A stretch of DNA of 64,000 bases, taken from NCBI RefSeq assembly GCF_963378085.1, contig NZ_OY726395.1, positions 3,286,001-3,350,000 on the forward strand. The letters run 5' to 3'. The position numbers and the translations under genes are program-made. The stretch is from Mycolicibacterium sp. MU0050. Lineage in GTDB: Bacteria; Actinomycetota; Actinomycetes; Mycobacteriales; Mycobacteriaceae. This document shows positions 1-64,000 of the stretch, one piece after another (position 1 is the first letter of the stretch; each line of letters opens with the position of its first letter). The notes under the pieces are model-generated. The model worked only from the letters and a program-made list of their open reading frames with translations. It was not told where the DNA came from and did no database searches.

Positions 1-158
1 TCACCGCGGCGGACGAATCCGTCGAGTCCGTCGACCAGGACAGCCAACAGATCGGCATGATCGAGCAGCCTGTTCAACGATTCCGCAACTCTCGGATCCG
101 CCAACCGCTCGCGGAGTTGCTGCTCCGGCGACACCGCAACAATCTGACCGTTTGCCAC
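1..158 (-). CDS. DUF1641-like protein, N-terminal part (cut by window edge)
   Basis: This minus-strand reading frame starts at a GTG at 156-158, 7 bases after a perfect AGGAGG (166-171), and is still open at base 1. The visible 52 residues include SLNRLLDHADLLAVLVDG, which resembles the start of DUF1641 proteins. Those small helical proteins often accompany hydrogenase, formate dehydrogenase or FAD/NAD oxidoreductase genes. An earlier GTG at 159-161 is only 4 bases from the ribosome binding site and is less likely. The family call is recognition by eye from a short stretch, and the function is unknown. It diverges from the AraC regulator. Confidence 0.55.
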   Translation of the reverse strand, partial: MANGQIVAVSPEQQLRERLADPRVAESLNRLLDHADLLAVLVDGLDGFVRRG

Positions 159-274
159 CACGTGGCCTCCTAAGTCGTGTACGGGCGGGCTGGCCCGTGG
201 GCTGGACGACACTTGGATGAGGGATGTGGTTCCGATCACAATTTAACGAGCCGACGGGCGCTTGCCTATCATTT

Positions 275-302
275 TCACGCAATACCTGTCAAAATTACGC
301 AA
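275..302. promoter_or_regulatory. Direct repeat, candidate AraC-type operator
   Basis: TCACGCAA at 275-282 is repeated as TTACGCAA at 295-302, a 20-bp period (about two helical turns). It lies in the AT-richer region between the divergent DUF1641-like gene and the AraC regulator. AraC-family proteins typically bind such direct repeats, so this is a candidate site for the neighbouring regulator. No binding evidence exists in the sequence itself. Confidence 0.3.
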
Positions 303-421
303 AGTTGAACGCGTTGACGCGCGCCCATCCCCTCCGAGGCTTGCATGATCGGCACCGACACTTTAAAGAAATCTTCATCATCGCGGCAGTTGAGCCGCAC
401 ATTCTGGGTGAGGCGGCGGCC

Positions 422-1483
422 TTGTCCCGGCTGACCCGAATCGGGTTCATCGACGATCGGCGCACCAGCAACCCGGTGCGCCGGAAGGTGCGCTCCCGCG
501 GCGTGCCGCCGGCCCTTGCCGACAAGGAGATCTTCTATACCGAGAGCACCGCCGAGGCCACCCGACTGGTCGGCAAAGCCCTCGCTCCGTTGTCGCTGAA
601 CGTGGCCTACGACGCCGCGGCAGAGTTTGCTGCGGTGCTGCACGGCGTGCGCCTGCGCAATGTCAGCATGCTGTACCTCGACCTGCACACGCCCGCCCGC
701 ATCGACGTTCCCGCCCTTGGCGAATACTTCGCCGTGCACATGCCGATGAACGGTCGCGCACTGGTGGAATACCGGGACACCGCCTTCGAAGCCAACACCC
801 TACGGGCGCTGGTGACCAGCCCTGGAGCGCCGCTACGAATGGGACTCGACTACGACTCCCCACAATTGCTGATCCGCATCGAACAGCAGCCGATGATCGC
901 CCACCTGACCCGGCTGCTGGGCCGCAGCTTGACCAAGCCGCTCGAGTTCGAGCCCGAATTCGATCTGGCCACCGAGGCTGCCATGCGCTGGCACACCGCG
1001 GTCCAATTGATCCACTCCGAGGTGTTCCATCCGGGTTCGCTGATCCAGCGTGGTCAGGGCATCGGAGCGATCGAGGAGCTGGTGATGAGCACGCTGCTGC
1101 AGCTGCAGCCATCGACGTATCACCGCGAACTGCTGAAACCCGCGCAGCCGGATCAATCCCGTACCGTCGTGCGGGACGCGATGAACTACATCGATGACCA
1201 CCTGGCCGAGCGCGTCACGATGGACGCCGTCGCCAAGAGCGTGCACATGAGTGTGCGGTCGATCCAGCAGGGTTTTCGAGACGAGCTGGGCATGTCACCG
1301 ATGGCCTATCTGCGCAGCCGGCGCCTCGACCGGGTGCACGAGGAACTCACCGACGCGGTGCCGTCGGACGGGGTCACCGTCACCGCGGTCGCCGAACGCT
1401 GGGGCTTTCACCACCTCGGCAGTTTCGCCGTCGAGTACCGGAAGCGCTGGGGCGAGACACCGTCGGAGACGCTGCGGCGGTGA
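422..1483 (+). CDS. AraC family transcriptional regulator
   Basis: About 350 residues. The N-terminal two thirds look like the AraC-binding-like sensing domain of AraC regulators, beginning around EIFYTESTAEATRLVG. The C-terminal ~100 residues form the double helix-turn-helix (MSVRSIQQGFRDELGMSPM, then a second helix around AERWGFHHLGSFAVEYRKR). The frame stays open upstream to 224, but that part has low coding quality, so a TTG at 422 is chosen. The start is uncertain. The gene converges on cbbR with a 4-bp gap. It may control the divergent DUF1641-like gene; the ligand is unknown. Confidence 0.8.
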   Translation: MSRLTRIGFIDDRRTSNPVRRKVRSRGVPPALADKEIFYTESTAEATRLVGKALAPLSLNVAYDAAAEFAAVLHGVRLRNVSMLYLDLHTPARIDVPALGEYFAVHMPMNGRALVEYRDTAFEANTLRALVTSPGAPLRMGLDYDSPQLLIRIEQQPMIAHLTRLLGRSLTKPLEFEPEFDLATEAAMRWHTAVQLIHSEVFHPGSLIQRGQGIGAIEELVMSTLLQLQPSTYHRELLKPAQPDQSRTVVRDAMNYIDDHLAERVTMDAVAKSVHMSVRSIQQGFRDELGMSPMAYLRSRRLDRVHEELTDAVPSDGVTVTAVAERWGFHHLGSFAVEYRKRWGETPSETLRR

Positions 1484-1487
1484 CGGG

Positions 1488-2390
1488 TCAGGACGCCTGC
1501 TGCACCGACTTCGCCGGCCGCCAGCCAAGCCCGGGATTGGCCGTCAGGTGGTCGATCAACAGCTCGGTCGACATGGTCGGCGACAACTGACTGACGACGT
1601 GCCAGGGCCGGCTGATCGGCGTGCCATGCACGGCGATCTCGACCAGATCGCCGCCGTCGAGTTCGCGCAGCACCGCCTGCCGGGACACCAGCGTGACGCC
1701 CAGCCCGGCCACCGCGGCCGCGACCACCGCGCCGTGCGAACCCAACACGAGCTGCGGCGGCGTCACCTCCAGATCCTCGAGCAGCGCCATCAGGGTGGAC
1801 CGGGTACCCGACCCGGTCTCGCGCAACAGCCAGGTTGCGGTGGCCGGGTCGATCCCCTTGGCGAGCGCCGGGGCGCCGACGACGACCAGGGTGTTCGGGC
1901 TCACGGCCCGCATTCGCACCTTCCGGCGCAGATCCTCGGGCGGGCGGCCGGCGACTACCAGATCGACTTCGTGTCGCGCCAGCATGGGCCAGACCAGGCT
2001 GCGGGAAGCGACCTCGAGGTGCAGTACGACTCCGGGATACCTGGTCCGGAAGGAAGCCAGCGCTGCCGGGATGAGCAGCTCGCCGGCCGACGTGACGGCC
2101 GCCAACCGCACCGATCCGTGCTCCGGATCCGCTTCGCCGCGGGCGGCCAGGATCGCCTCGTCGTGCAGGCCGAGAATCCGGCGCGCGTACTCGACGTACC
2201 GCTCCCCGGCCGGGGTGAGCCGCACCCCACGGCCGTGCCGGTCCACCAGGGCTATCCCGATGTCGTTGCTCAGCGCGCGCAGCGCCGACGAGATCGAGGA
2301 TTCGGTCACCACCAGGCGCTCCGCGGCACCGCGAACCGAGCCGGTTTCGGCGAGCTCGACCAGCGCACGCAGCCGCGCGTTGGTGGTCAT
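1488..2390 (-). CDS. cbbR: LysR family regulator, probable CbbR of the RuBisCO operon
   Basis: 300 residues with an N-terminal LysR winged helix (residues about 1-60, including [20 protein letters not shown]) and a C-terminal periplasmic-binding-like effector domain. The ATG overlaps the cbbX stop (ATGA, 2387-2390), so it is translationally coupled as the last gene of cbbL-cbbS-cbbX-cbbR. CbbR proteins activate Calvin-cycle operons in response to metabolites such as RuBP, PEP or NADPH. The assignment as CbbR rests on family plus context. It is odd that the gene is co-directional and distal, because cbbR is usually divergent from the operon it controls. Here it would be autoregulated if it acts on cbbL. 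Confidence 0.8.
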
Positions 2391-3418
2391 CGGCGCCCTC
2401 CTGCCACGGTGTCGACGGGATCGGTACCGAACACCCGGCTCGCCAGAATATCGGCCGGCTCGATGGTGGAAAGCCCGGCCAAACCGACATCGCCCCCGGT
2501 TGCGAGCAGACGTCGGGCGTGCCGAAGCCGGGCCCGCTCCAGTGCATTGCGCACGCTGCGCGCATTCGCAAACCAGGGTTGGTCGATCCGCAACTCGAGA
2601 TACCGGCGTAAGACCTCGCGGGCCTCATCGGAGAACCGATAGCCCAACTCGTCGGTCATCAACAGCGCGATGTCCTCCAGCTCGCCGACGGCGTAGTCGG
2701 GGAAGGTGATGTGGTGGGCGATCCGGCTCTGCATTCCGGGATTGGCCGAGAAGAACTGATCCATCTTGTCCGCATAGCCAGCCAGAATCACCACCAGGTC
2801 AGCACGATGGTTCTCCATCACCTGAAGCAGAATCTCGATCGATTCCGACCCGTAGTCGCGGTCATTCTCCACCTTGTACAAGTAGTAGGCCTCGTCGATG
2901 AACAGCACGCCACCCATCGCACGCTTGATGACTTCCTTGGTCTTCGGAGCGGTATGCCCGACGTACTCCCCGACCAGATCATCGCGAGTCACGCTGACCA
3001 AGTGGCCACGCCGCAGATACCCCAGCCGGTGCAGCAGATCGGCCATCCGCAGCGCCACGGTGGTCTTGCCCGTCCCGGGGTTCCCGGTGAAGCACATGTG
3101 CAGCGTTGGCTGGGGCGCATTGACCCCGAAGCGGGCCCGCATCCGGTCGACGAGCAGCAGCGCGGCGATTTCGGCGATCCGGGTTTTCACCGGCTCCAAT
3201 CCCACCAGTTCGCGATCGAGTCCGGCCAGTACGTCATCGACGCCCGAATCCTTCCGTGCGGCGGCAATGTCGACGACCGCGCCCGGGGGCAGCAGGTCCT
3301 CCGCGGGCACGTCCGGTTCCCCGTCCAGCTGCGGACCGGGGGCCGGACGTGGCCGGTACCCGAATGAGCTGCGCGGGTTCTCGGCGGATTGCGGCTTATT
3401 TGGTGTCTGCAATGTCAT
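2387..3418 (-). CDS. cbbX: CbbX, AAA+ RuBisCO activase
   Basis: 343 residues with an AAA+ core: Walker [10 protein letters not shown], Walker [11 protein letters not shown], and a downstream arginine-rich region. CbbX of red-type form I RuBisCO uses ATP to thread the C-terminus of the large subunit and release inhibitory sugar phosphates, with RuBP as allosteric ligand. The first ~60 residues form a Pro-rich, low-complexity extension before the conserved core, longer than in proteobacterial CbbX. The gene begins 3 bases after the cbbS stop and its own stop overlaps cbbR, so the four genes form one operon. Confidence 0.93.
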
Positions 3419-3421
3419 CGG

Positions 3422-3847
3422 TCAGTCCGATCGGTACCGGTCCCCCTCGGGACGTTCGGTGGCATACGAATGCGTGGTGTACCCGATCTGGCGGTTGGCC
3501 CGCTCGGCGCGGTCGAGCCGGAAGCCGGGCTCCTCGGCGGGCCGGTTGACGATGAACGACAGCGCCGTCGTCTGTCGGCCCAGGCTCGCGTCATACGCGT
3601 TCAGCCGGATGTAGCTGTTCGGGTTCGCCGATCGACACGCGTTGACCTCCAGCAGCACGCCGGCCGGATCCTTGAGGTCGAACATCGGCAGACCCCACAT
3701 CTCCCAGTAGGTGTTGCGTGGATGGGGGTCGTCGGTGAACTCGACCGACAGCGGCCACTCATTGGACAGTGCGTATTTGATCTGTGCGGTGATCTCCTCA
3801 TCGGTGAAATCGGGCAGGTACGAGAAGGTGCCCTGGGTGATTCGCAT
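3422..3847 (-). CDS. cbbS: RuBisCO small subunit, form I
   Basis: 141 residues that fit the RbcS fold: an N-terminal [12 protein letters not shown], then [17 protein letters not shown] and a C-terminal extension ending near RPEGDRY. That extension is typical of red-type (form IC/ID/IE) small subunits, where it forms a beta-hairpin in the central channel. It assembles as L8S8 with CbbL. It lies 18 bases downstream of cbbL, with a ribosome binding site (AAAGGAG, at 3854-3860) just before the ATG. Confidence 0.95.
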
Positions 3848-3865
3848 GTGTGAGCTCCTTTCGTG

Positions 3866-5465
<1,600 letters not shown>

Positions 5466-6464
5466 ATGAGTACGTGTAACGAGACCGCGGCCGCCATGAC
5501 CATGCCCGGCAAGGGCATCCTTGCCGCCGACGAGAGCATCAGCACCATGTCGACGCGACTCGAGCAGGTGGGTGTGGTGCCGACCGCCGAGAGCCGCCGC
5601 GACTATCGCGAGCTGTTGGTGACCACGGCCGATCTGGCGACGGGGGTATCGGGCGTCATCCTGTGCGAGGAGACCCTGGGACAGGTGTTCAGCGACGGCC
5701 GACATTTCCCCGAGGCGATCCGGACGCTCGGCATCCTGCCGGGCATCAAGGTCGATACCGGGGCCAAACCGTGCCCGGGCCTGCCGGGAGAAACCATCAC
5801 CGAGGGGCTGGACGGGCTGCCTGCCCGACTGGCCGGCTACGCCGAGGCGGGAGCGGTGTTCGCCAAATGGCGCGCGGTATTCACGATCACCGAGGAAAGA
5901 CCCAGCTGGGGCGCCATCGCGGCGAACTCCAGTGCGCTGGCCCGGTATGCCGCGGCGTGTCAGGAGGCCGACCTGGTTCCGATTGTCGAACCGGAAGTCC
6001 TGATGTCGGGTGAACACAGCCTCGAGCGCTGCGCCGAAGTCACGGCGAGCGTGCATGCCGCGGTACGCCAGCAACTCCGCGCGATGAACGTGGACCTGGC
6101 CGGGATTGTGCTCAAGCCCAACATGGTGATCGAGGGCGAGGATCATCCGGTCCGGGCCACCCCGGAACAGGTGGCCGAGGCCACCGTCGCCGTGCTCCGG
6201 GCCTGGCCGGCCGAGCTGGCCGGGGTGGCGTTCCTCTCTGGCGGGCAGGAGCCCGAGCGGGCCACCGCCAACCTCGCGGCGATGCAGAGCCACAACACGC
6301 CGTGGCCGCTGACGTTCTCGTTCGGCCGAGCGCTGGTGTCGCCGGCGCTGGCGGCCTGGCACGGTGACGAAGGCTTGGTCGAGGCCGGACAGCGGGCGCT
6401 GGCCAGTCATGTCGCGGCGAACGCCAACGCGCTCCGGGGCCGCGAGAGGCTTCAACCGGCGTGA
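5466..6464 (+). CDS. cbbA: Fructose-bisphosphate aldolase, class I
   Basis: 332 residues. GKGILAADES near residue 16, the Schiff-base motif GIVLKPNMV, and GVAFLSGGQ are hallmarks of class I (metal-independent) aldolase. It joins DHAP with GAP or erythrose-4-phosphate in the Calvin cycle. The ATG at 5466 follows AGGACAGGAG. The frame is open upstream but without a better start. Most cbb operons carry a class II aldolase, so a class I enzyme here is notable. The gene diverges from cbbL, and its 3' end overlaps the convergent histidine kinase by 13 bp. The symbol is assigned by context. Confidence 0.93.
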   Translation: MSTCNETAAAMTMPGKGILAADESISTMSTRLEQVGVVPTAESRRDYRELLVTTADLATGVSGVILCEETLGQVFSDGRHFPEAIRTLGILPGIKVDTGAKPCPGLPGETITEGLDGLPARLAGYAEAGAVFAKWRAVFTITEERPSWGAIAANSSALARYAAACQEADLVPIVEPEVLMSGEHSLERCAEVTASVHAAVRQQLRAMNVDLAGIVLKPNMVIEGEDHPVRATPEQVAEATVAVLRAWPAELAGVAFLSGGQEPERATANLAAMQSHNTPWPLTFSFGRALVSPALAAWHGDEGLVEAGQRALASHVAANANALRGRERLQPA

Positions 6465-7657
6465 TCGGCGGCCGCGTCGACCGGCACGGTCACCGTGACC
6501 GTGGTGCCCCAACCAGGGCGGGAACGGACCGATAGCTGGCCGCCGACCAGCTCGGCGCGCTCACTCATCGACAGCATGCCGTAGCTGGTCGGAGCGCGGT
6601 CCGGTGCTGGATCGAAACCGACGCCGTTATCGCTGACCTCTAGGCGCGCCGTGCCGCCATCGTCGACCTCGAACCACACCTTGGCCGTCATGGCCCGCGC
6701 ATGCTTGACCACGTTCTGCAGACACTCTTGCGCAATGCGGTACAGCGCCACCTCGACGTGTTCGGGCAATCGCCGGTCGGCCAGCTCGAGGTCCAGATCG
6801 ATTTCGGGTATCGACGAAGCCAGACTGGCCAGCCCGCCGACCAGACCGAGATCGTCCAGCACCGGCGGGCGCAGCCCACCGATCGCCGCGCGCGCCTCGG
6901 CCAGCGTCAGATCCACCAAATCGCGGGCCTTCTCCAACTGTTCGGCGGCCTCGGGTCCGTCGGATGCGCCGACCGCCCGCGCCGCCGCATCGAGTCGGTA
7001 CGTCAGGCTCACCAGCCGTTGCGAGATCCCGTCATGAATATCGCCTGCCAACCGGCGCCGCTCGGATTCCTGTGCGGCAATCACCTGTTCGGCGAAGTTC
7101 TCGTGAGCCCGCTCGCGGGCCGCGACCTGGCGGTGCATCCGGGCCTGGTCGAGCGCACCGGCAAGCAGCCTTCCGATCGCGAGCAACAACTCGATGTCCC
7201 GACCTGTGAAGTCATGCCGGGCAACGGTGTGCACGTTCAGCACACCAACCAACCCACCGAGTTCGGTCTGCATCGGTACCGAGGCCATCGAGGTGAAGTC
7301 CGAACCACGCAGCGACGCGATCGGCACATAGCGCGAATCCTCGTCCTTGTTGTCGGTGATCACCACGGGCGCACGATGACTGGCCACCCAGCCGGACACG
7401 CCCTCGCCCAGCGGCATGGTGATCAGACCGACCTGTTCGTCGAACGGGGGCGTCGCACCCGCAAGGGTGAGCGAGCGTCCGGAATCGTCCAGCACGTGCA
7501 CGAAGCACACGTCGGAAGCGGTGACCGAAGTGATCAGCTCCGCGACGGCCGCAGCCAGTGACTCGACTCCCGGGCCGCTCGAGGTGGCCGCAACGATGCC
7601 AAGCAATAGCTCGACCTCGCGATCCTCATCGACCAACCCATGGACCAGGCCGGTCAC
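6452..7657 (-). CDS. GAF-domain sensor histidine kinase (HisKA_3 / NarL type)
   Basis: 401 residues: a GAF domain (about 20-165), a dimerisation helix with the phosphoacceptor His in RRRLAGDIHDGISQRL, and a C-terminal HATPase domain (DNGVGFD, SYGMLSMSERAELVGG). It has no transmembrane segment, so it should sense a cytosolic or diffusible signal such as redox, O2 or a small molecule. The GAF domain is of the kind found in DosS-like kinases, but a haem-binding site cannot be shown. Its ATG overlaps the response-regulator stop by 4 bp. Its place inside the cbb cluster suggests it regulates Calvin or hydrogenase genes. Confidence 0.9.
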   Translation of the reverse strand: MTGLVHGLVDEDREVELLLGIVAATSSGPGVESLAAAVAELITSVTASDVCFVHVLDDSGRSLTLAGATPPFDEQVGLITMPLGEGVSGWVASHRAPVVITDNKDEDSRYVPIASLRGSDFTSMASVPMQTELGGLVGVLNVHTVARHDFTGRDIELLLAIGRLLAGALDQARMHRQVAARERAHENFAEQVIAAQESERRRLAGDIHDGISQRLVSLTYRLDAAARAVGASDGPEAAEQLEKARDLVDLTLAEARAAIGGLRPPVLDDLGLVGGLASLASSIPEIDLDLELADRRLPEHVEVALYRIAQECLQNVVKHARAMTAKVWFEVDDGGTARLEVSDNGVGFDPAPDRAPTSYGMLSMSERAELVGGQLSVRSRPGWGTTVTVTVPVDAAADHAG

Positions 7658-8325
7658 TGGTAGATGCCTTCACGTAGCGCGGTGGCGACCGCGGCGGTGC
7701 GGTCACCGACGCCCAACTTTCGGTAGATGGAGCGCAGGTGGCTCTTGACCGTCTCGTCACCGATCACGAGTTTGCCTGCGATACCGCGATTCGACAGCCC
7801 GGCGACCACGAACGCGAGGATCTCGCTCTCCCGCTGGGTCAACCCGTGCCGCGCGCCCGGCCAGAACTCGTCCCGTTGCAACCGCGCCGCGGTATCGGCC
7901 GCCCGGGCTGCCAGTCCGGCGTCGATGGCGGTCGAACCGGCCTGCACATACTCGAGCTGACGAACCAATTCGTCGCTGCTGATGCCTTTCAGCAGATACC
8001 CCGACGCACCCGCTCGCAGTGCCTGGAACAGGTACTGCTCATCTTCGTACACCGAGAGCAGAACCACTTTGCGGTCCGGGTCCCGTTCCCGAATCGTGCG
8101 GCACAGATCCAGACCGCTGGCCCCCTGCATGCGTACATCGCAGAGCACGATATCGGGCTGAAGGCTGGCGATGACGCCCAGCGCATTCTCCGCTCCGACG
8201 GCCTCACCGACGACACGGACACGATTCTTGAACGACGCCAACATCGCCTTGAGTCCCTCGATGATCATTTCGTGATCATCGACCAGTACCACCCGCACCG
8301 GAACTGCCGCCGTTGCCGCCGTCAT
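7654..8325 (-). CDS. LuxR/NarL-family response regulator
   Basis: 223 residues from the ATG at 8323-8325. The receiver domain has VVLVDDHEM, the phosphoacceptor Asp in DIVLCDVRM, and the conserved KG of GYLLKGIS. The C-terminal LuxR helix-turn-helix reads LTQRESEILAFVVAGLSNRG through VKSHLRSIYRKLGV. It pairs with the downstream GAF kinase (ATGA overlap) and diverges from rpe with ~160 bp between, which is where it could bind. The target genes are inferred, not shown. Confidence 0.92.
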   Translation of the reverse strand: MTAATAAVPVRVVLVDDHEMIIEGLKAMLASFKNRVRVVGEAVGAENALGVIASLQPDIVLCDVRMQGASGLDLCRTIRERDPDRKVVLLSVYEDEQYLFQALRAGASGYLLKGISSDELVRQLEYVQAGSTAIDAGLAARAADTAARLQRDEFWPGARHGLTQRESEILAFVVAGLSNRGIAGKLVIGDETVKSHLRSIYRKLGVGDRTAAVATALREGIYQ

Positions 8326-8488
8326 GTGTTCACCATAAACGCGACAGCAAGGAACCGTACGAAGAATTCCTGGCAGGTCACCGACCGCACAATTGGGGAA
8401 CAACCTTCGATTCCCCCACTCGGGGGAGTCGCCAACGGGCATACCGTCATAGCGTCGTGAGGCATCCAGCCCTCAGGAGGTTCTGCTC

Positions 8489-9184
8489 GTGACATCTCCC
8501 CCCGCGACCCTGGTCGCATCCGTACTGCCTGCGGATTTCGCCGAACTCGGCCGCGACGTCACCGCGATCGCGGATGCCGGAATCGACCGGATCCAATGGG
8601 ATGTGATGGACGGTGTGTTCGTCCCGAACATGACCTTCGGACCCGATGTCATCGCCGCCTGCAGGGACCGGGTGGACATCGGCTTCGAAGCCCATCTGAT
8701 GGTCGACGATCCCGATCCCATGTTGGCGCGCTGGGTCGAGGCCGGGTGCGAGATCGTCATTGTGCACGCCGAGACATGTCGGCATCTTCATCGAACCCTT
8801 TGCGCCATCGAGGATCTCGGCGCCAAGGCAGGAGTCGCGATCAACCCGGCAACCCCACTGTGCGCCGTGGCCGATGTACTCGACCGCACCGATCTGTTGC
8901 TCGTGATGACGGTGAATCCCGGCTTCGGCGGCCAACGGTACCTGGCCAGCATGGAATCCAAGATCGCCGCGGCCAGAACGGAAATCGATCGACGCGGGCT
9001 TCCCATCGAACTCGAGGTCGATGGCGGCATCGGCACGGCGACCATCGGTCGTGCGGCGCGGGCCGGCGCCGACACATTCTGTGCCGGGTCGGCCCTGTTC
9101 AGCAACTCATCCACCATGTCCGAGCAGGCGGCCGCACTGCGCGCCGCGGCCGGCGAACAGACCGGAAGGCTCGTCGCAGGATGA
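8489..9184 (+). CDS. rpe: Ribulose-phosphate 3-epimerase
   Basis: 231 residues with RPE signatures: VASVLPADF, the catalytic stretch QWDVMDGVFVPNMTFGP, FEAHLMVDDP, MTVNPGFGGQ and ELEVDGGI. It interconverts xylulose-5-phosphate and ribulose-5-phosphate, supplying the substrate of phosphoribulokinase. The GTG at 8489 has a perfect AGGAGG 8 bases upstream. The stop overlaps the transketolase ATG, so rpe-tkt are coupled. Its place in the cluster marks it as the Calvin-cycle copy (cbbE); a housekeeping copy probably exists elsewhere. Confidence 0.95.
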   Translation: MTSPPATLVASVLPADFAELGRDVTAIADAGIDRIQWDVMDGVFVPNMTFGPDVIAACRDRVDIGFEAHLMVDDPDPMLARWVEAGCEIVIVHAETCRHLHRTLCAIEDLGAKAGVAINPATPLCAVADVLDRTDLLLVMTVNPGFGGQRYLASMESKIAAARTEIDRRGLPIELEVDGGIGTATIGRAARAGADTFCAGSALFSNSSTMSEQAAALRAAAGEQTGRLVAG

Positions 9185-11235
9185 CCACCACCACGACGAA
9201 CACCGTCACCGCGGCCAACGAACGCAAAACACCTTCCTACTCAGCGGAATTGGACGCGCTGGCGATCAACACCCTGCGCTTCCTGGCGGCCGATATGGTG
9301 GAGGCCGCCAACAGCGGCCACCCCGGGCTCCCGCTGGGGACCAGCACCATCGCCTGGACCCTGTGGTCGCGCTACCTGCGCCACGATCCGGCGGACCCGC
9401 AGTGGCCGGACCGGGACCGATTCGTGCTGTCCGCGGGCCACGGGTCGGCGCTGCTGTACGCGCTGCTGCACCTGTTCGGCTACGACCTGCCGATGTCCGA
9501 ACTACGCAAGTTCCGCCAACTGGGCTCACGCACACCCGGACACCCCGAGTTCGGCCACACCCCCGGGGTGGAGACCACGACCGGGCCGCTGGGCCAAGGC
9601 ATCGCCAACGGGGTCGGGATGGCTCTCGCCGAACGGATGCTGGCCGCGCGGTGCAACACCGCTGAACACACCGTGGTCGACCACCGAACCTGGGTGCTCG
9701 CCGGCGACGGCGATCTCATGGAGGGGCTCAGCCATGAGGCCGCGTCGCTGGCCGGTCGCCTCGGCCTGGACAAACTGACCGTCATCTTCGACGACAACGA
9801 CATCACCATCGATGGCGCCGCGTCGAACTCGTGCGCCGATGACGCTGCTGCGCGATTCACCGCCTACGGCTGGCGAGTGGTCTCGGTGCCGGACGGTAAC
9901 GATGCCGAAGCCCTGGGCCAGGCATTTCGTTCGGCAATGGAGTCCGATGGTCGGCCCACGTTCATCCAGGTCCAGACCACCATCGGCTTCGGCGCGCCGG
10001 GCGTGGAAGGTACCCCGAAAGCGCACGGCAGCCCGCTCGGCGCGGCCACGCTCGCCGCGATGCGCAAGCGATTCGATTGGCCCGACCAGTCGTTCCGGGT
10101 ACCGGATGCGGTCGGCGCCAGCGCGGCTGCGCTCGCCGCCGCCGGGACCATCACACACGCCGAATGGACCCGCATCCACACCGCCTGGCAGTCGGCCAAT
10201 CCCGAGCTGGCCGCCGATTTCGCACTGGACCGAATCGCGCTGCCCACCGATGCCGCAGATGCGCTCGGCCGCTGCGCCCGCGACGTGGCGGTCGCCGACA
10301 GGATGGCCACCAGAAAGGCATCGGGCAAAGCCCTCAACGCCCTGGCCGAAGTCTACCGGGGGCTCGTCGGAGGATCGGCGGACCTCGCCGGGTCGACCAA
10401 TACCGCGATTCCCGGCGGCGATGTCAGCGCCGATGACTTCAGCGGCCGCACGATACATTTCGGCATCCGGGAACACGCGATGGCGGCCGTGATGAACGGA
10501 ATGGCGCTGCATCGCGGCCTGCGTCCGTTCGGGAGCACCTTTCTGGTGTTCTCCGACTATCTGCGGCCGGCGCTGCGCCTGTCGGCGTTGATGAAACTGC
10601 CCGTCGTCTACATCTTCACGCACGATTCGGTGCACGTCGGGGAGGACGGGCCCACGCATCAGCCAATCGAGCAGATCGAGGCGTTGCGGCTCATTCCGGG
10701 GCTGACGGTGCTGCGCCCTGCGGACGCGGCGGAGACCGCGATGGCCTGGCAGCTGGCCGCGGAAAATACCAGTGGGCCAACGGCACTCATCCTCAGCCGG
10801 CAGGATCTGCCGACCCTGGGCGGCGACGGGCTCGACGATATCGGTACCCACGGCGCGCGGATCGTCCGGTCCGGCGGCAAGTCCGCCGACGTGGTTCTGG
10901 CCGCCAGTGGGTCCGAGGTTGGACTTGCCCTCGAGGCCGCCGAAATCCTCGGTGAACGCGGCGTGGCGACCACGGTCGCATCGGTGATGTGCCGGGAGCG
11001 CCTGGAGTGCACATCGCACGGCACGTGGGCCGGGTTCCCGGACGCGCCGGTCGTCTGGATCGAGGCAGGTGTCACCACCGGTTGGCGGGCGCTGTCGAGC
11101 TCCCGCGATCGAGTCGTCGGGATCGAACGCTTCGGAGAGAGCGGACCCGGCGCGGCGGTCGCCGCACACATGGGTTTGACGCCCGCCGTGGTCGCGGATG
11201 TCGCCGAGGATGCACTGTCGGGCCGAACCGGCTGA
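9181..11235 (+). CDS. tkt: Transketolase
   Basis: 684 residues, full length. The thiamine-diphosphate domain has ANSGHPGLPLG, PLGQGIANGVGMA and GDGDLMEGLSHEAASLAG. The pyrimidine domain has IHFGIREHAM and HDSVHVGEDGPTHQP. It transfers two-carbon units in the regenerative phase of the Calvin cycle. The ATG overlaps the rpe stop and the phosphoribulokinase start follows 15 bases after its stop, so the three genes are one unit. This would be the cbbT copy. Confidence 0.95.
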   Translation: MTTTTTNTVTAANERKTPSYSAELDALAINTLRFLAADMVEAANSGHPGLPLGTSTIAWTLWSRYLRHDPADPQWPDRDRFVLSAGHGSALLYALLHLFGYDLPMSELRKFRQLGSRTPGHPEFGHTPGVETTTGPLGQGIANGVGMALAERMLAARCNTAEHTVVDHRTWVLAGDGDLMEGLSHEAASLAGRLGLDKLTVIFDDNDITIDGAASNSCADDAAARFTAYGWRVVSVPDGNDAEALGQAFRSAMESDGRPTFIQVQTTIGFGAPGVEGTPKAHGSPLGAATLAAMRKRFDWPDQSFRVPDAVGASAAALAAAGTITHAEWTRIHTAWQSANPELAADFALDRIALPTDAADALGRCARDVAVADRMATRKASGKALNALAEVYRGLVGGSADLAGSTNTAIPGGDVSADDFSGRTIHFGIREHAMAAVMNGMALHRGLRPFGSTFLVFSDYLRPALRLSALMKLPVVYIFTHDSVHVGEDGPTHQPIEQIEALRLIPGLTVLRPADAAETAMAWQLAAENTSGPTALILSRQDLPTLGGDGLDDIGTHGARIVRSGGKSADVVLAASGSEVGLALEAAEILGERGVATTVASVMCRERLECTSHGTWAGFPDAPVVWIEAGVTTGWRALSSSRDRVVGIERFGESGPGAAVAAHMGLTPAVVADVAEDALSGRTG

Positions 11236-11250
11236 GCCTCGGGCGGATTC

Positions 11251-12195
11251 GTGGTTCGCGGCAAACTGGTCCGATTCCTCGACAATCACCGGGGATCTCG
11301 TCGGCGGCCGGTGATGCTCGCGATTGCCGGGGACAGCGCCTCGGGCAAGAGTACGGTCGCCGCGGGATTGGTCAACACGCTGGGGCCGCATCGGTGCCTG
11401 TCCATCTCGACCGACGATTACCACCGCTTCGATCGGCTCGAACGCTCGCTCAACGGGATGACTCCCCTGCACCCGGACTGCAATCACCTCGACATCCTCG
11501 GCCAGCACCTACAGTTGCTCGCCACCGGGCAGTCCGTCCTCAAACCGGTATACGACCACGCCAGCGGGCGGTTGCTGCGTCCTGTCGTGGTAGATCCCGC
11601 CGACTACATCATTGTCGAGGGCCTGCTGCCGTTGCACACCAATCTGTGCCGCGCGTGTTTCGACCTCGCCGTGTATCTCGATCCGGATGACAACGTCCGT
11701 CGGGACTGGAAGACCCAGCGCGACTGCGCGTCTCGCGGGTACACCCCCGATCAGGTGCTGACCGAACTTGCCGACCGGGAGTCCGACGCGCAGCAATTCG
11801 TATTGCCGCAGCGGGCATTCGCCGACCTGGTGGTGCGGTTCGCACCCATCGAGCAGCGCAACGACCCGCCGGATACGCCGCTGTCGGCGACCCTGCTGCT
11901 GCGACCCAACATTCCCCAACCCGATCTCACCTCGGTGCTGCGGCCCGAGATCACCGCCACCATGCACATGGGTCTGGCCAACGATCACGACGGGCGCCCG
12001 GTGGACAGCCTGCACGTGCACGGCTACGTCGATCCCGAGGAGTCCGCGCGGGCAGAGAAGCTGCTCTGGCGAGCGCTCACCGAGGACCGGCTCGAGATGA
12101 CCGACGCGCTCGGTGCGATCGCCGGTGGTCACAGCACCCCGTTGGCGGTGACCCAGATGATGCTGCTGTTCCATCTGCTCAAGGCGACGCGATGA
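11251..12195 (+). CDS. cbbP: Phosphoribulokinase
   Basis: 314 residues. A P-loop (IAGDSASGKSTVAAG) lies near the N-terminus, followed by STDDYHRFDR and a Walker-B-like VDPADYIIVEGLLPLH. It phosphorylates ribulose-5-phosphate to RuBP with ATP, the reaction specific to the Calvin cycle. The length fits class I bacterial PRK (about 290-320 residues). The GTG start at 11251 lies 15 bases after tkt. The stop overlaps an ATG (12192) of a possible small ORF leading to hypA. Confidence 0.94.
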   Translation: MVRGKLVRFLDNHRGSRRRPVMLAIAGDSASGKSTVAAGLVNTLGPHRCLSISTDDYHRFDRLERSLNGMTPLHPDCNHLDILGQHLQLLATGQSVLKPVYDHASGRLLRPVVVDPADYIIVEGLLPLHTNLCRACFDLAVYLDPDDNVRRDWKTQRDCASRGYTPDQVLTELADRESDAQQFVLPQRAFADLVVRFAPIEQRNDPPDTPLSATLLLRPNIPQPDLTSVLRPEITATMHMGLANDHDGRPVDSLHVHGYVDPEESARAEKLLWRALTEDRLEMTDALGAIAGGHSTPLAVTQMMLLFHLLKATR

Positions 12196-12377
12196 CCCGA
12201 GCCGCGCTGAACTCCGGCATCCTCGACGTCGGCGCGCGTTCAGACGAGCTGGCCGTGCAAGATTCGGCTGTCGGTTTACCAGCGCCACCGCTGCTCGCCG
12301 TCCAATGCCGCGCCATCCACCAACATTGCTGGTCGAAAGCTCGGCGACTACGTCCTCCTCAAGGCAACATGGGGTAA
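12192..12377 (+). CDS. Possible small ORF bridging prk and hypA
   Basis: A 61-codon frame whose ATG overlaps the phosphoribulokinase TGA (ATGA) and whose TAA overlaps the hypA ATG (TAATG). The first ~21 codons end almost always in G or C, as in real genes here; the rest do not. I recognise no family. It may be a truncated or decaying gene, or simply a frame that couples translation of prk to hypA. The arrangement is seen directly; protein-coding status is uncertain. Confidence 0.3.
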   Translation: MTRAALNSGILDVGARSDELAVQDSAVGLPAPPLLAVQCRAIHQHCWSKARRLRPPQGNMG

Positions 12378-12712
12378 TGCACGAACTATCGCTGTGTCAC
12401 GCCATCGCCGGGGTGGTCAAATCGCATACCGCCGGTCGGCAGGTCGATGTCGTGCGGGTCCAAGTCGGCGCCCTGCGCCAGGTGGTGCCCGAATCGCTGG
12501 AGTTCTGCTGGACGTTGGTACGAAGCCATGAGGACATGCCCGAAGCCGAACTCGAACTCGAACTGGTCCCCGCCGAAGTGCGCTGCGGCCAATGCGGACA
12601 CCGCGGGGGGCTCGAATCACGCTGGGCGGTGTGCTGTTCTCGATGTCGGAGCGGCGAAGTCGAGGTACTGCGCGGCAATGAGTTTCTGGTGACGTCACTC
12701 GACGTCACGTGA
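12377..12712 (+). CDS. hypA: HypA, hydrogenase nickel metallochaperone
   Basis: 111 residues. It starts MHELSLCHAI, with the N-terminal Met-His that binds Ni, and carries a zinc site of two CxxC pairs (CGQC and CSRC) in the C-terminal half. HypA works with HypB to insert Ni into the hydrogenase large subunit. The ATG overlaps the preceding TAA, and the stop overlaps the frame that contains hypB. It matches family length. Confidence 0.95.
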   Translation: MHELSLCHAIAGVVKSHTAGRQVDVVRVQVGALRQVVPESLEFCWTLVRSHEDMPEAELELELVPAEVRCGQCGHRGGLESRWAVCCSRCRSGEVEVLRGNEFLVTSLDVT

Positions 12713-12726
12713 CGAAAGGTCTCACT

Positions 12727-13527
12727 ATGGGTCGATTCCACCGCCACGATGACGGTACGGTGCACGATCACGAACATCACGGGCACGACGGGCACGACGG
12801 GCACGACGGGCACGACGGGCACGACGGGCACGACCACGGCGACCATAGCGGATACGGAACCGGCGCCCAACGCGTGGAGGTGCTCGAATCGATCTTCGCC
12901 GAGAACGACATCCGCGCCGGCATCAACCGCGATCTCCTCGAGGCGAACGGGATCCGCGCCCTGAATCTGATGAGCTCCCCGGGTTCCGGGAAGACCACCG
13001 TGCTGGCGTCCACGCTGGACACCCTGGCCGCCGAGATGGGTATCGGCGTGATCGAGGGCGATATCGCGACCGACCTCGACGCCGCCAAACTGAGTGGTCG
13101 CGGCGCACAGGTATCGTTGCTCAACACCAACAACGGCTTCGGCGGCGAATGCCACCTGGACGCCCCGATGGTAAACCGCGCGCTGGCGGGACTCCGGCTG
13201 TCCGAGCTGGACCTGCTGGTCATCGAGAATGTCGGAAACTTGGTCTGCCCCGCCGAGTTCGACGTTGGCGAACACGCCAAGGCCATGGTCTACTCGGTCA
13301 CCGAGGGTGACGACAAGCCCTTGAAGTACCCGGTGATGTTCCGCGCCGTCGACTTGGTGCTGCTCAACAAGACCGACCTGGTGCCGCACCTCGACATCGA
13401 TGTCGGCGATTACATCGCGAGTATTCGCGCGGTCAACCCCGCGGCGACCATCCTGCCGGTCAGCGCCCGGACCGGCGATGGAATGTCAGCGTGGTACGAC
13501 TGGGTGCGCAGTTTTGTCGCCGGATAG
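12727..13527 (+). CDS. hypB: HypB, hydrogenase nickel incorporation GTPase
   Basis: 266 residues from the ATG at 12727; a GTG at 12709 overlapping the hypA stop is an alternative. The N-terminus is a His/Asp-rich tail (six GHD triplets plus flanking His, residues about 4-46) of the type that stores Ni or Zn. The GTPase domain follows: SSPGSGKTT (P-loop), EGDIATDLDA, ENVGNLVCPAEFD (metal-binding Cys) and NKTDLV. It delivers Ni to apo-HhyL after HypCDEF installs Fe(CN)2CO. It is the last gene before a short gap. Confidence 0.96.
   Translation: MGRFHRHDDGTVHDHEHHGHDGHDGHDGHDGHDGHDHGDHSGYGTGAQRVEVLESIFAENDIRAGINRDLLEANGIRALNLMSSPGSGKTTVLASTLDTLAAEMGIGVIEGDIATDLDAAKLSGRGAQVSLLNTNNGFGGECHLDAPMVNRALAGLRLSELDLLVIENVGNLVCPAEFDVGEHAKAMVYSVTEGDDKPLKYPVMFRAVDLVLLNKTDLVPHLDIDVGDYIASIRAVNPAATILPVSARTGDGMSAWYDWVRSFVAG
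12781..12834 (+). repeat. Six perfect 9-bp tandem repeats in hypB
   Basis: GGGCACGAC occurs six times without a mismatch, each copy encoding Gly-His-Asp in the Ni-storage tail of HypB. The lack of synonymous drift suggests recent expansion or ongoing slippage that changes the length in 3-residue steps while keeping frame. Confidence 0.95.
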
Positions 13528-13530
13528 CAC

Positions 13531-13830
13531 TCAGGAGAAGCGCAGCTGGCGCCCACCGCGCTCGGCGGCACGTTTGATCAAGCTCGCGGCAATCTCGGCG
13601 CGACTCCGAGTACGGTGCGAGGCGATGCGCTTGCGCACCACGCCGTCGGCGAAAATTACGACGATGTCCACCGCCCATTGACCGCACTCCTCGACCACGA
13701 AGGTTTCGACTCCATGGGCTTCATCGGCGCAGCTCTCAGGACGCACCGCCGTTGGCCGAGCCTTCCACTCTGCCACCCCTTCGCAGGCGCACTCGCGGAT
13801 TGACTGGGACATCTGAAATCCACTGCTCAT
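13531..13830 (-). CDS. Conserved mycobacterial hypothetical protein
   Basis: About 99 residues; the start could be the ATG at 13840-13842, 13828-13830 or 13810-13812. The C-terminal half (ETFVVEECGQWAVDIVVIFA, then a basic helix ending near LIKRAAERGG) looks like a real folded unit and resembles a small protein common in mycobacteria. The function is unknown. It is transcribed against hypB (3-bp gap) and divergently from hhyS. It is probably not part of hydrogenase maturation. Confidence 0.6.
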   Translation of the reverse strand: MSSGFQMSQSIRECACEGVAEWKARPTAVRPESCADEAHGVETFVVEECGQWAVDIVVIFADGVVRKRIASHRTRSRAEIAASLIKRAAERGGRQLRFS

Positions 13831-13862
13831 CGGCAAAAGCATGTCGAAGGAACCGCCATAAG

Positions 13863-13881
13863 TGAGGGCTACCTAACCTAA
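13863..13881 (-). promoter_or_regulatory. Degenerate IdeR/DtxR-like box
   Basis: Read on the minus strand this begins with a perfect half-site TTAGGTTAGG and matches the 19-bp iron-box consensus at about 14 of 19 positions; the second half is poor. It lies upstream of the minus-strand hypothetical gene. It may be a weak iron-dependent operator or chance. Confidence 0.2.
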
Positions 13882-13923
13882 CTATTCGAAACTGGCCGCT
13901 CCTGACCTCGCCTCGGCCAAACT

Positions 13924-13939
13924 TGTGATTGACATCACA
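13924..13939. promoter_or_regulatory. Perfect CRP-type site upstream of hhyS
   Basis: TGTGATTGACATCACA matches the CRP/FNR-family consensus TGTGA-N6-TCACA exactly. It is centred about 105 bp before the hhyS ATG. A TTGACA (13929-13934) lies inside it, with a weak -10-like TAGACC 16 bases on. Mycobacterial CRP homologues bind this consensus and group 1h hydrogenase is known to be induced by energy limitation, so cAMP-CRP control of the hydrogenase operon is likely. That regulatory role is an inference. Confidence 0.65.
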
Positions 13940-14036
13940 TGCTTGCCGGGTAGACCCTGGACTAACGCCGCGCAAGTGGGCCGACGGTCGACTCCGGCGG
14001 CGCAGGGGCTCCAGCCCAGCCCCGGGAAGCTGCAGC

Positions 14037-15092
14037 ATGCCCACGGAAGCAGCAGTCAAAGCAGAAGAAGCACTGATCCATGTTCTGTGGATCAATGCAG
14101 GCCTGAGTTGTGACGGCGATTCGGTGGCGCTGACTGCCGCTACCCAGCCCACAATCGAGGAGATCGCGCTCGGGGCGCTGCCCGGTCTGCCCCAGGTCGC
14201 CATGCACTGGCCCTTGATCGACTTCGAGTGCGGCCCCGCCGGCGGGGCCGACGACTTCCTCGGTTGGTTCTTCAAGGCCGACCGCGGCGAACTCGATCCG
14301 TTCGTGCTCGTCGTCGAGGGCTCGATCCCCAATGAGCAACTCCACGCCGAGGGCTACTGGTGCGGGTTCGGCAACGACCCGGCCACCGGCCAGCCGATGA
14401 CCACCAGCGAGTGGCTGGACCGGCTCGCGCCGAAGGCCACCGCGATCGTGGCCGCGGGGACGTGCGCCACCTACGGCGGCATCCACGCCATGGCCGGCAA
14501 CCCGACCGGCGCGATGGGCGTACCCGACTATCTGGGTTGGGACTGGAAGAGCAAGGCCGGCATCCCGATCGTCTGCGTGCCAGGATGTCCCACCCAGCCG
14601 GATAACCTGTCGGAAACGCTGACCTATCTGCTGTACATGGCCACTGGTCAGGCGCCCATGATTCCGCTCGACGACGCCCTGCGACCACAGTGGCTGTTCG
14701 GCGCCACCGTGCACGAGGGCTGCGACCGGGCGGGTTACTACGAACAGGGCGACTTCGCCAAGGAGTACGGGTCACCCAAGTGCATCGTCAAGCTGGGCTG
14801 CTGGGGGCCAGTCGTGAAATGCAATGTGCCGAAGCGAGGTTGGATCAACGGAATCGGTGGCTGTCCCAATGTCGGCGGCATCTGCATCGGCTGCACCATG
14901 CCGGGATTCCCCGACAAGTTCATGCCGTTCATGGATGAACCGCCCGGCGGCAAACTTTCGACCGCCGCGTCGGGGATCTACGGATCGGTGGTGCGTAGCC
15001 TGCGCCACGTCACCCAGTACACCGTGGACAAGGAACCCAAGTGGCGGCACCGCGGTAAAGAACTCGTCACCGGGGCGCGACGCACCTGGTAG
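14037..15092 (+). CDS. hhyS: Group 1h [NiFe]-hydrogenase small subunit (HhyS)
   Basis: 351 residues from the ATG at 14037. Cysteine sets for three iron-sulfur clusters are visible: LSCDG near residue 25, GTCATYGG, VPGCPTQPDN, VHEGCDRAG, KCIVKLGCWGPVVKC and GGCPNVGGICIGC. It lacks a twin-arginine signal peptide, as expected for the actinobacterial high-affinity type. It passes electrons from the NiFe centre toward the respiratory chain. The overall sequence matches the Hyd2/Hhy type rather than the Huc (group 2a) type. It heads a ten-gene run ending in hypC. Confidence 0.95.
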   Translation: MPTEAAVKAEEALIHVLWINAGLSCDGDSVALTAATQPTIEEIALGALPGLPQVAMHWPLIDFECGPAGGADDFLGWFFKADRGELDPFVLVVEGSIPNEQLHAEGYWCGFGNDPATGQPMTTSEWLDRLAPKATAIVAAGTCATYGGIHAMAGNPTGAMGVPDYLGWDWKSKAGIPIVCVPGCPTQPDNLSETLTYLLYMATGQAPMIPLDDALRPQWLFGATVHEGCDRAGYYEQGDFAKEYGSPKCIVKLGCWGPVVKCNVPKRGWINGIGGCPNVGGICIGCTMPGFPDKFMPFMDEPPGGKLSTAASGIYGSVVRSLRHVTQYTVDKEPKWRHRGKELVTGARRTW

Positions 15093-15143
15093 GTGCCGCG
15101 TCGACCAACTGCCCGATGGACAACTCGAATAGAAGGCACCAAG

Positions 15144-16940
15144 ATGACAACCATCATCCCCGAGCCGTCACAGATGAAGAACGTGCCGGGCCAACTCGTC
15201 GAGATGGCCTGGGATCCGATCACCCGGATCGTCGGCAGCCTCGGCATCTATACCAAGATCGACTTCGAGAGCCGCCAAGTCGTCGAATGCCACAGCACCT
15301 CGTCGATCTTCCGCGGCTACTCGATCTTCATGAAGGGCAAGGACCCTCGCGACGCGCATTTCATCACGAGCCGCATCTGCGGTATCTGCGGCGACAATCA
15401 CGCCACCTGCTCCTGCTACGCGCAGAACATGGCCTACGGCGTCAAGCCGCCGCATCTGGGCGAGTGGCTGATCAACCTTGGCGAGGCCGCCGAGTACATG
15501 TTCGACCACAATATCTTCCAGGAGAATCTGGTCGGGGTCGACTACTGCGAGAGGATGGTCTCGGAGACGAACCCCAGCGTGCTCAAGAACGCCGAGAACA
15601 CTGCGGCGCCCCACGCAGATGCCCACGGTCACAAGACAATCGCCGATATCATGCGAGCCCTCAACCCGTTCTCCGGCGAGTTCTACCGAGAGGCGCTGCA
15701 GGTCAGCCGCTATACCCGGGAAATGTTCTGCCTGATGGAGGGCCGGCACGTCCACCCGTCCACCCTCTATCCCGGCGGCATCGGAACCACCGCCACCATC
15801 CAGTTGATGACCGATTACATGACCCGGCTGATGCGCTACGTCGAGTTCATGAAGAAGGTCGTGCCCATGCACGACGATCTGTTCGACTTCTTCTACGACG
15901 CGGTTCCCGGCTACGAGCAGGTCGGCCTGCGGCGCACGCTGCTCGGATGCTGGGGCAGCTTCCAGGACCCCGAGGTATGCAACTTCGACTACAAGGACAT
16001 GGAGCGCTGGGGCAGGGCGATGTTCGTGACACCGGGCGTGGTGGTGGACGACAAGCTGGTGACGACCTCGCTGGTCGACATCAACCTGGGCATCCGGATC
16101 CTGTTGGGCAGTTCGTATTACGACGACTGGACCGATCAGGAGATGTTCGTGCAACGCGATCCGTTGGGCAACCCGGTCGACCGCCGGCATCCATGGAACC
16201 AACACACCAATCCGCGGCCACAAAAGCGCGATATGGAAGACAAATACAGCTGGGTGATGTCCCCTCGCTGGTTCGACGGCAAGGATCACCTCGCCCTCGA
16301 CACCGGCGGTGGACCGCTTGCGAGGCTGTGGACAACGGCGCTTGCCGGGCTGGTCGACATCGGCTACGTGCAGTCGACGGGTCACAGCGTGAAGATCAAC
16401 CTACCCAAGACCGCGCTGAAGGGACCCGTCGAGCTGGAGTGGAACATTCCCGAGCACGGCAGCAACACGCTCGAGCGCAACCGGGCCCGGACCTACTTCC
16501 AGGCCTATGCCGCTGCGGCCGCACTGCATTTCGCGGAGAAGGCGCTCGTGGAGATCCGCGCCGGGCGTACCAAGACCTGGGAGAAGTTCGAGGTGCCCGA
16601 GGCGGGCATCGGCTGTGGCTTCACCGAGGCCGTCCGCGGCGTGCTGAGTCACCACATGGTGATCCGGGACGGCAAGATCGCCAACTACCACCCCTATCCA
16701 CCCACGCCGTGGAACGCCAACCCGCGGGACAGTTACGGAACGGCTGGGCCCTACGAAGATGCCGTCGCCGGCAGTCCCATCTTCGAAGAGAACGACCGCG
16801 AGCACTTCAAGGGCATCGACATCATGCGTACCGTGCGCAGTTTCGATCCGTGTCTGCCGTGCGGTGTGCACATGTACCTCGGGGAGGGCAAAACCCTGCA
16901 GAGACTGCATTCACCGACGCAGACGGCCACCGGGGAGTAG
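15144..16940 (+). CDS. hhyL: Group 1h [NiFe]-hydrogenase large subunit (HhyL)
   Basis: 598 residues. The L1 motif SRICGICGDNH supplies Cys79 and Cys82, and the L2 motif DPCLPCGVH supplies Cys570 and Cys573, the four NiFe ligands. A 22-residue tail follows His576 and should be removed by the maturation protease encoded at 20.6 kb. DPCLPCGVH with a long tail is characteristic of group 1h (formerly group 5), the hydrogenases that scavenge atmospheric H2 in actinobacteria. The ATG at 15144 follows AGAAGG. Confidence 0.96.
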   Translation: MTTIIPEPSQMKNVPGQLVEMAWDPITRIVGSLGIYTKIDFESRQVVECHSTSSIFRGYSIFMKGKDPRDAHFITSRICGICGDNHATCSCYAQNMAYGVKPPHLGEWLINLGEAAEYMFDHNIFQENLVGVDYCERMVSETNPSVLKNAENTAAPHADAHGHKTIADIMRALNPFSGEFYREALQVSRYTREMFCLMEGRHVHPSTLYPGGIGTTATIQLMTDYMTRLMRYVEFMKKVVPMHDDLFDFFYDAVPGYEQVGLRRTLLGCWGSFQDPEVCNFDYKDMERWGRAMFVTPGVVVDDKLVTTSLVDINLGIRILLGSSYYDDWTDQEMFVQRDPLGNPVDRRHPWNQHTNPRPQKRDMEDKYSWVMSPRWFDGKDHLALDTGGGPLARLWTTALAGLVDIGYVQSTGHSVKINLPKTALKGPVELEWNIPEHGSNTLERNRARTYFQAYAAAAALHFAEKALVEIRAGRTKTWEKFEVPEAGIGCGFTEAVRGVLSHHMVIRDGKIANYHPYPPTPWNANPRDSYGTAGPYEDAVAGSPIFEENDREHFKGIDIMRTVRSFDPCLPCGVHMYLGEGKTLQRLHSPTQTATGE

Positions 16941-16943
16941 GAC

Positions 16944-17879
16944 ATGACCGGCCGCGCCAGTCCCCCGGGTGATGACGGCCGGTGGCGTACGGCCGGTGAC
17001 CGCATCGAGACCCTGCTCGATGCCGCCGGCACCGGGACGGGCGGCCCCCGGGGGCGGGAGCGTGCCGAACAACTCGTCCGCGAGGTCGTCGAACTCTACG
17101 GTGAAGCGCTGCAGCGCATCGTGGCGATGGCCGAGGATCACCACCTGGAGCAGCTGGCCGAGGACGATCTGGTCGCCAGCCTGCTCCTGGTGCACGGCCT
17201 ACACCCGCACGACCTGAGGCGTCGGATCTCGGATGCATTGGACCGGGTCCGCCCGTACCTCGGGTCACACGGCGGGGATGTGGATCTCCTCGAGATCACC
17301 TCGGGACCCGAGGGTGCCACCGTGCGGCTCCGCTTCACCGGCAGCTGCAAGAGCTGTCCATCCTCGGCGATCACCCTCGAGTTGGCCGTCGAGGATGCCG
17401 TCCGGGCCGCCGCCCCCGAGGTGACCGCCATCGAAGTGGTTGCCGCGCCGGACAGTCCCTCCGAGCCCGCCGCGGCGGTGATTCCCGCCGAATCCCTGCT
17501 GGGCCGGGTGCGCGCACATCCGACCCGGACGTCCTGGCACCCCGTTCCCGACATCGCGGATCTGGCCCCCGGCGAGGTCGGCGGATTCGACGTGGGTCCT
17601 TACGTCGTGCTGGCCTGCCTTATCGGAGACAACCTCTACGCCTACCGGGACCACTGCCCATCATGTGATGACTCCATGGCCGGGGCGGTCCTGCACCGCG
17701 TCCTGGGATCACGCGACCCGGTGCTGCGCTGTCCGCACTGCGGCGCCCATTACGACGTCGTGCATGCCGGAGCGGGCCTGGCGGAAACAACCGGGCACCT
17801 CGAGCCGCTGCCGCTGCTGGTTCGTGACGGGGTGCTATCGCTGGCCATGGACGTCGCGCCCACCGGGGTCTCAGCATGA
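16944..17879 (+). CDS. NifU-domain protein with C-terminal Rieske-like domain
   Basis: 311 residues, starting 3 bases after hhyL. Residues ~95-160 are a NifU C-terminal domain with GSCKSCPSS (Cys135, Cys138). Residues ~195-300 align with Rieske ferredoxins, but the ligand pattern is CPSC (238-241) and CPHC (263-266), so both canonical His ligands are replaced. That gives a four-Cys site, closer to rubredoxin or a zinc ribbon. Such a NifU/Rieske gene regularly follows hhyL. A role in electron transfer or cluster delivery to the hydrogenase is inferred. Confidence 0.85.
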   Translation: MTGRASPPGDDGRWRTAGDRIETLLDAAGTGTGGPRGRERAEQLVREVVELYGEALQRIVAMAEDHHLEQLAEDDLVASLLLVHGLHPHDLRRRISDALDRVRPYLGSHGGDVDLLEITSGPEGATVRLRFTGSCKSCPSSAITLELAVEDAVRAAAPEVTAIEVVAAPDSPSEPAAAVIPAESLLGRVRAHPTRTSWHPVPDIADLAPGEVGGFDVGPYVVLACLIGDNLYAYRDHCPSCDDSMAGAVLHRVLGSRDPVLRCPHCGAHYDVVHAGAGLAETTGHLEPLPLLVRDGVLSLAMDVAPTGVSA

Positions 17880-18499
17880 GTGGACCGTATGACGTGTTGT
17901 CGCGCATCACTTCCCGCCGTCCTCAACCGGTAGCCGGCGAGCGCTGCGAGATGTGCGCCGAAGATATCGGCGACCACCATCAACACGTGGTCGATGTCGT
18001 TGGCCGCCAACTGATGTGCGTATGCCGCGGATGCTATCTGCTGTTCACCGACAGCCGGGCGGACCTGCGCTACCGGGCCGTACCGGACCGGTTTCTGTCG
18101 TTCCCGGAGTTCACCGTGGACCGCCATGCCTGGAGCGCACTGCAAATCCCTGTCGAGGTCGCCTTCTTCTTCCGCAACTCGGCATTGGACCGGGTTGTCG
18201 CGTTCTATCCGGGCGCGGCCGGGGCATGTGAATCCGAGTTGGAACTCGACCTGTGGGATGCGGTCACGGCCGGGGACGACCGGAGCGCATTGCTCGCCGA
18301 CGATGTCGAAGCGCTGCTGATCCGGATGCCCGAAATCGGGACACCGCAATGCTTTCTGCTCCCGATCGACACCTGTTACGAATTCGTCGGCGGGCTGCGT
18401 TCGTTATGGCGCGGCTTCGACGGCGGCACCGACGTCCACGCATTCATCGACGGGTTCTTCGGCACGATCGGCGAGCGGGCCAAGGAGGTTCCACCGTGA
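17876..18499 (+). CDS. DUF5947-like hydrogenase-associated protein
   Basis: 207 residues. Two CxxC pairs near the N-terminus (Cys24/Cys27 and Cys50/Cys53) suggest a zinc or iron site. The rest is globular with no membrane segment. It resembles DUF5947, a family I know only from group 1h hydrogenase operons. The ATG overlaps the previous stop and its own stop overlaps the next GTG. The function is unknown; a dedicated assembly or electron-transfer factor for HhySL is plausible. Confidence 0.75.
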   Translation: MSGPYDVLSRITSRRPQPVAGERCEMCAEDIGDHHQHVVDVVGRQLMCVCRGCYLLFTDSRADLRYRAVPDRFLSFPEFTVDRHAWSALQIPVEVAFFFRNSALDRVVAFYPGAAGACESELELDLWDAVTAGDDRSALLADDVEALLIRMPEIGTPQCFLLPIDTCYEFVGGLRSLWRGFDGGTDVHAFIDGFFGTIGERAKEVPP

Positions 18500-19134
18500 G
18501 CGATCTGACGTTCACCGTGGTCAACGTCGAGCCGGAACCCTATGCGGCGACGCCGGTGCTGGCGGCGCACATCGCAGTGTCGGCGCGCACCGAGGACCCC
18601 GTCCACGCGATCGCATTGCGCTGCCAGGTGCGTATCGAACCGCTGCGGCGCGGATACTCCGACGCCGAGGCCGCGGGACTGCTCGATCTGTTCGGCCCAC
18701 GATCGCGCTGGGCCCAAACCCAGCAGACCTTCCTGTGGCAGCAGGCCGCCACGATGGTGCCCGGATTCACCGGCACGGCCACCGTCGACCTACCGTTGGA
18801 GTGCACCTACGACTTCGAGGTCTCTGCGTCGAAGTATCTGCACGCGCTGCGCGACGGATCGCTGCCGCTGCAGTTCCTGTTCAGCGGAACTGTTTTTCGC
18901 AAGGGTGCCAACGGATTATGGGTGCAGCAGGTGCCCTGGGACCGCGACGCCCGCTACGATCTGCCGGTATCGGTGTGGCGCGAGCTGATCGACACGCACT
19001 ATCCGAGCCTGGGTTGGGTGCGGCTGAGCCACGACACCATCGCCGCCCTGGCCGCGTACAGGTCGCGACGCGGTCTACTGGGCCTCGACGACGCGCTGGC
19101 CAGCTTGTTGCCGTTGCCGGAGGACGTGCCGTGA
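18496..19134 (+). CDS. DUF6084-like hydrogenase-associated protein
   Basis: 212 residues from the GTG at 18496, which overlaps the preceding stop and has AAGGAGG about 8 bases upstream. It begins SDLTFTVVNVEPEPYAATP and contains beta-rich sequence and PRSRWAQTQQTFLWQQ, with no signal peptide and no Cys motif. It resembles DUF6084 from actinobacterial hydrogenase clusters. The function is unknown. The tight coupling says it is needed in fixed ratio with its neighbours. Confidence 0.75.
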   Translation: MSDLTFTVVNVEPEPYAATPVLAAHIAVSARTEDPVHAIALRCQVRIEPLRRGYSDAEAAGLLDLFGPRSRWAQTQQTFLWQQAATMVPGFTGTATVDLPLECTYDFEVSASKYLHALRDGSLPLQFLFSGTVFRKGANGLWVQQVPWDRDARYDLPVSVWRELIDTHYPSLGWVRLSHDTIAALAAYRSRRGLLGLDDALASLLPLPEDVP

Positions 19135-20468
19135 GCGTCGACAGCACCGTGATGGACCGGGCCCGCGCAGTAGCCGACGCGGTGCTCTACGAGGGCTACC
19201 TGCTCTATCCATACCGCGCCACGTCGAGCAAGAACCAGGCGCGTTGGCAGTTCGGTGTGCTCGGCCCGCCCGGCGCTGAGCGCGCGGGTCTCGGCGAGAA
19301 CTCCTCGATGTCGGCGCAATTGCTCGTCCGCGACGCCACCGGGCTCCGACTGATGGTGCGGTTCCTGCATCTGCAGCACCGCCGTGCCGAACGCGCACTG
19401 GAGTCGGGCGGATACCGACTGGTCGACGAACTCAGCACACCGACGGGCTCCTGGATGACCTGGGATGAAGCCGTCGAAACGGAGCTTCACTACGGCCCCT
19501 GGGATTTCAGTGATTCCCAACGTTGCTTTCCGGTCTCCGCGCCCGCGGCCACCGATATCGAGGAGCTGACCGGCGGCCGACTGGTGCGGGAGCGGCGCTG
19601 CGTCCACGGACTGCTGGACGTCACCGTCGAAGTCGCGGGAGCCGTCGACCGGGTCACCGTGACCGTCCACAACACCGGTGCCCCCGCAGTCGACCGCCAC
19701 GACGCGATCGCCCGGTCGATGATCGGCACCCATGTCATCCTCGAAACCGTGTCGGGCGGCTTCGTGTCGCTACTCGACCCCTCCGCTGACGCCCTGGTGG
19801 CGGCGCGCGGCTGCGAGCGCCACCGCTGTTTCCCGGTGCTGGCCGGACCACCCGGCTGCGATGAGCTGGCGCTGATCTCACCGATCATCCTCTACGACCA
19901 CCCCGAGATTGCCGAGGCGAGTCGAGGCGAACTCTTCGACGCAACGGAGATCGACGAGATCCTGACGCTGCGGGTGATGACGATGACCGACGAAGAGAAG
20001 AACCAAGCTCGGGCCACCGATCCACGTGCCGCTCGCATCATCGATCAGTGTGACGGCATGTCCGCCGAGGCGATGTTGGACCTGCACGGCATCTTGCGCA
20101 ATCCGCACGCCGACCGACATTGTCGGCCGGCCGGACTGATCCCGGAGATACCCGACGGTGTGCAGTGGTGGGACCCGTTGGCCGACAACGCCGTTGCCCC
20201 GGAGACAGACGGCGTCCTGATCAGCGGCGTGCGGGTGGCACGCGGCAGCAGAGTCCGGCTGCGACCGGTCCGACGCGCGGATGCCCAGGACATGTTCGTC
20301 GCCGGAAAAACGGCCCGGGTCACCTCGGTGCACGAAGACGTCGACGGCGAGAAGCATGTCGGCGTGGTCGTCGAGGACGATCCGGGCGCGCCCCTTCGTG
20401 AAAGTTACGGTCGCCACCTGTATTTCTCCCCCGACGAGATCGAACCCTTGCCGGAGACCGAACCCTAG
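19131..20468 (+). CDS. Conserved hydrogenase-cluster protein of unknown function
   Basis: 445 residues from the GTG at 19131, overlapping the previous stop (GTGA). No domain is recognised with confidence. Visible parts: a beta-rich N-terminal ~250 residues with ELHYGPWDFSDSQRCFPVSA and a CERHRCFPVLAG segment, a central helical stretch (MTDEEKNQARATDPRAARII), and a C-terminal small beta domain with RGSRVRLRPVRRADAQDMFV, which could bind RNA or protein. No signal or membrane segment. Homologues sit at this place in other hhy operons. Confidence 0.75.
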   Translation: MSVDSTVMDRARAVADAVLYEGYLLYPYRATSSKNQARWQFGVLGPPGAERAGLGENSSMSAQLLVRDATGLRLMVRFLHLQHRRAERALESGGYRLVDELSTPTGSWMTWDEAVETELHYGPWDFSDSQRCFPVSAPAATDIEELTGGRLVRERRCVHGLLDVTVEVAGAVDRVTVTVHNTGAPAVDRHDAIARSMIGTHVILETVSGGFVSLLDPSADALVAARGCERHRCFPVLAGPPGCDELALISPIILYDHPEIAEASRGELFDATEIDEILTLRVMTMTDEEKNQARATDPRAARIIDQCDGMSAEAMLDLHGILRNPHADRHCRPAGLIPEIPDGVQWWDPLADNAVAPETDGVLISGVRVARGSRVRLRPVRRADAQDMFVAGKTARVTSVHEDVDGEKHVGVVVEDDPGAPLRESYGRHLYFSPDEIEPLPETEP

Positions 20469-20487
20469 ATCCCGAAAGGAGCTTCTC

Positions 20488-20607
20488 ATGGACGTAGTTG
20501 GGTGGACCGCCACCGCGGTGGTCGCATTGGTACTACTGGCGGCTGCGGCGGTCGGAGTGCGGTCGATTCCAGATATCCGGCGTTACCTGAAGATGCGACA
20601 GATGTAG
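20488..20607 (+). CDS. 39-aa single-span membrane peptide (DUF6893-like)
   Basis: An ATG at 20488 follows GAAAGGAGC at a good distance. The peptide has one hydrophobic helix (residues about 5-24, VALVLLAAAAVGV) followed by a basic tail RSIPDIRRYLKMRQM, so it should sit in the membrane with the C-terminus inside. Similar tiny proteins are annotated as DUF6893 in hhy operons. A membrane anchor for the otherwise soluble HhySL complex is an attractive but unproven role. Confidence 0.75.
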   Translation: MDVVGWTATAVVALVLLAAAAVGVRSIPDIRRYLKMRQM

Positions 20608-20611
20608 ATCG

Positions 20612-21103
20612 GTGGCGGTACGCATCCTCGTTGCCGGGATCGGCAACATCTTTCTCGGCGACGACGGCTTCGGCCCCGAGGTGATTCAACACGTCGTCGT
20701 CGACAATCCCGATGTGTGCGTCGTCGATTACGGTATCCGCGGCATGCACCTGGCCTACGACCTGCTGTACGGCTGCGGCATCCTGGTGCTCGTCGATGCG
20801 CTCCCGGACCGGGGTGCCCCCGGACAGGTGCGGGTCTTCGAGGTCGATCGCGAATCGCCTGAGACGGTGCCGATGCTGGACGCCCACGGGATGGATCCCG
20901 CCGCGGTGTTCGCCAGCCTCCGAGCACTCGGCGGCAGCCCGCCACGCACCATCGTGGTCGGCTGCCAGGTACAGGCCGTCGCCGAGGGGATCGGTCTGTC
21001 CGATCCGGTCCGCGGCGCGGTTCCCGGTGCGGTGCAGGCAGTCGAGACCACCGTGGCGTCGTTGCTGGTATCCGGCGGCGCGCTGTCGGGGAGCGCGGAC
21101 TGA
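20612..21103 (+). CDS. Hydrogenase maturation protease (HyaD/HycI family)
   Basis: 163 residues, GTG start 4 bases after the membrane peptide. The N-terminal GIGNIFLGDDGFGPEV is the family signature and includes the first Ni-sensing Asp; VDYGIRGMHLAYDL supplies the second acidic or metal-binding region. It cleaves the C-terminal tail of HhyL once Ni is inserted. The stop overlaps the hypC ATG (TGATG). Confidence 0.93.
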   Translation: MAVRILVAGIGNIFLGDDGFGPEVIQHVVVDNPDVCVVDYGIRGMHLAYDLLYGCGILVLVDALPDRGAPGQVRVFEVDRESPETVPMLDAHGMDPAAVFASLRALGGSPPRTIVVGCQVQAVAEGIGLSDPVRGAVPGAVQAVETTVASLLVSGGALSGSAD

Positions 21104-21348
21104 TGTGCCTTGGCATTCCCGGCCAGGTGGTTCGGCTACTCGACGGGTATTCCGGTCAGCTCGCACTCGTCGATGTCGCCGGTGAGCATCGCAAGGTGAA
21201 CATCGGCATGCTGCCCGACCAATCGTTGGCCCCGGGTGACTGGGTCATCATCCACATGGGCTTCGTCATGGAGCGGACCGACGCCGCCGGTGCCGCCCAA
21301 GCGATGGCAGGACTGGAAATCATCGGACGCGGCGAAGCCCCGCCGTAA
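21103..21348 (+). CDS. hypC: HypC, hydrogenase maturation chaperone
   Basis: 81 residues starting MCLGIPGQV; the Cys2 of this motif is the essential HypC residue that holds Fe(CN)2CO with HypD and docks on the large subunit. It is translationally coupled to the protease gene and closes the hydrogenase run. HypD, HypE and HypF, its obligatory partners, are not encoded in this window. Confidence 0.95.
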   Translation: MCLGIPGQVVRLLDGYSGQLALVDVAGEHRKVNIGMLPDQSLAPGDWVIIHMGFVMERTDAAGAAQAMAGLEIIGRGEAPP

Positions 21349-21354
21349 CCGGAG

Positions 21355-22203
21355 TCAATAGGCCGCGGCGCGGCGCGCAACGACCACCAGGTACTCCCAC
21401 TCCATCCCCGACTCCTCGGCCAGCGCGTAGTCGCCGAGTTCGGCCAGCGCCGCGTCCAACTCTGCCACCTGGTCGGGGTGATCCGCGATGCCGCGGTAGG
21501 CGACGATCGTCGGCCCGTAGTTGGCCTTGAAATAGTCACGGAACGCGGCGCCGTCGGCGAACCGGTCCACGGCCAGCGCGTGCCGCTCGGTGATCAGGTC
21601 GTCGACGTCGCCGTTGAGCAGGGCCACGACGTGGCCCTCACTGCCCCACAGCGGCGGCGGCGAGACGCCGGCCGGTGGCGCGGGCACGTACGGCCGCATC
21701 GCCGCGAACATCCGGCCGACGAATCCCTCCGGGGTCCAGCTGAGCACCGCGATGGTGCCTCCGGGCCTGCACACCCGGGCCAGTTCGGCGGCCGCCCGCT
21801 GGTGGTGCGGTGCGAACATCACCCCGATGCAGGACATCACAATGTCGAACTCACCGTCGGCGAACGGCAACGCCTCGGCGTTGGCGGCCTTCCAGGTCAG
21901 CTCCAAACCCTGTGCCGCCGCGCGCTGTTCGCCGCTCTCGAGCAGCTCCGGCACCAGGTCGGTGGCCGTGACGTCGGCGCCGGCCGCCGCAGCGGCGAGC
22001 GCCGCGTTGCCGGTGCCGGCGGCCACGTCGAGCACCCGCATGCCCGGTCCGATCCGGGCCGCGGAGACCAACGCCTGGCCCAGCGGCGCCACCACTTCGG
22101 CCGCGATGGTCGGGTAGTCCCCCAGCCCCCACAGCCGACGATGCTTGTCTTCCAGTTCGCGGTCACCGACCGCGGATCTCGGTGTGTTCACACCGTCCCC
22201 CAC
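21355..22203 (-). CDS. SAM-dependent class I methyltransferase
   Basis: 282 residues. Motif I VLDVAAGTGNAALAAA and the post-I acidic region (VTATDLVPELL) identify a Rossmann methyltransferase of the UbiE/Methyltransf_11 kind. A motif ALPFADGEFDIVMSCIGVMF follows. The substrate cannot be read. It converges on hypC with a 6-bp gap and probably has nothing to do with the hydrogenase. The Cys-rich small gene lies just upstream on the same strand. Confidence 0.88.
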   Translation of the reverse strand: MGDGVNTPRSAVGDRELEDKHRRLWGLGDYPTIAAEVVAPLGQALVSAARIGPGMRVLDVAAGTGNAALAAAAAGADVTATDLVPELLESGEQRAAAQGLELTWKAANAEALPFADGEFDIVMSCIGVMFAPHHQRAAAELARVCRPGGTIAVLSWTPEGFVGRMFAAMRPYVPAPPAGVSPPPLWGSEGHVVALLNGDVDDLITERHALAVDRFADGAAFRDYFKANYGPTIVAYRGIADHPDQVAELDAALAELGDYALAEESGMEWEYLVVVARRAAAY

Positions 22204-22281
22204 CCGTCGCCCTAAGGCGGCATCACCTCAATAAATGTGGATGCTCCCGGACGTCGTCACCGGCGCCGGTCGCAGATCCGG

Positions 22282-22419
22282 CTACTTTCGTTTGGCGCAA
22301 CCCGCCGCCACATTGCCGCAATGCGCCTCAGCTCGACACTTGTCGCAGCCGCATCGGCACCCATCATTGGAGAAGGGGCGGGGACCCTCACGATCGCGCT
22401 TTCGCCGTGACATGATCAC
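22282..22419 (-). CDS. 45-aa Cys-rich small protein, possible metal-binding
   Basis: Reading on the minus strand from a GTG at 22417-22419, with a perfect AAAGGAG 7 bases upstream, to a TAG at 22282-22284. The N-terminal third is basic (SRRKRDREG). The C-terminal half carries six Cys and a His as CRCGCDKC-x5-C-x6-C with DGCRCGCDKC and HCGNVAAGC. The density of CxC and CxxC motifs recalls metallothioneins or tight zinc knots. It is not similar in detail to the M. tuberculosis MymT I know. An in-frame ATG two codons later is an alternative start. An imperfect 18-bp dyad (22408-22425) overlaps the start. Confidence 0.6.
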   Translation of the reverse strand: MIMSRRKRDREGPRPFSNDGCRCGCDKCRAEAHCGNVAAGCAKRK

Positions 22420-22505
22420 TTGTCATCTCCTTTGCTCGGCTGATGTGGAGCTTAGCCCTCAAATCTGCTTCACCTGCGGAAATCGACGTCAAATCCAGGA
22501 CAGCC

Positions 22506-23375
22506 TCACCGGTTGCGGAGCGCGGCGCGGGCGAAGCGCCAGAAGTAGCGGGGGGTGCCGGCCAGCGAGGGCCGGGCGGGCCAGTCGTCGGCGCGGAAGT
22601 AGGCGTCGGACCCACCGTCGACAAAAATCACGCTGCCGCACAAGAAGTCCGCGGCGTCGGACAACATGAACACCATCCAGTCGCCGAGTTGGTCCGGCGC
22701 CCCGAAACCGCCCACGGGCACGGGGAACGCCCGGATGGCCTTGGCCTCCTTGGGAGTGGCCAGCTGCTTCTGCAGCAGCGGCGTCATGATCGCCCCGGGC
22801 GCCAACGCGTTGAGCCGGACCCCCGCACCGGCCCAGTCCGGCGTCACGGCCCGACGGCGCACCCACCGCGACACCGCGATCTTCGATCCACCGTAGGCGA
22901 TCGACGGCGCCTCGGCCCCGAAAAGGCGCACCGCGCGGACCGCGCGCTCGGCGTCCCCGGCCAGCAGGGCGCGTACCGCCCGCCGCGGAACGAGCGGGAT
23001 GGTGGTCGTCGAGTTGCTCGAGATCACCACGACCTTCGCCGAAGGCCCGCCGTCGGCGGCCCGCGCCAGAGCCGGCCGCCACGCCTCCAGCAGGTCGACC
23101 ACCCCGAAGTAGTTGACCTGGAAGATGGTCCGGGCGCGCCCGGGCCCGGGCGTCGGCCCCACCCCGGCCGCGAGTACCGCGCCGTCGAGGCGGTCACCGG
23201 CGGCGGCAAGCACCTCCTGGGCCGCGGCAGCCCGGCCCGCCGGGGTGGACAGGTCCGCCACCACCTCGGCGTCGGCGAGGTCCACCCCGATAACGGTGTG
23301 TCCGGCCGCGCGCAGCTTCAGCGCGGCCTGCTGCCCCATTCCCGACGCACTGCCGGTCACGGCGTAACTACCCAT
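22506..23375 (-). CDS. Short-chain dehydrogenase/reductase
   Basis: 289 residues with a Rossmann start (YAVTGSASGMGQQAALKL), the acidic residue after beta-2 (GVDLADAE), and an active-site Tyr-x3-Lys in IAYGGSKIAV, preceded by the Ser region VVVISSNSTTTIP. These point to a classical SDR using NAD(H). It contains an unusually long loop between the Ser and the Tyr (about 40 residues). The substrate is unknown; its neighbours suggest steroid or alcohol oxidation. Confidence 0.9.
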   Translation of the reverse strand: MGSYAVTGSASGMGQQAALKLRAAGHTVIGVDLADAEVVADLSTPAGRAAAAQEVLAAAGDRLDGAVLAAGVGPTPGPGRARTIFQVNYFGVVDLLEAWRPALARAADGGPSAKVVVISSNSTTTIPLVPRRAVRALLAGDAERAVRAVRLFGAEAPSIAYGGSKIAVSRWVRRRAVTPDWAGAGVRLNALAPGAIMTPLLQKQLATPKEAKAIRAFPVPVGGFGAPDQLGDWMVFMLSDAADFLCGSVIFVDGGSDAYFRADDWPARPSLAGTPRYFWRFARAALRNR

Positions 23376-23396
23376 CCTCTTCCTCCCGTAGGTCGT

Positions 23397-24203
23397 CTAG
23401 CGCACGACGACGGTGCTCGGCTCCCGTGGTTCGCCCAGCATTTCCCGGTGTGACGGCGGGCGCCGCCCGTCCTGATCGGTGAGGCCGTACTGTTGCGCCA
23501 ACTCGGCCCCGATGACGGTGTGCCCGCTCAACTCCGCCAGCCCCGGGTCCCGATATATCGCGTCGATCAGATGCCCGGTGAACTCCGGGGTTTCGGCGTG
23601 TTCGGCGAACTTCGCCAGGGCGGCGGGGTCCGCGGCGAAAGCACCGCGCAGCTTCTCGGTGAGCAGGATCCCCATCCAGATGGACACCGTGCACACCCCG
23701 GTCCCGGCGAAGTCGACGGCCATGTCGGCGGCCAGCTTGTCGATGCCGGCCTTCTGGGCCCCGTAGGCGGGGCCGTGCATGTAGCAGACCGAACCCGGCG
23801 ACGAGGTGAAGGCGATCAGCCCGCGTCCCCGGCGCACCAACAGCGGCGCGGCGTGCCAGGCGGCAACGTATGCCGACCGCAGACCGACGTCGAGCACGTC
23901 GGCCAGCGCAAGGGGTTTCTCCCAGAACGGCTTGGGGCTCACCAGTTCATCGGCGATGGCCGCCGCGTTGTTGACCAACAGATCCAACCCGCCGGCCTCG
24001 GCGTCCACCCGCTCGAACAGCGCACCCACGGCGGTGTCGTCGCGGTGATCCAGGGCCACGGCCACGCCACCGGGCGGGGCCTCGGCGATGGTGCGGCCCG
24101 TGCCGTACACCCGCCAACCGCGGGCGGCGAGCGCGGCGGCGATGCCCCGTCCGGCGCCCCGACTGGCTCCCGTCACCACGGCGACCGGCGCGGCCTCGGT
24201 CAT
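23397..24203 (-). CDS. Short-chain dehydrogenase/reductase
   Basis: 268 residues from the ATG at 24201-24203. It has VVTGASRGAGRGIAAALAAR, VNNAAA, and a catalytic stretch IAFTSSPGSVCYMHGPAYGA, in which YGAQK provides Tyr-x3-Lys. It is an NAD(P)-dependent oxidoreductase of unknown substrate. It is next to another SDR and the epimerase-like gene on the same strand (gap 4 bp), so these are probably one operon. Confidence 0.9.
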   Translation of the reverse strand: MTEAAPVAVVTGASRGAGRGIAAALAARGWRVYGTGRTIAEAPPGGVAVALDHRDDTAVGALFERVDAEAGGLDLLVNNAAAIADELVSPKPFWEKPLALADVLDVGLRSAYVAAWHAAPLLVRRGRGLIAFTSSPGSVCYMHGPAYGAQKAGIDKLAADMAVDFAGTGVCTVSIWMGILLTEKLRGAFAADPAALAKFAEHAETPEFTGHLIDAIYRDPGLAELSGHTVIGAELAQQYGLTDQDGRRPPSHREMLGEPREPSTVVVR

Positions 24204-24207
24204 CGCC

Positions 24208-25194
24208 TCACCGCGCGGGTTCGGCCGCGAACGTGGCAAGGATGGCCTCGACCGGTGAGCGCCAGCTGATTCCCAACTCGCGCCGGGTCGCACTGTCGTC
24301 CATCGGTATCGCCGCGGTGATCAGCGCGGCGGCCTCCTGGCTGAACCCGCTGCCCAGCGGCAGCACCGAGGCCATCAGGTCGGAGAGCCGGCCGATACCC
24401 CGAAACATGGCCGGAGTCATCGGGATTCGGCGGACCTTGCGGCCGCAGCCGCGCTCGACCGCGGCGATCATCTGATCGAAGCTGAGCATCTCACCGCCGC
24501 ACAGGTAACGCTTGGGACCGTTGCCGGCCCGCATCAACCGCTCGTGGACGACGGCCACGTCGCGGACGTCGATCATCTGCATCCCGGCGTCGCCCACCTT
24601 GGGCGCAACCCGGTACCGCACGATCGTTTCCCAGCCCTGCTCGGTGATGCCGGGCGGGGTGTGCAACGCCGGACCGACGACGCTCGAGGGGTAGGTCACC
24701 ACCACCGGAGCGCCATCGGCCTGCAGTTCGCGCGCCACCCGATCGGCATACGATTTGGTGCGCGCATAGGCCGACTTGCCCGCGGCGGTCGGCGAATCGG
24801 GGGTGATCACCGGCCCCGGGGGCGGGAACAACGCGCTGTAGCTGGACACCAGCACAATCGGGTCGAGGTTCAACTCGACGCCGCGGCGCATGATCCGCTC
24901 GCTGGCATAGGCGTTGATGTCCCACATCAGCGCCTCGCGGCTGTCGTCGGTGCCCACCACGCCGGCACCGTGCAGCACGGCGTCGCAACCGTCGAGCAGT
25001 TCGGCGACCACGTCGCCGGTGCGCAGGTCCCCGCGCAGCAATTCCAGGGTTCCCGTGGCGCGCAACCGCTCCAGCAGTTCGTCGTTGGACCACTGCGGCT
25101 CCACCAGCAGCCTGACGCTGTGTCCGGCGGCCAGCAGTTCCGCCACAATGTGGGCGCCGACGTAGCCGGTCCCGCCCGTTACCGCGATGTGCAT
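24208..25194 (-). CDS. NAD-dependent epimerase/dehydratase family protein
   Basis: 328 residues. The N-terminal GGTGYVGAHIVAELLAAGH is the extended-SDR nucleotide site, followed by a Tyr-x3-Lys (SAYARTKSYAD). Such proteins include 3beta-hydroxysteroid dehydrogenase-like and dihydroflavonol reductase-like enzymes. The surrounding FadE and KshA-like genes make a steroid or lipid substrate reasonable, but this is inference. It is followed closely by the SDR at 23397. Confidence 0.88.
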   Translation of the reverse strand: MHIAVTGGTGYVGAHIVAELLAAGHSVRLLVEPQWSNDELLERLRATGTLELLRGDLRTGDVVAELLDGCDAVLHGAGVVGTDDSREALMWDINAYASERIMRRGVELNLDPIVLVSSYSALFPPPGPVITPDSPTAAGKSAYARTKSYADRVARELQADGAPVVVTYPSSVVGPALHTPPGITEQGWETIVRYRVAPKVGDAGMQMIDVRDVAVVHERLMRAGNGPKRYLCGGEMLSFDQMIAAVERGCGRKVRRIPMTPAMFRGIGRLSDLMASVLPLGSGFSQEAAALITAAIPMDDSATRRELGISWRSPVEAILATFAAEPAR

Positions 25195-25233
25195 CGTCGG
25201 TACCCTACCGCGCGCAGGCGACGGGTCCGGCGG

Positions 25234-26634
25234 CTATACCCACCAGGTGGACAGCGCTTCCAGATGTCGGCGGCAGCGGTGTCTGGCCATGCTGTCGTCG
25301 CCCTCGCGGATGGCCTCGACGATCCGCCCGTGGGCGCGGTACATCTCGGCGGCGTCGTCGGGCCCCGGCATCGGCCGCATGGTGGGTGTCCAGTGCCGGC
25401 CGAACAGTTCGACGATGATGCGCAGGAAGATTTCGAGGATCCGGTTGCCGGCCAGTTCGGCCAGTTCGGCATGGAATTCGAGGTCGGTCCAACCGGCGGC
25501 GTGGGCGTCGCCCGCCGCCACCCCCTCGGCCGGGACCTCGTGGCGGCGCGCCAGGAAGGCGGCCACCTCGGGCTCGGCGCGGCGGGCCACCACCGCGGCC
25601 ACGTTGTCGACCTCGATGGCCTCCCGGACCAGACCCAGGTCCGCGCGGCTGGGACGGCGGTAGTCGAGGTAGAGCGCGATGGTGTCGACGGCGGCCTCCG
25701 GCTGGGGTTCGGTGACGATCAGTCCGCCGCCGGGTCCGCGCCGCATCCGGGCCACGGTGTGGTACTCCAGCAGCCGAACCGCTTCGCGCAGTACCGATCT
25801 GGACACTCCGTAGCGCTGCAGCAGGTCGCCCTCGCCGCCGAACACCGTTCCGGTGCGCCAGCCGTCGGCGGCGATGTCCTCGTGGATCGCGGCGGCCACC
25901 AACTCCGCACGCTTGCCCCGGACCGGCGGGGATTCGGCGATCCGCCGGCCGGCCGTCCGGGGCTGGTCACGCAACCACTCGGTGACGGCGCGGACGTGCT
26001 GCTCGGTCAGCGTCCGGGCGCGAGTGACGTCGCCGGCGGTCACGGCGTCGACGATCGCCGCGTGGTCGGCCCGCAGGCCACGGCGCGCGTCGGCGGTCGG
26101 CGGCCCCGTGCCGCGCGCGTACCGGGCCGTCAGCCGTGTGAGGATCTCCACGAACAACGCCAGCACCGGGTTTCCGGCCGCCTCGGCCAGCGCGAGGTGC
26201 AGGTCACCGCGTTCGGGCTGGTCGGCCGTCGCGGCGAGCGCGGCTCGCAGCGCGGCGATCTCGGGCTCGTCGACCCGCTCGGCCGCCAGTCCGCAGGCCA
26301 ACGGCTCCAGCAGCAGCCGGGCAGCGAACAGCTCATCGACGGTCGTGCCGACGTACTCCAGGTAGATGACCATCGCCCGGGTCGCCGGGGCCGCGTCGGG
26401 CGTGGTGACGATCAGTCCACCGCCCGGCCCGCGCCGCATCCGCGCCACCTGGTGGTGCTCGATCAGCCGCACCGCCTCGCGCAGCACCGATCGGCTGACG
26501 CCGTACTGCTCTTGCAGCTGCGGCTCGGAACCCAATGACTCACCAAGCGGCCAGTTTCGGCGGATGATCTCGGCCTCGAGGAGCCGCGCGAGCCGGGCTG
26601 CGCGGCGTCCTGCTGCGGGGCCGGCGTCCAGCAC
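25234..26634 (-). CDS. Tandem-fused GntR/FCD transcriptional regulator
   Basis: 466 residues, about twice the normal FadR-type size. It contains two complete wHTH-FCD units. YGVSRSVLREAVRL occurs at residues ~44-57 and again near 276-289, each followed by VARMRRGPGGGLIVT and an all-helical FCD ligand domain. The gene is therefore an internal duplication that could act as a built-in dimer. The GTG start lies directly after the stop of the upstream acyl-CoA dehydrogenase. It probably controls the adjacent acyl-CoA dehydrogenase/SDR genes; the ligand (FCD domains bind acyl or carboxylate ligands) is unknown. Confidence 0.9.
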   Translation of the reverse strand: MLDAGPAAGRRAARLARLLEAEIIRRNWPLGESLGSEPQLQEQYGVSRSVLREAVRLIEHHQVARMRRGPGGGLIVTTPDAAPATRAMVIYLEYVGTTVDELFAARLLLEPLACGLAAERVDEPEIAALRAALAATADQPERGDLHLALAEAAGNPVLALFVEILTRLTARYARGTGPPTADARRGLRADHAAIVDAVTAGDVTRARTLTEQHVRAVTEWLRDQPRTAGRRIAESPPVRGKRAELVAAAIHEDIAADGWRTGTVFGGEGDLLQRYGVSRSVLREAVRLLEYHTVARMRRGPGGGLIVTEPQPEAAVDTIALYLDYRRPSRADLGLVREAIEVDNVAAVVARRAEPEVAAFLARRHEVPAEGVAAGDAHAAGWTDLEFHAELAELAGNRILEIFLRIIVELFGRHWTPTMRPMPGPDDAAEMYRAHGRIVEAIREGDDSMARHRCRRHLEALSTWWV

Positions 26635-28800
26635 CTACTTGATCAGCGGATCGCGTGGCATGCCCAGGATCCGCTCGGCGATCTGGTTCCGCGTCACCTC
26701 GGAAGTTCCGCCGGCGATGGCCATTCCGCGCGCGCCCATGGCCAGCTGCGCCACCAGCGCGGTCGGCCCGTCGGCCAGCGCCAGGTCGGCCCCGGTCAAC
26801 GCGCCCGCGATGCCCGCGTACTCGCCCATGTGTTCGGCGAGCTTGAGCTTGGTGATGTTGCCCTCGGGACCGGGTCCGGCGCCCTCGATGCTGCGGACGG
26901 CGCGCCGCAGATTGAGCAACCGGATCGCGTGGTCCTCGGTCAGGTAGGTGCCGGCCCGAACCTTGGCCCCGGCCAAGCGATCTCCGTACTCCTTGACCAT
27001 CGGGATCACCGTCTCGGGCTTGATGCCGGCCACACCGGCGCCGCCGCCGATGCTCACCCGCTCATTGCCCAGCGTCGCGCGCGCCACGGTCCAGCCGGTG
27101 TTGGGTTCGCCCACCACATCCTCGTCGGGGACGAAGACGTCGTTGAAGAACACCTCGTTGAACTCCGAGCCGCCGGTGATCATCCGCAGCGGCCGGACCT
27201 CGACGCCGGGGGCCTTCATGTCGATGATCACCGTGGTGATGCCGGCGTGCTTGGGCACGTCAGGATCGGTGCGCACGGTGGCCAGGCCGCGACGGCAGTA
27301 ATGTGCCCCGCTGGTCCACACCTTCTGGCCGTTGATCTTCCACCCACCGTCGACGCGGACCGCCCGGGTCTTCACCGCCGCCGCATCCGAGCCGGCGTCC
27401 GGTTCGGAGAACAGCTGGCACCAGATCTCGTCGCGGCGCAGCGCCTTTTCGACGAATCGTTCGATCTGCGAAGGGGTTCCGTGCTGGATGAGCGTCAGGA
27501 TCACCCAGCCGGTGATGCCGTAGTCCGGGGCCTTGACGCCGGCGGCCCGGAACTCCTCGTCGATCACCAGCTGCTCGATGGCGTCGGCGGCCCGGCCCCA
27601 CGGCTTAGGCCAGTGCGGCATCACGTATCCGGTGGCGATCAGCCGGTCCAACCGCGCGTCCTCGTCGAGCTCGGCGAGTTCGGCGGCGTCCGTACGGACG
27701 CTCACCCGCAACTCCTCGGCCTCGGGCGGCAGGTCGAGGCTGTTGGCGCGGCGCACCCCGTCGGCGGTCAGGTCGAAGACGTCGCCGGCCGGCCCGTCGC
27801 CGCCCAGCACCGCCCGCAGCGTCATTGCGCGCCGCAGGTGCAGGTGCGCGTCGTGCTCCCAGGTGAAGCCGATGCCGCCGTGCACCTGGATGTTCAGTTC
27901 GGCGTTGCGCACGTAGGCGGCCAGCGCCGAGACCGCCGCGGCGGCGGCCATCAGGGCGAACTCCTGATCGGAATCCTGTTGGGCGCGAGCGGCATCCCAG
28001 ACCAGCGCCACCGCCGACTCAGCGCCGACGGCCATGTTGGCGCAATGATGCTTGACGGCCTGGAAGGTGGCGATGGTGCGGCCGAACTGCTGGCGGACCT
28101 TGGCGTATTCCACCGCCGCATCCACGCAGTCGCCCGCGCCGCCCACCGCTTCGGCCGCGAACAGGGCGCGCGCATGCGCCAGCGCGCAGGAGCGGGCCCC
28201 GGTGAGGATGTCCTGGGAGCCCACCGCGACGTCCTCGAGGCGGACGCGCCCGGACCGGCGGGTGGGGTCGAGGTTGTCGGGCACCTCCACGGTGACCCCG
28301 GCGCGGTCGCGCTCCACGATCACCACGTCGTCGCCGCTGACGAGCAGCAGCAGGTCGGCCAGTCCGGCGCCGAGCACGACGCCGGCGCTGCCGTTGGCCC
28401 GGTCGCCCTCGACGCTCACCGCGCCGCCCACGCCGACCGCGGCCGTGACCGAGCCGTCGATCAGGCCCGGCAGCAGGCGGGCCTTCTGGTCGGCGCTGCC
28501 GGTGCGGTCGATCACCGCCGACGCCACGACGGTCGGGACGAACGGCCCCGGGGCGATGGCGCGACCGAGTTCCTCGATGACGACCACGAGTTCGGGCAGG
28601 CCGAAGCCGGATCCGCCGTGTTCCTCATCGATGTGCAGGCCCAGCCAGCCCAGCTCGGCCAGCTCGGACCAGAACGGCGGGCGCGCCTCGTCGGCGGCAT
28701 CCAGCAGTTCCCGGGCCGCGGCCCGGGCCTTCTGCGCGCTGAGGAACCCGCGGGCAACCCCGGCGAGCTCTCGATGGTCGTCGGTCAACGCAATGCCCAC
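26635..28800 (-). CDS. Fused double acyl-CoA dehydrogenase (FadE34-like)
   Basis: 721 residues with two acyl-CoA dehydrogenase domains in one chain. The first (about 1-360) has CVDAAVEYAKVRQQFGRTIA and VHGGIGFTWEHDAHL. The second (about 375-721) has the FAD/substrate motif WCQLFSEPDAGSDAA, KINGQKVWTSGA, and a C-terminal GGTSEVTRNQIAERILG. The length and fusion resemble mycobacterial FadE34, in which one chain replaces the alpha2beta2 heterotetramer used for bulky CoA esters such as steroid side chains. A steroid-type substrate is inferred from that resemblance. A weak ribosome binding site precedes the ATG at 28800. Confidence 0.88.
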   Translation of the reverse strand: MGIALTDDHRELAGVARGFLSAQKARAAARELLDAADEARPPFWSELAELGWLGLHIDEEHGGSGFGLPELVVVIEELGRAIAPGPFVPTVVASAVIDRTGSADQKARLLPGLIDGSVTAAVGVGGAVSVEGDRANGSAGVVLGAGLADLLLLVSGDDVVIVERDRAGVTVEVPDNLDPTRRSGRVRLEDVAVGSQDILTGARSCALAHARALFAAEAVGGAGDCVDAAVEYAKVRQQFGRTIATFQAVKHHCANMAVGAESAVALVWDAARAQQDSDQEFALMAAAAAVSALAAYVRNAELNIQVHGGIGFTWEHDAHLHLRRAMTLRAVLGGDGPAGDVFDLTADGVRRANSLDLPPEAEELRVSVRTDAAELAELDEDARLDRLIATGYVMPHWPKPWGRAADAIEQLVIDEEFRAAGVKAPDYGITGWVILTLIQHGTPSQIERFVEKALRRDEIWCQLFSEPDAGSDAAAVKTRAVRVDGGWKINGQKVWTSGAHYCRRGLATVRTDPDVPKHAGITTVIIDMKAPGVEVRPLRMITGGSEFNEVFFNDVFVPDEDVVGEPNTGWTVARATLGNERVSIGGGAGVAGIKPETVIPMVKEYGDRLAGAKVRAGTYLTEDHAIRLLNLRRAVRSIEGAGPGPEGNITKLKLAEHMGEYAGIAGALTGADLALADGPTALVAQLAMGARGMAIAGGTSEVTRNQIAERILGMPRDPLIK

Positions 28801-28851
28801 GGGTTCTCCTCAGCGTCAGGGTTTTGAGTGCACTCTATTCTGCGGCGGAGG

Positions 28852-29610
28852 CTACTTGGGGGCGAACCGCTGACCCGCGTCCAGCCGCAGGCACTGCCCG
28901 TTGAGCATCGGGTTCTCGACGATCGCCGTGACCAGCTTGCCGTACTCCTCGGGGCGGCCCAGCCGCTTCGGGAACGCCGCGTCCTTGGTCAAGGCGGTGG
29001 CGAACTCGTCCGGGATGCCCTTGGTCAGGCCGGTCGCGAACAGGCTGGGCGCGATCGCCAGCACGCGCACGCCCACCGAGCCGAGGTCACGTGCCATGGT
29101 CAGGCACATGCCGGCGATGCCGGCCTTGGCGGCGGTGTAGGCCACCTGCCCGATCTGGCCCTCGAAGGCCGCGATCGAGGCGGTGTTGATGATGACGCCG
29201 CGCTCCTCGTCCTCGGGCTCGTTCTTGGCCATGTGCTCGGCGGCGAGCCGGCTGATGTTGAACGTCGCGATGAGGTTCAGGTCGATGGTCTTGCGGAAGG
29301 TGTCCAGGCTGTGGACGCCCTTCTTGCCCAGCGTCCGCTCGCCCACGCCGCCACCCGCGGTGGTGACGATGACGTGCAGGCCGCCGAGGTCGCCGACGGC
29401 CGCGGCCAGCGCGGTCTCGGTGCCCTCGAAGTCGGTGACGTCCACCGGGTAGAACTTGCCGCCGAGCTCCTGGGCGACGTCCTTGCCGTCGGAGCCCTCG
29501 CGGTCCAGGATCGCCACGTCGGCGCCCTTGGCCTCGAGCAGCTCCGCCGAGGCGCGTCCCATCCCCGATGCGCCGCCGACGACGATGGCCTTCTTGCCGT
29601 TGATCTCCAT
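28852..29610 (-). CDS. SDR, 3-hydroxyacyl-CoA dehydrogenase type
   Basis: 252 residues. It has AIVVGGASGMGRASAELLEA, then VIINTASIAAFEGQIGQVAY and AYTAAKAGIAGM (Ser/Tyr/Lys triad), and a C-terminal GQCLRLDAGQRFAP. This combination is close to the HSD10-like 3-hydroxyacyl-CoA dehydrogenases of mycobacteria, which oxidise 3-hydroxyacyl-CoA with NAD in beta-oxidation. It lies upstream of the fused acyl-CoA dehydrogenase on the same strand (gap 51 bp). A ribosome binding site (AGGAGG, at 29618-29623) precedes its ATG. Confidence 0.9.
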   Translation of the reverse strand: MEINGKKAIVVGGASGMGRASAELLEAKGADVAILDREGSDGKDVAQELGGKFYPVDVTDFEGTETALAAAVGDLGGLHVIVTTAGGGVGERTLGKKGVHSLDTFRKTIDLNLIATFNISRLAAEHMAKNEPEDEERGVIINTASIAAFEGQIGQVAYTAAKAGIAGMCLTMARDLGSVGVRVLAIAPSLFATGLTKGIPDEFATALTKDAAFPKRLGRPEEYGKLVTAIVENPMLNGQCLRLDAGQRFAPK

Positions 29611-29746
29611 GCATTGCCTCCTAAAAAGCCTGGTTTCGTTACAAAGTTAGCGACCCGTGTCACGGTACGGCACGCGGGGTCGACAATTGAGTGTCCGGAT
29701 CTCGCGGACCTCCTCGGGTGTCGGTCCGCTGTGCGACGGTGGACCG

Positions 29747-31300
29747 ATGCGATTGATCGATGTCGCGACCGCGTCGGCCGAGGTCGGCGCCTCGTCGTCC
29801 CGGTCGGCGAAGATCGCCCGGATCGCCGAGTTGTTGTCGGCCGGGGCCCGCGGACCGGACCCGGATGCCGCGGCCCGCGAGGTCGCCACCGTCGTCGCGT
29901 GGCTGTCCGGCGATCTGCCGCAGCGGCAGATCGGGGTCGGCTGGGCCGCGCTGCGGTCCCTGCCGGAACCCGCGGTCGAACCCACCCACACCGTCGCCGG
30001 CGTCGACTCGGCGTTCACCGAGATCGGCGCCCTCGCCGGGAAAGGGTCGGCGGCGTGCCGAGCCACGCAGGTGGCGGCCCTGTTCGCCGCGGCCACCGAG
30101 GTCGAGCAACAGTTCCTCCGGCGGCTGCTCTCCGGTGAGCTGCGCCAGGGCGCGCTCGGCGGCGTCATGGCCGACGCGGTGGCCAAGGCCGCCGAGGTAC
30201 CGCCGGCCACGGTCCGCCGCGCCGCGATGCTGGCCGGCAACCTGCCTGCGGTCGCGGCGGCGGCGCTGACCGGTGGCGTGGCCGCGGTGGCCGAGTTCGG
30301 CCTCTGGGTGGGCCGGCCGGTGTCACCGATGCTGGCCCAGACCGCCACGGGAGTCGACGACGCGCTCGAACGCCTCGGCGGCGCAGCGATTTTCGAGGCC
30401 AAGCTGGACGGCGCGCGGGTCCAGATCCATCGCGAGGGCGACGCGGTCAGCGTCTACACCCGCAGCCTCGACGACGTCACCGCGCGGTTGCCCGAGGTGG
30501 TGGCGGCCACCCTGGCGCTGCCGGTGCACACGCTGATCGCCGACGGCGAGGCCATCGCCTTGCGCCCCGACGGCCGGCCCCACCGCTTCCAGGTCACCGC
30601 GTCGCGCTTCGGGCGCCGCACCGACGCCGCGACCGCGGCTGCCGCACAGCATCTTTCGGTGTTCTTCTTCGACCTGCTGCACGTCGACGGCGCCGACCTG
30701 ATCGACGCGCCGACCACGCAGCGCCTGGCGGCCCTGGACGCATTGGTACCCGAGGCGCAGCGGGTGGACCGGATGGACACCTCGGATCCCGCGGCCGCAC
30801 GGGCCTTTCTCGCGACGACTCTGGCCGCGGGACACGAAGGGGTGATGGCCAAGTCGCCCGCCGCGCCGTACGAGGCCGGTCGTCGCGGTTCGGGGTGGCT
30901 GAAGGTCAAGCCCGTACACACCCTCGACCTGGTGGTGCTCGCCGTGGAATGGGGCTCGGGACGGCGCACCGGCAAGCTCTCCAACATCCATCTGGGTGCC
31001 CGCGAACCGGCCGGCGGCGGATTCGTGATGCTCGGCAAGACGTTCAAAGGGATGACCGACGCCATGCTGGAGTGGCAGACCGCGCGGTTCCTCGAACTGG
31101 CCGACGGTCCCACGGACGGGTACGTGGTGCGGTTGCGCCCCGAGCAGGTGGTGGAGATCGCCTTCGACGGTGTGCAGAAGTCCAGTCGTTACCCCGCCGG
31201 CATGGCCTTGCGCTTCGCGCGGGTGCTGCGGTACCGCGAGGACAAGTCCCCCGCCGAGGCCGACACCGTCGAGGCGGTGCGGGCGATCTTCGACACCTGA
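29747..31300 (+). CDS. ligB: ATP-dependent DNA ligase LigB
   Basis: 517 residues from the ATG at 29747. The nucleotidyl-transferase motif [13 protein letters not shown] carries the adenylated Lys; [23 protein letters not shown] and GSGWLKVKP are ligase motifs III-V. An N-terminal DNA-binding domain (about 1-190) and a C-terminal OB-fold complete the LigB plan. M. tuberculosis has ligB directly before cstA as here. It is a non-essential repair ligase alongside NAD-dependent LigA. Confidence 0.94.
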
Positions 31301-31379
31301 CTCGAATGCTCCCCACAGCTGCCCCAGGATGACAAGATCACGGCACGCGTCAACGTAGATCGTCGGAAGGCTCATTACC

Positions 31380-33671
31380 GTGCCAAGCCCTGCCGCCGCG
31401 CCCTCGGAACGCATCGAGGAGACCGTCGGCGATATCACCTACATCCGCACCGAGAAGGACCTGCCTCCGGTCGCGATCATCGACCGCTCCCCCATCACCA
31501 CCAAACACAAGCTGATCTTCGCGTCCGTCGCCGTCCTGGGCGCCGTGGCGTGGGCGATGATCGCATTCCTGCGCGGGGAGACCGTCAACGCGGTCTGGTT
31601 CGTGATCGCGGCCATCTGCACCTACGTGCTCGGCTATCGCTTCTACGCCCGGTTGATCGAGTTGAAGATCGTCAGGCCGAAGGATCACGACGCCACCCCG
31701 GCCGAGATCTTCGAGAACGGCACCGATTACATGCCGACCGACCGGCGGGTGCTGTTCGGACACCACTTCGCCGCGATCGCCGGCGCCGGGCCGTTGGTGG
31801 GTCCGGTGCTCGCCACCCAGATGGGCTTCCTGCCCGGGGCCATCTGGATCATCATCGGCGCCGTGGTCGCCGGCTGTGTGCAGGACTACCTGGTCCTGAG
31901 CATCTCGACGCGCCGTCGCGGCCGGTCGCTGGGACAGATGGCACGCGACGAACTCGGCACCGTGGGCGGCATCGCCGCGATCGTGGGCGTCCTGATCATC
32001 ATGGTCATCCTGCTCGCGGTGCTCGCCCTGGTGGTGGTTAACGCCCTGGCTGAAAGCCCGTGGGGTGTCTTCTCCATCGCGATGACCATTCCGATCGCCA
32101 TCTTCATGGGCCTCTACCTGCGTTTCCTGCGGCCCGGCCGGGTCTCGGAAGTCTCGATCATCGGTGTGGCGCTGTTGCTGCTGGCGGTCGCCTCCGGCGG
32201 CTGGGTGGCCGAAACCTCCTGGGGTGCAGACTGGTTCACCCTGTCCAAGGTGACGTTGTCGTGGTGCCTGATCATCTACGGGCTGGCGGCCTCGATCCTG
32301 CCGGTGTGGTTCCTGCTGGCCCCGCGCGATTACCTGTCGACGTTCATGAAGGTCGGCACCATCGCCTTGCTGGCGGTGGGCATCCTGCTGGCCCGGCCCA
32401 TCATGGAGGCGCCGGCCATCTCCCAATTCGCCACTCGCGGTGACGGTCCGGTGTTCGCCGGTGCGCTGTTCCCGTTCCTGTTCATCACCATCGCCTGCGG
32501 CGCGCTGTCGGGTTTCCATTCGCTGATCGCCTCCGGCACCACGCCGAAGCTGCTGGAGAAGGAAAGCCAGATGCGGTTGATCGGCTATGGCGGCATGATC
32601 ACCGAATCGTTCGTGGCGATCATGGCGCTGATCACCGCGGCGATCCTCAACCAGCACCTCTACTTCGTGATGAACGCACCCGTGGCGGCCACCGGGGGTA
32701 CCGCGGAAACCGCCGCGGACTACGTCAACAACCTCGGACTGTCCGGGCAACCGATCAGTCCCGCCGAGATCGATGCCGCCGCCGAGAGTGTCGGGGAGGC
32801 CTCGATCATCTCCCGCACCGGCGGTGCACCCACCCTGGCGTTCGGCATGGCCGAGGTACTGCAGGTGTTCGGCGGCGCGAACCTCAAGGCGTTCTGGTAC
32901 CACTTCGCGATCATGTTCGAGGCGCTGTTCATCCTGACCACGGTCGACGCCGGCACCCGGGTGGCCCGGTTCATGCTGTCCGACGGCCTGGGCAACCTCG
33001 GCGGACCGATGCGCAAGCTGCGCGATCCCAGCTGGCGGGTGGGCGCCTGGACGTGCAGTGTGATCGTGGTCGCGGCGTGGGGGTCCATCCTGCTCATGGG
33101 CGTCACCGATCCGCTGGGCGGCATCAACACCCTGTTCCCGCTGTTCGGCATCGCCAATCAGCTGCTGGCCGCCATCGCGTTGACTCTCGTCACCGTGGTG
33201 GTGATCAAGAAGGGCCACCTGAAGTGGGCGTGGATCCCGGGGATACCCCTGTTGTGGGATCTCATCGTCACGATGACCGCGTCCTGGCAGAAGATCTTCT
33301 CCGGTGACCCCAAAGTCGGCTATTGGACCCAACATTCGCAGTATGTGGCGGCCAAGGCGGCCGGCGAGACCAGTTTCGGGGCCGCCAAGACCCCCGACGA
33401 GATCGACGCGGTGATCCGCAACACCTTCATCCAGGGCACCTTCTCCATCGCGTTCGCGGTGCTGGTGCTCATCGTGGTCATCGCCGGCGTGGTGGTCTCG
33501 CTGCAGTCCATCCGGGGCCGCGGCCAGCCGCTGACCGAGGACGATCCGGTGCCGTCGCGCATCTTCGCGCCCGCCGGCATGATTCCCACCGCGGCCGAGA
33601 AGGAGGTGCAGCAACAGTGGGACGCCTTACCGACGCCGTCCGCCAGTTCCGTTGGTACTGGGCAACACTGA
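31380..33671 (+). CDS. cstA: Carbon starvation protein CstA (peptide/pyruvate transporter)
   Basis: 763 residues from a GTG, with about 16-18 hydrophobic spans. Family signatures include GHHFAAIAGAGPLVGPVLAT, GCVQDYLVLSISTRRRGRS and HSLIASGTTPKLL. It is a membrane importer induced on carbon limitation; E. coli homologues take up pyruvate or peptides. It follows ligB as in M. tuberculosis. The small YbdD-type gene overlaps its 3' end by 54 bp and is likely its partner. Its place near energy-scavenging genes is probably incidental. Confidence 0.94.
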   Translation: MPSPAAAPSERIEETVGDITYIRTEKDLPPVAIIDRSPITTKHKLIFASVAVLGAVAWAMIAFLRGETVNAVWFVIAAICTYVLGYRFYARLIELKIVRPKDHDATPAEIFENGTDYMPTDRRVLFGHHFAAIAGAGPLVGPVLATQMGFLPGAIWIIIGAVVAGCVQDYLVLSISTRRRGRSLGQMARDELGTVGGIAAIVGVLIIMVILLAVLALVVVNALAESPWGVFSIAMTIPIAIFMGLYLRFLRPGRVSEVSIIGVALLLLAVASGGWVAETSWGADWFTLSKVTLSWCLIIYGLAASILPVWFLLAPRDYLSTFMKVGTIALLAVGILLARPIMEAPAISQFATRGDGPVFAGALFPFLFITIACGALSGFHSLIASGTTPKLLEKESQMRLIGYGGMITESFVAIMALITAAILNQHLYFVMNAPVAATGGTAETAADYVNNLGLSGQPISPAEIDAAAESVGEASIISRTGGAPTLAFGMAEVLQVFGGANLKAFWYHFAIMFEALFILTTVDAGTRVARFMLSDGLGNLGGPMRKLRDPSWRVGAWTCSVIVVAAWGSILLMGVTDPLGGINTLFPLFGIANQLLAAIALTLVTVVVIKKGHLKWAWIPGIPLLWDLIVTMTASWQKIFSGDPKVGYWTQHSQYVAAKAAGETSFGAAKTPDEIDAVIRNTFIQGTFSIAFAVLVLIVVIAGVVVSLQSIRGRGQPLTEDDPVPSRIFAPAGMIPTAAEKEVQQQWDALPTPSASSVGTGQH

Positions 33672-33808
33672 TGGGCGACAACCACTACCAGCGGTACGTG
33701 GAGCACCGTCGGCGCAAGCATCCGGACCAGCCCGTGTGCTCCGAACGCGAATACTGGCGGATGCGGCACGCCGCCAGCGACGCGAACCCGGGCGCGCGCT
33801 GCTGCTGA
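33617..33808 (+). CDS. YbdD/YjiX family small protein, CstA partner
   Basis: 63 residues from the GTG at 33617, which has AGGAGG (33601-33606) at ideal spacing. The protein reads through FRWYWATLMGDNHYQRYVEH and ends NPGARCC, the hallmark of the YbdD family that is nearly always next to cstA and needed for its transport function. The start overlaps the last 54 bases of cstA in another frame. An ATG at 33671 overlapping the cstA stop would drop the conserved N-terminal helix, so the upstream GTG is preferred. Confidence 0.85.
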   Translation: MGRLTDAVRQFRWYWATLMGDNHYQRYVEHRRRKHPDQPVCSEREYWRMRHAASDANPGARCC

Positions 33809-33812
33809 GCCG

Positions 33813-34832
33813 ATGACCCGCGCCGGGGCCGTCCCACCGAGCACCGTCGGGTACCCGCTGGCCACCTACCGCTACATCCGGCTGGCACTGGTGGCCGTCG
33901 TGGCCGGCCTGCTCGCCTCGATCGCGCTGACCGCCGTCGGGCACAACTGCTGGCAGACCTCCATCAGCGCGTTCTACTTCACGGTCAGCCACGCGGTTTT
34001 CGTCGGCGCGCTGTGCGCGGCCGGGGTCTGCCTGATCGCCTACAAAGGTCTCACCCGACCCGAGGACATCCTGTTGAACTTCGCGGGATTCCTAGCGTTC
34101 GTCGTGGCCCTGGTCCCGACGCGCAGTCCGGTCCACAACCCCAAGGACCCCACGGCCAGTTGTGGGCTGTGGCTGCCCACCGATCAGGACGCCACCGCCG
34201 CAGTGGCCAACAACATGACCGCGCTGCTGGTCGGCGCGGGCGTCGGCATCGTGGTCTATCTCGGTGTCAGAGCCATCGCCGGACCCGCGCCGAGTTCCGA
34301 TCTCGCGCACGAGGCGGGCCCGGCCGACACGAATCGTCTGCCCGCCGGCCGGCTCGCGGCGGCGGCGGACTTCGTGCTCAAGTGGATTCAGGTCCTGGCC
34401 CCGCTGGGCACCGCCGCGACGCTCGGCGCCGGGTTGCTGTGGTTCCTGTTCGACCGCGAATCCTTCCTTGCCGATGCGCACTCGGCGGCAGCCATCGCCA
34501 TGTTCAGCGGCATCATCGCCGTGGTGGTCTTGTACGCCGCTTATTCGGCTCAGCACTTCTGCCACTGCCGGGGCCGCGGCCGATTCGCTGTGGCTTACAT
34601 CACGATTGCCGCGGTGATGACCGCCACCTTGATTGTCGTCGGCGTCCTGCACGTGCATCTGCGGACCTGGAATCACGGCATCTTGGCCCTGGAAGTGGCG
34701 CTGATCGTGGAGTTTGCCGTGTTCTGGCTGCTGCAGACCCTCGATTCCTGGAACGGCACATATCGCCCGGTGGTGCCCCGGGTCCCGATGCCTACCGCTG
34801 CCGGGCGCGCGCCCGCGTCGCCGCCGGGGTGA
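33813..34832 (+). CDS. Polytopic membrane protein of unknown function
   Basis: 339 residues with about eight predicted transmembrane helices (for example LALVAVVAGLLASIAL and VLKWIQVLAPLGTAATLGA). Conserved-looking polar points within the helices are SISAFYFTVSHAVFVG and AAIAMFSGIIAVVVLYA. I recognise no transporter signature. The ATG lies 4 bases after the YbdD stop, so it may be expressed with cstA. Confidence 0.8.
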   Translation: MTRAGAVPPSTVGYPLATYRYIRLALVAVVAGLLASIALTAVGHNCWQTSISAFYFTVSHAVFVGALCAAGVCLIAYKGLTRPEDILLNFAGFLAFVVALVPTRSPVHNPKDPTASCGLWLPTDQDATAAVANNMTALLVGAGVGIVVYLGVRAIAGPAPSSDLAHEAGPADTNRLPAGRLAAAADFVLKWIQVLAPLGTAATLGAGLLWFLFDRESFLADAHSAAAIAMFSGIIAVVVLYAAYSAQHFCHCRGRGRFAVAYITIAAVMTATLIVVGVLHVHLRTWNHGILALEVALIVEFAVFWLLQTLDSWNGTYRPVVPRVPMPTAAGRAPASPPG

Positions 34833-34901
34833 AGCGTGCGTTATGCTGGTCCCAACGCCGACGCGCAGTATCCGTCGGTACGTCGTGAAATCTTCTGGGA
34901 A

Positions 34902-34920
34902 CTCACCGCATCTCGGTGAG
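34902..34920 (+). promoter_or_regulatory. Hairpin in the 5' leader of the DEAD-box gene
   Basis: CTCACCG-CATCT-CGGTGAG forms a perfect 7-bp stem about 130 bases before the helicase GTG, within a ~215-bp leader. It may be a weak terminator or attenuator or part of a structured leader; no U-tract follows. A possible short upstream ORF (GTG 34836 to TGA 34919) ends inside it. Confidence 0.3.
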
Positions 34921-35048
34921 CAGCACCGCCCACACGAACAGTTCTCGCGGCGATCGATTTTGCCCACCGGCAATCTCGCCACCCTGACTGCCATCTGACG
35001 GCGACCGCCGCACGCGATGACAGCAATGCCTGAAAGGCAACACCCTCT

Positions 35049-36410
35049 GTGACGAACGAACCCTGTTTTGCCGGCCTCGGCGTGCCCGCCGGTCTGGTCA
35101 AGACGCTTGCCGCGCAAGGCATTAGCGCCCCCTTCCCGATCCAGACCAAGACCCTTCCGGACTCGCTGGCCGGCCGTGACGTGCTGGGCCGCGGCAAGAC
35201 CGGCAGCGGCAAGACGCTGGCGTTCAGCCTGCCGTTGGCCACCCGACTGACCGCGGGACGACGCCGGGCGGCCGCGCCGTCCGGGCTGGTCTTGGCCCCC
35301 ACCCGGGAGCTGGCAACCCAGATCACCGCGACGCTGCAGCCGTTGGCCCAGGCCGCGGGCCTGTCCGTCACCACCATCTTCGGTGGCGTGTCGCAGTCGC
35401 GACAGGTCAGCGCCCTGCGCGCCGGCGTCGACATCGTGGTGGCCTGCCCCGGCCGGCTCGAAGATCTGATGCGGCAGGGCGAGATCAGCCTGAAGACAGT
35501 CGAGATCACCGTCATCGACGAGGCCGACCACATGGCCGACCTGGGTTTCCTGCCCGGCGTCACCCGCATCCTGTCGGCCACCCCGGCCGGCGGCCAACGC
35601 CTGCTGTTCTCCGCCACGTTGGACAACGGGGTCGACAAGCTGGTGAACAAGTTCCTGCGCGAGCCGGTTCTGCATTCCGTCGACGAGGCCAACTCCCCGG
35701 TCGCGGCGATGACCCACCACGTATTCCACGTCGGTGGCACCGACGAGAAGAGGAAGCTGGTGCAGTACCTCGCGTCGGGCACCGGCCGCCGAATCCTGTT
35801 CCTGCGCACCAAACATCAGGCCCGCAAGTTGGCCAAGCAGCTCACCGAGGCCGGCGTGCCGTCGGTGGACCTGCACGGCAACCTGTCCCAGCCGGCCCGC
35901 GACCGCAACCTGGCCGCATTCTCCAGCGGCGCGGCCCGGGTGTTGGTGGCCACCGACATCGCGGCGCGCGGAGTGCACGTCGACGACGTCGAACTGGTCG
36001 TGCATGTGGACCCCCCGATGGAACACAAGGCTTACCTGCACCGCTCGGGCCGTACCGCCCGCGCCGGCAACGCCGGCGACGTGGTGACGGTGGTCCTGCC
36101 CGAGCAGCGTCGCGACACCCGGTCGCTGTTGCAGAAGGCCGGTATTCGCGTCGAGCCGCAACTGGTGTCGGCCGATTCCGCCGCGGTGCGCGACCTCGTC
36201 GGCGAGATCGCCCCGTATCAGCGTCCCGCCCCGGTGGCCGCGCCCGCGGCTGCCCCGAACGGGTCCAAGCCGAGACGGCGCTCCGGCGGCGGTGCCAATG
36301 GGGGCCGCGGCGGGTCGCGCTCGGGCCATCAGGCGCCGGCCGCCGGCGGTGGTGGCCGCGGATCCCGTGGGGGTCGGGGCCGTCGCCCGCAGCGGGCCGC
36401 CTCGGCCTGA
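35049..36410 (+). CDS. DEAD-box RNA helicase (RhlE-like)
   Basis: 453 residues. Q motif PFPIQTKTL, motif I GRGKTGSGKT, Ia PTRELA, DEAD box as VIDEADHMADLG, motif III SAT, and C-terminal VATDIAARGVHVDDV and HRSGRTARAG are all present. The last ~60 residues are Gly/Arg/Ser-rich (GGANGGRGGSRSG), an RNA-binding tail common in cold-adaptation helicases. It unwinds structured RNA in ribosome assembly or decay. The long leader upstream fits post-transcriptional control. Confidence 0.94.
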   Translation: MTNEPCFAGLGVPAGLVKTLAAQGISAPFPIQTKTLPDSLAGRDVLGRGKTGSGKTLAFSLPLATRLTAGRRRAAAPSGLVLAPTRELATQITATLQPLAQAAGLSVTTIFGGVSQSRQVSALRAGVDIVVACPGRLEDLMRQGEISLKTVEITVIDEADHMADLGFLPGVTRILSATPAGGQRLLFSATLDNGVDKLVNKFLREPVLHSVDEANSPVAAMTHHVFHVGGTDEKRKLVQYLASGTGRRILFLRTKHQARKLAKQLTEAGVPSVDLHGNLSQPARDRNLAAFSSGAARVLVATDIAARGVHVDDVELVVHVDPPMEHKAYLHRSGRTARAGNAGDVVTVVLPEQRRDTRSLLQKAGIRVEPQLVSADSAAVRDLVGEIAPYQRPAPVAAPAAAPNGSKPRRRSGGGANGGRGGSRSGHQAPAAGGGGRGSRGGRGRRPQRAASA

Positions 36411-36473
36411 CGGACAGTTCGGCGGGCCGACGACGGCGCTGCATTGCGTCGCCCTCGGCCCGACGGACGGGCT

Positions 36474-36563
36474 TTAGCGGAGGCCGCCCCGGCGCACCCG
36501 CAGCCTGCGAGCGGCCCATGTCACGCACATCCGGCCCGGTAGATACAGCTCGATCTGGCTCAT
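36474..36563 (-). CDS. 29-aa Arg-rich small protein
   Basis: An ATG at 36561-36563 has a strong GAAAGGAGG 6 bases upstream. The peptide is MSQIELYLPGRMCVTWAARR continuing LRVRRGGLR, then TAA at 36474-36476. It is basic, with a hydrophobic core and one Cys. I know no family. The quality of the ribosome binding site and the lack of any larger gene here support a real small ORF. It converges on the helicase gene. Confidence 0.45.
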   Translation of the reverse strand: MSQIELYLPGRMCVTWAARRLRVRRGGLR

Positions 36564-36701
36564 TGCTCAGCCTCCTTTCGCTGCGAGATCCAGGCTAGGG
36601 CGACTTCCGCCCAATTTCTACTCGACTTACGTCTTTATCAGACTTAAGTGGGCGGTAAGCGGATCCTTGCCGGTTCGAACTTTGCTTGTTTCAATACAAA
36701 G

Positions 36702-37895
36702 ATGCCGGCCCTCAGGCGCAACTCTGCCGCGCGCTCGGTCAGCGCCGGAGAAGTCTTCGCGCTGATCCGCGAGGGCGTGACGGCCACCCGCGCCGAGGTT
36801 CGTGAGGCGACCGGGCTGTCACGCACGGCGGTCGCGGCCCGCATCGCAGCGCTCGAAGGGCTCGGTCTGGTGACCGAACACGAAGAGGGCGCGTCGACCG
36901 GCGGTCGGCCGCCGACTCTGCTGCGCTTCGACGCCGCCGCCGGCGTCGTGCTGGCGGTCGCCATCGGACGCAGTCGTACCTGCCTGGCGGTCGCCGATCT
37001 GGCCGGGTCCATCCAGGCGCATCAGGAGGTGGACCTGGACGGCCGCGCGGGGCCCGAGGACCTGATGCCGCAACTGGTCAAGCGACTCGAGGCCCTCGTC
37101 GCCGAGTCCGGACACGACCTCACCGACATCCGCGGCGTGGGCCTGAGCCTGCCCGGGGCGGTGGACCAGACCCGCGGCGCCATCCTGAACTCCCCGATCA
37201 TGAGCGGTTGGGACGGAGTCGAACTGGCACCGTTCTTCGCCGGCCTCACCGCCGCGCCGGTGCTCGTCGACAACGACGCCAACGTCATGGCGCTGGCTGA
37301 ATGGCGCGGCCACCACCGTGGCATCGATGACCTGCTGATGCTCAAGCTCTCCACCGGCCTGGGCGCCGGCATCATCGCCGGCGGCGCGCTGCGCCGCGGT
37401 GCGGTGGGCGCCGCCGGTGAGTTCGGGCACAACAAAATCCCGGCGGCCCAAGGGCTTTTGTGCCGCTGCGGAGACACCGGCTGTCTGGAGGCGATCGCGG
37501 GCGGCTGGACCCTGGTGCGCGCACTGCAGGAGCACGGACACCCGGTCGGGCACATTCGCGACGTCGTGGAGCTGGCCAACCGTGGCGAGCCGGAGGCGCG
37601 CCGCCTGCTGCGCGACAGCGGCCGGCACATCGGCGATGCGGTCGCCGCGGCGGTGAACCTGCTCAATCCCGCCGTCGTGGTGGTGGGCGGCGATATGGCG
37701 CGTGCGTACGACTTTCTGGTGGCGGGCCTGCGGGAGACCCTGTACGGCGCCGCCACCGCTCTGGCCACCCGCGCGCTGCAGGTGGTCCCCACCTCCTACG
37801 GCGAAAGCAGCGCGGTCTTGGGTTCGGCCGCGCTGATCCTGCACCGCATCCTGTCCGCCGACGCCGTCGACGCGGCGCTGGCGCACCGTCGCTGA
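36702..37895 (+). CDS. ROK family transcriptional regulator / sugar kinase-like
   Basis: 397 residues from the ATG at 36702; the frame is open to 36648. An N-terminal winged helix (ATRAEVREATGLSRTAVAAR) precedes a ROK domain with NDANVMALAEW, a zinc motif CRCGDTGCLEAIAGG and GAAGEFGHNK. ROK repressors bind sugars or their phosphates and are inactive as kinases. No sugar operon is adjacent, so the target is unknown. It is followed by acyl-CoA dehydrogenase genes. Confidence 0.88.
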   Translation: MPALRRNSAARSVSAGEVFALIREGVTATRAEVREATGLSRTAVAARIAALEGLGLVTEHEEGASTGGRPPTLLRFDAAAGVVLAVAIGRSRTCLAVADLAGSIQAHQEVDLDGRAGPEDLMPQLVKRLEALVAESGHDLTDIRGVGLSLPGAVDQTRGAILNSPIMSGWDGVELAPFFAGLTAAPVLVDNDANVMALAEWRGHHRGIDDLLMLKLSTGLGAGIIAGGALRRGAVGAAGEFGHNKIPAAQGLLCRCGDTGCLEAIAGGWTLVRALQEHGHPVGHIRDVVELANRGEPEARRLLRDSGRHIGDAVAAAVNLLNPAVVVVGGDMARAYDFLVAGLRETLYGAATALATRALQVVPTSYGESSAVLGSAALILHRILSADAVDAALAHRR

Positions 37896-37992
37896 CCAGC
37901 CTTTGCCCCCGGGGATGGACCGGAACCGACCCGTCTGGCAAGATTTGATCAAATATCGAAAATGCCCGTGATGCCGAGCTTGAGGACGACGT

Positions 37993-39225
37993 ATGGACTT
38001 GGAGTGGTCGGAGAAGGACCGCGCGTTTCGCGATGAGGTGCGCGCGTTCCTCGATGAGAAGCTGACCCCGGATCTGCGCGAAGCGGGCCGCTTGATGACC
38101 AGCGTGTACGCCGACCACGAGGCCAGCATGGCCTGGCAGGCGATCCTGCACGAGCGGGGTTGGGCCGCCCCGGCCTGGCCGGTCGAACACGGCGGCTGCG
38201 ACTGGACGCTGACCCAGCACTACATCTTCAGCCGCGAATCGCAGCTCGCCGGTGCGCCGTCGCTGTCGCCGATGGGCATCAAGATGGTGGCCCACGCCAT
38301 CATCCGGTTCGGCACCGAGGAACAGAAGGCGTTCTTCCTGCCGCGGATCCTCACCGGTGAGGTCTTCTTCTGTCAGGGCTATTCGGAACCGGAATCCGGC
38401 AGCGACCTCGCCTCCCTGCAGATGGCGGCGGTGTCCGACGGTGATGACCTGGTGCTCACCGGCAGCAAGATCTGGACCACCCACGCCACCGAGGCCAACT
38501 GGATGTTCGCCCTGGTGCGGACGTCGCGCCTGGAACGCAAGCAACAGGGCATCACCTTCGTGCTGCTGGAGATGGACACCCCCGGCGTCGAGGTGCACCC
38601 GCTGGTGATGACCTCCGGCGAGGAGGTGCAAAGCCAGGTGTTCTTCGACGGCGTGCGCGTGCCGAAGGCCAACGTGCTCGGCCAGATCGACGACGGTTGG
38701 ACCGTCGCGAAGTATCTGCTGGAGTTCGAGCGCGGCGGCGGCGCGACCGCCCCGGCGTTGCAGGTGATGGCGGAGGAAATCGCCACCGCCGCAACACATC
38801 AGCCCGGCCCGGACGGCGGTCCGCTGATCGAGGACCCGGCGTTCGCCCGCAAGCTGGCCGACGTCCGCATCCGCACCGAGGTGCTCGAGATCCTGGAGTT
38901 CCGGACCCTGGCCGTGGTCGCCGAGGGCGGCAATCCGGGACCCGCGTCCTCCATGCTCAAGGTGATCTCCACCGAGTTGAGCCAGGCCATCACCGAATTG
39001 GCGCTCGAGGCCGCGGGCCCGCGCGGCCGGGTCTACCAGCCGCACGCCACCCGGCCGGGCGGACCGGTGACCGAGTACGAGCCGCCGGCCGACGGTTACG
39101 TCAGCGGGCAGCCCTGGCAGGCGGTGGCGCCGCTGCGGTACTTCAACGACCGGGCCGGCTCGATCTACGCCGGCAGCAACGAGATTCAACGAAACATCCT
39201 CGCCAAAGCGGCGCTCGGGCTCTAG
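37993..39225 (+). CDS. Acyl-CoA dehydrogenase (subunit of a pair)
   Basis: 410 residues. Signatures are FCQGYSEPESGSDLA (flavin/substrate), TGSKIWTTHATEANW, and the C-terminal AGSNEIQRNILAKAALG. The next gene encodes a shorter acyl-CoA dehydrogenase 11 bases downstream. Mycobacteria use such pairs as alpha2beta2 heterotetramers for sterol side-chain or other bulky CoA thioesters, and only one subunit keeps full catalytic residues. The pairing is an inference from spacing. Confidence 0.9.
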   Translation: MDLEWSEKDRAFRDEVRAFLDEKLTPDLREAGRLMTSVYADHEASMAWQAILHERGWAAPAWPVEHGGCDWTLTQHYIFSRESQLAGAPSLSPMGIKMVAHAIIRFGTEEQKAFFLPRILTGEVFFCQGYSEPESGSDLASLQMAAVSDGDDLVLTGSKIWTTHATEANWMFALVRTSRLERKQQGITFVLLEMDTPGVEVHPLVMTSGEEVQSQVFFDGVRVPKANVLGQIDDGWTVAKYLLEFERGGGATAPALQVMAEEIATAATHQPGPDGGPLIEDPAFARKLADVRIRTEVLEILEFRTLAVVAEGGNPGPASSMLKVISTELSQAITELALEAAGPRGRVYQPHATRPGGPVTEYEPPADGYVSGQPWQAVAPLRYFNDRAGSIYAGSNEIQRNILAKAALGL

Positions 39226-39236
39226 GGAAACTGGTC

Positions 39237-40334
39237 ATGGAATTCAACCTCAGCAAGGAACAGGAACTGCTGCGCGACGGGCTCGCGAAGTTTCTCGACA
39301 CCCGCTACGAGCTGGCGGCCAGCCGCAGCGCGGCCAAGACCGGCGCCGGCTGGCAGCCCGAGATCTGGCGATCGTTCGCCGAGGAACTGGGCATCCTGGG
39401 CGCCACCTTCGACGAGTCGGTCGGCGGCATCGGCGGTGGCGCCGAAGAGATGATGGTCATCACCGAGGAGCTGGGCCGAGCCCTGGTGGTCGAGCCCTAC
39501 GTCAGCACCGTGGTGGTCGGCGGCGGTCTGCTGACGCGCGCCGACACCGCCGCGGCGCGCGCGGTGCTCGAGCAGATCGTCGAGGGCACGGCCGTCGTCG
39601 CGCTCGCCAACCTCGACACCACCGGGCCGGCGACCGCCGAATCCGGCGGCGACGGTTGGGTTCTCACGGGCGCGAAGTCGGTGGTGCTGGACGCGCCACT
39701 GGCCACCCATCTGCTGATCACCGCCGACACCGCCGAGGCCACGTCGCTGTTCCTTGTCGAGTTCGACGCCTCGGCCCCGCCGGCCGGCCTGACCGTGCAC
39801 GCCTACCGGACCATCGACGATCGCCAGGCCGCAGACCTGGCATTCGACGGCCTGCGCCTGCCCGCCGACGCGATGCTGTGCGTGGCCGAGCCGTCCCTGG
39901 CGCGCGCGCTGGACGAGGGCGCGGCCGCGGTCGCGTCCGAGGCGGTGGGCTGCATGCGAAAGGTGTTGGCGGACACCGTCGAATACTGCAAGCAGCGCCA
40001 GCAGTTCGGCCAGCCGATCGGCAGCTTCCAGGTACTGCAGCACCGGATGGTCGACATGTACATGGAACTCGAGCAGGCCGTGGCGGCGGTCTATCTGGCG
40101 GTGCTGAACCTCGACGCCGAACCGGCGACCCGGGCCCGCGCCGTCTCGGCCGCCAAGGCGACCGTCGGGCGCGCCGCCCGGTTCATCGGACAGAACGCGG
40201 TCCAGTTGCACGGCGGCATGGGAATGACCGAGGAACTGGCCATCGGCCACTACTTCAAGCGCCTCACCGCCGTGCAGTACGAGTTCGGCACCACCGACTA
40301 CCACCTGGGCCGGTACGCACAGCTGTCGAAGTAG
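39237..40334 (+). CDS. Acyl-CoA dehydrogenase (second subunit of the pair)
   Basis: 365 residues from the ATG at 39237. It shows MEFNLSKEQELLRDG, MRKVLADTVEYCKQRQQFGQ, and QLHGGMGMTEELAIGHYFK near the end; the middle domain is shorter and less conserved than in its partner. It would form a heteromer with the preceding FadE-type protein. The substrate is unknown but the DapB-like and KshA-like neighbours suggest steroid-like compounds. Confidence 0.9.
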   Translation: MEFNLSKEQELLRDGLAKFLDTRYELAASRSAAKTGAGWQPEIWRSFAEELGILGATFDESVGGIGGGAEEMMVITEELGRALVVEPYVSTVVVGGGLLTRADTAAARAVLEQIVEGTAVVALANLDTTGPATAESGGDGWVLTGAKSVVLDAPLATHLLITADTAEATSLFLVEFDASAPPAGLTVHAYRTIDDRQAADLAFDGLRLPADAMLCVAEPSLARALDEGAAAVASEAVGCMRKVLADTVEYCKQRQQFGQPIGSFQVLQHRMVDMYMELEQAVAAVYLAVLNLDAEPATRARAVSAAKATVGRAARFIGQNAVQLHGGMGMTEELAIGHYFKRLTAVQYEFGTTDYHLGRYAQLSK

Positions 40335-40340
40335 CGCCTA

Positions 40341-41423
40341 CTAGAGGTTGAACCGGCCCGCGAACCCGCGCAGCGGAAGGTCCGCACTGGTGAGCAGTCC
40401 CGGCGGTGCGGCCACCACCCGCTCCAGCGAGTTCAGGGCCGGCAACCCGGTGACGGTCATGCCGATCGAGGCGAACGCCGTCGGGTCACCAAGGTCCACA
40501 CCGGGTTTCGGGAAGATCATGTGCTTGTTGTAGACGCACGGGTCCCCGGCGATCTTGGTGATGTAGCAGCCCTTGATGTCCCAGTGCGGGTCGGTGAACG
40601 GCGTCATCTGCCATTCCAGGTGGGTCTCGATGCGGGGCACCCCGTCGACCATGCCCTGGTATTTGATGTAATTGCCGCCCAGTGAACCCTTGGGCAGCTG
40701 ATACCAGCCGAGGTCGACATCCTTGGTGCAGGCGCCCAACTCGGCGCTGAAGACCACCTCGTCGAGTTCGAGTTCGAAGCAGTCGGCCATCATCAGCACG
40801 CTGTCGGCGAAGACTCGGGTGTACTTCTCCAGCATGCCCGGGATCTCCGGGTCGTCGACCGGTCGGCCATAGCCCACCTCGATCCAGGTGTCCCGGGAAT
40901 GGTGGCAGGACACGTCGACGGACTCGATGGTGGTGACGTTCTCGATGTCGGCGACGTCGGCCGAACACACCACGCCCAGAATCTGATTGACCCCGGGATT
41001 CATGCCGGTGCCGTAGAACGTGGCCCCGCCCTTGGCGCACGCCTCGGCCAGCAGCGTGCTGACCGGCTTGCCCGACGGGTGCGGGTGGTTGGTGTCGCGG
41101 TGCCAGCCGGTGATCCAGTCGGCTGTCGTGACGATGTTGATCCCCGCCTCGAGGACTCGCACGTAGAGGTCCTCGTCGGGAAAGACGCCGTGGAAGGTGA
41201 GCACGTCGGGCTTGGCGGCGATGATCTCCTCCACCGTCCCGGTGGCACGCACCCCGACGGGTCCGATCCCGGCCAGTTCGCCCACGTCGCGGCCGATCTT
41301 GTCCGGCGTATAGCAGTGCACACCGATCAGGTCGATGTCCGGGCGGTTCTGGATGCGCTTGATCATCTCGGTGCCGACGTTGCCGGTGGCGACCTGGAAG
41401 ACCCTGATGGGGCGGTGGGACAT
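40341..41423 (-). CDS. NAD(P)H-dependent dehydrogenase, DapB/dihydrodipicolinate-reductase-like
   Basis: 360 residues from the ATG at 41421-41423. The N-terminal VFQVATGNVGTEMIKRIQ is a Rossmann fold like that of the mycobacterial dihydrodipicolinate-reductase-like family, which is distinct from true DapB. PDVLTFHGVFPDEDLYVRVL follows. Such proteins are often found in lipid or steroid gene clusters with unknown substrates. It is followed on the same strand by nothing close; it lies 13 bases downstream of the Rieske oxygenase. Confidence 0.75.
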   Translation of the reverse strand: MSHRPIRVFQVATGNVGTEMIKRIQNRPDIDLIGVHCYTPDKIGRDVGELAGIGPVGVRATGTVEEIIAAKPDVLTFHGVFPDEDLYVRVLEAGINIVTTADWITGWHRDTNHPHPSGKPVSTLLAEACAKGGATFYGTGMNPGVNQILGVVCSADVADIENVTTIESVDVSCHHSRDTWIEVGYGRPVDDPEIPGMLEKYTRVFADSVLMMADCFELELDEVVFSAELGACTKDVDLGWYQLPKGSLGGNYIKYQGMVDGVPRIETHLEWQMTPFTDPHWDIKGCYITKIAGDPCVYNKHMIFPKPGVDLGDPTAFASIGMTVTGLPALNSLERVVAAPPGLLTSADLPLRGFAGRFNL

Positions 41424-41436
41424 CGTGACTGCCTTT

Positions 41437-42465
41437 CTAGGTGCGGCCGGCCAGCTCGGCGGCACTGCCACCGCGCCCGTCGGGATAGAACTGTTTGGCC
41501 CAGTTGCGGATGGCGGTGAAGCCCTGATATTCCGAATTGGCCAGCGCGGGCGGATCGGAGTACCGCTGATGCGCCCAGATGTGGATGTCCTGGCTGAACT
41601 GCCGGATCACCTCGTGGCCGAACTCGGCGGCCTTGGCCGCGGCGCGTTCGGGGTCGCGGGTGGCCGAATCCCCTTGCGGGCGGCCGATGTACACCATGAA
41701 CCGCACATCGGAGGTGAACTCGTCGACGGGGGTGATCGCGGAGATGGTGCGGTTGTCGATCATCCCCCAGCTCTTGGTGACCGCGATGCCCAGCCCGCCG
41801 TTGATGGCCTCGACGCCGCTGTTGACGTCCTCGATCTTCTGCCCGTCGTCACCCTCGAAGGTGATGGTGAAGTCGACGAAGGACACCGGCGCCTCGAAGT
41901 CATGCCGGGTGAACACCGGCACGATCGGCGTCTGGTGCACGTACTTGAAGTGTGCGAAGTCCACGCCGTTCTCCAGCACGTACTGCGGGTGCATCTCCAG
42001 GCCCCGGCGGAACAGGCGCTGCTGCGGGTAGTAGTCGGCCGCGGCGCTGCCGTCGTCGAAGGCCGCAAACACGTCGGGCGCCTCGAAATACGGTTCGCGG
42101 CCCTCGATGTCGTGCCAGATGTAGACCGATTCGTTGCGTTCGACCACCGGGTAGACCTTGATGCGCCGGCCGCGATTGGGGCGGTCCTCGTAGGGGATAC
42201 ACACGTTGCGGCCCTGTTGGCTCCACTGCCAGCCGTGAAACGGGCACTGCAGCACCTCCCCGACCACCGTTCCGCCGTAACCCAGGTGGGCCCCCAGATG
42301 CTCGCAGTAGGCGTTCATCACGGTCAGCTGCCCAGACTCCGCGCGCCAGGCGATCATCTCCTGGTCGAAGTACTTCATCGGATGCACCGCGCCCACGGCG
42401 ATCTCGTCCGACCATGCGACCTGGAACCACCCAGTGGGTTTCATCGACAACGGTGGCTTGGCCAT
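41437..42465 (-). CDS. Rieske non-heme iron oxygenase, KshA-like
   Basis: 342 residues from the ATG at 42463-42465. The Rieske centre is CEHLGAHLGYGG plus CPFHGWQW. The mononuclear iron site reads NGVDFAHFKYVHQTP (a conserved acidic/His pair). The length and these motifs fit 3-ketosteroid 9alpha-hydroxylase oxygenase (KshA), which needs a reductase (KshB) not present here. Steroid activity is inferred from family; other KshA paralogues accept bile-acid or sterol intermediates. It diverges from the TetR gene by 79 bp. Confidence 0.85.
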   Translation of the reverse strand: MAKPPLSMKPTGWFQVAWSDEIAVGAVHPMKYFDQEMIAWRAESGQLTVMNAYCEHLGAHLGYGGTVVGEVLQCPFHGWQWSQQGRNVCIPYEDRPNRGRRIKVYPVVERNESVYIWHDIEGREPYFEAPDVFAAFDDGSAAADYYPQQRLFRRGLEMHPQYVLENGVDFAHFKYVHQTPIVPVFTRHDFEAPVSFVDFTITFEGDDGQKIEDVNSGVEAINGGLGIAVTKSWGMIDNRTISAITPVDEFTSDVRFMVYIGRPQGDSATRDPERAAAKAAEFGHEVIRQFSQDIHIWAHQRYSDPPALANSEYQGFTAIRNWAKQFYPDGRGGSAAELAGRT

Positions 42466-42544
42466 CGGCCAAATGATAGTGGGAGCGATCACAAAATAGT
42501 AGGGGGCACTGTGAAATGAGCCCGGGCGGCTACCATCAGGGGTT

Positions 42545-43183
42545 ATGACCGCCGCAGGAACCGAGGGAAGGCGCAGCAATCGGCGCGGCATCGCCACCCG
42601 GGAGAACATGCTCGAGGCCGCGGTGCGCTGCCTGGCCTCCGGCGATCCGGGGGCGGTCTCGGCGAGTCGGATCGCCAAGGAGATCGGCGCCACCTGGGGC
42701 ACGGTGAAGTACCAGTTCGGCGATGTCGACGGGTTCTGGGCCGCGGTGCTGCACCACACCGCCGAACAGCGCGGCGAGCTACCGGTGCGGACGGACGCGG
42801 ACCTGCCGCTGCGCGAGCGCGTGTCCGCCATCATCGAAACCCTCTACGCCGGACTGACATCGAGCCACTCGCGGGCCATCGAGAACCTGCGGGCCGCCCT
42901 GCCCAGCGACGCCGGCGAGTTGCGACGCCTGTATCCGCGCACCGCCGCCGAACTGTCGACCTGGGGCGACAGCTGGTTGCAGTCATGCGAGCGGGCGTTC
43001 GCCGATCTGGACGTGGACGCCGCGCGGGTGCGTGAGGTGGCGGCCTTCATCCCCGGCGCCATGCGCGGCATCGTGTCCGAACGTCAGCTCGGCAGCTTCT
43101 TCGATCTCGACGAGGCCCGCCGCGGGCTCACCAACGCCATCGTCGCCTACCTCGAGCACTCGGGCCGCCGCGTCAACCCGTGA
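42545..43183 (+). CDS. TetR family transcriptional regulator
   Basis: 212 residues. The helix-turn-helix spans residues ~20-65 (MLEAAVRCLASGD, VSASRIAKEIGATWGTVKYQFGDVDG). The C-terminal all-helical ligand domain ends near LEHSGRRVNP. It is divergent from the KshA-like oxygenase across a 79-bp promoter region, the usual arrangement for a local repressor of that gene. The inducer is unknown. Confidence 0.9.
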   Translation: MTAAGTEGRRSNRRGIATRENMLEAAVRCLASGDPGAVSASRIAKEIGATWGTVKYQFGDVDGFWAAVLHHTAEQRGELPVRTDADLPLRERVSAIIETLYAGLTSSHSRAIENLRAALPSDAGELRRLYPRTAAELSTWGDSWLQSCERAFADLDVDAARVREVAAFIPGAMRGIVSERQLGSFFDLDEARRGLTNAIVAYLEHSGRRVNP

Positions 43184-43652
43184 CCGAGCGCTCCAGTGCG
43201 GCAAGCGAATCCACCAGGTAGCTCTCGTCGAACGGCGGCATTCCGCCGACCATGTCCCGAAAGCTCTGCGGGGTCCCGGCCCAGTCGTAGGTCAACGTGA
43301 CCTCGGTTCCGGATCCGTTGGCCGCCAGGTCGTAGCGCCAACTCCACCCGCCCGGCTGGTGGTTGCCGTCCTCGTCGAGAGTGCCCGGCAGCCATCCGAT
43401 GGAGCGGTCGGCCTCGAACACATCGACCACGTTGTGCATCACGTAGTGTCCGCCGGCGAACTCCAAGAACATGTTCATCGCGAACGTCTCGCCCACGCCG
43501 GCGATGCGCCGCGGCTCCACCGCGTCCCGGACCCAGTCGCTGGGCTCGATGTCACGGTGCCGCGCCGGGTCGGACAGCACGGCGAAGACCTGCGCTGGCG
43601 AGGCGGCGATGGTCCGCGTGAGGACGAACCGCTCCTTGTGGTCATCGCTCAT
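43173..43652 (-). CDS. SRPBCC/START-like domain protein (polyketide cyclase type)
   Basis: 159 residues from the ATG at 43650-43652. It begins with the typical FVLTRTIAASPAQVFAVLSDPA, and has EVTLTYDWAGTP towards the end; this is the SRPBCC helix-grip fold that binds hydrophobic ligands. Its stop overlaps the TetR stop region by 11 bp on the other strand. The ATG overlaps the DUF899 stop by 4 bp, so these two are coupled. Confidence 0.85.
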   Translation of the reverse strand: MSDDHKERFVLTRTIAASPAQVFAVLSDPARHRDIEPSDWVRDAVEPRRIAGVGETFAMNMFLEFAGGHYVMHNVVDVFEADRSIGWLPGTLDEDGNHQPGGWSWRYDLAANGSGTEVTLTYDWAGTPQSFRDMVGGMPPFDESYLVDSLAALERSVTG

Positions 43653-44341
43653 GCGCTGACCCCCTCGCCGTAGAGCCGCGCGACGTCCGGCGAGTCCAAC
43701 CACTTGGAATACGTCGGGGACTTCGGCCAACCCTCGGGCGAGTCCTGCCACTCCTCCTGGCGTCCCCACGGCAGCAGGTCGACCAACGCGAAGGTGTAGC
43801 TGAGTTGTTCGGTGCCACGTCCGTTGGTGCGCCAGGTCCGGTAGACGGTGTCGCCGTCGCGCAGGAACACGTTGACCGCGAAGCCCTCGTTGGGTGCGGC
43901 GTCGACGTCGGCGCCGAATGTGCTCTGCGCCGACGAGTACCACGGCATTTTGTTGCCGACCCTGTCCCGGTAGGCCAGCGCCTCCTCGATGGGCCCGTTG
44001 GTGACGATGACGAACCGGGCGTCGTAGTTGGCCAGGAAATCCAGCCGGGTGTACTGCGAGGTGAGACCGGTGCACCCGCCGCACTGCCACTCGGCGCCGT
44101 CGGTCCACATGTGGTGGTAGGTGATCAGTTGGGAGCGGCCGCCGAACACGTCGGCCAACCGGACGGGCCCGTCCTCCCCGATCAGCGTGTATTCGGGCAT
44201 CCGCACCATGGGCAGTCGCCGGCGCTGCGCGGCGATCGCGTCCAGTTCGCGGGTCGCGGCCTTCTCGCGTCGCCGCAGCTCAGCCAGCGCGGTGGCCCAG
44301 GTCTGCTGATCGACCACCGGCGGCATGGATTCGCTGTTCAT
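43649..44341 (-). CDS. DUF899 family thioredoxin-like protein
   Basis: 230 residues. It includes VRMPEYTLIGEDGPVRLADV, YHHMWTDGAEWQCGGCTGLT (a CxxC in the position of the thioredoxin active site) and NVFLRDGDTVYRTWRTNGRG. DUF899 proteins have a thioredoxin fold and no established activity. It is translationally coupled to the downstream SRPBCC gene. AGGAGG-like GGAGGCCTC stands before its ATG. Confidence 0.85.
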   Translation of the reverse strand: MNSESMPPVVDQQTWATALAELRRREKAATRELDAIAAQRRRLPMVRMPEYTLIGEDGPVRLADVFGGRSQLITYHHMWTDGAEWQCGGCTGLTSQYTRLDFLANYDARFVIVTNGPIEEALAYRDRVGNKMPWYSSAQSTFGADVDAAPNEGFAVNVFLRDGDTVYRTWRTNGRGTEQLSYTFALVDLLPWGRQEEWQDSPEGWPKSPTYSKWLDSPDVARLYGEGVSA

Positions 44342-44536
44342 GAGGCCTCCTGCATGAGTTTCGTAGCGCTACAGGGATTGACCGCCCGCTGCCCGGATAC
44401 TCATCGCCGGGTCTGGAAAAAGGGGGTACCGAGGAGGTCTTGTCACCTCAGAACATAGGATGCCCTAACCTCGGATCAGCGGTTTTCGCGGAAAGAGAGG
44501 ATCGATGATGATCTGCAGCGACGAAGGTGGCGGGCA

Positions 44537-45316
44537 ATGAGCGAGCTTCGTGATGCCGCCGGATTGCGGATCCTGATTGTCGGTGCCTCCTCGGGCATCG
44601 GCCACGCAGTCGCGCGCCGCGCCGCGCAGCGCGGCGCCACCGTGGCGGTCGCGGCCCGCCGGGTGAACCTGTTGACCGAGCTGGCCGAGTCCATCGGGGG
44701 CACGGCGTTCGAACTCGACGTCCAGGACGCCAAGGCCATCGCCAAGGTGGTGCCGCAGGCCGCCGAGGCGCTCGGCGGCACCATCGACGCCGTGCTGTTC
44801 ACCAGCACCGTCGTCCCGTTCGCCTACATCGAGGACACCGACGTCGCCACCTGGCTGCACGCGTTTGCGGTCAACGCCCTCGGCGCCAATCACGTCCTGC
44901 GCGCGGCCCTGCCGCATCTCAGCGAGAACGGGGTCGCGCTGATCACCTCCAGCCGCGACGTGGGCAACCCGCGGGCCGGCGTGGCGGCCTACGACGCCAG
45001 CAAGGCCGCCCTCGACGAGATCCTCAACGCGTGGCGCAGCGAGCACCCGGAACTGTCGGTGATCCGCGTGGGCATGGGCCCCACCGAGGACACCGAGATC
45101 CTGCGCGGCGCGGACCGCGACCTGCTCGAGGAACTCTTCAAGTCGTGGGTGGAGCACGGGCAGCTGCCCGCGCAGATGTCGGAACTCGACGACGTAGCCA
45201 ACACCCTGGTGTCCCTGGTGACCGCGGCGTACGCGAATCCCAGCGTGGTGCCGGAGATCGTGCAGCTGGCGCCGCGCATCCGCAAGCGGTCCTCGAAGGA
45301 ACCCACCGGGTCCTGA
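44537..45316 (+). CDS. SDR family oxidoreductase
   Basis: 259 residues. It begins ILIVGASSGIGHAVARRAAQ and has LITSSRDVGNPRAGVAAYDA followed by SKAA, giving the Tyr-x3-Lys of the SDR active site. The C-terminus is less conserved. The substrate is unknown. It stands alone between the divergent DUF899 gene and the small secreted proteins. Confidence 0.88.
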   Translation: MSELRDAAGLRILIVGASSGIGHAVARRAAQRGATVAVAARRVNLLTELAESIGGTAFELDVQDAKAIAKVVPQAAEALGGTIDAVLFTSTVVPFAYIEDTDVATWLHAFAVNALGANHVLRAALPHLSENGVALITSSRDVGNPRAGVAAYDASKAALDEILNAWRSEHPELSVIRVGMGPTEDTEILRGADRDLLEELFKSWVEHGQLPAQMSELDDVANTLVSLVTAAYANPSVVPEIVQLAPRIRKRSSKEPTGS

Positions 45317-45403
45317 CTGCATCGATCAGATCTCGGTCTTCGGCAATCCGCGCCCGCAGACCGCAGCGACTCGCTACCGTTCTGGCCAATCAAAGGGGAT
45401 GAG

Positions 45404-45736
45404 ATGAAGTTCTGTGCGCCGATCGCGGCTTCTGTGTTGCTGGCCGGTGGACTCGCGCTGGCCGGCCCCGCAGCGGCGGCCGACGACACCACCGAAACCT
45501 GGTCGATGCCCGACGTCACCGGGAAGACCCTGGCGCAGGCCGAGGCCGCCGTCGCCGCCCTCAGTGACGACGTCAGGTTCCGCATGGTCTCCACAGATAT
45601 GACCGGCTACGCGCGCCAGCAACTGAGCGCCCCGAACTGGACGGTCTGCGCCACGGCGCCCCGCCCCGGCGGCACCGTGACCGCCAAGACCACGGTGATC
45701 TTCGGCGTCGTGCGGTTGCACTCCGAGTCCTGCTGA
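45404..45736 (+). CDS. Small secreted PASTA-like protein 1
   Basis: 110 residues. A Sec signal peptide (residues 1-~25, cut after AGPAAAA) precedes a domain with MPDVTGKTLAQAEAAV, the start of a PASTA domain, and ends with a Cys pair (TVCATAPRPGG and SESC) that could form a disulphide. PASTA domains bind muropeptides or D-Ala-type stems in Ser/Thr kinases and PBPs; single secreted PASTA-like proteins are widespread in mycobacteria, function unknown. A close paralogue follows 58 bp downstream. Confidence 0.8.
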   Translation: MKFCAPIAASVLLAGGLALAGPAAAADDTTETWSMPDVTGKTLAQAEAAVAALSDDVRFRMVSTDMTGYARQQLSAPNWTVCATAPRPGGTVTAKTTVIFGVVRLHSESC

Positions 45737-45794
45737 CAACCTGGCGCGCTCTTCTCGGCGCGCGGCTCACAGTGAGCTGCCATAGGCTGCCGCC

Positions 45795-46124
45795 ATGGTG
45801 AACTTCCCCGCATCGCTGGCCGGCCTGAGCGCCGCCCTGCTCGCCGGCGGGCTCCTGCTCGCCGGCCCCGCCGCCGCCGACGACCCCGAATTCGAGATGC
45901 CCGACGTCGTGGGCGGCACCCTGGAAGAAGCCGAGGCCCAGGTCGCGGACCTCAGCCCGGATATCGCCTTCGAGACCGAGGATCTGACGGGCCAGGGCCG
46001 CGAGGTGCAGAGCCCCGCCAACTGGACCGTCTGCGCGACGGCACCGGAGGCCGGCGAGACCCTCACCGCGGAGTCCACCGTCGGGTTCGTCGTCGTGCGG
46101 CAGTACGAAGAGTCCTGCGACTGA
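45795..46124 (+). CDS. Small secreted PASTA-like protein 2 (paralogue)
   Basis: 109 residues. It shares the plan of the preceding gene: signal peptide ending around LLAGPAAA, MPDVVGGTLEEAEAQVADLS, NWTVCATAPEAGETLTAEST, and a final Cys (EESCD). The two are a tandem duplication that has diverged in the mature part. It is more acidic than its twin. Confidence 0.8.
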   Translation: MVNFPASLAGLSAALLAGGLLLAGPAAADDPEFEMPDVVGGTLEEAEAQVADLSPDIAFETEDLTGQGREVQSPANWTVCATAPEAGETLTAESTVGFVVVRQYEESCD

Positions 46125-46211
46125 CCGGTTTTCCGCCCTTGCGATGAGTTTCGGGTGCTGCCGGGGTCTACCGGACGAGGGGTGCACCCGCACCACGGAA
46201 GGTCGGAAATC

Positions 46212-46310
46212 ATGGTCATCGTCGCCGGACACATCACCGTCGAACCTGCCCACCGCGATTCCATGTCGGTGGCCGAATACGGCGCGACGGAAATCACCAC
46301 CGGCCGCTAG
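46212..46310 (+). pseudogene. Antibiotic-biosynthesis monooxygenase remnant with internal deletion
   Basis: A 32-codon frame with a ribosome binding site (GGAAGG) upstream. The first 17 residues (MVIVAGHITVEPAHRDS) match the N-terminus, and SVAEYGATEI resembles the C-terminal strand, of the ~95-residue ABM-domain monooxygenases of mycobacteria. The ~65 residues between are missing, in frame, so it looks like an internal deletion of one such gene. The peptide is probably non-functional. This reading depends on recalled family sequences. Confidence 0.55.
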
Positions 46311-46399
46311 CCCAGTCCGCCTCGGCTGTCAATCCGTTGTCAACTTCCTGTGGATGACTTACCCTCACGTCAGTTGGTTCGTCTTTGGGGGGTTTGGCC

Positions 46400-46591
46400 A
46401 TGTTTCGTCCATTTGTTGCTGCTGTCGTCATCGCCGGAGTCGCGATCCTGGCCGCGCCGGTCGCCGCGGCCGCGCCGTTCAAGAACTGCACCGAGGCCCG
46501 TTCCAACGGTTACAGCAATATCCCGTCGAGTTCGGAGTACTACGGTCCCCACCTGGACCGCGACGGCGACGGGATCGGCTGCGAGAGCTAG
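46400..46591 (+). CDS. Secreted Excalibur-domain protein
   Basis: 63 residues. Signal peptide 1-~27 (MFRPFVAAVVIAGVAILAAP). The mature part is an Excalibur domain: FKNCTEARSNGYSNI, ending with DRDGDGIGCE, the calcium-binding DxDxDGxxCE motif. The ATG at 46400 is preferred to an upstream GTG. It lies 9 bp before the thermonuclease-like gene; in other bacteria these two domains are often fused. Confidence 0.85.
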   Translation: MFRPFVAAVVIAGVAILAAPVAAAAPFKNCTEARSNGYSNIPSSSEYYGPHLDRDGDGIGCES

Positions 46592-46600
46592 CGTTTCGCG

Positions 46601-47128
46601 GTGCGCGCGCTGCTGTTGAGCCTCCTTGGAGTCGTGGCCCTGACCGGACTGCTCGGCGCCCCGGCGGCCGCGGCGGACCCGGTGGCGGTCACTGCGACGG
46701 TGCTGCGGGTGGTCGATGGCGACACCATCGACGTCCGCGACGATCATCGCGGCCGGTTGCGCATCCGGGTGCTGGGCATCGACACCCCGGAGACCAAGAA
46801 GCCGGGCTACACGGTGGGCTGCGGGGGCCCGGAGGCCACCGAGTTCGCGCGCACCCACCTGCTGGGACAACGCGTCGCCATCGTGTACGACGCCACCCAG
46901 GGCATGCACGACCGCTTCGGCCGCACGCTGGCGTATCTGGTCAAGGCCGACGGCTGGGACTACTCGGTGGAGGCCGCCCGCGCGGGGCGGGCACGCGCCT
47001 ACGTCTACGGCGGCCGACCGGTGCAGCGCCACCCGCAGATCGCCGCCGCCGAGCGTGAGGCCAAGGCCGCCGGGCGTGGGCTGTGGGGCCCGCCGTGCCA
47101 CGGCGCGACCGCCTCGGTCCGCCGCTGA
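46601..47128 (+). CDS. Secreted thermonuclease-like (SNase family) protein
   Basis: 175 residues from a GTG. A Sec signal peptide (about 1-25) is followed by a staphylococcal nuclease-like domain: VDGDTIDVRDDHRGRLRIRV, GIDTPETKK and HDRFGRTLAYL. The catalytic Arg/Asp/Glu positions of SNase (here D of GDT, E of TPET, R of FGR) are visible. It would be a secreted calcium-dependent nuclease. It probably shares an operon with the Excalibur gene. Confidence 0.85.
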   Translation: MRALLLSLLGVVALTGLLGAPAAAADPVAVTATVLRVVDGDTIDVRDDHRGRLRIRVLGIDTPETKKPGYTVGCGGPEATEFARTHLLGQRVAIVYDATQGMHDRFGRTLAYLVKADGWDYSVEAARAGRARAYVYGGRPVQRHPQIAAAEREAKAAGRGLWGPPCHGATASVRR

Positions 47129-47230
47129 GTGAAGCCGAGCGTTCGCCGGCGGAAAACGACGGTGACGCGACGGGCAGACGGTCCTAGACTGCACTTCAAG
47201 AGGGTCGGTGAAGTGTGAGGGGGCCTTCTC

Positions 47231-47509
47231 ATGGCACATACAGTTCTACGTTGCGCGGTCGCCGTCGCGGCCCCGGCCGCGGCGCTGGCGTTCGGCGCGG
47301 CCGTCGCGCCCGCGGTGAGCAACGCGACGGAGTGTGGGTGGGGAACCGTCTACGATGCGCCGTCGAATACCTGCGTGGCGGCTCAACCCCCGCCGCCGCC
47401 ACCGGCCCCACCGCCGGCCTGGAACGGTGACATCACGCCCTACTTCTCGGTGGGCGCCTGCATACCGATCCCGATCCCGTTCGCGCCGTCGATCTGCGCC
47501 GGCATTTAG
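47231..47509 (+). CDS. Small secreted Pro-rich protein
   Basis: 92 residues. Signal peptide about 1-31 (VAVAAPAAALAFGAAVAPAV), then CGWGTVYDAPSNTCVAAQ, a PPPPPPAPPP linker, and CIPIPIPFAPSIC. Four Cys could form two disulphides. This kind of small Cys/Pro protein is common in mycobacteria with no known role. A plain ribosome binding site precedes the ATG. Confidence 0.7.
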   Translation: MAHTVLRCAVAVAAPAAALAFGAAVAPAVSNATECGWGTVYDAPSNTCVAAQPPPPPPAPPPAWNGDITPYFSVGACIPIPIPFAPSICAGI

Positions 47510-47614
47510 GGCAATCTTGTTGGGGGTCTTGGTCAACGAACAGCACGGGTAAGGGGGCCGTTGCCAGGTTCGGGTAGTAGTGTCCCGCGCACCGGGCGAG
47601 AGGTGGGGGGAAGT

Positions 47615-48175
47615 ATGGCTGACGCGCATCGACATTGGAGCACGCCGGCCGCGATGGCCATTCCGGAGGGCGGCTACTTCGAGCTGGAGCGGGGTCGCTA
47701 CGGACCGGTCTTCCCACGCACGCCGGCATGCTACGGATTTTCGATCATCGCCAAGGTGAAGGACGGCCGCGAGGACGCCATCCGCGAGCACGGCAAGACC
47801 ATCGAGGCGGCCGTCGCCGAATCACCCGAGTTCCTTGCGCCGCTGCGGCTGCATTACCTGCGGTGGTTGCTGTTCGACGTCGGGTCCGGCCTGCACTTCC
47901 AGTACCAGGGCATTTTCGACACGGACTTCGACAAATACACCGAGGACGCGGTGCAGCTGTTCGGCCAGAGCGGCATCAGCACGGTGTTCACCAACCTCGA
48001 GGACTTCCCCGAAGACTGGCGGGAGAACCCGGAGGCGTTCGTGAAGTTCGTTCGCGAACACCACTTTCCGAGCTTCTTGGAGTACGGCGAATATCCGTAT
48101 GTGACGGCTGAGGAGATCAAGAAGGCACTGCGGCTCAAGGACGCCTTCTCCGCCATGCTCGACCAGATGCAGTAA
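47615..48175 (+). CDS. Unknown protein upstream of a DyP-type peroxidase
   Basis: 186 residues from the ATG at 47615, with AGGTGGGGGG upstream. The sequence is globular and acidic with no membrane segment or signal peptide; FSIIAKVKDGREDAIREHGK and VGSGLHFQYQGIFDTDFDKY look like a ferredoxin-like (dimeric alpha/beta barrel) half as in DyP relatives. It is 21 bp before the peroxidase gene and may be its partner. No function is claimed. Confidence 0.75.
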   Translation: MADAHRHWSTPAAMAIPEGGYFELERGRYGPVFPRTPACYGFSIIAKVKDGREDAIREHGKTIEAAVAESPEFLAPLRLHYLRWLLFDVGSGLHFQYQGIFDTDFDKYTEDAVQLFGQSGISTVFTNLEDFPEDWRENPEAFVKFVREHHFPSFLEYGEYPYVTAEEIKKALRLKDAFSAMLDQMQ

Positions 48176-48196
48176 CCCAGCCGGGAGCCGCTGCAC

Positions 48197-49516
48197 ATGC
48201 TCGAACTCGAAGACATTCAGCACATTCTGTTGACCCGTACCCCGGCGATGACCGGACGCTACGAGTTCCTGTCGTTCGACGACCCGGCCAGCGGCCGGGC
48301 GTGGCTGTCGGAGCTGATCGAGCGCGTGGACTCGGCCGCCGCGGCGATGGCATCGATGGACAGCACCGAGCGGTGGATCACGTTGGCGTTCACCTGGAAC
48401 GGGCTGCGGGCACTCGGCGTACCGGAGGACGCGCTGGCCAGTTTCCCCGACGAGTTCCGGGAAGGCATGGCCGCCCGCGCGGACATCCTCGGCGACACCG
48501 GCCGCAACGCACCCGAGCACTGGCTGGGCGGCTTGGCCGACGACAAGCTGCACGCCATCGCGATCCTGTTCGCCCGTACCGAGGCCGAACACCGGCGCTG
48601 CGTCGGCGAGCATGACAAGCTGCTCGCCCGCACTCCCGGCGTGCGATCGCTGTCGTTCCTCGACCTCAACGCGACCCCGCCGTTCAACTACGCCCACGAC
48701 CACTTCGGCTTCCGGGACCGCCTGTCGCAGCCCGTGATCGAAGGCTCCGGCGAGGAGCCGACGCCGGGATCCGGCGCCCCGCTCAAGCCCGGCGAATTCA
48801 TCCTGGGATACTCCGACGAGGTCGGACCGCCGGTCAACCAGCCCGAACCGCAGCGGCTGTCGCGCAACGGCAGCTACCTGGCCTATCGCCGGATACAGGA
48901 GCACGTCGGGCTGTTCCGGGAGTATCTGCGGCGCCACGCCGACACCGCCGAGGCGCAAGACCTGCTGGCCGCGAAGTTCATGGGCCGTTGGCGCAGCGGC
49001 GCGCCCCTGGTGCTGCGCCCCGACCGCGACGATCCCGAGCTGGGCGCCGATCCCCTGCGCAACAACGACTTCGACTACAAGACGATGGACCCGCACGGGT
49101 ACGCCTGCCCGCTGGGCGCGCATGCCCGGCGGCTCAATCCCCGCGACACCGCCCACAACATGAATCGGCGCAGGATGATTCGCCGTGGCGCCACCTACGG
49201 CCCCGCGCTCCCCGACGGCGCGCCCGAGGACGGTGCGGACCGCGGCATCGCCGCATTCATCATCTGCGCCAGCCTCGTCCGTCAGTTCGAGTTCGCCCAG
49301 AACGTGTGGATCAACGACGCCTCGTTTCACGAACTGGGCAACGAACACGACCCCATCTGCGGAACCCAGGACGGCACGCTGGATTTCACCATCCCGAAGC
49401 GACCCATCCGCAAGGTGCTCACCGGTCTGCCCGCCTTCACCACCCTGCGGGGTGGGGCGTACTTCTTCCTGCCGGGCATCAACGCCTTGCGGTACCTGGC
49501 CGCCCTGGACAGTTGA
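48197..49516 (+). CDS. DyP-type peroxidase family protein
   Basis: 439 residues. CPLGAHARRLNPRD is the proximal haem-His region of DyP-type peroxidases; HFGFRDRLSQPVIEG aligns with the distal GxxDG motif, but the final Gly is Arg (GFRDR). The catalytic Asp is retained. It probably binds haem b and reduces peroxides or acts on haem-related substrates. It is longer than usual and has no Tat signal, so cytosolic. It sits between two genes of unknown function, all closely spaced, suggesting a small operon. Confidence 0.85.
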   Translation: MLELEDIQHILLTRTPAMTGRYEFLSFDDPASGRAWLSELIERVDSAAAAMASMDSTERWITLAFTWNGLRALGVPEDALASFPDEFREGMAARADILGDTGRNAPEHWLGGLADDKLHAIAILFARTEAEHRRCVGEHDKLLARTPGVRSLSFLDLNATPPFNYAHDHFGFRDRLSQPVIEGSGEEPTPGSGAPLKPGEFILGYSDEVGPPVNQPEPQRLSRNGSYLAYRRIQEHVGLFREYLRRHADTAEAQDLLAAKFMGRWRSGAPLVLRPDRDDPELGADPLRNNDFDYKTMDPHGYACPLGAHARRLNPRDTAHNMNRRRMIRRGATYGPALPDGAPEDGADRGIAAFIICASLVRQFEFAQNVWINDASFHELGNEHDPICGTQDGTLDFTIPKRPIRKVLTGLPAFTTLRGGAYFFLPGINALRYLAALDS

Positions 49517-49524
49517 GGATTCCC

Positions 49525-50538
49525 ATGAACACCCCGGTGCCGGCGCGCACGTACAACCAACACCACATCGCGCGCCACCACGACGGGCGCCGGCGGATCA
49601 GCATCTACTGGACGTGGAGCTATCCCTGGGAGGCGCAGCGCGATCCGGCCGAAATCTACAACCGGTTCTCGACGATCACCGAAGTCCGCAATGTCGCGTG
49701 GCCCAGCTACGAGACCGCGCAGTACGACGCGGCGCACTTCCTGCAGGGCATCGCCGGAACGCTGGAACTGTTCCACCGCTCCACCCTGACGTTTCAGCAG
49801 TTGGCCCAGGAGGTCACCGGGCACGCCGTGGCGGTGTTCCAGCGGGTGGACCAGGCCGGGTACACGCTGCCCCTCGATGAGCGGATCCTTGCCGACACCG
49901 ACACCCTGATGGTGTTCGGGCTCGACCACCTGTTGTCGGGGCAGGAAGCCGCGCCCGAGGAGGTGGCCGCGCTGCAGGAGTGGCTGGCCCGGGAGGGCAC
50001 CTGCCTGCTGCTCGCCCCGCATCACGACGTCGGGTTCACCGACGACCCGGCACAGCGGCAGGTCGAGTACGAGCATCACGGCGACCGCCTGGTCCCGCGC
50101 CAGCAGCGTTTCGGCCAGTACACCCGCTCCCTGATGCGCGCGCTCGACGTGCCCGTGCACAACATCTGGGGCCTGCGACCCGCCGTCGTCGGAGGCACCG
50201 GAGATATTGCGCCCATCACCGGATTCCGCGACCTCGACGACCCGGGACTGCTCGGCGAGGTGACCACGTTCAGCTTCCATCCGCACCTGCCGCACTACGA
50301 ACTCACCGCACCGGAAGGCGACGGGTTACGGGTCCTGGCGCGCCAGCGTGTCGACCCCGGCCGGGCGCACCCGTTCACCGACGCCGGCAACACCGACTTC
50401 AATGCCCTGATCTGGATGCCTCCGTCGGGCGCACGCGCCGGCGACATCGTGCTGATCGACTCCACGCACTTCACCACGCTGTTCGGCGGCACCGACAGCC
50501 TGCGTCATCTGTGGCGCAACCTCGCGACCATGGGGTGA
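49525..50538 (+). CDS. Unknown protein downstream of DyP-type peroxidase
   Basis: 337 residues from the ATG at 49525, 8 bp after the peroxidase. No signal peptide or transmembrane segment. It contains several His-rich stretches (YNQHHIARHHDGRRRISIYW, LLAPHHDVGF, FSFHPHLPHYEL). These could bind metal or haem. The C-terminal IDSTHFTTLFGGTDSLRHLW is conserved-looking. No family recognised. Confidence 0.75.
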   Translation: MNTPVPARTYNQHHIARHHDGRRRISIYWTWSYPWEAQRDPAEIYNRFSTITEVRNVAWPSYETAQYDAAHFLQGIAGTLELFHRSTLTFQQLAQEVTGHAVAVFQRVDQAGYTLPLDERILADTDTLMVFGLDHLLSGQEAAPEEVAALQEWLAREGTCLLLAPHHDVGFTDDPAQRQVEYEHHGDRLVPRQQRFGQYTRSLMRALDVPVHNIWGLRPAVVGGTGDIAPITGFRDLDDPGLLGEVTTFSFHPHLPHYELTAPEGDGLRVLARQRVDPGRAHPFTDAGNTDFNALIWMPPSGARAGDIVLIDSTHFTTLFGGTDSLRHLWRNLATMG

Positions 50539-50550
50539 ACATCGGCGACA

Positions 50551-50796
50551 ATGGTCGCTGTGTTCACCGTGCTGGCGTTTGTGATCCCCGCGTGCGTCTA
50601 CCTCGCGCTGCGGCCGCTGTCCTCGGTGCCCAGCGCGCGGGTGCGCGCGGCGATCGCGGCCCTGGGTGCCGCGGTCATCTGGGCCACCGCGGTGCACAGC
50701 GAGCCCGGTAGCGGTACGTTCCTCATCCAGCTGGTGTGCGGCGCACTGCTTGTTGTGGTCGCAGGCGCGTTGTTGGTGAAGGGGCGAGAAGGTTGA
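50551..50796 (+). CDS. Small membrane protein 1
   Basis: 81 residues with three hydrophobic helices (VFTVLAFVIPACVYLAL; RAAIAALGAAVIWATA; LIQLVCGALLVVVAGALLV) and a C-terminal KGREG. The next gene encodes a protein of the same plan and similar ends (VVPAVIYFA, LVKGR), so the pair is a tandem duplication. Function unknown. Confidence 0.65.
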   Translation: MVAVFTVLAFVIPACVYLALRPLSSVPSARVRAAIAALGAAVIWATAVHSEPGSGTFLIQLVCGALLVVVAGALLVKGREG

Positions 50797-51050
50797 CCAC
50801 CGCGGTGTTGTACGGGGCGGCGTTCGTGGTTCCGGCGGTCATCTACTTCGCCATGGAACCCCGGAAATCTACGCGCGAAGCCCAAATACGCGCAGCGGCA
50901 ATCTTGTTCGGCGTTGCGGTGTTCTGGGGATCTGCAGTCTTCAGCTACTCGCAGGGCAGCACCGAAGTTGTGATACTGGTCTGCAGCGTCTTCATGGTCC
51001 TCGCGGCGGGCCTGATCTTGGTGAAGGGGCGGCAACCTCCACCTGGCTGA
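50793..51050 (+). CDS. Small membrane protein 2 (paralogue)
   Basis: 85 residues from a TTG at 50793 overlapping the preceding stop (TTGA); a GTG at 50805 is possible. Three hydrophobic helices match those of its upstream neighbour, including FVVPAVIYFAMEP and AAGLILVKGRQPPP. It is translationally coupled to the first copy. Function unknown. Confidence 0.6.
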   Translation: MTTAVLYGAAFVVPAVIYFAMEPRKSTREAQIRAAAILFGVAVFWGSAVFSYSQGSTEVVILVCSVFMVLAAGLILVKGRQPPPG

Positions 51051-51083
51051 AAACCCTTTTGCGGTAGGCGGTTTGGTTCTCGG

Positions 51084-51317
51084 TCATCGCACCGCCGCGG
51101 CGCCGACGAGCGGGCGGCAAGCCGGGGTGACCGACGGCGCGTACACGGTGGCGCCGCACGCACAGGTCCAGGTGGTGTGGCCGCCGCGGCAGGAACAAGG
51201 CTGATGCCCAACGAGCATCCGGCCCGGGGTGAGTCTGTGGCCGGCGGGGCAGCGTTGCGGTGGCCGGGCGATCCAGCCGCCGGTGGTTGATCTGACCAAC
51301 TCCCCCACGGCCGTCAT
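51084..51317 (-). CDS. Small Cys-rich (zinc-ribbon-like) hypothetical protein
   Basis: 77 residues. It has C-x5-H (CPAGHRL reads CPAGH), then CSCRGGHTTWTCACGATVYAP and a further CRPL. The arrangement of Cys and His suggests a zinc ribbon. Similar small proteins occur in many mycobacteria; function unknown. It is convergent with the membrane pair. Confidence 0.6.
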   Translation of the reverse strand: MTAVGELVRSTTGGWIARPPQRCPAGHRLTPGRMLVGHQPCSCRGGHTTWTCACGATVYAPSVTPACRPLVGAAAVR

Positions 51318-51404
51318 GACGCCAGGATAGGCCCCGGAGCCGACAGCGCCGCCCCGACCTGGAGTGCCCTCATCTCCGGGTCGGGGCGGCGAAGCTGTCG
51401 ACGA

Positions 51405-53816
51405 TTAGGCGGCGTTGTCGCTGCTAGACGTCGAGTCCTTCTTGTCGTCCTTCTTGTCCTGGCCGGTCAGCTTCTTCACACCGTTGTTGATGTCCTTACC
51501 GAGACGCTCGACACGGTTCTGGACGTTGTCACCGACCTGCTTGGCGGCGCCCCCGAGGTCCCCCTTGCGGAGGTTCTCGGCCACCTTCGCGTTGCGCTCA
51601 CTGGCCTTGCGAAGACTGTTCTGTGTCTTGGACAGTCGCTCGTCCGTGGCGTCCCGCAGCGCTTCACGCTGCTTCTTCAAGGAGTTGGCGACCGACTTGG
51701 CGCCCTGCTCCTTCTCGCCGTCGGACAGCAGGTCCTTGCTGACGTCGAGGCCCTGCTTATCGACGGCCTCCTGGAACACATTTTCCTGAGACTGCTTGGG
51801 ATCCTCGACCTCAAGCGCCGGCGGTTGCGAGGTGGCGGCTGCAGGAACGTCCGCCGCGATCTCGGGCCCACTCGACTTCGCCATCAACGCATTGGACGTC
51901 TCGCCTTCGTTGACGGCGTTGCCGACTGCGTTGCCGATGCCGTTGTCCAGCGGCTCAGTGAGGTCGTTGACAAACCGGTTGACATCCAGCATTGGGCCTT
52001 CGAGGTCGACGATCGGGTTCGCCGCCCCGGCCTTCAACCCGTCGCGGATAACCTTGTTGACCTCAGCCTGCGCGTCGTCGAGAAGCTTCGTAACCTGCTT
52101 CAACGGCTCCTGAACATCGTTGATGATCGGGTTCAGCACGGCCATGACCTGGTTGAGGCCGTCGCGGATGATCTTGGCCAGCGGTACGGCGAGGCCGTTG
52201 TCGTAGAGCAACTGGGTCAGCGTGTTGTTGCCGAACAGTTCCAGGCTGTTGCCCTCGGGATTCAGCAGGTTTGCGTTCAGCCCGTCCACGAACTCGTTGA
52301 GCAGGGTCTGCGGAACTTCCAGGCCCTGAGTGAAATTGATCGGGTTTTCCCAGAAGTACGCCTGGTTGCCCGCCGACTTGAAGTCGCGAACAAAGGAGTA
52401 GACACCGTCACCATCGGTGTCGGTGACCTGCACGTCCTGGTAACCGGTCGCCACCAGAGTCCGCAGGGCCTGCTCGAAGGACGAACTGACCGGGGTGCTG
52501 ATGTCGAAGCCCGGGAAGTAGCTCAGCGTGCGGGGCAGGAACTGCACCGGCTCCAGCAGCGGTAGGTTGCCGGAATCATAAGTGATGTAAAGATTTCCGT
52601 CGGTCTCGCTGACGTTGATCTTGAGCATACCGAGGGAGTCCAACAACCCACCCAGGATGTCCCCGTCCAGGATCTGCGTGATCGTCGAGGGGATCAGGTA
52701 GGTCGGCATCACGAAGCCGACGCCGCTGTTGGCCCAGGCGACCGGGTTCCAGATGGTGCTCGGCGCGTCGGAAAGCAGGTCGTACGCGGCGGTGATGTCC
52801 CAGACCGTGACGTTGCCGTCGTATTCCGTGATGGTGACTTCAGCCAAGTCGATGTCCGGGAGTAAGGGTAGATCGATACTGATGTCGATCGTTTCCTCTA
52901 CCGGGTTCCCTCGCCCGTCCACATTTGCCAGGTTCAGCCCCACGAGTTGCGAGAGCGGATTCAGCATGGCGACGATGCCGCCGCCGGGACGCGAGGTATT
53001 GCGGATCAGGATGCCGAGAATCGCTGTGTCTTTGAACGCCGCATCCTTGAGGAAAGTCGGCGAGGCGAGCGCGAAGTTCGTCCCCCCAAGACCCCAGGCC
53101 GGGATCACTGCAAGCTTGTCTGCCTCGGAAAGAAATGCTCCTACCTCTAAACCGGGGAACCCTGGGATAAGGAAACCGAGAAGATCGTTCAGCAGCCCCG
53201 ATTCAACTTCCGCAGATGTTCCGGGGACGTTCAAGGGCAGGTCGGCTACTAGATCGAGGTAAGGGAGGACCTCAGCTGGGAGATCAATGCCGAGCCCGGC
53301 AAGAATTGGCGCCAGGGCGTCGAGATTCTCCGCATTGAGCAACACCGTCTTCAGCGCGGAAAGTAGGAGTTGGGTCTCTCCGAGACCTCCGTCCAGCGAC
53401 GCCGCAGCGTCGATGATTCCGGCGGGGCCGAAGCCCGGCACCCGAGCGTCAATCGGGAACGGCAAGGTGTCGAGAACACCACGGATGGTCCCGATCACGC
53501 CCGCCAACTCCGCCTGGCCCAGCAGGTTCGCCAAGTTCTCCAGCGAGTTGAGCGCCGCGTCCGGATTGCCGAGACCCGCCAACCGCGCCACTTGGAACAG
53601 CGGGCCGGTCGGATAAATACCGATGCTGGCCAGCAGGTCGATCTCTTCCTGGCTCAGCTGGTTGGAAACCGTGACCTCGTTGCGGTCGGCCAACACCGCT
53701 TCGGCTGCCAACCCGGCTCCGCCGAAGGTCAGTGCGGCGGTGACGCCGATGGCGCCGGCAGTAACGGCGGCCGCCTTGGCCTTGCGCAGCTTGGGCGGAG
53801 TGGGTGCTGAGTTCAT
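51405..53816 (-). CDS. Large secreted mycobacterial protein of unknown function
   Basis: 803 residues with a signal peptide (about 1-37, AVTAGAIGVTAALTFGGAG) after a basic N-terminus. The mature protein is hydrophobic and Leu/Gly/Asn-rich, and around residues 350-520 it recalls the PE-PPE-type C-terminal domain (PVSSSFEQALRTLVATGYQD). The last ~150 residues are a charged, likely coiled-coil or disordered tail (KKQREALRDATDERLSKTQN). No PE or PPE N-terminus is present. Its codon use is less G/C-ending than its neighbours'. The family link is tentative. Confidence 0.7.
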   Translation of the reverse strand: MNSAPTPPKLRKAKAAAVTAGAIGVTAALTFGGAGLAAEAVLADRNEVTVSNQLSQEEIDLLASIGIYPTGPLFQVARLAGLGNPDAALNSLENLANLLGQAELAGVIGTIRGVLDTLPFPIDARVPGFGPAGIIDAAASLDGGLGETQLLLSALKTVLLNAENLDALAPILAGLGIDLPAEVLPYLDLVADLPLNVPGTSAEVESGLLNDLLGFLIPGFPGLEVGAFLSEADKLAVIPAWGLGGTNFALASPTFLKDAAFKDTAILGILIRNTSRPGGGIVAMLNPLSQLVGLNLANVDGRGNPVEETIDISIDLPLLPDIDLAEVTITEYDGNVTVWDITAAYDLLSDAPSTIWNPVAWANSGVGFVMPTYLIPSTITQILDGDILGGLLDSLGMLKINVSETDGNLYITYDSGNLPLLEPVQFLPRTLSYFPGFDISTPVSSSFEQALRTLVATGYQDVQVTDTDGDGVYSFVRDFKSAGNQAYFWENPINFTQGLEVPQTLLNEFVDGLNANLLNPEGNSLELFGNNTLTQLLYDNGLAVPLAKIIRDGLNQVMAVLNPIINDVQEPLKQVTKLLDDAQAEVNKVIRDGLKAGAANPIVDLEGPMLDVNRFVNDLTEPLDNGIGNAVGNAVNEGETSNALMAKSSGPEIAADVPAAATSQPPALEVEDPKQSQENVFQEAVDKQGLDVSKDLLSDGEKEQGAKSVANSLKKQREALRDATDERLSKTQNSLRKASERNAKVAENLRKGDLGGAAKQVGDNVQNRVERLGKDINNGVKKLTGQDKKDDKKDSTSSSDNAA

Positions 53817-54119
53817 GAGAGCTCCGTTGCTGGTGTGAGCTTGATTACAACAATTGCTTCACCCTAGCAAAGAAAATCTCAGATTCATCTCAGGTTGGAC
53901 AACATCCGAAATCCGCATAGCCAGGAAAAACACTGGAGACGCAGCGTAGCGCCCCTTCGATACCTGAGAATGCGAAGACGACTGTGTAACCGCAACTACG
54001 TTGCTACGAAAACCGCAGCGACGGCCGACAGGGCCGCGGTCCCACCGGCAGGGCAGCGCCACTTTCACCGATGCGAACACCAACTTAGCGGACGCGCTCC
54101 TCGACGGCCCACAACACGG
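53817..54119. other. Intergenic region without a recognised gene
   Basis: About 300 bp between two minus-strand genes. It is AT-richer near 53830-53960, which should contain the promoter of the large secreted protein; the rest shows no convincing ORF, RNA or hairpin. A short plus-strand frame exists near 54061 without a start or family. Confidence 0.6.
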
Positions 54120-55358
54120 TCACGCCGCGGCGATCGCGCCGCGCTCGAGTTCCCGCAGGGCACTGCGCAGGCCTCGCCGCTTCCCGGTGGCGGGATCGAC
54201 GCCGAAGCTCTCCCGCACCCCGTCGCGGATGCGGAACTTCAACTCGGAGTTGGTCTCGGGGGCGTCATCGGAGCTGGCCTTGAGCAGCTTGTCGGGCAGG
54301 GCGAGCTTGGCGATGGTCCGAAACGACTGCAGGTACTGCCCGACCAGCGAACCCGTGGTGTAGGGCAGGTCGTACTTGTCGCACAGCGCGCGCACCCGCT
54401 CACTGATCTCGGCGTAGCGGTTGCTCGGCAGGTCGGGGAACAGGTGATGTTCGATCTGGTAGCAGAGGTTGCCGCTCATGAACGCCATCAGCGGGCCGGC
54501 GTGAAAGTTGGCTGACCCCATCATCTGTCGCAGGTACCACTCGGCCTGGGTCTCGTTGTCGTACTCCTCTTGGGTGAATTTCTCGGCACCGTCGGGGAAG
54601 TGCCCGCAGAAGATCACCGTGTAGGCCCAGTAGTTGCGGATCAGGTTCGCCACGGCATTGGCGGCCAGGGTGTGCTTCCAGTTCCGCCCGGCCAGCGCCG
54701 GGAACACGATGTAGTCCTTGCCGACCTGCTTGCCCACCTTCTTGCCGATGATCCGCAGGTCCTTGCGCACCTCGGCCAGCGACTTCTCGCCCTTGCGGTA
54801 CCTGGTGGTCTCCAGCCCGTGGGCGGCCACGCCCCACTCGAACAGCGTGCCGAGCAGCAGGTTGTAGATCGGGTTGCCGATCATCCACCGTTCCCAGCGC
54901 TGGTCGCGGGTGAGCCGCATGATGCCGTAGCCGATGTCGTCGTCGAGTCCGACGACGTTGGTGTACTTGTGGTGGATGTAGTTGTGGGACTTCTTCCAAT
55001 GCGTGCTGGGCGCGGTGGTGTCCCATTCCCATTCGGTGGAGTGGATCTCCGGATCGTTCATCCAGTCCCACTGGCCGTGGATGATGTTGTGCCCCAACTC
55101 CATGTTCTCGATGATCTTCGCGGTGCCCAGCATCGCGGTGCCTAAGCACCAGGCCACCTTGTTGCGGCTGGCGAACAACACGGCGCGACCGCCGACGGCC
55201 AGCGCGCGCTGCAGTTGGATGGAACGACGGATGTAGCGGGCGTCGCGCTCGCCGCGCGATTCCTCGATGTCGGTGCGGATGGCGTCCAGTTCGCGTGCCA
55301 GCGACTCCACATCCTCGTCCGTCAGGTGCGCGTAACGTTTGATGTCGGTGATGGCCAC
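54120..55358 (-). CDS. desA3: Membrane fatty-acid (acyl-CoA) desaturase, DesA3-like
   Basis: 412 residues from a GTG at 55356-55358. Three His boxes are present: GHNIIHGQWDW, SHNYIHHKYTN and YQIEHHLFP, which hold the di-iron centre. It introduces a delta-9 double bond in stearoyl-CoA; M. tuberculosis DesA3 has this layout and is next to the reductase Rv3230c, as here. Hydrophobic spans separate the boxes. The symbol is assigned by similarity. Confidence 0.85.
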   Translation of the reverse strand: MAITDIKRYAHLTDEDVESLARELDAIRTDIEESRGERDARYIRRSIQLQRALAVGGRAVLFASRNKVAWCLGTAMLGTAKIIENMELGHNIIHGQWDWMNDPEIHSTEWEWDTTAPSTHWKKSHNYIHHKYTNVVGLDDDIGYGIMRLTRDQRWERWMIGNPIYNLLLGTLFEWGVAAHGLETTRYRKGEKSLAEVRKDLRIIGKKVGKQVGKDYIVFPALAGRNWKHTLAANAVANLIRNYWAYTVIFCGHFPDGAEKFTQEEYDNETQAEWYLRQMMGSANFHAGPLMAFMSGNLCYQIEHHLFPDLPSNRYAEISERVRALCDKYDLPYTTGSLVGQYLQSFRTIAKLALPDKLLKASSDDAPETNSELKFRIRDGVRESFGVDPATGKRRGLRSALRELERGAIAAA

Positions 55359-55368
55359 AGGTTCTCCC

Positions 55369-56511
55369 CTAAATCTTGAGCGTGCAGTCCCCCGAGGCGG
55401 TGGACACGCAGGTGTTGATCCGGTCCCCCGGCCCGTGTTCGTCGCCGGACCGGAAATCCCGCACGTGACCGTCCTCCAGCGGCAGCACACAGGTCTGACA
55501 GATCCCCATCCGGCAGCCGAACGGCATCTGGATGCCGACCTTCTCACCGGCCTCCAGAAGTGAGGTGGCACCGTCGATCTCGACGGTCTTGTCCGAGATC
55601 GCGAAGGTGACCGTGCCGCCCTCGCCGCCCTTGTCGGTGCGGTCGATGGTGAATCGCTCGGTGTGCAGGTCCTCCGACAAGCCGGCGGCATCCCACACGG
55701 ATTCGACCGTGTCGAGCATGGGTGTCGGACCACACGCCCAGGTGGGTCTTTCCCGCCAGTCCGGCACCAACTCGTCGAGGCGGTCGAAGTCCAGCTTGCC
55801 GTCCTGCTCGGTCAGTTGCAGATGCAGGCGGTAGCCGGGCTGGCTCACCTCCAGGGCCCGCAGTTCGTCGTGGAAGATGACGTCGCTCGCCGACGGCGCC
55901 GAGTGCAGGTGCACGATGTCGGGGCTCTGGCCGCGGGCGGTCAGCGTGCGCAGCATCGCCATCAGCGGCGTGATGCCGCTGCCGGCGCTGACGAACAGGA
56001 CCTTGTCCGGCGGCGGATCGGGTAGCGCGAAGTCACCTTTGGGGGCCGCGAGCCTGACGATGGTTCCCGGCCTGACGCCGCTGACCAGGTGGGTGGACAA
56101 GAACCCCTCCGGCGTCGCCTTGACGGTGATGGTGATGTGTTTGTCGTGATGCCGGGGCACCGAAGTCAGCGAGTACGACCGCCAGTGCCATCGGCCGTCG
56201 ACCCGCAGCCCGATGCCGACGTACTGGCCGGGCAGGTAGTCGCCGGAGAATCCCCAGCCGGGTTTGATGGTGACCGTCGCGGAGTCCTGCGTCTCGGGGC
56301 GGACGTCGACGATCTGGCCGCGCAGTTCCCGCGCGGTCCACAACGGATTGAGCAACTTGAGGTAGTCGTCCGGCAGCAGCGGCGTGGTGGCCCGCGCCGC
56401 CAGGCCGCGCAGGACGTTGATCTTCGGGCTGTGCGCGGTGTCGACGTTCTTGGCGGGCTTGATGCTCCACCGCGCCACCTTGCGCAGCGGGGGTTTCAGC
56501 GGCGGAACCAT
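55369..56511 (-). CDS. Oxidoreductase with FAD/NAD domain and C-terminal [2Fe-2S] ferredoxin
   Basis: 380 residues. The FAD domain contains HWRSYSLTS (the RxYS motif); the NADP-binding part has [18 protein letters not shown]; the C-terminal ferredoxin domain has [12 protein letters not shown] plus a last Cys near SGDCTLKI, giving four [2Fe-2S] ligands. It supplies electrons to the adjacent desaturase (Rv3230c-like). Its stop is 10 bp before the desaturase start, so the two form an operon. Confidence 0.88.
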
Positions 56512-56615
56512 GGCTGCCCCGCCGATCCGGCCGACGTCGTCGTCATGGCTGCGGGGTTACCCGCGGGTAGGACGTTCGACACCATGACGAAGACTTCAAA
56601 GCCAACCAACGCCTT

Positions 56616-56647
56616 ATAGCATCACTTATGCACCTAAGTGATGCTAT
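56616..56647. promoter_or_regulatory. Perfect 13-bp inverted repeat before the Fic gene
   Basis: ATAGCATCACTTA, a 6-base spacer (TGCACC), then TAAGTGATGCTAT is a perfect dyad ending 9 bases before the Fic GTG at 56657. It is a textbook dimeric operator and overlaps where a promoter or ribosome binding site should be. Because the Fic protein itself has a C-terminal winged helix, autorepression is the simplest model. Confidence 0.7.
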
Positions 56648-56656
56648 CTTCTGCCT

Positions 56657-57862
56657 GTGGCATCAGTTGGCGGCACGGCGCTCACCTACGAGACGCTGAC
56701 TTGGGACGTACCCGCCGATGCGGGCTACGGACTCGGTGATCTCCGGGCAGCGCAGCGACAGGCCGGCAGGTACGAGGCCGCAGTTCCGGCGTCCATCGCC
56801 GGACTCGCGGTGTCGCTTCCCGCGGCGGTTCTGGCCGCTGCCGAAGAAGCGAGCCATGAGATCGCCCGGTTCGATGCTGGACTCGGCGATGAGATCGCAC
56901 CCTTCGCCGCGGTGTTGCTGCGATCCGAGTCCGCTGCGAGTTCAAACATCGAGAATCTCACCGCCTCCGCGCGTGCGATCGCGGAGGCCGAAGCCCTCGG
57001 CGACACCGGCCGGCGCAACGCCGCCCTCATCGTGAGCAACACCGACGCGATGCAGGCTGCGGTCGCGCTGGCTGACCAACTCGATGACTCAGCAATCCTC
57101 GCCATGCACGCAGCCCTGATGCGCCGCAGCGATCCCGCCGCGGCCGGACACTGGCGCAACGAACAAGTGTGGATCGGCGGAGGAACCTTCGGACCCCGCG
57201 GCGCCGAATACATCGCACCGCACCACACTCGCGTCCCCCGCGCCATCGACGATCTTGTCGCCTTCACCCGTCGCGCCGACGTGCCCGCCCTCCCCCAAAT
57301 CGCCATCGCTCACGCACAATTCGAGACCATCCACCCCTTCACCGACGGTAACGGCCGGACCGGCCGCGCGCTGATCCAAGCGATGCTCCGGCACAAGCGG
57401 CTCACCCGTCAGATCACCGTCCCGGTCTCGGCCGGGCTCCTCACCGACACCAGTGCATACTTCGGCGCCCTCGGCGCCTACCGCGACGGCGATCCCGCCC
57501 CCATGGTCGAACGGCTTTCGGAAGCTTCGCTGCTTGCCGTCGCGAACGGACGCCAACTGGTCGCCGACCTCAGATCAATTCGCCGAGAGTGGGACACCAG
57601 GATCACTGCCCGGCGCGACTCAGCTGTCCATCGCGTCGCCGACCTGCTCCTCCAGCACCCGGTGTTCAATGCGCAGCTGCTGCGGCGTGAACTCGGCATC
57701 AGCACCGGCAACGCCCGCCGCTACATCGATCCGCTGGCTGCCGCCGGAGTCATCGTCGAGTTCACCGACCGCACCCGCAACAGGGCATGGCGCGCACCGG
57801 AAGTCCTCAGCGCGCTCGATGCCTTCGCCGCGCGGGCGGGGCGCCGCAGCCGATCCAGCTAG
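56657..57862 (+). CDS. Fic-domain protein with C-terminal winged helix
   Basis: 401 residues from a GTG. The Fic motif HPFTDGNGRTGR is intact. N-terminally, SSNIEN (near residue 95) fits the inhibitory (S/T)xxxE(G/N) motif, so activity is probably autoinhibited (class II Fic). The C-terminal ~80 residues form a wHTH (LLRRELGISTGNARRYIDP). Such proteins AMPylate targets and may regulate their own gene. It stands alone before an insertion sequence, with no separate antitoxin. Confidence 0.9.
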   Translation: MASVGGTALTYETLTWDVPADAGYGLGDLRAAQRQAGRYEAAVPASIAGLAVSLPAAVLAAAEEASHEIARFDAGLGDEIAPFAAVLLRSESAASSNIENLTASARAIAEAEALGDTGRRNAALIVSNTDAMQAAVALADQLDDSAILAMHAALMRRSDPAAAGHWRNEQVWIGGGTFGPRGAEYIAPHHTRVPRAIDDLVAFTRRADVPALPQIAIAHAQFETIHPFTDGNGRTGRALIQAMLRHKRLTRQITVPVSAGLLTDTSAYFGALGAYRDGDPAPMVERLSEASLLAVANGRQLVADLRSIRREWDTRITARRDSAVHRVADLLLQHPVFNAQLLRRELGISTGNARRYIDPLAAAGVIVEFTDRTRNRAWRAPEVLSALDAFAARAGRRSRSS

Positions 57863-57919
57863 GGGCCGGCTGGTGTGCGTATCACCACATGTGGAGCAGG
57901 TGATCGATGCTGGCCGGGA

Positions 57920-57927
57920 ACGGCGGC
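57920..57927. repeat. 8-bp target-site duplication, left copy
   Basis: ACGGCGGC directly before the left terminal repeat is repeated exactly at 59238-59245. An 8-bp duplication is typical for IS256-type elements and shows intact transposition here. Confidence 0.85.
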
Positions 57928-57952
57928 GGGTTAATGGCCAGAATGTGTGTAT
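57928..57952 (+). repeat. Left terminal inverted repeat of the insertion sequence
   Basis: 25 bp starting GGGTTAATGGCCA; matches the right end in all but one position (base 14). Confidence 0.9.
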
Positions 57953-57996
57953 AGATCTGCCGATTTCTGTGCTCTGATCTGCGGTGATGGTGGTCT

Positions 57997-58019
57997 GAAC
58001 ATGCTCTGAAAGCATGTTC
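57997..58019 (+). promoter_or_regulatory. Hairpin covering the transposase start region
   Basis: GAACATGCT-CTGAA-AGCATGTTC is a perfect 9-bp stem that ends one base before the transposase GTG (58021). It would hide the translation start in transcripts reading in from outside. IS elements commonly use such a hairpin to limit transposase made by readthrough. Confidence 0.55.
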
Positions 58020-58020
58020 G

Positions 58021-59190
58021 GTGTCTGGTGCTCGGAATTCCCCGACCTGCGGTGTATGCGGTCGCAAGCTGGTCAAAAACGGTGTGACCTCGGCCGGGCG
58101 GACGCGGTGGCGCTGCCGCACCTGCGGCGCCTCGAGCACACAGGTCCGCTCCGACATCACCGGCAAGGCTCAGCTGCGGGCGTTCTTGTCGTGGCTGCTG
58201 GACTTCAACAAGCCCGGCGAATTGGCCTCCAGCCCACGGACATTTCGCCGCGAGACCGCCTGGTGTTGGCGCATCGAGGTACCCCCGCCACCGCCGCCGA
58301 CGGTGGCCCCAGACGTGGTGATCCTCGATGGCACCTACTTCCAGCACTGGTGCCTGTTGATCGCCACCGACGGTTTCCATGTCCTGGACTGGCAGTGGTG
58401 TGACCGGGAAAAGAAGATCGCCTGGCAACAGATCCTGGCCCGGCTGCCCGCCCCGCGCATGGTCGTCGTCGACGGCGGCACCGGTCTGCACGCCGCCCTG
58501 GCCACCGACTGGCCGACCACCAGGATTCAGCGCTGCTACTTCCACATCTTCCAAACCGTGCGCCGCCACCACACCCTGCGACCCCGCCTGGACCCCAGCC
58601 GCGAAATCCTGTCCCTGACAAGCGCTTTGATGCATGTCCGCGACATCGACCAAGCCGTGTTCTGGCTAACCGAATACGCGGCCTGGGAATCCCGCTGGGA
58701 TCAGTTCCTACGACACCGCACCTACCCGAGAGCCCACACCGAACGGCCCGCCGGGATCTCCGAACACCAGCACTGGTGGTATACCCACCGCGACCTACGC
58801 AAGACCCGCGGCCTCTACCGCGCCCTGATCCGCAACCGCCAATTGTTCACCTGGATCGACCCCGAGCTCACCGACCCCGGCCATCCGCTGCCGCGGACCA
58901 CCAGCTCCCTCGAAGGCGGCCCGAACCGGGCCCTCAAAGACCTCTTCCGCGCCCACCGCGGCCTGCCCACCGAGCACGCCCGCCGGGCAGCGGAATGGAA
59001 ACTCAACAGCCTCACCGCCACACCCGCCGACCCCTGGAGCCTGGTCCGACCCGAACACCGCAACCCACCCCGACGCCAGCACACCCAGCACCTCGATAAC
59101 GAGTCCCTCGGACCCACCCTCGGCACGGAATTCAGCTGGGAAGACGGCAACGGCATCCAACACGGATGGGCCGGCCGATCACGCCGCTAA
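58021..59190 (+). CDS. Transposase, IS1249-like (IS256 group DDE)
   Basis: 389 residues. An N-terminal zinc finger CGVCGRKLVKNG with CRTC binds the ends. Catalytic residues: Asp in DVVILDGTYF, Asp in VVVDGGTGL, and Glu in TSSLEGGPNRALK; together DDE. CDREKKIAWQQIL and CYFHIFQTVRR are further family features. It starts with GTG just after a hairpin. It is uninterrupted, so the element may be active. Confidence 0.9.
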   Translation: MSGARNSPTCGVCGRKLVKNGVTSAGRTRWRCRTCGASSTQVRSDITGKAQLRAFLSWLLDFNKPGELASSPRTFRRETAWCWRIEVPPPPPPTVAPDVVILDGTYFQHWCLLIATDGFHVLDWQWCDREKKIAWQQILARLPAPRMVVVDGGTGLHAALATDWPTTRIQRCYFHIFQTVRRHHTLRPRLDPSREILSLTSALMHVRDIDQAVFWLTEYAAWESRWDQFLRHRTYPRAHTERPAGISEHQHWWYTHRDLRKTRGLYRALIRNRQLFTWIDPELTDPGHPLPRTTSSLEGGPNRALKDLFRAHRGLPTEHARRAAEWKLNSLTATPADPWSLVRPEHRNPPRRQHTQHLDNESLGPTLGTEFSWEDGNGIQHGWAGRSRR

Positions 59191-59212
59191 CCCCAACGAC
59201 ACACCGGCAGCC

Positions 59213-59237
59213 ATACACACATTTTGGCCATTAACCC
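59213..59237 (-). repeat. Right terminal inverted repeat of the insertion sequence
   Basis: On the minus strand it reads GGGTTAATGGCCA and continues to match the left end over 25 bp with one difference. Confidence 0.9.
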
Positions 59238-59245
59238 ACGGCGGC
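59238..59245. repeat. 8-bp target-site duplication, right copy
   Basis: ACGGCGGC immediately after the right terminal repeat, identical to 57920-57927. Confidence 0.85.
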
Positions 59246-59256
59246 CAGCAAACGAA

Positions 59257-59290
59257 AAAACCCGCTCCGACCGAGGTCAGAGCGGGTTTT
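59257..59290 (-). terminator. Rho-independent terminator of tRNA-Ala
   Basis: AAAACCCGCTC and GAGCGGGTTTT pair perfectly around an inner GACC-GA-GGTC stem. On the minus strand the hairpin is followed by Ts, and it lies just behind the tRNA 3' end, so it should terminate the tRNA transcript. Confidence 0.8.
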
Positions 59291-59296
59291 CTACTG

Positions 59297-59369
59297 TGGA
59301 GCTAAGGGGATTCGAACCCCTGACCCCCACACTGCCAGTGTGGTGCGCTACCAACTGCGCCATAGCCCC
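59297..59369 (-). tRNA. tRNA-Ala(GGC)
   Basis: The 73-nt minus-strand sequence folds as a standard tRNA: acceptor GGGGCTA with TAGCTCC (one G-U pair) plus discriminator A, D arm GCGC-AGTTGGTA-GCGC, anticodon stem CCACA/TGTGG with loop CTGGCAG (anticodon GGC, reading GCC/GCU), and a T arm with GGTTCGAATCC. The CCA end is not encoded. A -10-like TAACTT lies ~18 bases upstream on the minus strand. Confidence 0.97.
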
Positions 59370-59424
59370 TCAAGTGGTGCTCATCGAAGTTACACCACAA
59401 CCCCACCTGTCCCAAAACCGGTGG

Positions 59425-60692
59425 TCAGGGCACCTCCCCGGAGACCTCTGGACCCAACGGCCGCGCGGAGGTGTGCTCGTGCGAGGTCTTCGGCCGGGTC
59501 TCCTGGGCCAGCATCCACCCGAACGACGCCAGCACCAGGATGGCGCCGCTGATCAGGAACGCCCACGAGAACGACAGATGCTGGGCAATCAGCCCCACCA
59601 GCGTCGAGCCGACGATCGAGCCCAGGTCGGCCATCATCTGGAAGGTCGCCACGGCGGTGCCGCCGCGGGCCTTGTTGCCCACGATGTCGGCGACGGCGGC
59701 CTGCTGCGGCGACGAGAACATGCCGGTGGCCGCGCCGGCCAGCAGCGCGCTGATCAGAAACAGCGGCAGGTTCTCGGTGAACCCGACGATGGCCGTGGCG
59801 ATGCCCGCCGCCGACAGGCCGATGATCAGCAGGATCCGCCGCCCCACCCGGTCGGAGAGATGCCCGCTGGGGATCACCGCGGCCACGTTGCCGATGGCGA
59901 AGGTGGCCAGCGCCAGACCCGCCATGCCCACCCCCTGGTCGAGCACGTCGACGACGAACAGCGGCACCAGCGCGATGCGCAGCCCGAAAGCCGACCAGCC
60001 GGTGGCGAAGTTCGACAGCAGCGCGGCGCGGTAGGCCCGGTTGGGCAGCACGTCGCGCAGCTTCACCGGCGCCTCGGTGGCCGGCGCGGGCGCCGCCAGC
60101 GACGAGTGCCGCAGGCTGATGAACACCACCGCCGCGGCCACCAGCAGCGCGCCTCCGTAGATCAGGAACGGCGCCGACAGGCCCAGCCCGGCGGTCAGCG
60201 AGCCCAGCACCGGCCCGCCGACCGAGCCCACCAGGAACGCCGAGGAGAACATGCCGGCCACCCGGCCCCGCGCGTTCTCGGGACTGATGCGGATCATCAG
60301 CCCGAGCGCCGAGATGAAGAACATGGTCGAGCCGATGCCGCCGAGCGACCGGAACAGCAGCAGCTGCCAGTAGGTTTCGGCGAACGCGCACGCCCCGGTG
60401 GACAGCGCCACGATCACCAGCCCGCTGACATAGATGCGCCGCTCCCCCAGCCGCTGCACCAGCAGGCCGGCAGCGGGCGCGAACACCAGCCGCATCAGCG
60501 CGAACGCGGTGATGACGAACGTCGCGGCGCTGATCGAGACGCCGAAATGCCGGGCGTACTCGGGCAGCACCGGCGCCACCACGCCGTAACCCAACGCGAT
60601 CACGGCGTTGGAGGCGATCAGTACCCAGACCTCTGACGGGAGCTTGGGCTTGGTGTGGCCCTCGCCCGAACCGTCACCTTGCGCCACAGAAC

Positions 60693-60696
<4 letters not shown>
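59425..60696 (-). CDS. MFS transporter
   Basis: 423 residues with 12 hydrophobic helices. The loop 2-3 region has [14 protein letters not shown], and the second-half equivalent has [16 protein letters not shown], both MFS signature motifs. No drug-specific motif is clear. It lies directly after pgm on the same strand (stop of pgm overlaps its ATG by 4 bp), so the two are coupled. Confidence 0.88.
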
Positions 60697-62339
<1,643 letters not shown>

Positions 62340-62466
62340 GCCCGCAATTGTGCCCCGCCGCGGCCCCGGCCGTCGGGCCACGACGACGGCGCAGGCGCGA
62401 TTACCGGTTCTGTCGGATCCACACCAGACTGGTCGGCATGCAGTGCGAGCGGAGAGCGGCCGGTTG

Positions 62467-63882
62467 GTGAAACTTCGACACGACCCGCGCACGGCGGTGT
62501 TGATCGCGCTGATCCTCACGATGGCCCTGGTGGCCATGGACACCACCATCCTGGCGACCGCCGTCCCGCAGGTGGTCGGCGACCTCGGCGGCTTCGACCA
62601 GGTCGGCTGGGTGTTCTCGATCTACCTGCTGGCGCAGACCGTGACCATCCCGATCTACGGCAAACTCACCGACCTGTACGGGCGCAAGCCGATCCTGGTG
62701 ATCGGGGTCGCCGTGTTCCTGCTCGGCTCGGCGCTGTCCGCGGGCGCCTGGAACATGGTGTCCTTGATCGCATTTCGCGCGGTCCAGGGCATCGGCGCGG
62801 GCGCGATCGGCAGCACGGTGCAAACCGTCGCCGGCGACCTCTACACGGTGGCCGAACGCGGCCGGATCCAGGGCTATCTGGCCAGCGTGTGGGGCATCTC
62901 GGCGGTGATCGCGCCGGCGCTGGGCGGCCTGTTCGCCCAGTACCTGTCGTGGCGCTGGATCTTCCTGGTGAACATCCCCATCGGGGTGTTCGCGCTGTAT
63001 CTGATCCTGCGCGACCTGCACGACGACGTCGAACGCCGGCCGCACCGCATCGACTACCTGGGCTCCATGCTGGTCCTGATTGCCGCGGGGGCGCTGATCC
63101 TGGGGCTGCTCCAAGGCGGCACCACCTGGTCCTGGGGCTCGCCGGCCAGCATCGCCGTGTTCACCGTCGCGGTGGTCGCCGGTGTCGCCCTGCTCTTCGC
63201 CGAACGTCGCGCAGCCGAACCGATTCTCCCGTCGTGGCTGTGGCGCCGACGGCACACCGCGGCGTCGATGGCGGCCACCGCCACCGCCGGGATGATGGTC
63301 ATCGGCCTGTCGGTGTACCTGCCCAACTGGGGGCAGGTGGTGCTGGGTTTGTCCCCGGTGGCGGCGGGGTTCGTGCTGGCCGCGATGAGCATCACCTGGC
63401 CCCTGGCCTCCGGCATCTCCGCCCGGATCTACCTGCGGATCGGTTTCCGCAACACCGCGCTGCTCGGCGGGGTCACCGCCGTGGCCGCCGCGGCCGGGTT
63501 CACGCTGCTGGGCCCCGACGCGCCGGTGTGGCAGCCGGTGGCCTGCACCGCCGTGATGGGTGCGGGCATGGGGTGGTTGTTCTCGCCGCTGATCGTCGGG
63601 CTGCAGAACACCGTCGGCTGGGGACAGCGCGGCACCATCACCGGCGGGCTGATGTTCTCCCGGTTCTTGGGGCAGAGCCTGGGCGCCGCCGGTTTCGGCG
63701 CCGTCGCCAACACCGTGCTGCGCCACCAGCACGACCAACCCGACGCCGTGGCCATGCACGCCGCCACCCACGCCGTCTTCGTCGGCTTGCTGGTCGCCGG
63801 CGCGGTCAGCGTGCTGCTGCTGTTGTTCGTGCCGCGGCGGTTTCCCGTCCACACCCCGACCCCCGACGAACCCGCGACCTAG
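62467..63882 (+). CDS. MFS transporter, DHA2/EmrB type (14 TM)
   Basis: 471 residues from the GTG at 62467. About 14 hydrophobic spans; [20 protein letters not shown] is the DHA2-type start, [15 protein letters not shown] is the loop motif, and [18 protein letters not shown] follows. Such transporters export drugs or lipids with proton antiport. The start is chosen because the helix begins immediately after; the frame stays open 183 bp upstream but overlaps pgm. It diverges from pgm. Confidence 0.9.
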
Positions 63883-63913
63883 CTGCGCCCCCGGGTACTC
63901 CTAGGCTCGATCC

Positions 63914-64000
63914 ATGGCAGCGGGCAGCTGGTGGTCGCGACGGGGCTCGCAGCTGTCGGCCCGGTTCGACGCGATCCCGATGGCCCTGCTGCGGTTCAGC
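63914..64000 (+). CDS. Start of a gene cut by the right window edge
   Basis: An ATG at 63914 opens a frame that runs to the end: MAAGSWWSRRGSQLSARFDA and onward. The 29 visible residues are basic at first and show no family feature. Nothing more can be said. Confidence 0.45.
   Translation, partial: MAAGSWWSRRGSQLSARFDAIPMALLRFS

Follow-up and report, generated by a model that had tools for sequence, protein, structure and literature searches.

Both H2 autotrophy of mycobacteria and the co-occurrence of RuBisCO with group 1h hydrogenases are already published (papers cited here by PMC number are represented by part of their text). H2 autotrophy was reported in 1974 for M. gordonae (cited in PMC7563442) and is described for Mycolicibacterium JCM 16229 (PMC12999727), the same physiology as predicted here, although the available parts of these sources do not give the gene cluster. 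RuBisCO of form IE is listed for 7 of 7 analysed Mycobacteriales strains in a table of the latter paper. In atmospheric chemosynthesis, form IE RuBisCO is paired with a high-affinity hydrogenase, and the gene pair co-occurs there too, including in Mycobacteriales (PMC9561532). The available text of that study centres on groups 1h, 1l and 1m and names group 2a briefly, whereas the linked enzyme here is 2a; the terms NADH and reverse electron each have 0 occurrences in it. The Huc hydrogenase of M. smegmatis (structures 7utd and 7uus) shows sub-atmospheric H2 affinity and O2 tolerance and reduces menaquinone, its electron acceptor (PMC10017518). Huc serves mixotrophic growth and Hhy persistence, as far as the accessible text of PMC13098282 goes.

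The window analysed here is a stretch of 64,000 nucleotides from Mycolicibacterium sp. MU0050 (contig NZ_OY726395.1, positions 3,286,001 to 3,350,000). Its left edge cuts an island of about 55 kb, of which positions 1488-21348 form the right third. The group 2a hydrogenase Huc, hyp genes, nuoA-N, a second phosphoribulokinase (PRK) and FBPase lie to the left of the window and extend to about C1:3252100, some 34 kb outside. GC3 is 0.80 in the cluster vs 0.87-0.88 in the flanks. An earlier note on this DNA had described a block of about 20 kb; the unit is far larger, about 55 kb here and about 72 kb on a plasmid. With a probability of roughly 60%, the island serves aerobic H2-driven CO2 fixation by quinone-linked H2 oxidation and reverse complex I, its core consisting of Calvin cycle genes and Huc, with a second complex I in about half of the loci and Hhy beside the core in this species and its sister. 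The features in the window are as follows.

1..239, minus: 5' part of a hucM-like gene, group 2a membrane adapter (7uus_Q, 148 bits; DUF1641; start codon uncertain)
224..1483, plus: AraC-type regulator (profile match; conserved beside huc; start codon uncertain)
225..240, minus: CRP-type box TGTGA-N6-CCACA in the hucM/AraC divergent promoter region (in 11/11 aligned type-A loci)
1488..2390, minus: cbbR, LysR regulator (NF045990 CbbR is the best match, below the NCBIfam cut-off)
2387..3418, minus: cbbX, Rubisco activase (TIGR02880, above cut-off)
3422..3847, minus: cbbS (PF00101)
3866..5317, minus: cbbL, form I RuBisCO large subunit (family match and active-site motifs)
5326..5334, plus: CTGTCTATC element in the cbbL/fbaB divergent promoter (alignment of 11 loci)
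5415..6464, plus: class I fructose-bisphosphate aldolase, fbaB (NF033379, above cut-off)
6452..7657, minus: sensor histidine kinase (GAF type by the plasmid counterpart's annotation)
7654..8442, minus: NarL-type response regulator (profile match; recurs in type-A loci)
8412..8427, no strand: inverted repeat TCCCCC-N4-GGGGGA upstream of rpe (locus alignment and motif search)
8489..9184, plus: rpe (PF00834)
9181..11235, plus: tkt (PF00456, PF02779 and PF22613 on the enclosing frame; translation)
11251..12195, plus: phosphoribulokinase a (PF00485)
12305..12712, plus: hypA (TIGR00100 is the best match, below cut-off)
12709..13527, plus: hypB (family match; the genome's only one above the family cut-off)
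13531..13842, minus: small gene, paralogue of a huc-operon protein (55% over 69 aa)
13924..13939, no strand: palindromic CRP-type box TGTGATTGACATCACA upstream of hhyS (motif search)
14037..15092, plus: hhyS, group 1h small subunit (family match and comparison with named hhyS loci)
15144..16940, plus: hhyL, group 1h large subunit (closest solved relative 5aa5_C)
16944..17879, plus: NifU-domain protein (PF01106)
17876..18499, plus: DUF5947 protein (PF19372)
18496..19134, plus: DUF6084-type hhy accessory protein (plasmid counterpart's annotation; in 77/80 hhy loci)
19131..20468, plus: hhy accessory protein with no assigned function (in 76/80 hhy loci)
20488..20607, plus: hydrophobic small protein, 39 aa (translation; hhy-locus comparison)
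20612..21103, plus: hydrogenase maturation protease (TIGR00072, above cut-off)
21103..21348, plus: hypC (PF01455)

The earlier note had read this segment as cbb genes running into hypAB and a 1h operon, and all of the gene classes that it named were recovered in that order with open frames. Across the island a Calvin cycle set is present (cbbLS, two PRKs, FBPase, FBA, Tkt and Rpe), and active-site motifs are present. By sequence comparison the nearest relatives of CbbL are form I enzymes of the red type, and CbbX is encoded alongside. The kinase and response regulator pair at 6452-8442 was absent from the earlier description; the kinase is present in most type-A loci and also adjoins hhy in M. 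rhodesiae JS60.

Huc was assigned to group 2a by a large subunit nearest to Huc among solved chains (7uus_A, 1085 bits; 7utd_A, 1081 bits), together with HucS, recognised by Pfam and position, and the HucM adapter. Counterparts of HucL, HucM and HucS of M. smegmatis are thus found here, and the difference lies in the linkage to RuBisCO and complex I. The best match of HhyL among solved structures is 5aa5_C (1063 bits), the R. eutropha group 1h enzyme; this relative and the conserved accessory genes place Hhy in group 1h. The closest named hhyS is that of M. palauense (93%), and the order hhyS-hhyL-nifU-DUF5947-...-hypC is that of most of 80 named hhy loci. NCBIfam matches are absent or weak for several accessory proteins. 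The 1h operon is not the full one that had been claimed: hypD, hypE and hypF were not found within it, and the sole hypD of the genome lies 13 kb to the left of the window. The locus differs from actinobacterial hhy operons in the lack of hypDEF and in its position beside cbb genes. The hyp set is split across the island, with the single hypD at the Huc end and the single hypB at the Hhy end, and we infer that both hydrogenases would depend on this one shared set. The antisense small gene at 13531-13842 was another feature missing from the earlier description.

To our knowledge, the supply of NADH for CO2 fixation from quinone-reducing hydrogenases is an unsettled step of atmospheric chemosynthesis. 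Huc, and presumably also Hhy, feeds quinone, and NAD(P)H for CO2 fixation therefore needs reverse electron transport. In the proposed mechanism, Huc, joined by Hhy under starvation, would oxidise H2 and reduce menaquinone; respiration of the menaquinol would generate a proton-motive force and ATP; the island complex I would be driven backwards by the proton-motive force to yield NADH, and RuBisCO and PRK would fix CO2. The second complex I is the candidate for this reverse transport and, run backwards, would probably supply the NADH. The passage from quinol to NAD(P)H had no place in the mechanism of the earlier note. As judged from the genes, expression and actual autotrophic or mixotrophic growth of the carrier are predicted.

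The island complex I comprises nuoA-N including the NADH module NuoEFG; subunits A, B, C, E, F, G, H, I (Fer4), J, K, L and N were recognised by Pfam, NuoD and NuoM by match to the annotated set of the plasmid. Literature searches found no report of such a cluster with its own complex I. Its distribution was examined in the RuBisCO-positive genomes of the genus (n=52 for linkage, 51 for presence counts) and 341 genomes without cbbL. Two NuoC copies occur in 24/51 RuBisCO-positive genomes vs 0/341 others (counted by eye from a table; p 2e-24), and in all of these 24 genomes but G032, thus in 23, one copy is encoded no more than 25 kb from cbbL. Complex I is not obligatory, since 6 of the 10 genomes without a NuoC match are cbbL-positive (G040, G042, G143, G212, G314 and G389). 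In the mapped loci G109, G006 and G030, no complex I subunits other than NuoL and NuoM were found. A single clade of linked complex I was rejected, as the tree, in which two G155 rows are unlabelled, forces at least 7 label changes on well-supported branches. Repeated capture and gene conversion could account for this pattern equally well. Being confined in this sample to RuBisCO carriers, the second complex I offers a concrete, deletable candidate for the NADH step.

The Calvin cycle is known as a redox sink from other bacteria, and RuBisCO might here act as an electron or carbon sink in heterotrophic or mixotrophic growth, with the second complex I running forward for extra energy. In some genomes the linked complex I clusters with that of the host or is almost identical to it, which fits this idea, but a spare copy for forward operation should not be limited to RuBisCO carriers, and we regard this reading as rather unlikely. 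H2-driven fixation with reverse complex I, the preferred reading, also draws on gene linkage. HucL is encoded within 25 kb of CbbL in 45/52 genomes (within 10 kb in 36; same side in all 45), as against 4/52 for HhyL (G000, its sister G261, G277 and G040; 7/52 within 50 kb), and the hydrogenase with a conserved genetic link to mycobacterial cbb is therefore group 2a Huc, not 1h Hhy. HucL was found in 45/51 cbbL-positive vs 56/341 cbbL-negative genomes (Fisher p 2e-24, relatedness uncorrected), the latter carriers indicating that Huc is useful without cbb. It is absent from 6/52 cbbL-positive genomes; G040, the remaining hucL-positive genome, has a fragmented assembly in which hucS and a partial cbbL share a contig. 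Neither Huc nor Hhy was found in 14 cbbL-positive genomes outside the genus, within fetched stretches of which some span 3-4 kb.

The earlier note had proposed a 20-kb unit in which specifically the 1h hydrogenase would supply the Calvin cycle from H2 at air level, and had suggested comparing gene order in other mycobacteria. The comparison upholds a link between H2 oxidation and the Calvin cycle, with Huc rather than the 1h enzyme as conserved partner. Proximity of HhyL and CbbL in the four genomes, the presence of both hydrogenases on the plasmid with HhyL about 52 kb from CbbL, and the location of the only hypB on the hhy side speak for the 1h version. It is nevertheless quite improbable, given that hhyL is present in 40/52 genomes and adjoins cbb so rarely, that none of the 80 closest named hhyS loci shows cbb genes nearby (within at most 10 kb, some contigs being shorter), and that in the relative G009 this chromosomal site holds hhy but no cbb genes. 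The counts for the four genomes and the 80 loci rule out hhy-cbb adjacency as the general mycobacterial state; because of G009, it seems to be a derived arrangement in which a cbb-huc-nuo block came to be nested within an hhy locus. Surveys of mycobacteria that count 1h hydrogenases next to RuBisCO may thus single out the wrong enzyme. Carboxydotrophy, as in Mycobacterium JC1, offers a further alternative. That CO is the main donor, with hydrogenases for persistence and a historical linkage, is likewise improbable: the genome encodes a form I CoxL with the AYACSFR motif and mycobacterial growth on CO is reported (PMC7563442), but coxL is some 0.86 Mb away from the island, in contrast to Huc with its linkage to cbb in 45/52 genomes.

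The island had also been called transferable, which is borne out in part. RuBisCO, Huc and Hhy, complex I and two PRKs are found together on the 437-kb mobilizable plasmid NZ_CP012886.2 of M. intracellulare subsp. chimaera, a sputum isolate, and an autotrophy gene set can thus be carried on a plasmid. Marks of an integrative element (integrase, attachment repeats, tRNA site) were not found at the chromosomal island: no recombinase is among 17 flank genes (Pfam), no tRNA lies in C1:3230001-3287600 and the only one in the window is at 59296, and the longest exact repeat between the compared edge stretches is 13 bases. Hydrogenase or RuBisCO is likewise carried on large plasmids in C. necator H16 (a megaplasmid) and Afipia carboxidovorans, but the mycobacterial plasmid, unlike these, bears Huc, Hhy and its own complex I; C. 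necator additionally has an NAD-reducing hydrogenase. Tentatively, a mobile kit for lithoautotrophy may be common to mycobacteria, made up of the Calvin cycle, Huc, in some cases Hhy, and a complex I dedicated to reverse operation. It could reside on a mobilizable plasmid and enable a heterotroph to fix CO2 with trace H2; its complex I would have been recruited several times, or copied anew from that of the host.

A common operator for all of the operons was considered. The conserved elements differ between the hydrogenase and cbb promoters, which counts against the preferred reading, a CRP-type box being present at both hydrogenase promoters and not at cbbL. The M. smegmatis huc promoter is not bound by Crp1 or Crp2, according to the available part of PMC13098282. 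The inverted repeat upstream of rpe has a further perfect copy at C1:3252495, a single match in the window being within chance. In the cbbL/fbaB promoter element, CTGTCTAT is retained in nearly all of the 11 aligned loci.

The genes named in the earlier note (the cbb genes, aldolase, rpe, tkt, the phosphoribulokinase (PRK) gene, hypAB and the hhy operon of the group 1h [NiFe]-hydrogenase Hhy) are real and could all be located in the window of Mycolicibacterium sp. MU0050 (G000; 5.22 Mb, two contigs; window C1:3286001-3350000). The claim of a ~20-kb block is not supported as stated, since the island extends past the window's left edge, where a second NiFe large subunit (HucL, 1.5 kb away), the genome's only HypD (13 kb away), the complex I (nuo) genes and a second PRK are encoded. 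The system is real, partly known and larger than first described:

Left part of window, cbbR/X/S/L on minus strand: AraC-type regulator, then cbbR, cbbX, cbbS, cbbL
Right of cbbL, plus strand: class I aldolase
Right of aldolase, minus strand: sensor kinase and NarL-type regulator (HK/RR)
Right of HK/RR, plus strand: rpe, tkt, PRK, hypA, hypB, in that order
13531-13842, minus strand: small antisense gene between hypB and hhyS
Right of the small gene: hhy operon, ending with hypC at 21348
Left of window, in listed order: hucM, hucS, hucL, protease, TPR protein, NifU-Rieske protein, NHL protein
After NHL protein, in listed order: hypF, hypC, SIS protein, hypE, hypC, hypD, DUF6390
After DUF6390: nuoA-N, second PRK, FBPase

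HucL and HucM match the solved group 2a hydrogenase Huc of M. smegmatis, and the N- and C-terminal CxxC pairs are retained in both HhyL and HucL. CbbL retains the KDDE and GKLEGDP motifs and finds its top PDB match (815 bits) in 1bwv, the red-type RuBisCO of Galdieria. Because the genome's single hypD and single hypB (over the family cut-off) lie at opposite ends of the island, both hydrogenases probably share their maturation. GC3 is 0.80 in the block and in the hhy part alike, and 0.87-0.88 in the flanks. The small gene at 13531-13842 is a paralogue of a small huc-operon protein and has a counterpart in M. palauense (L009). The left edge of the island holds a SulP-type transporter (L007 353-1981; C1:3250353-3251984), which could carry sulfate or bicarbonate, next to a small gene resembling an ArsR-type regulator.

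The comparison of gene order across other mycobacteria, proposed in the earlier note, did not bear out Hhy as the conserved partner of cbb. RuBisCO matches were obtained in 54 of 396 genomes of the genus, and 52 were kept after removal of G281 and G391 (33-35% identity); all 54 were searched for HhyL and NuoC, and HucL was positioned from cross-matches, whose locations agree with those of the full-length HucL matches wherever a genome was covered by both searches. HucL and CbbL are at most 25 kb apart in 45/52 genomes, with HucL always on the same side (45/45), and at most 10 kb apart in 36/52, whereas HhyL, present in 40/52, lies within 25 kb in only 4/52 (G000, G261, G277, G040) and within 50 kb in 7/52. 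No cbb genes were found near hhyS in the 80 nearest named loci (best 80 of 588 relatives; up to 10 kb scanned, several contigs being shorter). Across 392 genomes, a set that leaves out the RuBisCO-positive G395, HucL occurs in 101, namely 45/51 with cbbL vs 56/341 without it (Fisher p about 2e-24, uncorrected for relatedness). Huc is the conserved hydrogenase partner of RuBisCO in the genus. The six of 52 genomes in which HucL was not found carry CbbL 71-79% identical to the query. The huc cluster of G262 (L157) retains AraC, part of an aldolase gene and HK, yet cbbRXSL is missing between AraC and the aldolase piece, which looks like a natural loss of RuBisCO.

In 24/52 genomes, a NuoC is encoded no more than 25 kb from CbbL. 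At a strict cut-off, NuoC was detected in 382/392 genomes, and two copies are restricted to RuBisCO carriers of the sample (24/51 vs 0/341, counted by eye). One copy is linked to cbbL in 23 of these 24, the exception being G032 (contigs differ), and the single copy of G175 is linked as well. A simple rule that RuBisCO needs complex I is countered by the ten of 392 genomes without a NuoC match, six of them RuBisCO-positive (G040, a fragmented assembly, G042, G143, G212, G314, G389), and by the clusters of G109, G006 and G030 (L129, L133, L150), where just NuoM and NuoL were found of complex I, 68-75% identical to the island's and adjoining PRK and FBPase. A single clade of linked complex I is ruled out by a NuoC+NuoD tree (34 rows, two G155 rows unlabelled), whose well-supported branches force at least 7 label changes. 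The linked copy groups with the host's core copy in G000 (97/93) and G055 (100/100), and the two copies of G185 are nearly identical; this pattern is explained as well by repeated capture as by gene conversion.

Gene order in the mapped loci follows two recurring arrangements. The first, [FBPase-PRK]-nuo-huc-AraC-cbb-aldolase-HK/RR-rpe-tkt, is found in G000, G261, G277, G004, G109, G124, G006, G009, G322, G030 and G354, although some of these loci have lost genes or run past the stretch at one end; the second, huc-AraC-hypAB-FBPase-PRK-cbb-aldolase-nuo, in G012, G300, G251, G185 and G360, and G082 resembles it, with just nuoF found of nuo. The core genes flanking the island lie close together in five relatives lacking cbbL (G019, G011, G020, G013, G018). 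From the left flank gene to the methyltransferase, start to start, the distance is 2.6-5.4 kb in the first four and 62.8 kb in G000; in G018, where the methyltransferase was not found, 6.1 kb separate the left flank gene from the next gene on the right. The hyp-hhy genes of G009 occupy the same chromosomal site, with the FBPase-to-PRK block >50 kb to the left, and in a MAG locus (L082) hypAB-hhyS stands against the left flank. On the simplest reading, the common ancestor of G000 and its sister G261 acquired a cbb-huc-nuo block within an hhy locus.

CbbL was found in 19/298 genomes of the order, 14 of them outside the genus. Since neither Huc nor Hhy lies beside cbb in any of these 14 (fetched stretches of 3-37 kb), the Huc-cbb link is mycobacterial within this sample. 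Complex I beside RuBisCO occurs elsewhere too, as nuo genes adjoin cbb in two same-family genomes outside the genus (G451, G585) and, as a divergent set, in G427.

The suggestion of a transferable block gains support. PLSDB plasmid matches to CbbL (119 records), HhyL (12) and HucL (36) share their one Mycobacterium record, NZ_CP012886.2, a plasmid of 437,571 bp that is typed as mobilizable (MOBP) and comes from a sputum isolate, M. intracellulare subsp. chimaera AH16. Its annotation places within ~72 kb a nickel transporter, two PRKs, tkt, two rpe, HK/RR, two class I aldolases, cbbLSX, hyp genes, huc, PGK, GAPDH, FBPase, nuoA-N and hhy. Given identities to G000 of 93.7% (CbbL), 87.8% (HhyL) and 86.5% (HucL) and a differing gene order, the plasmid counts as a relative and was rejected as the donor. 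No recombinase, tRNA or repeat >13 bases was found in the stretches scanned at the island edges. The AH16 genome paper (PMC5122679) names the plasmid; a term search of its text gave no match for hydrogenase, for ribulose or for carbon fix.

Earlier work describes H2-oxidation genes in 7/7 analysed Mycobacteriales form IE strains and growth on H2 by a Mycolicibacterium (PMC12999727), co-occurrence of form IE and 1h in cultured Actinobacteriota, Mycobacteriales included (PMC9561532), and mycobacterial H2 autotrophy, citing a 1974 paper (PMC7563442); PMC7784904 is further prior art. Literature searches, covering mostly titles and few subscription papers, returned no recognised description of a cbb-huc-nuo cluster or plasmid-borne set in mycobacteria. 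As far as they go, the Huc-RuBisCO partnership, the restricted second complex I and the plasmid relative are new.

The potential of NAD+ lies much below that of menaquinone, so that quinol electrons reach NADH only with energy input. Huc reduces menaquinone directly (PMC10017518). Respiration of menaquinol would build the proton-motive force, and complex I running in reverse would, as the parsimonious route, supply NADH from quinol electrons.

A CRP-type box occurs at two sites of the 64-kb window and nowhere else in it, 225-240 (huc/AraC) and 13924-13939 (hhyS promoter region), giving three strand hits vs 0.14 expected. The huc-side box is kept in 11/11 aligned loci; 21/80 hhyS loci have one (≤1 mismatch, 300 bp; chance rate not computed). 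As the cbbL/fbaB promoter carries a different conserved element, the promoter sequences suggest closer co-regulation between the two hydrogenases than of either with cbb. The M. smegmatis huc promoter is bound by neither Crp1 nor Crp2 (PMC13098282). The genome also encodes the large subunit of a form I CO dehydrogenase, bearing the AYACSFR motif, ~0.86 Mb from the island (G000:C1:4167088-4169367; L235).
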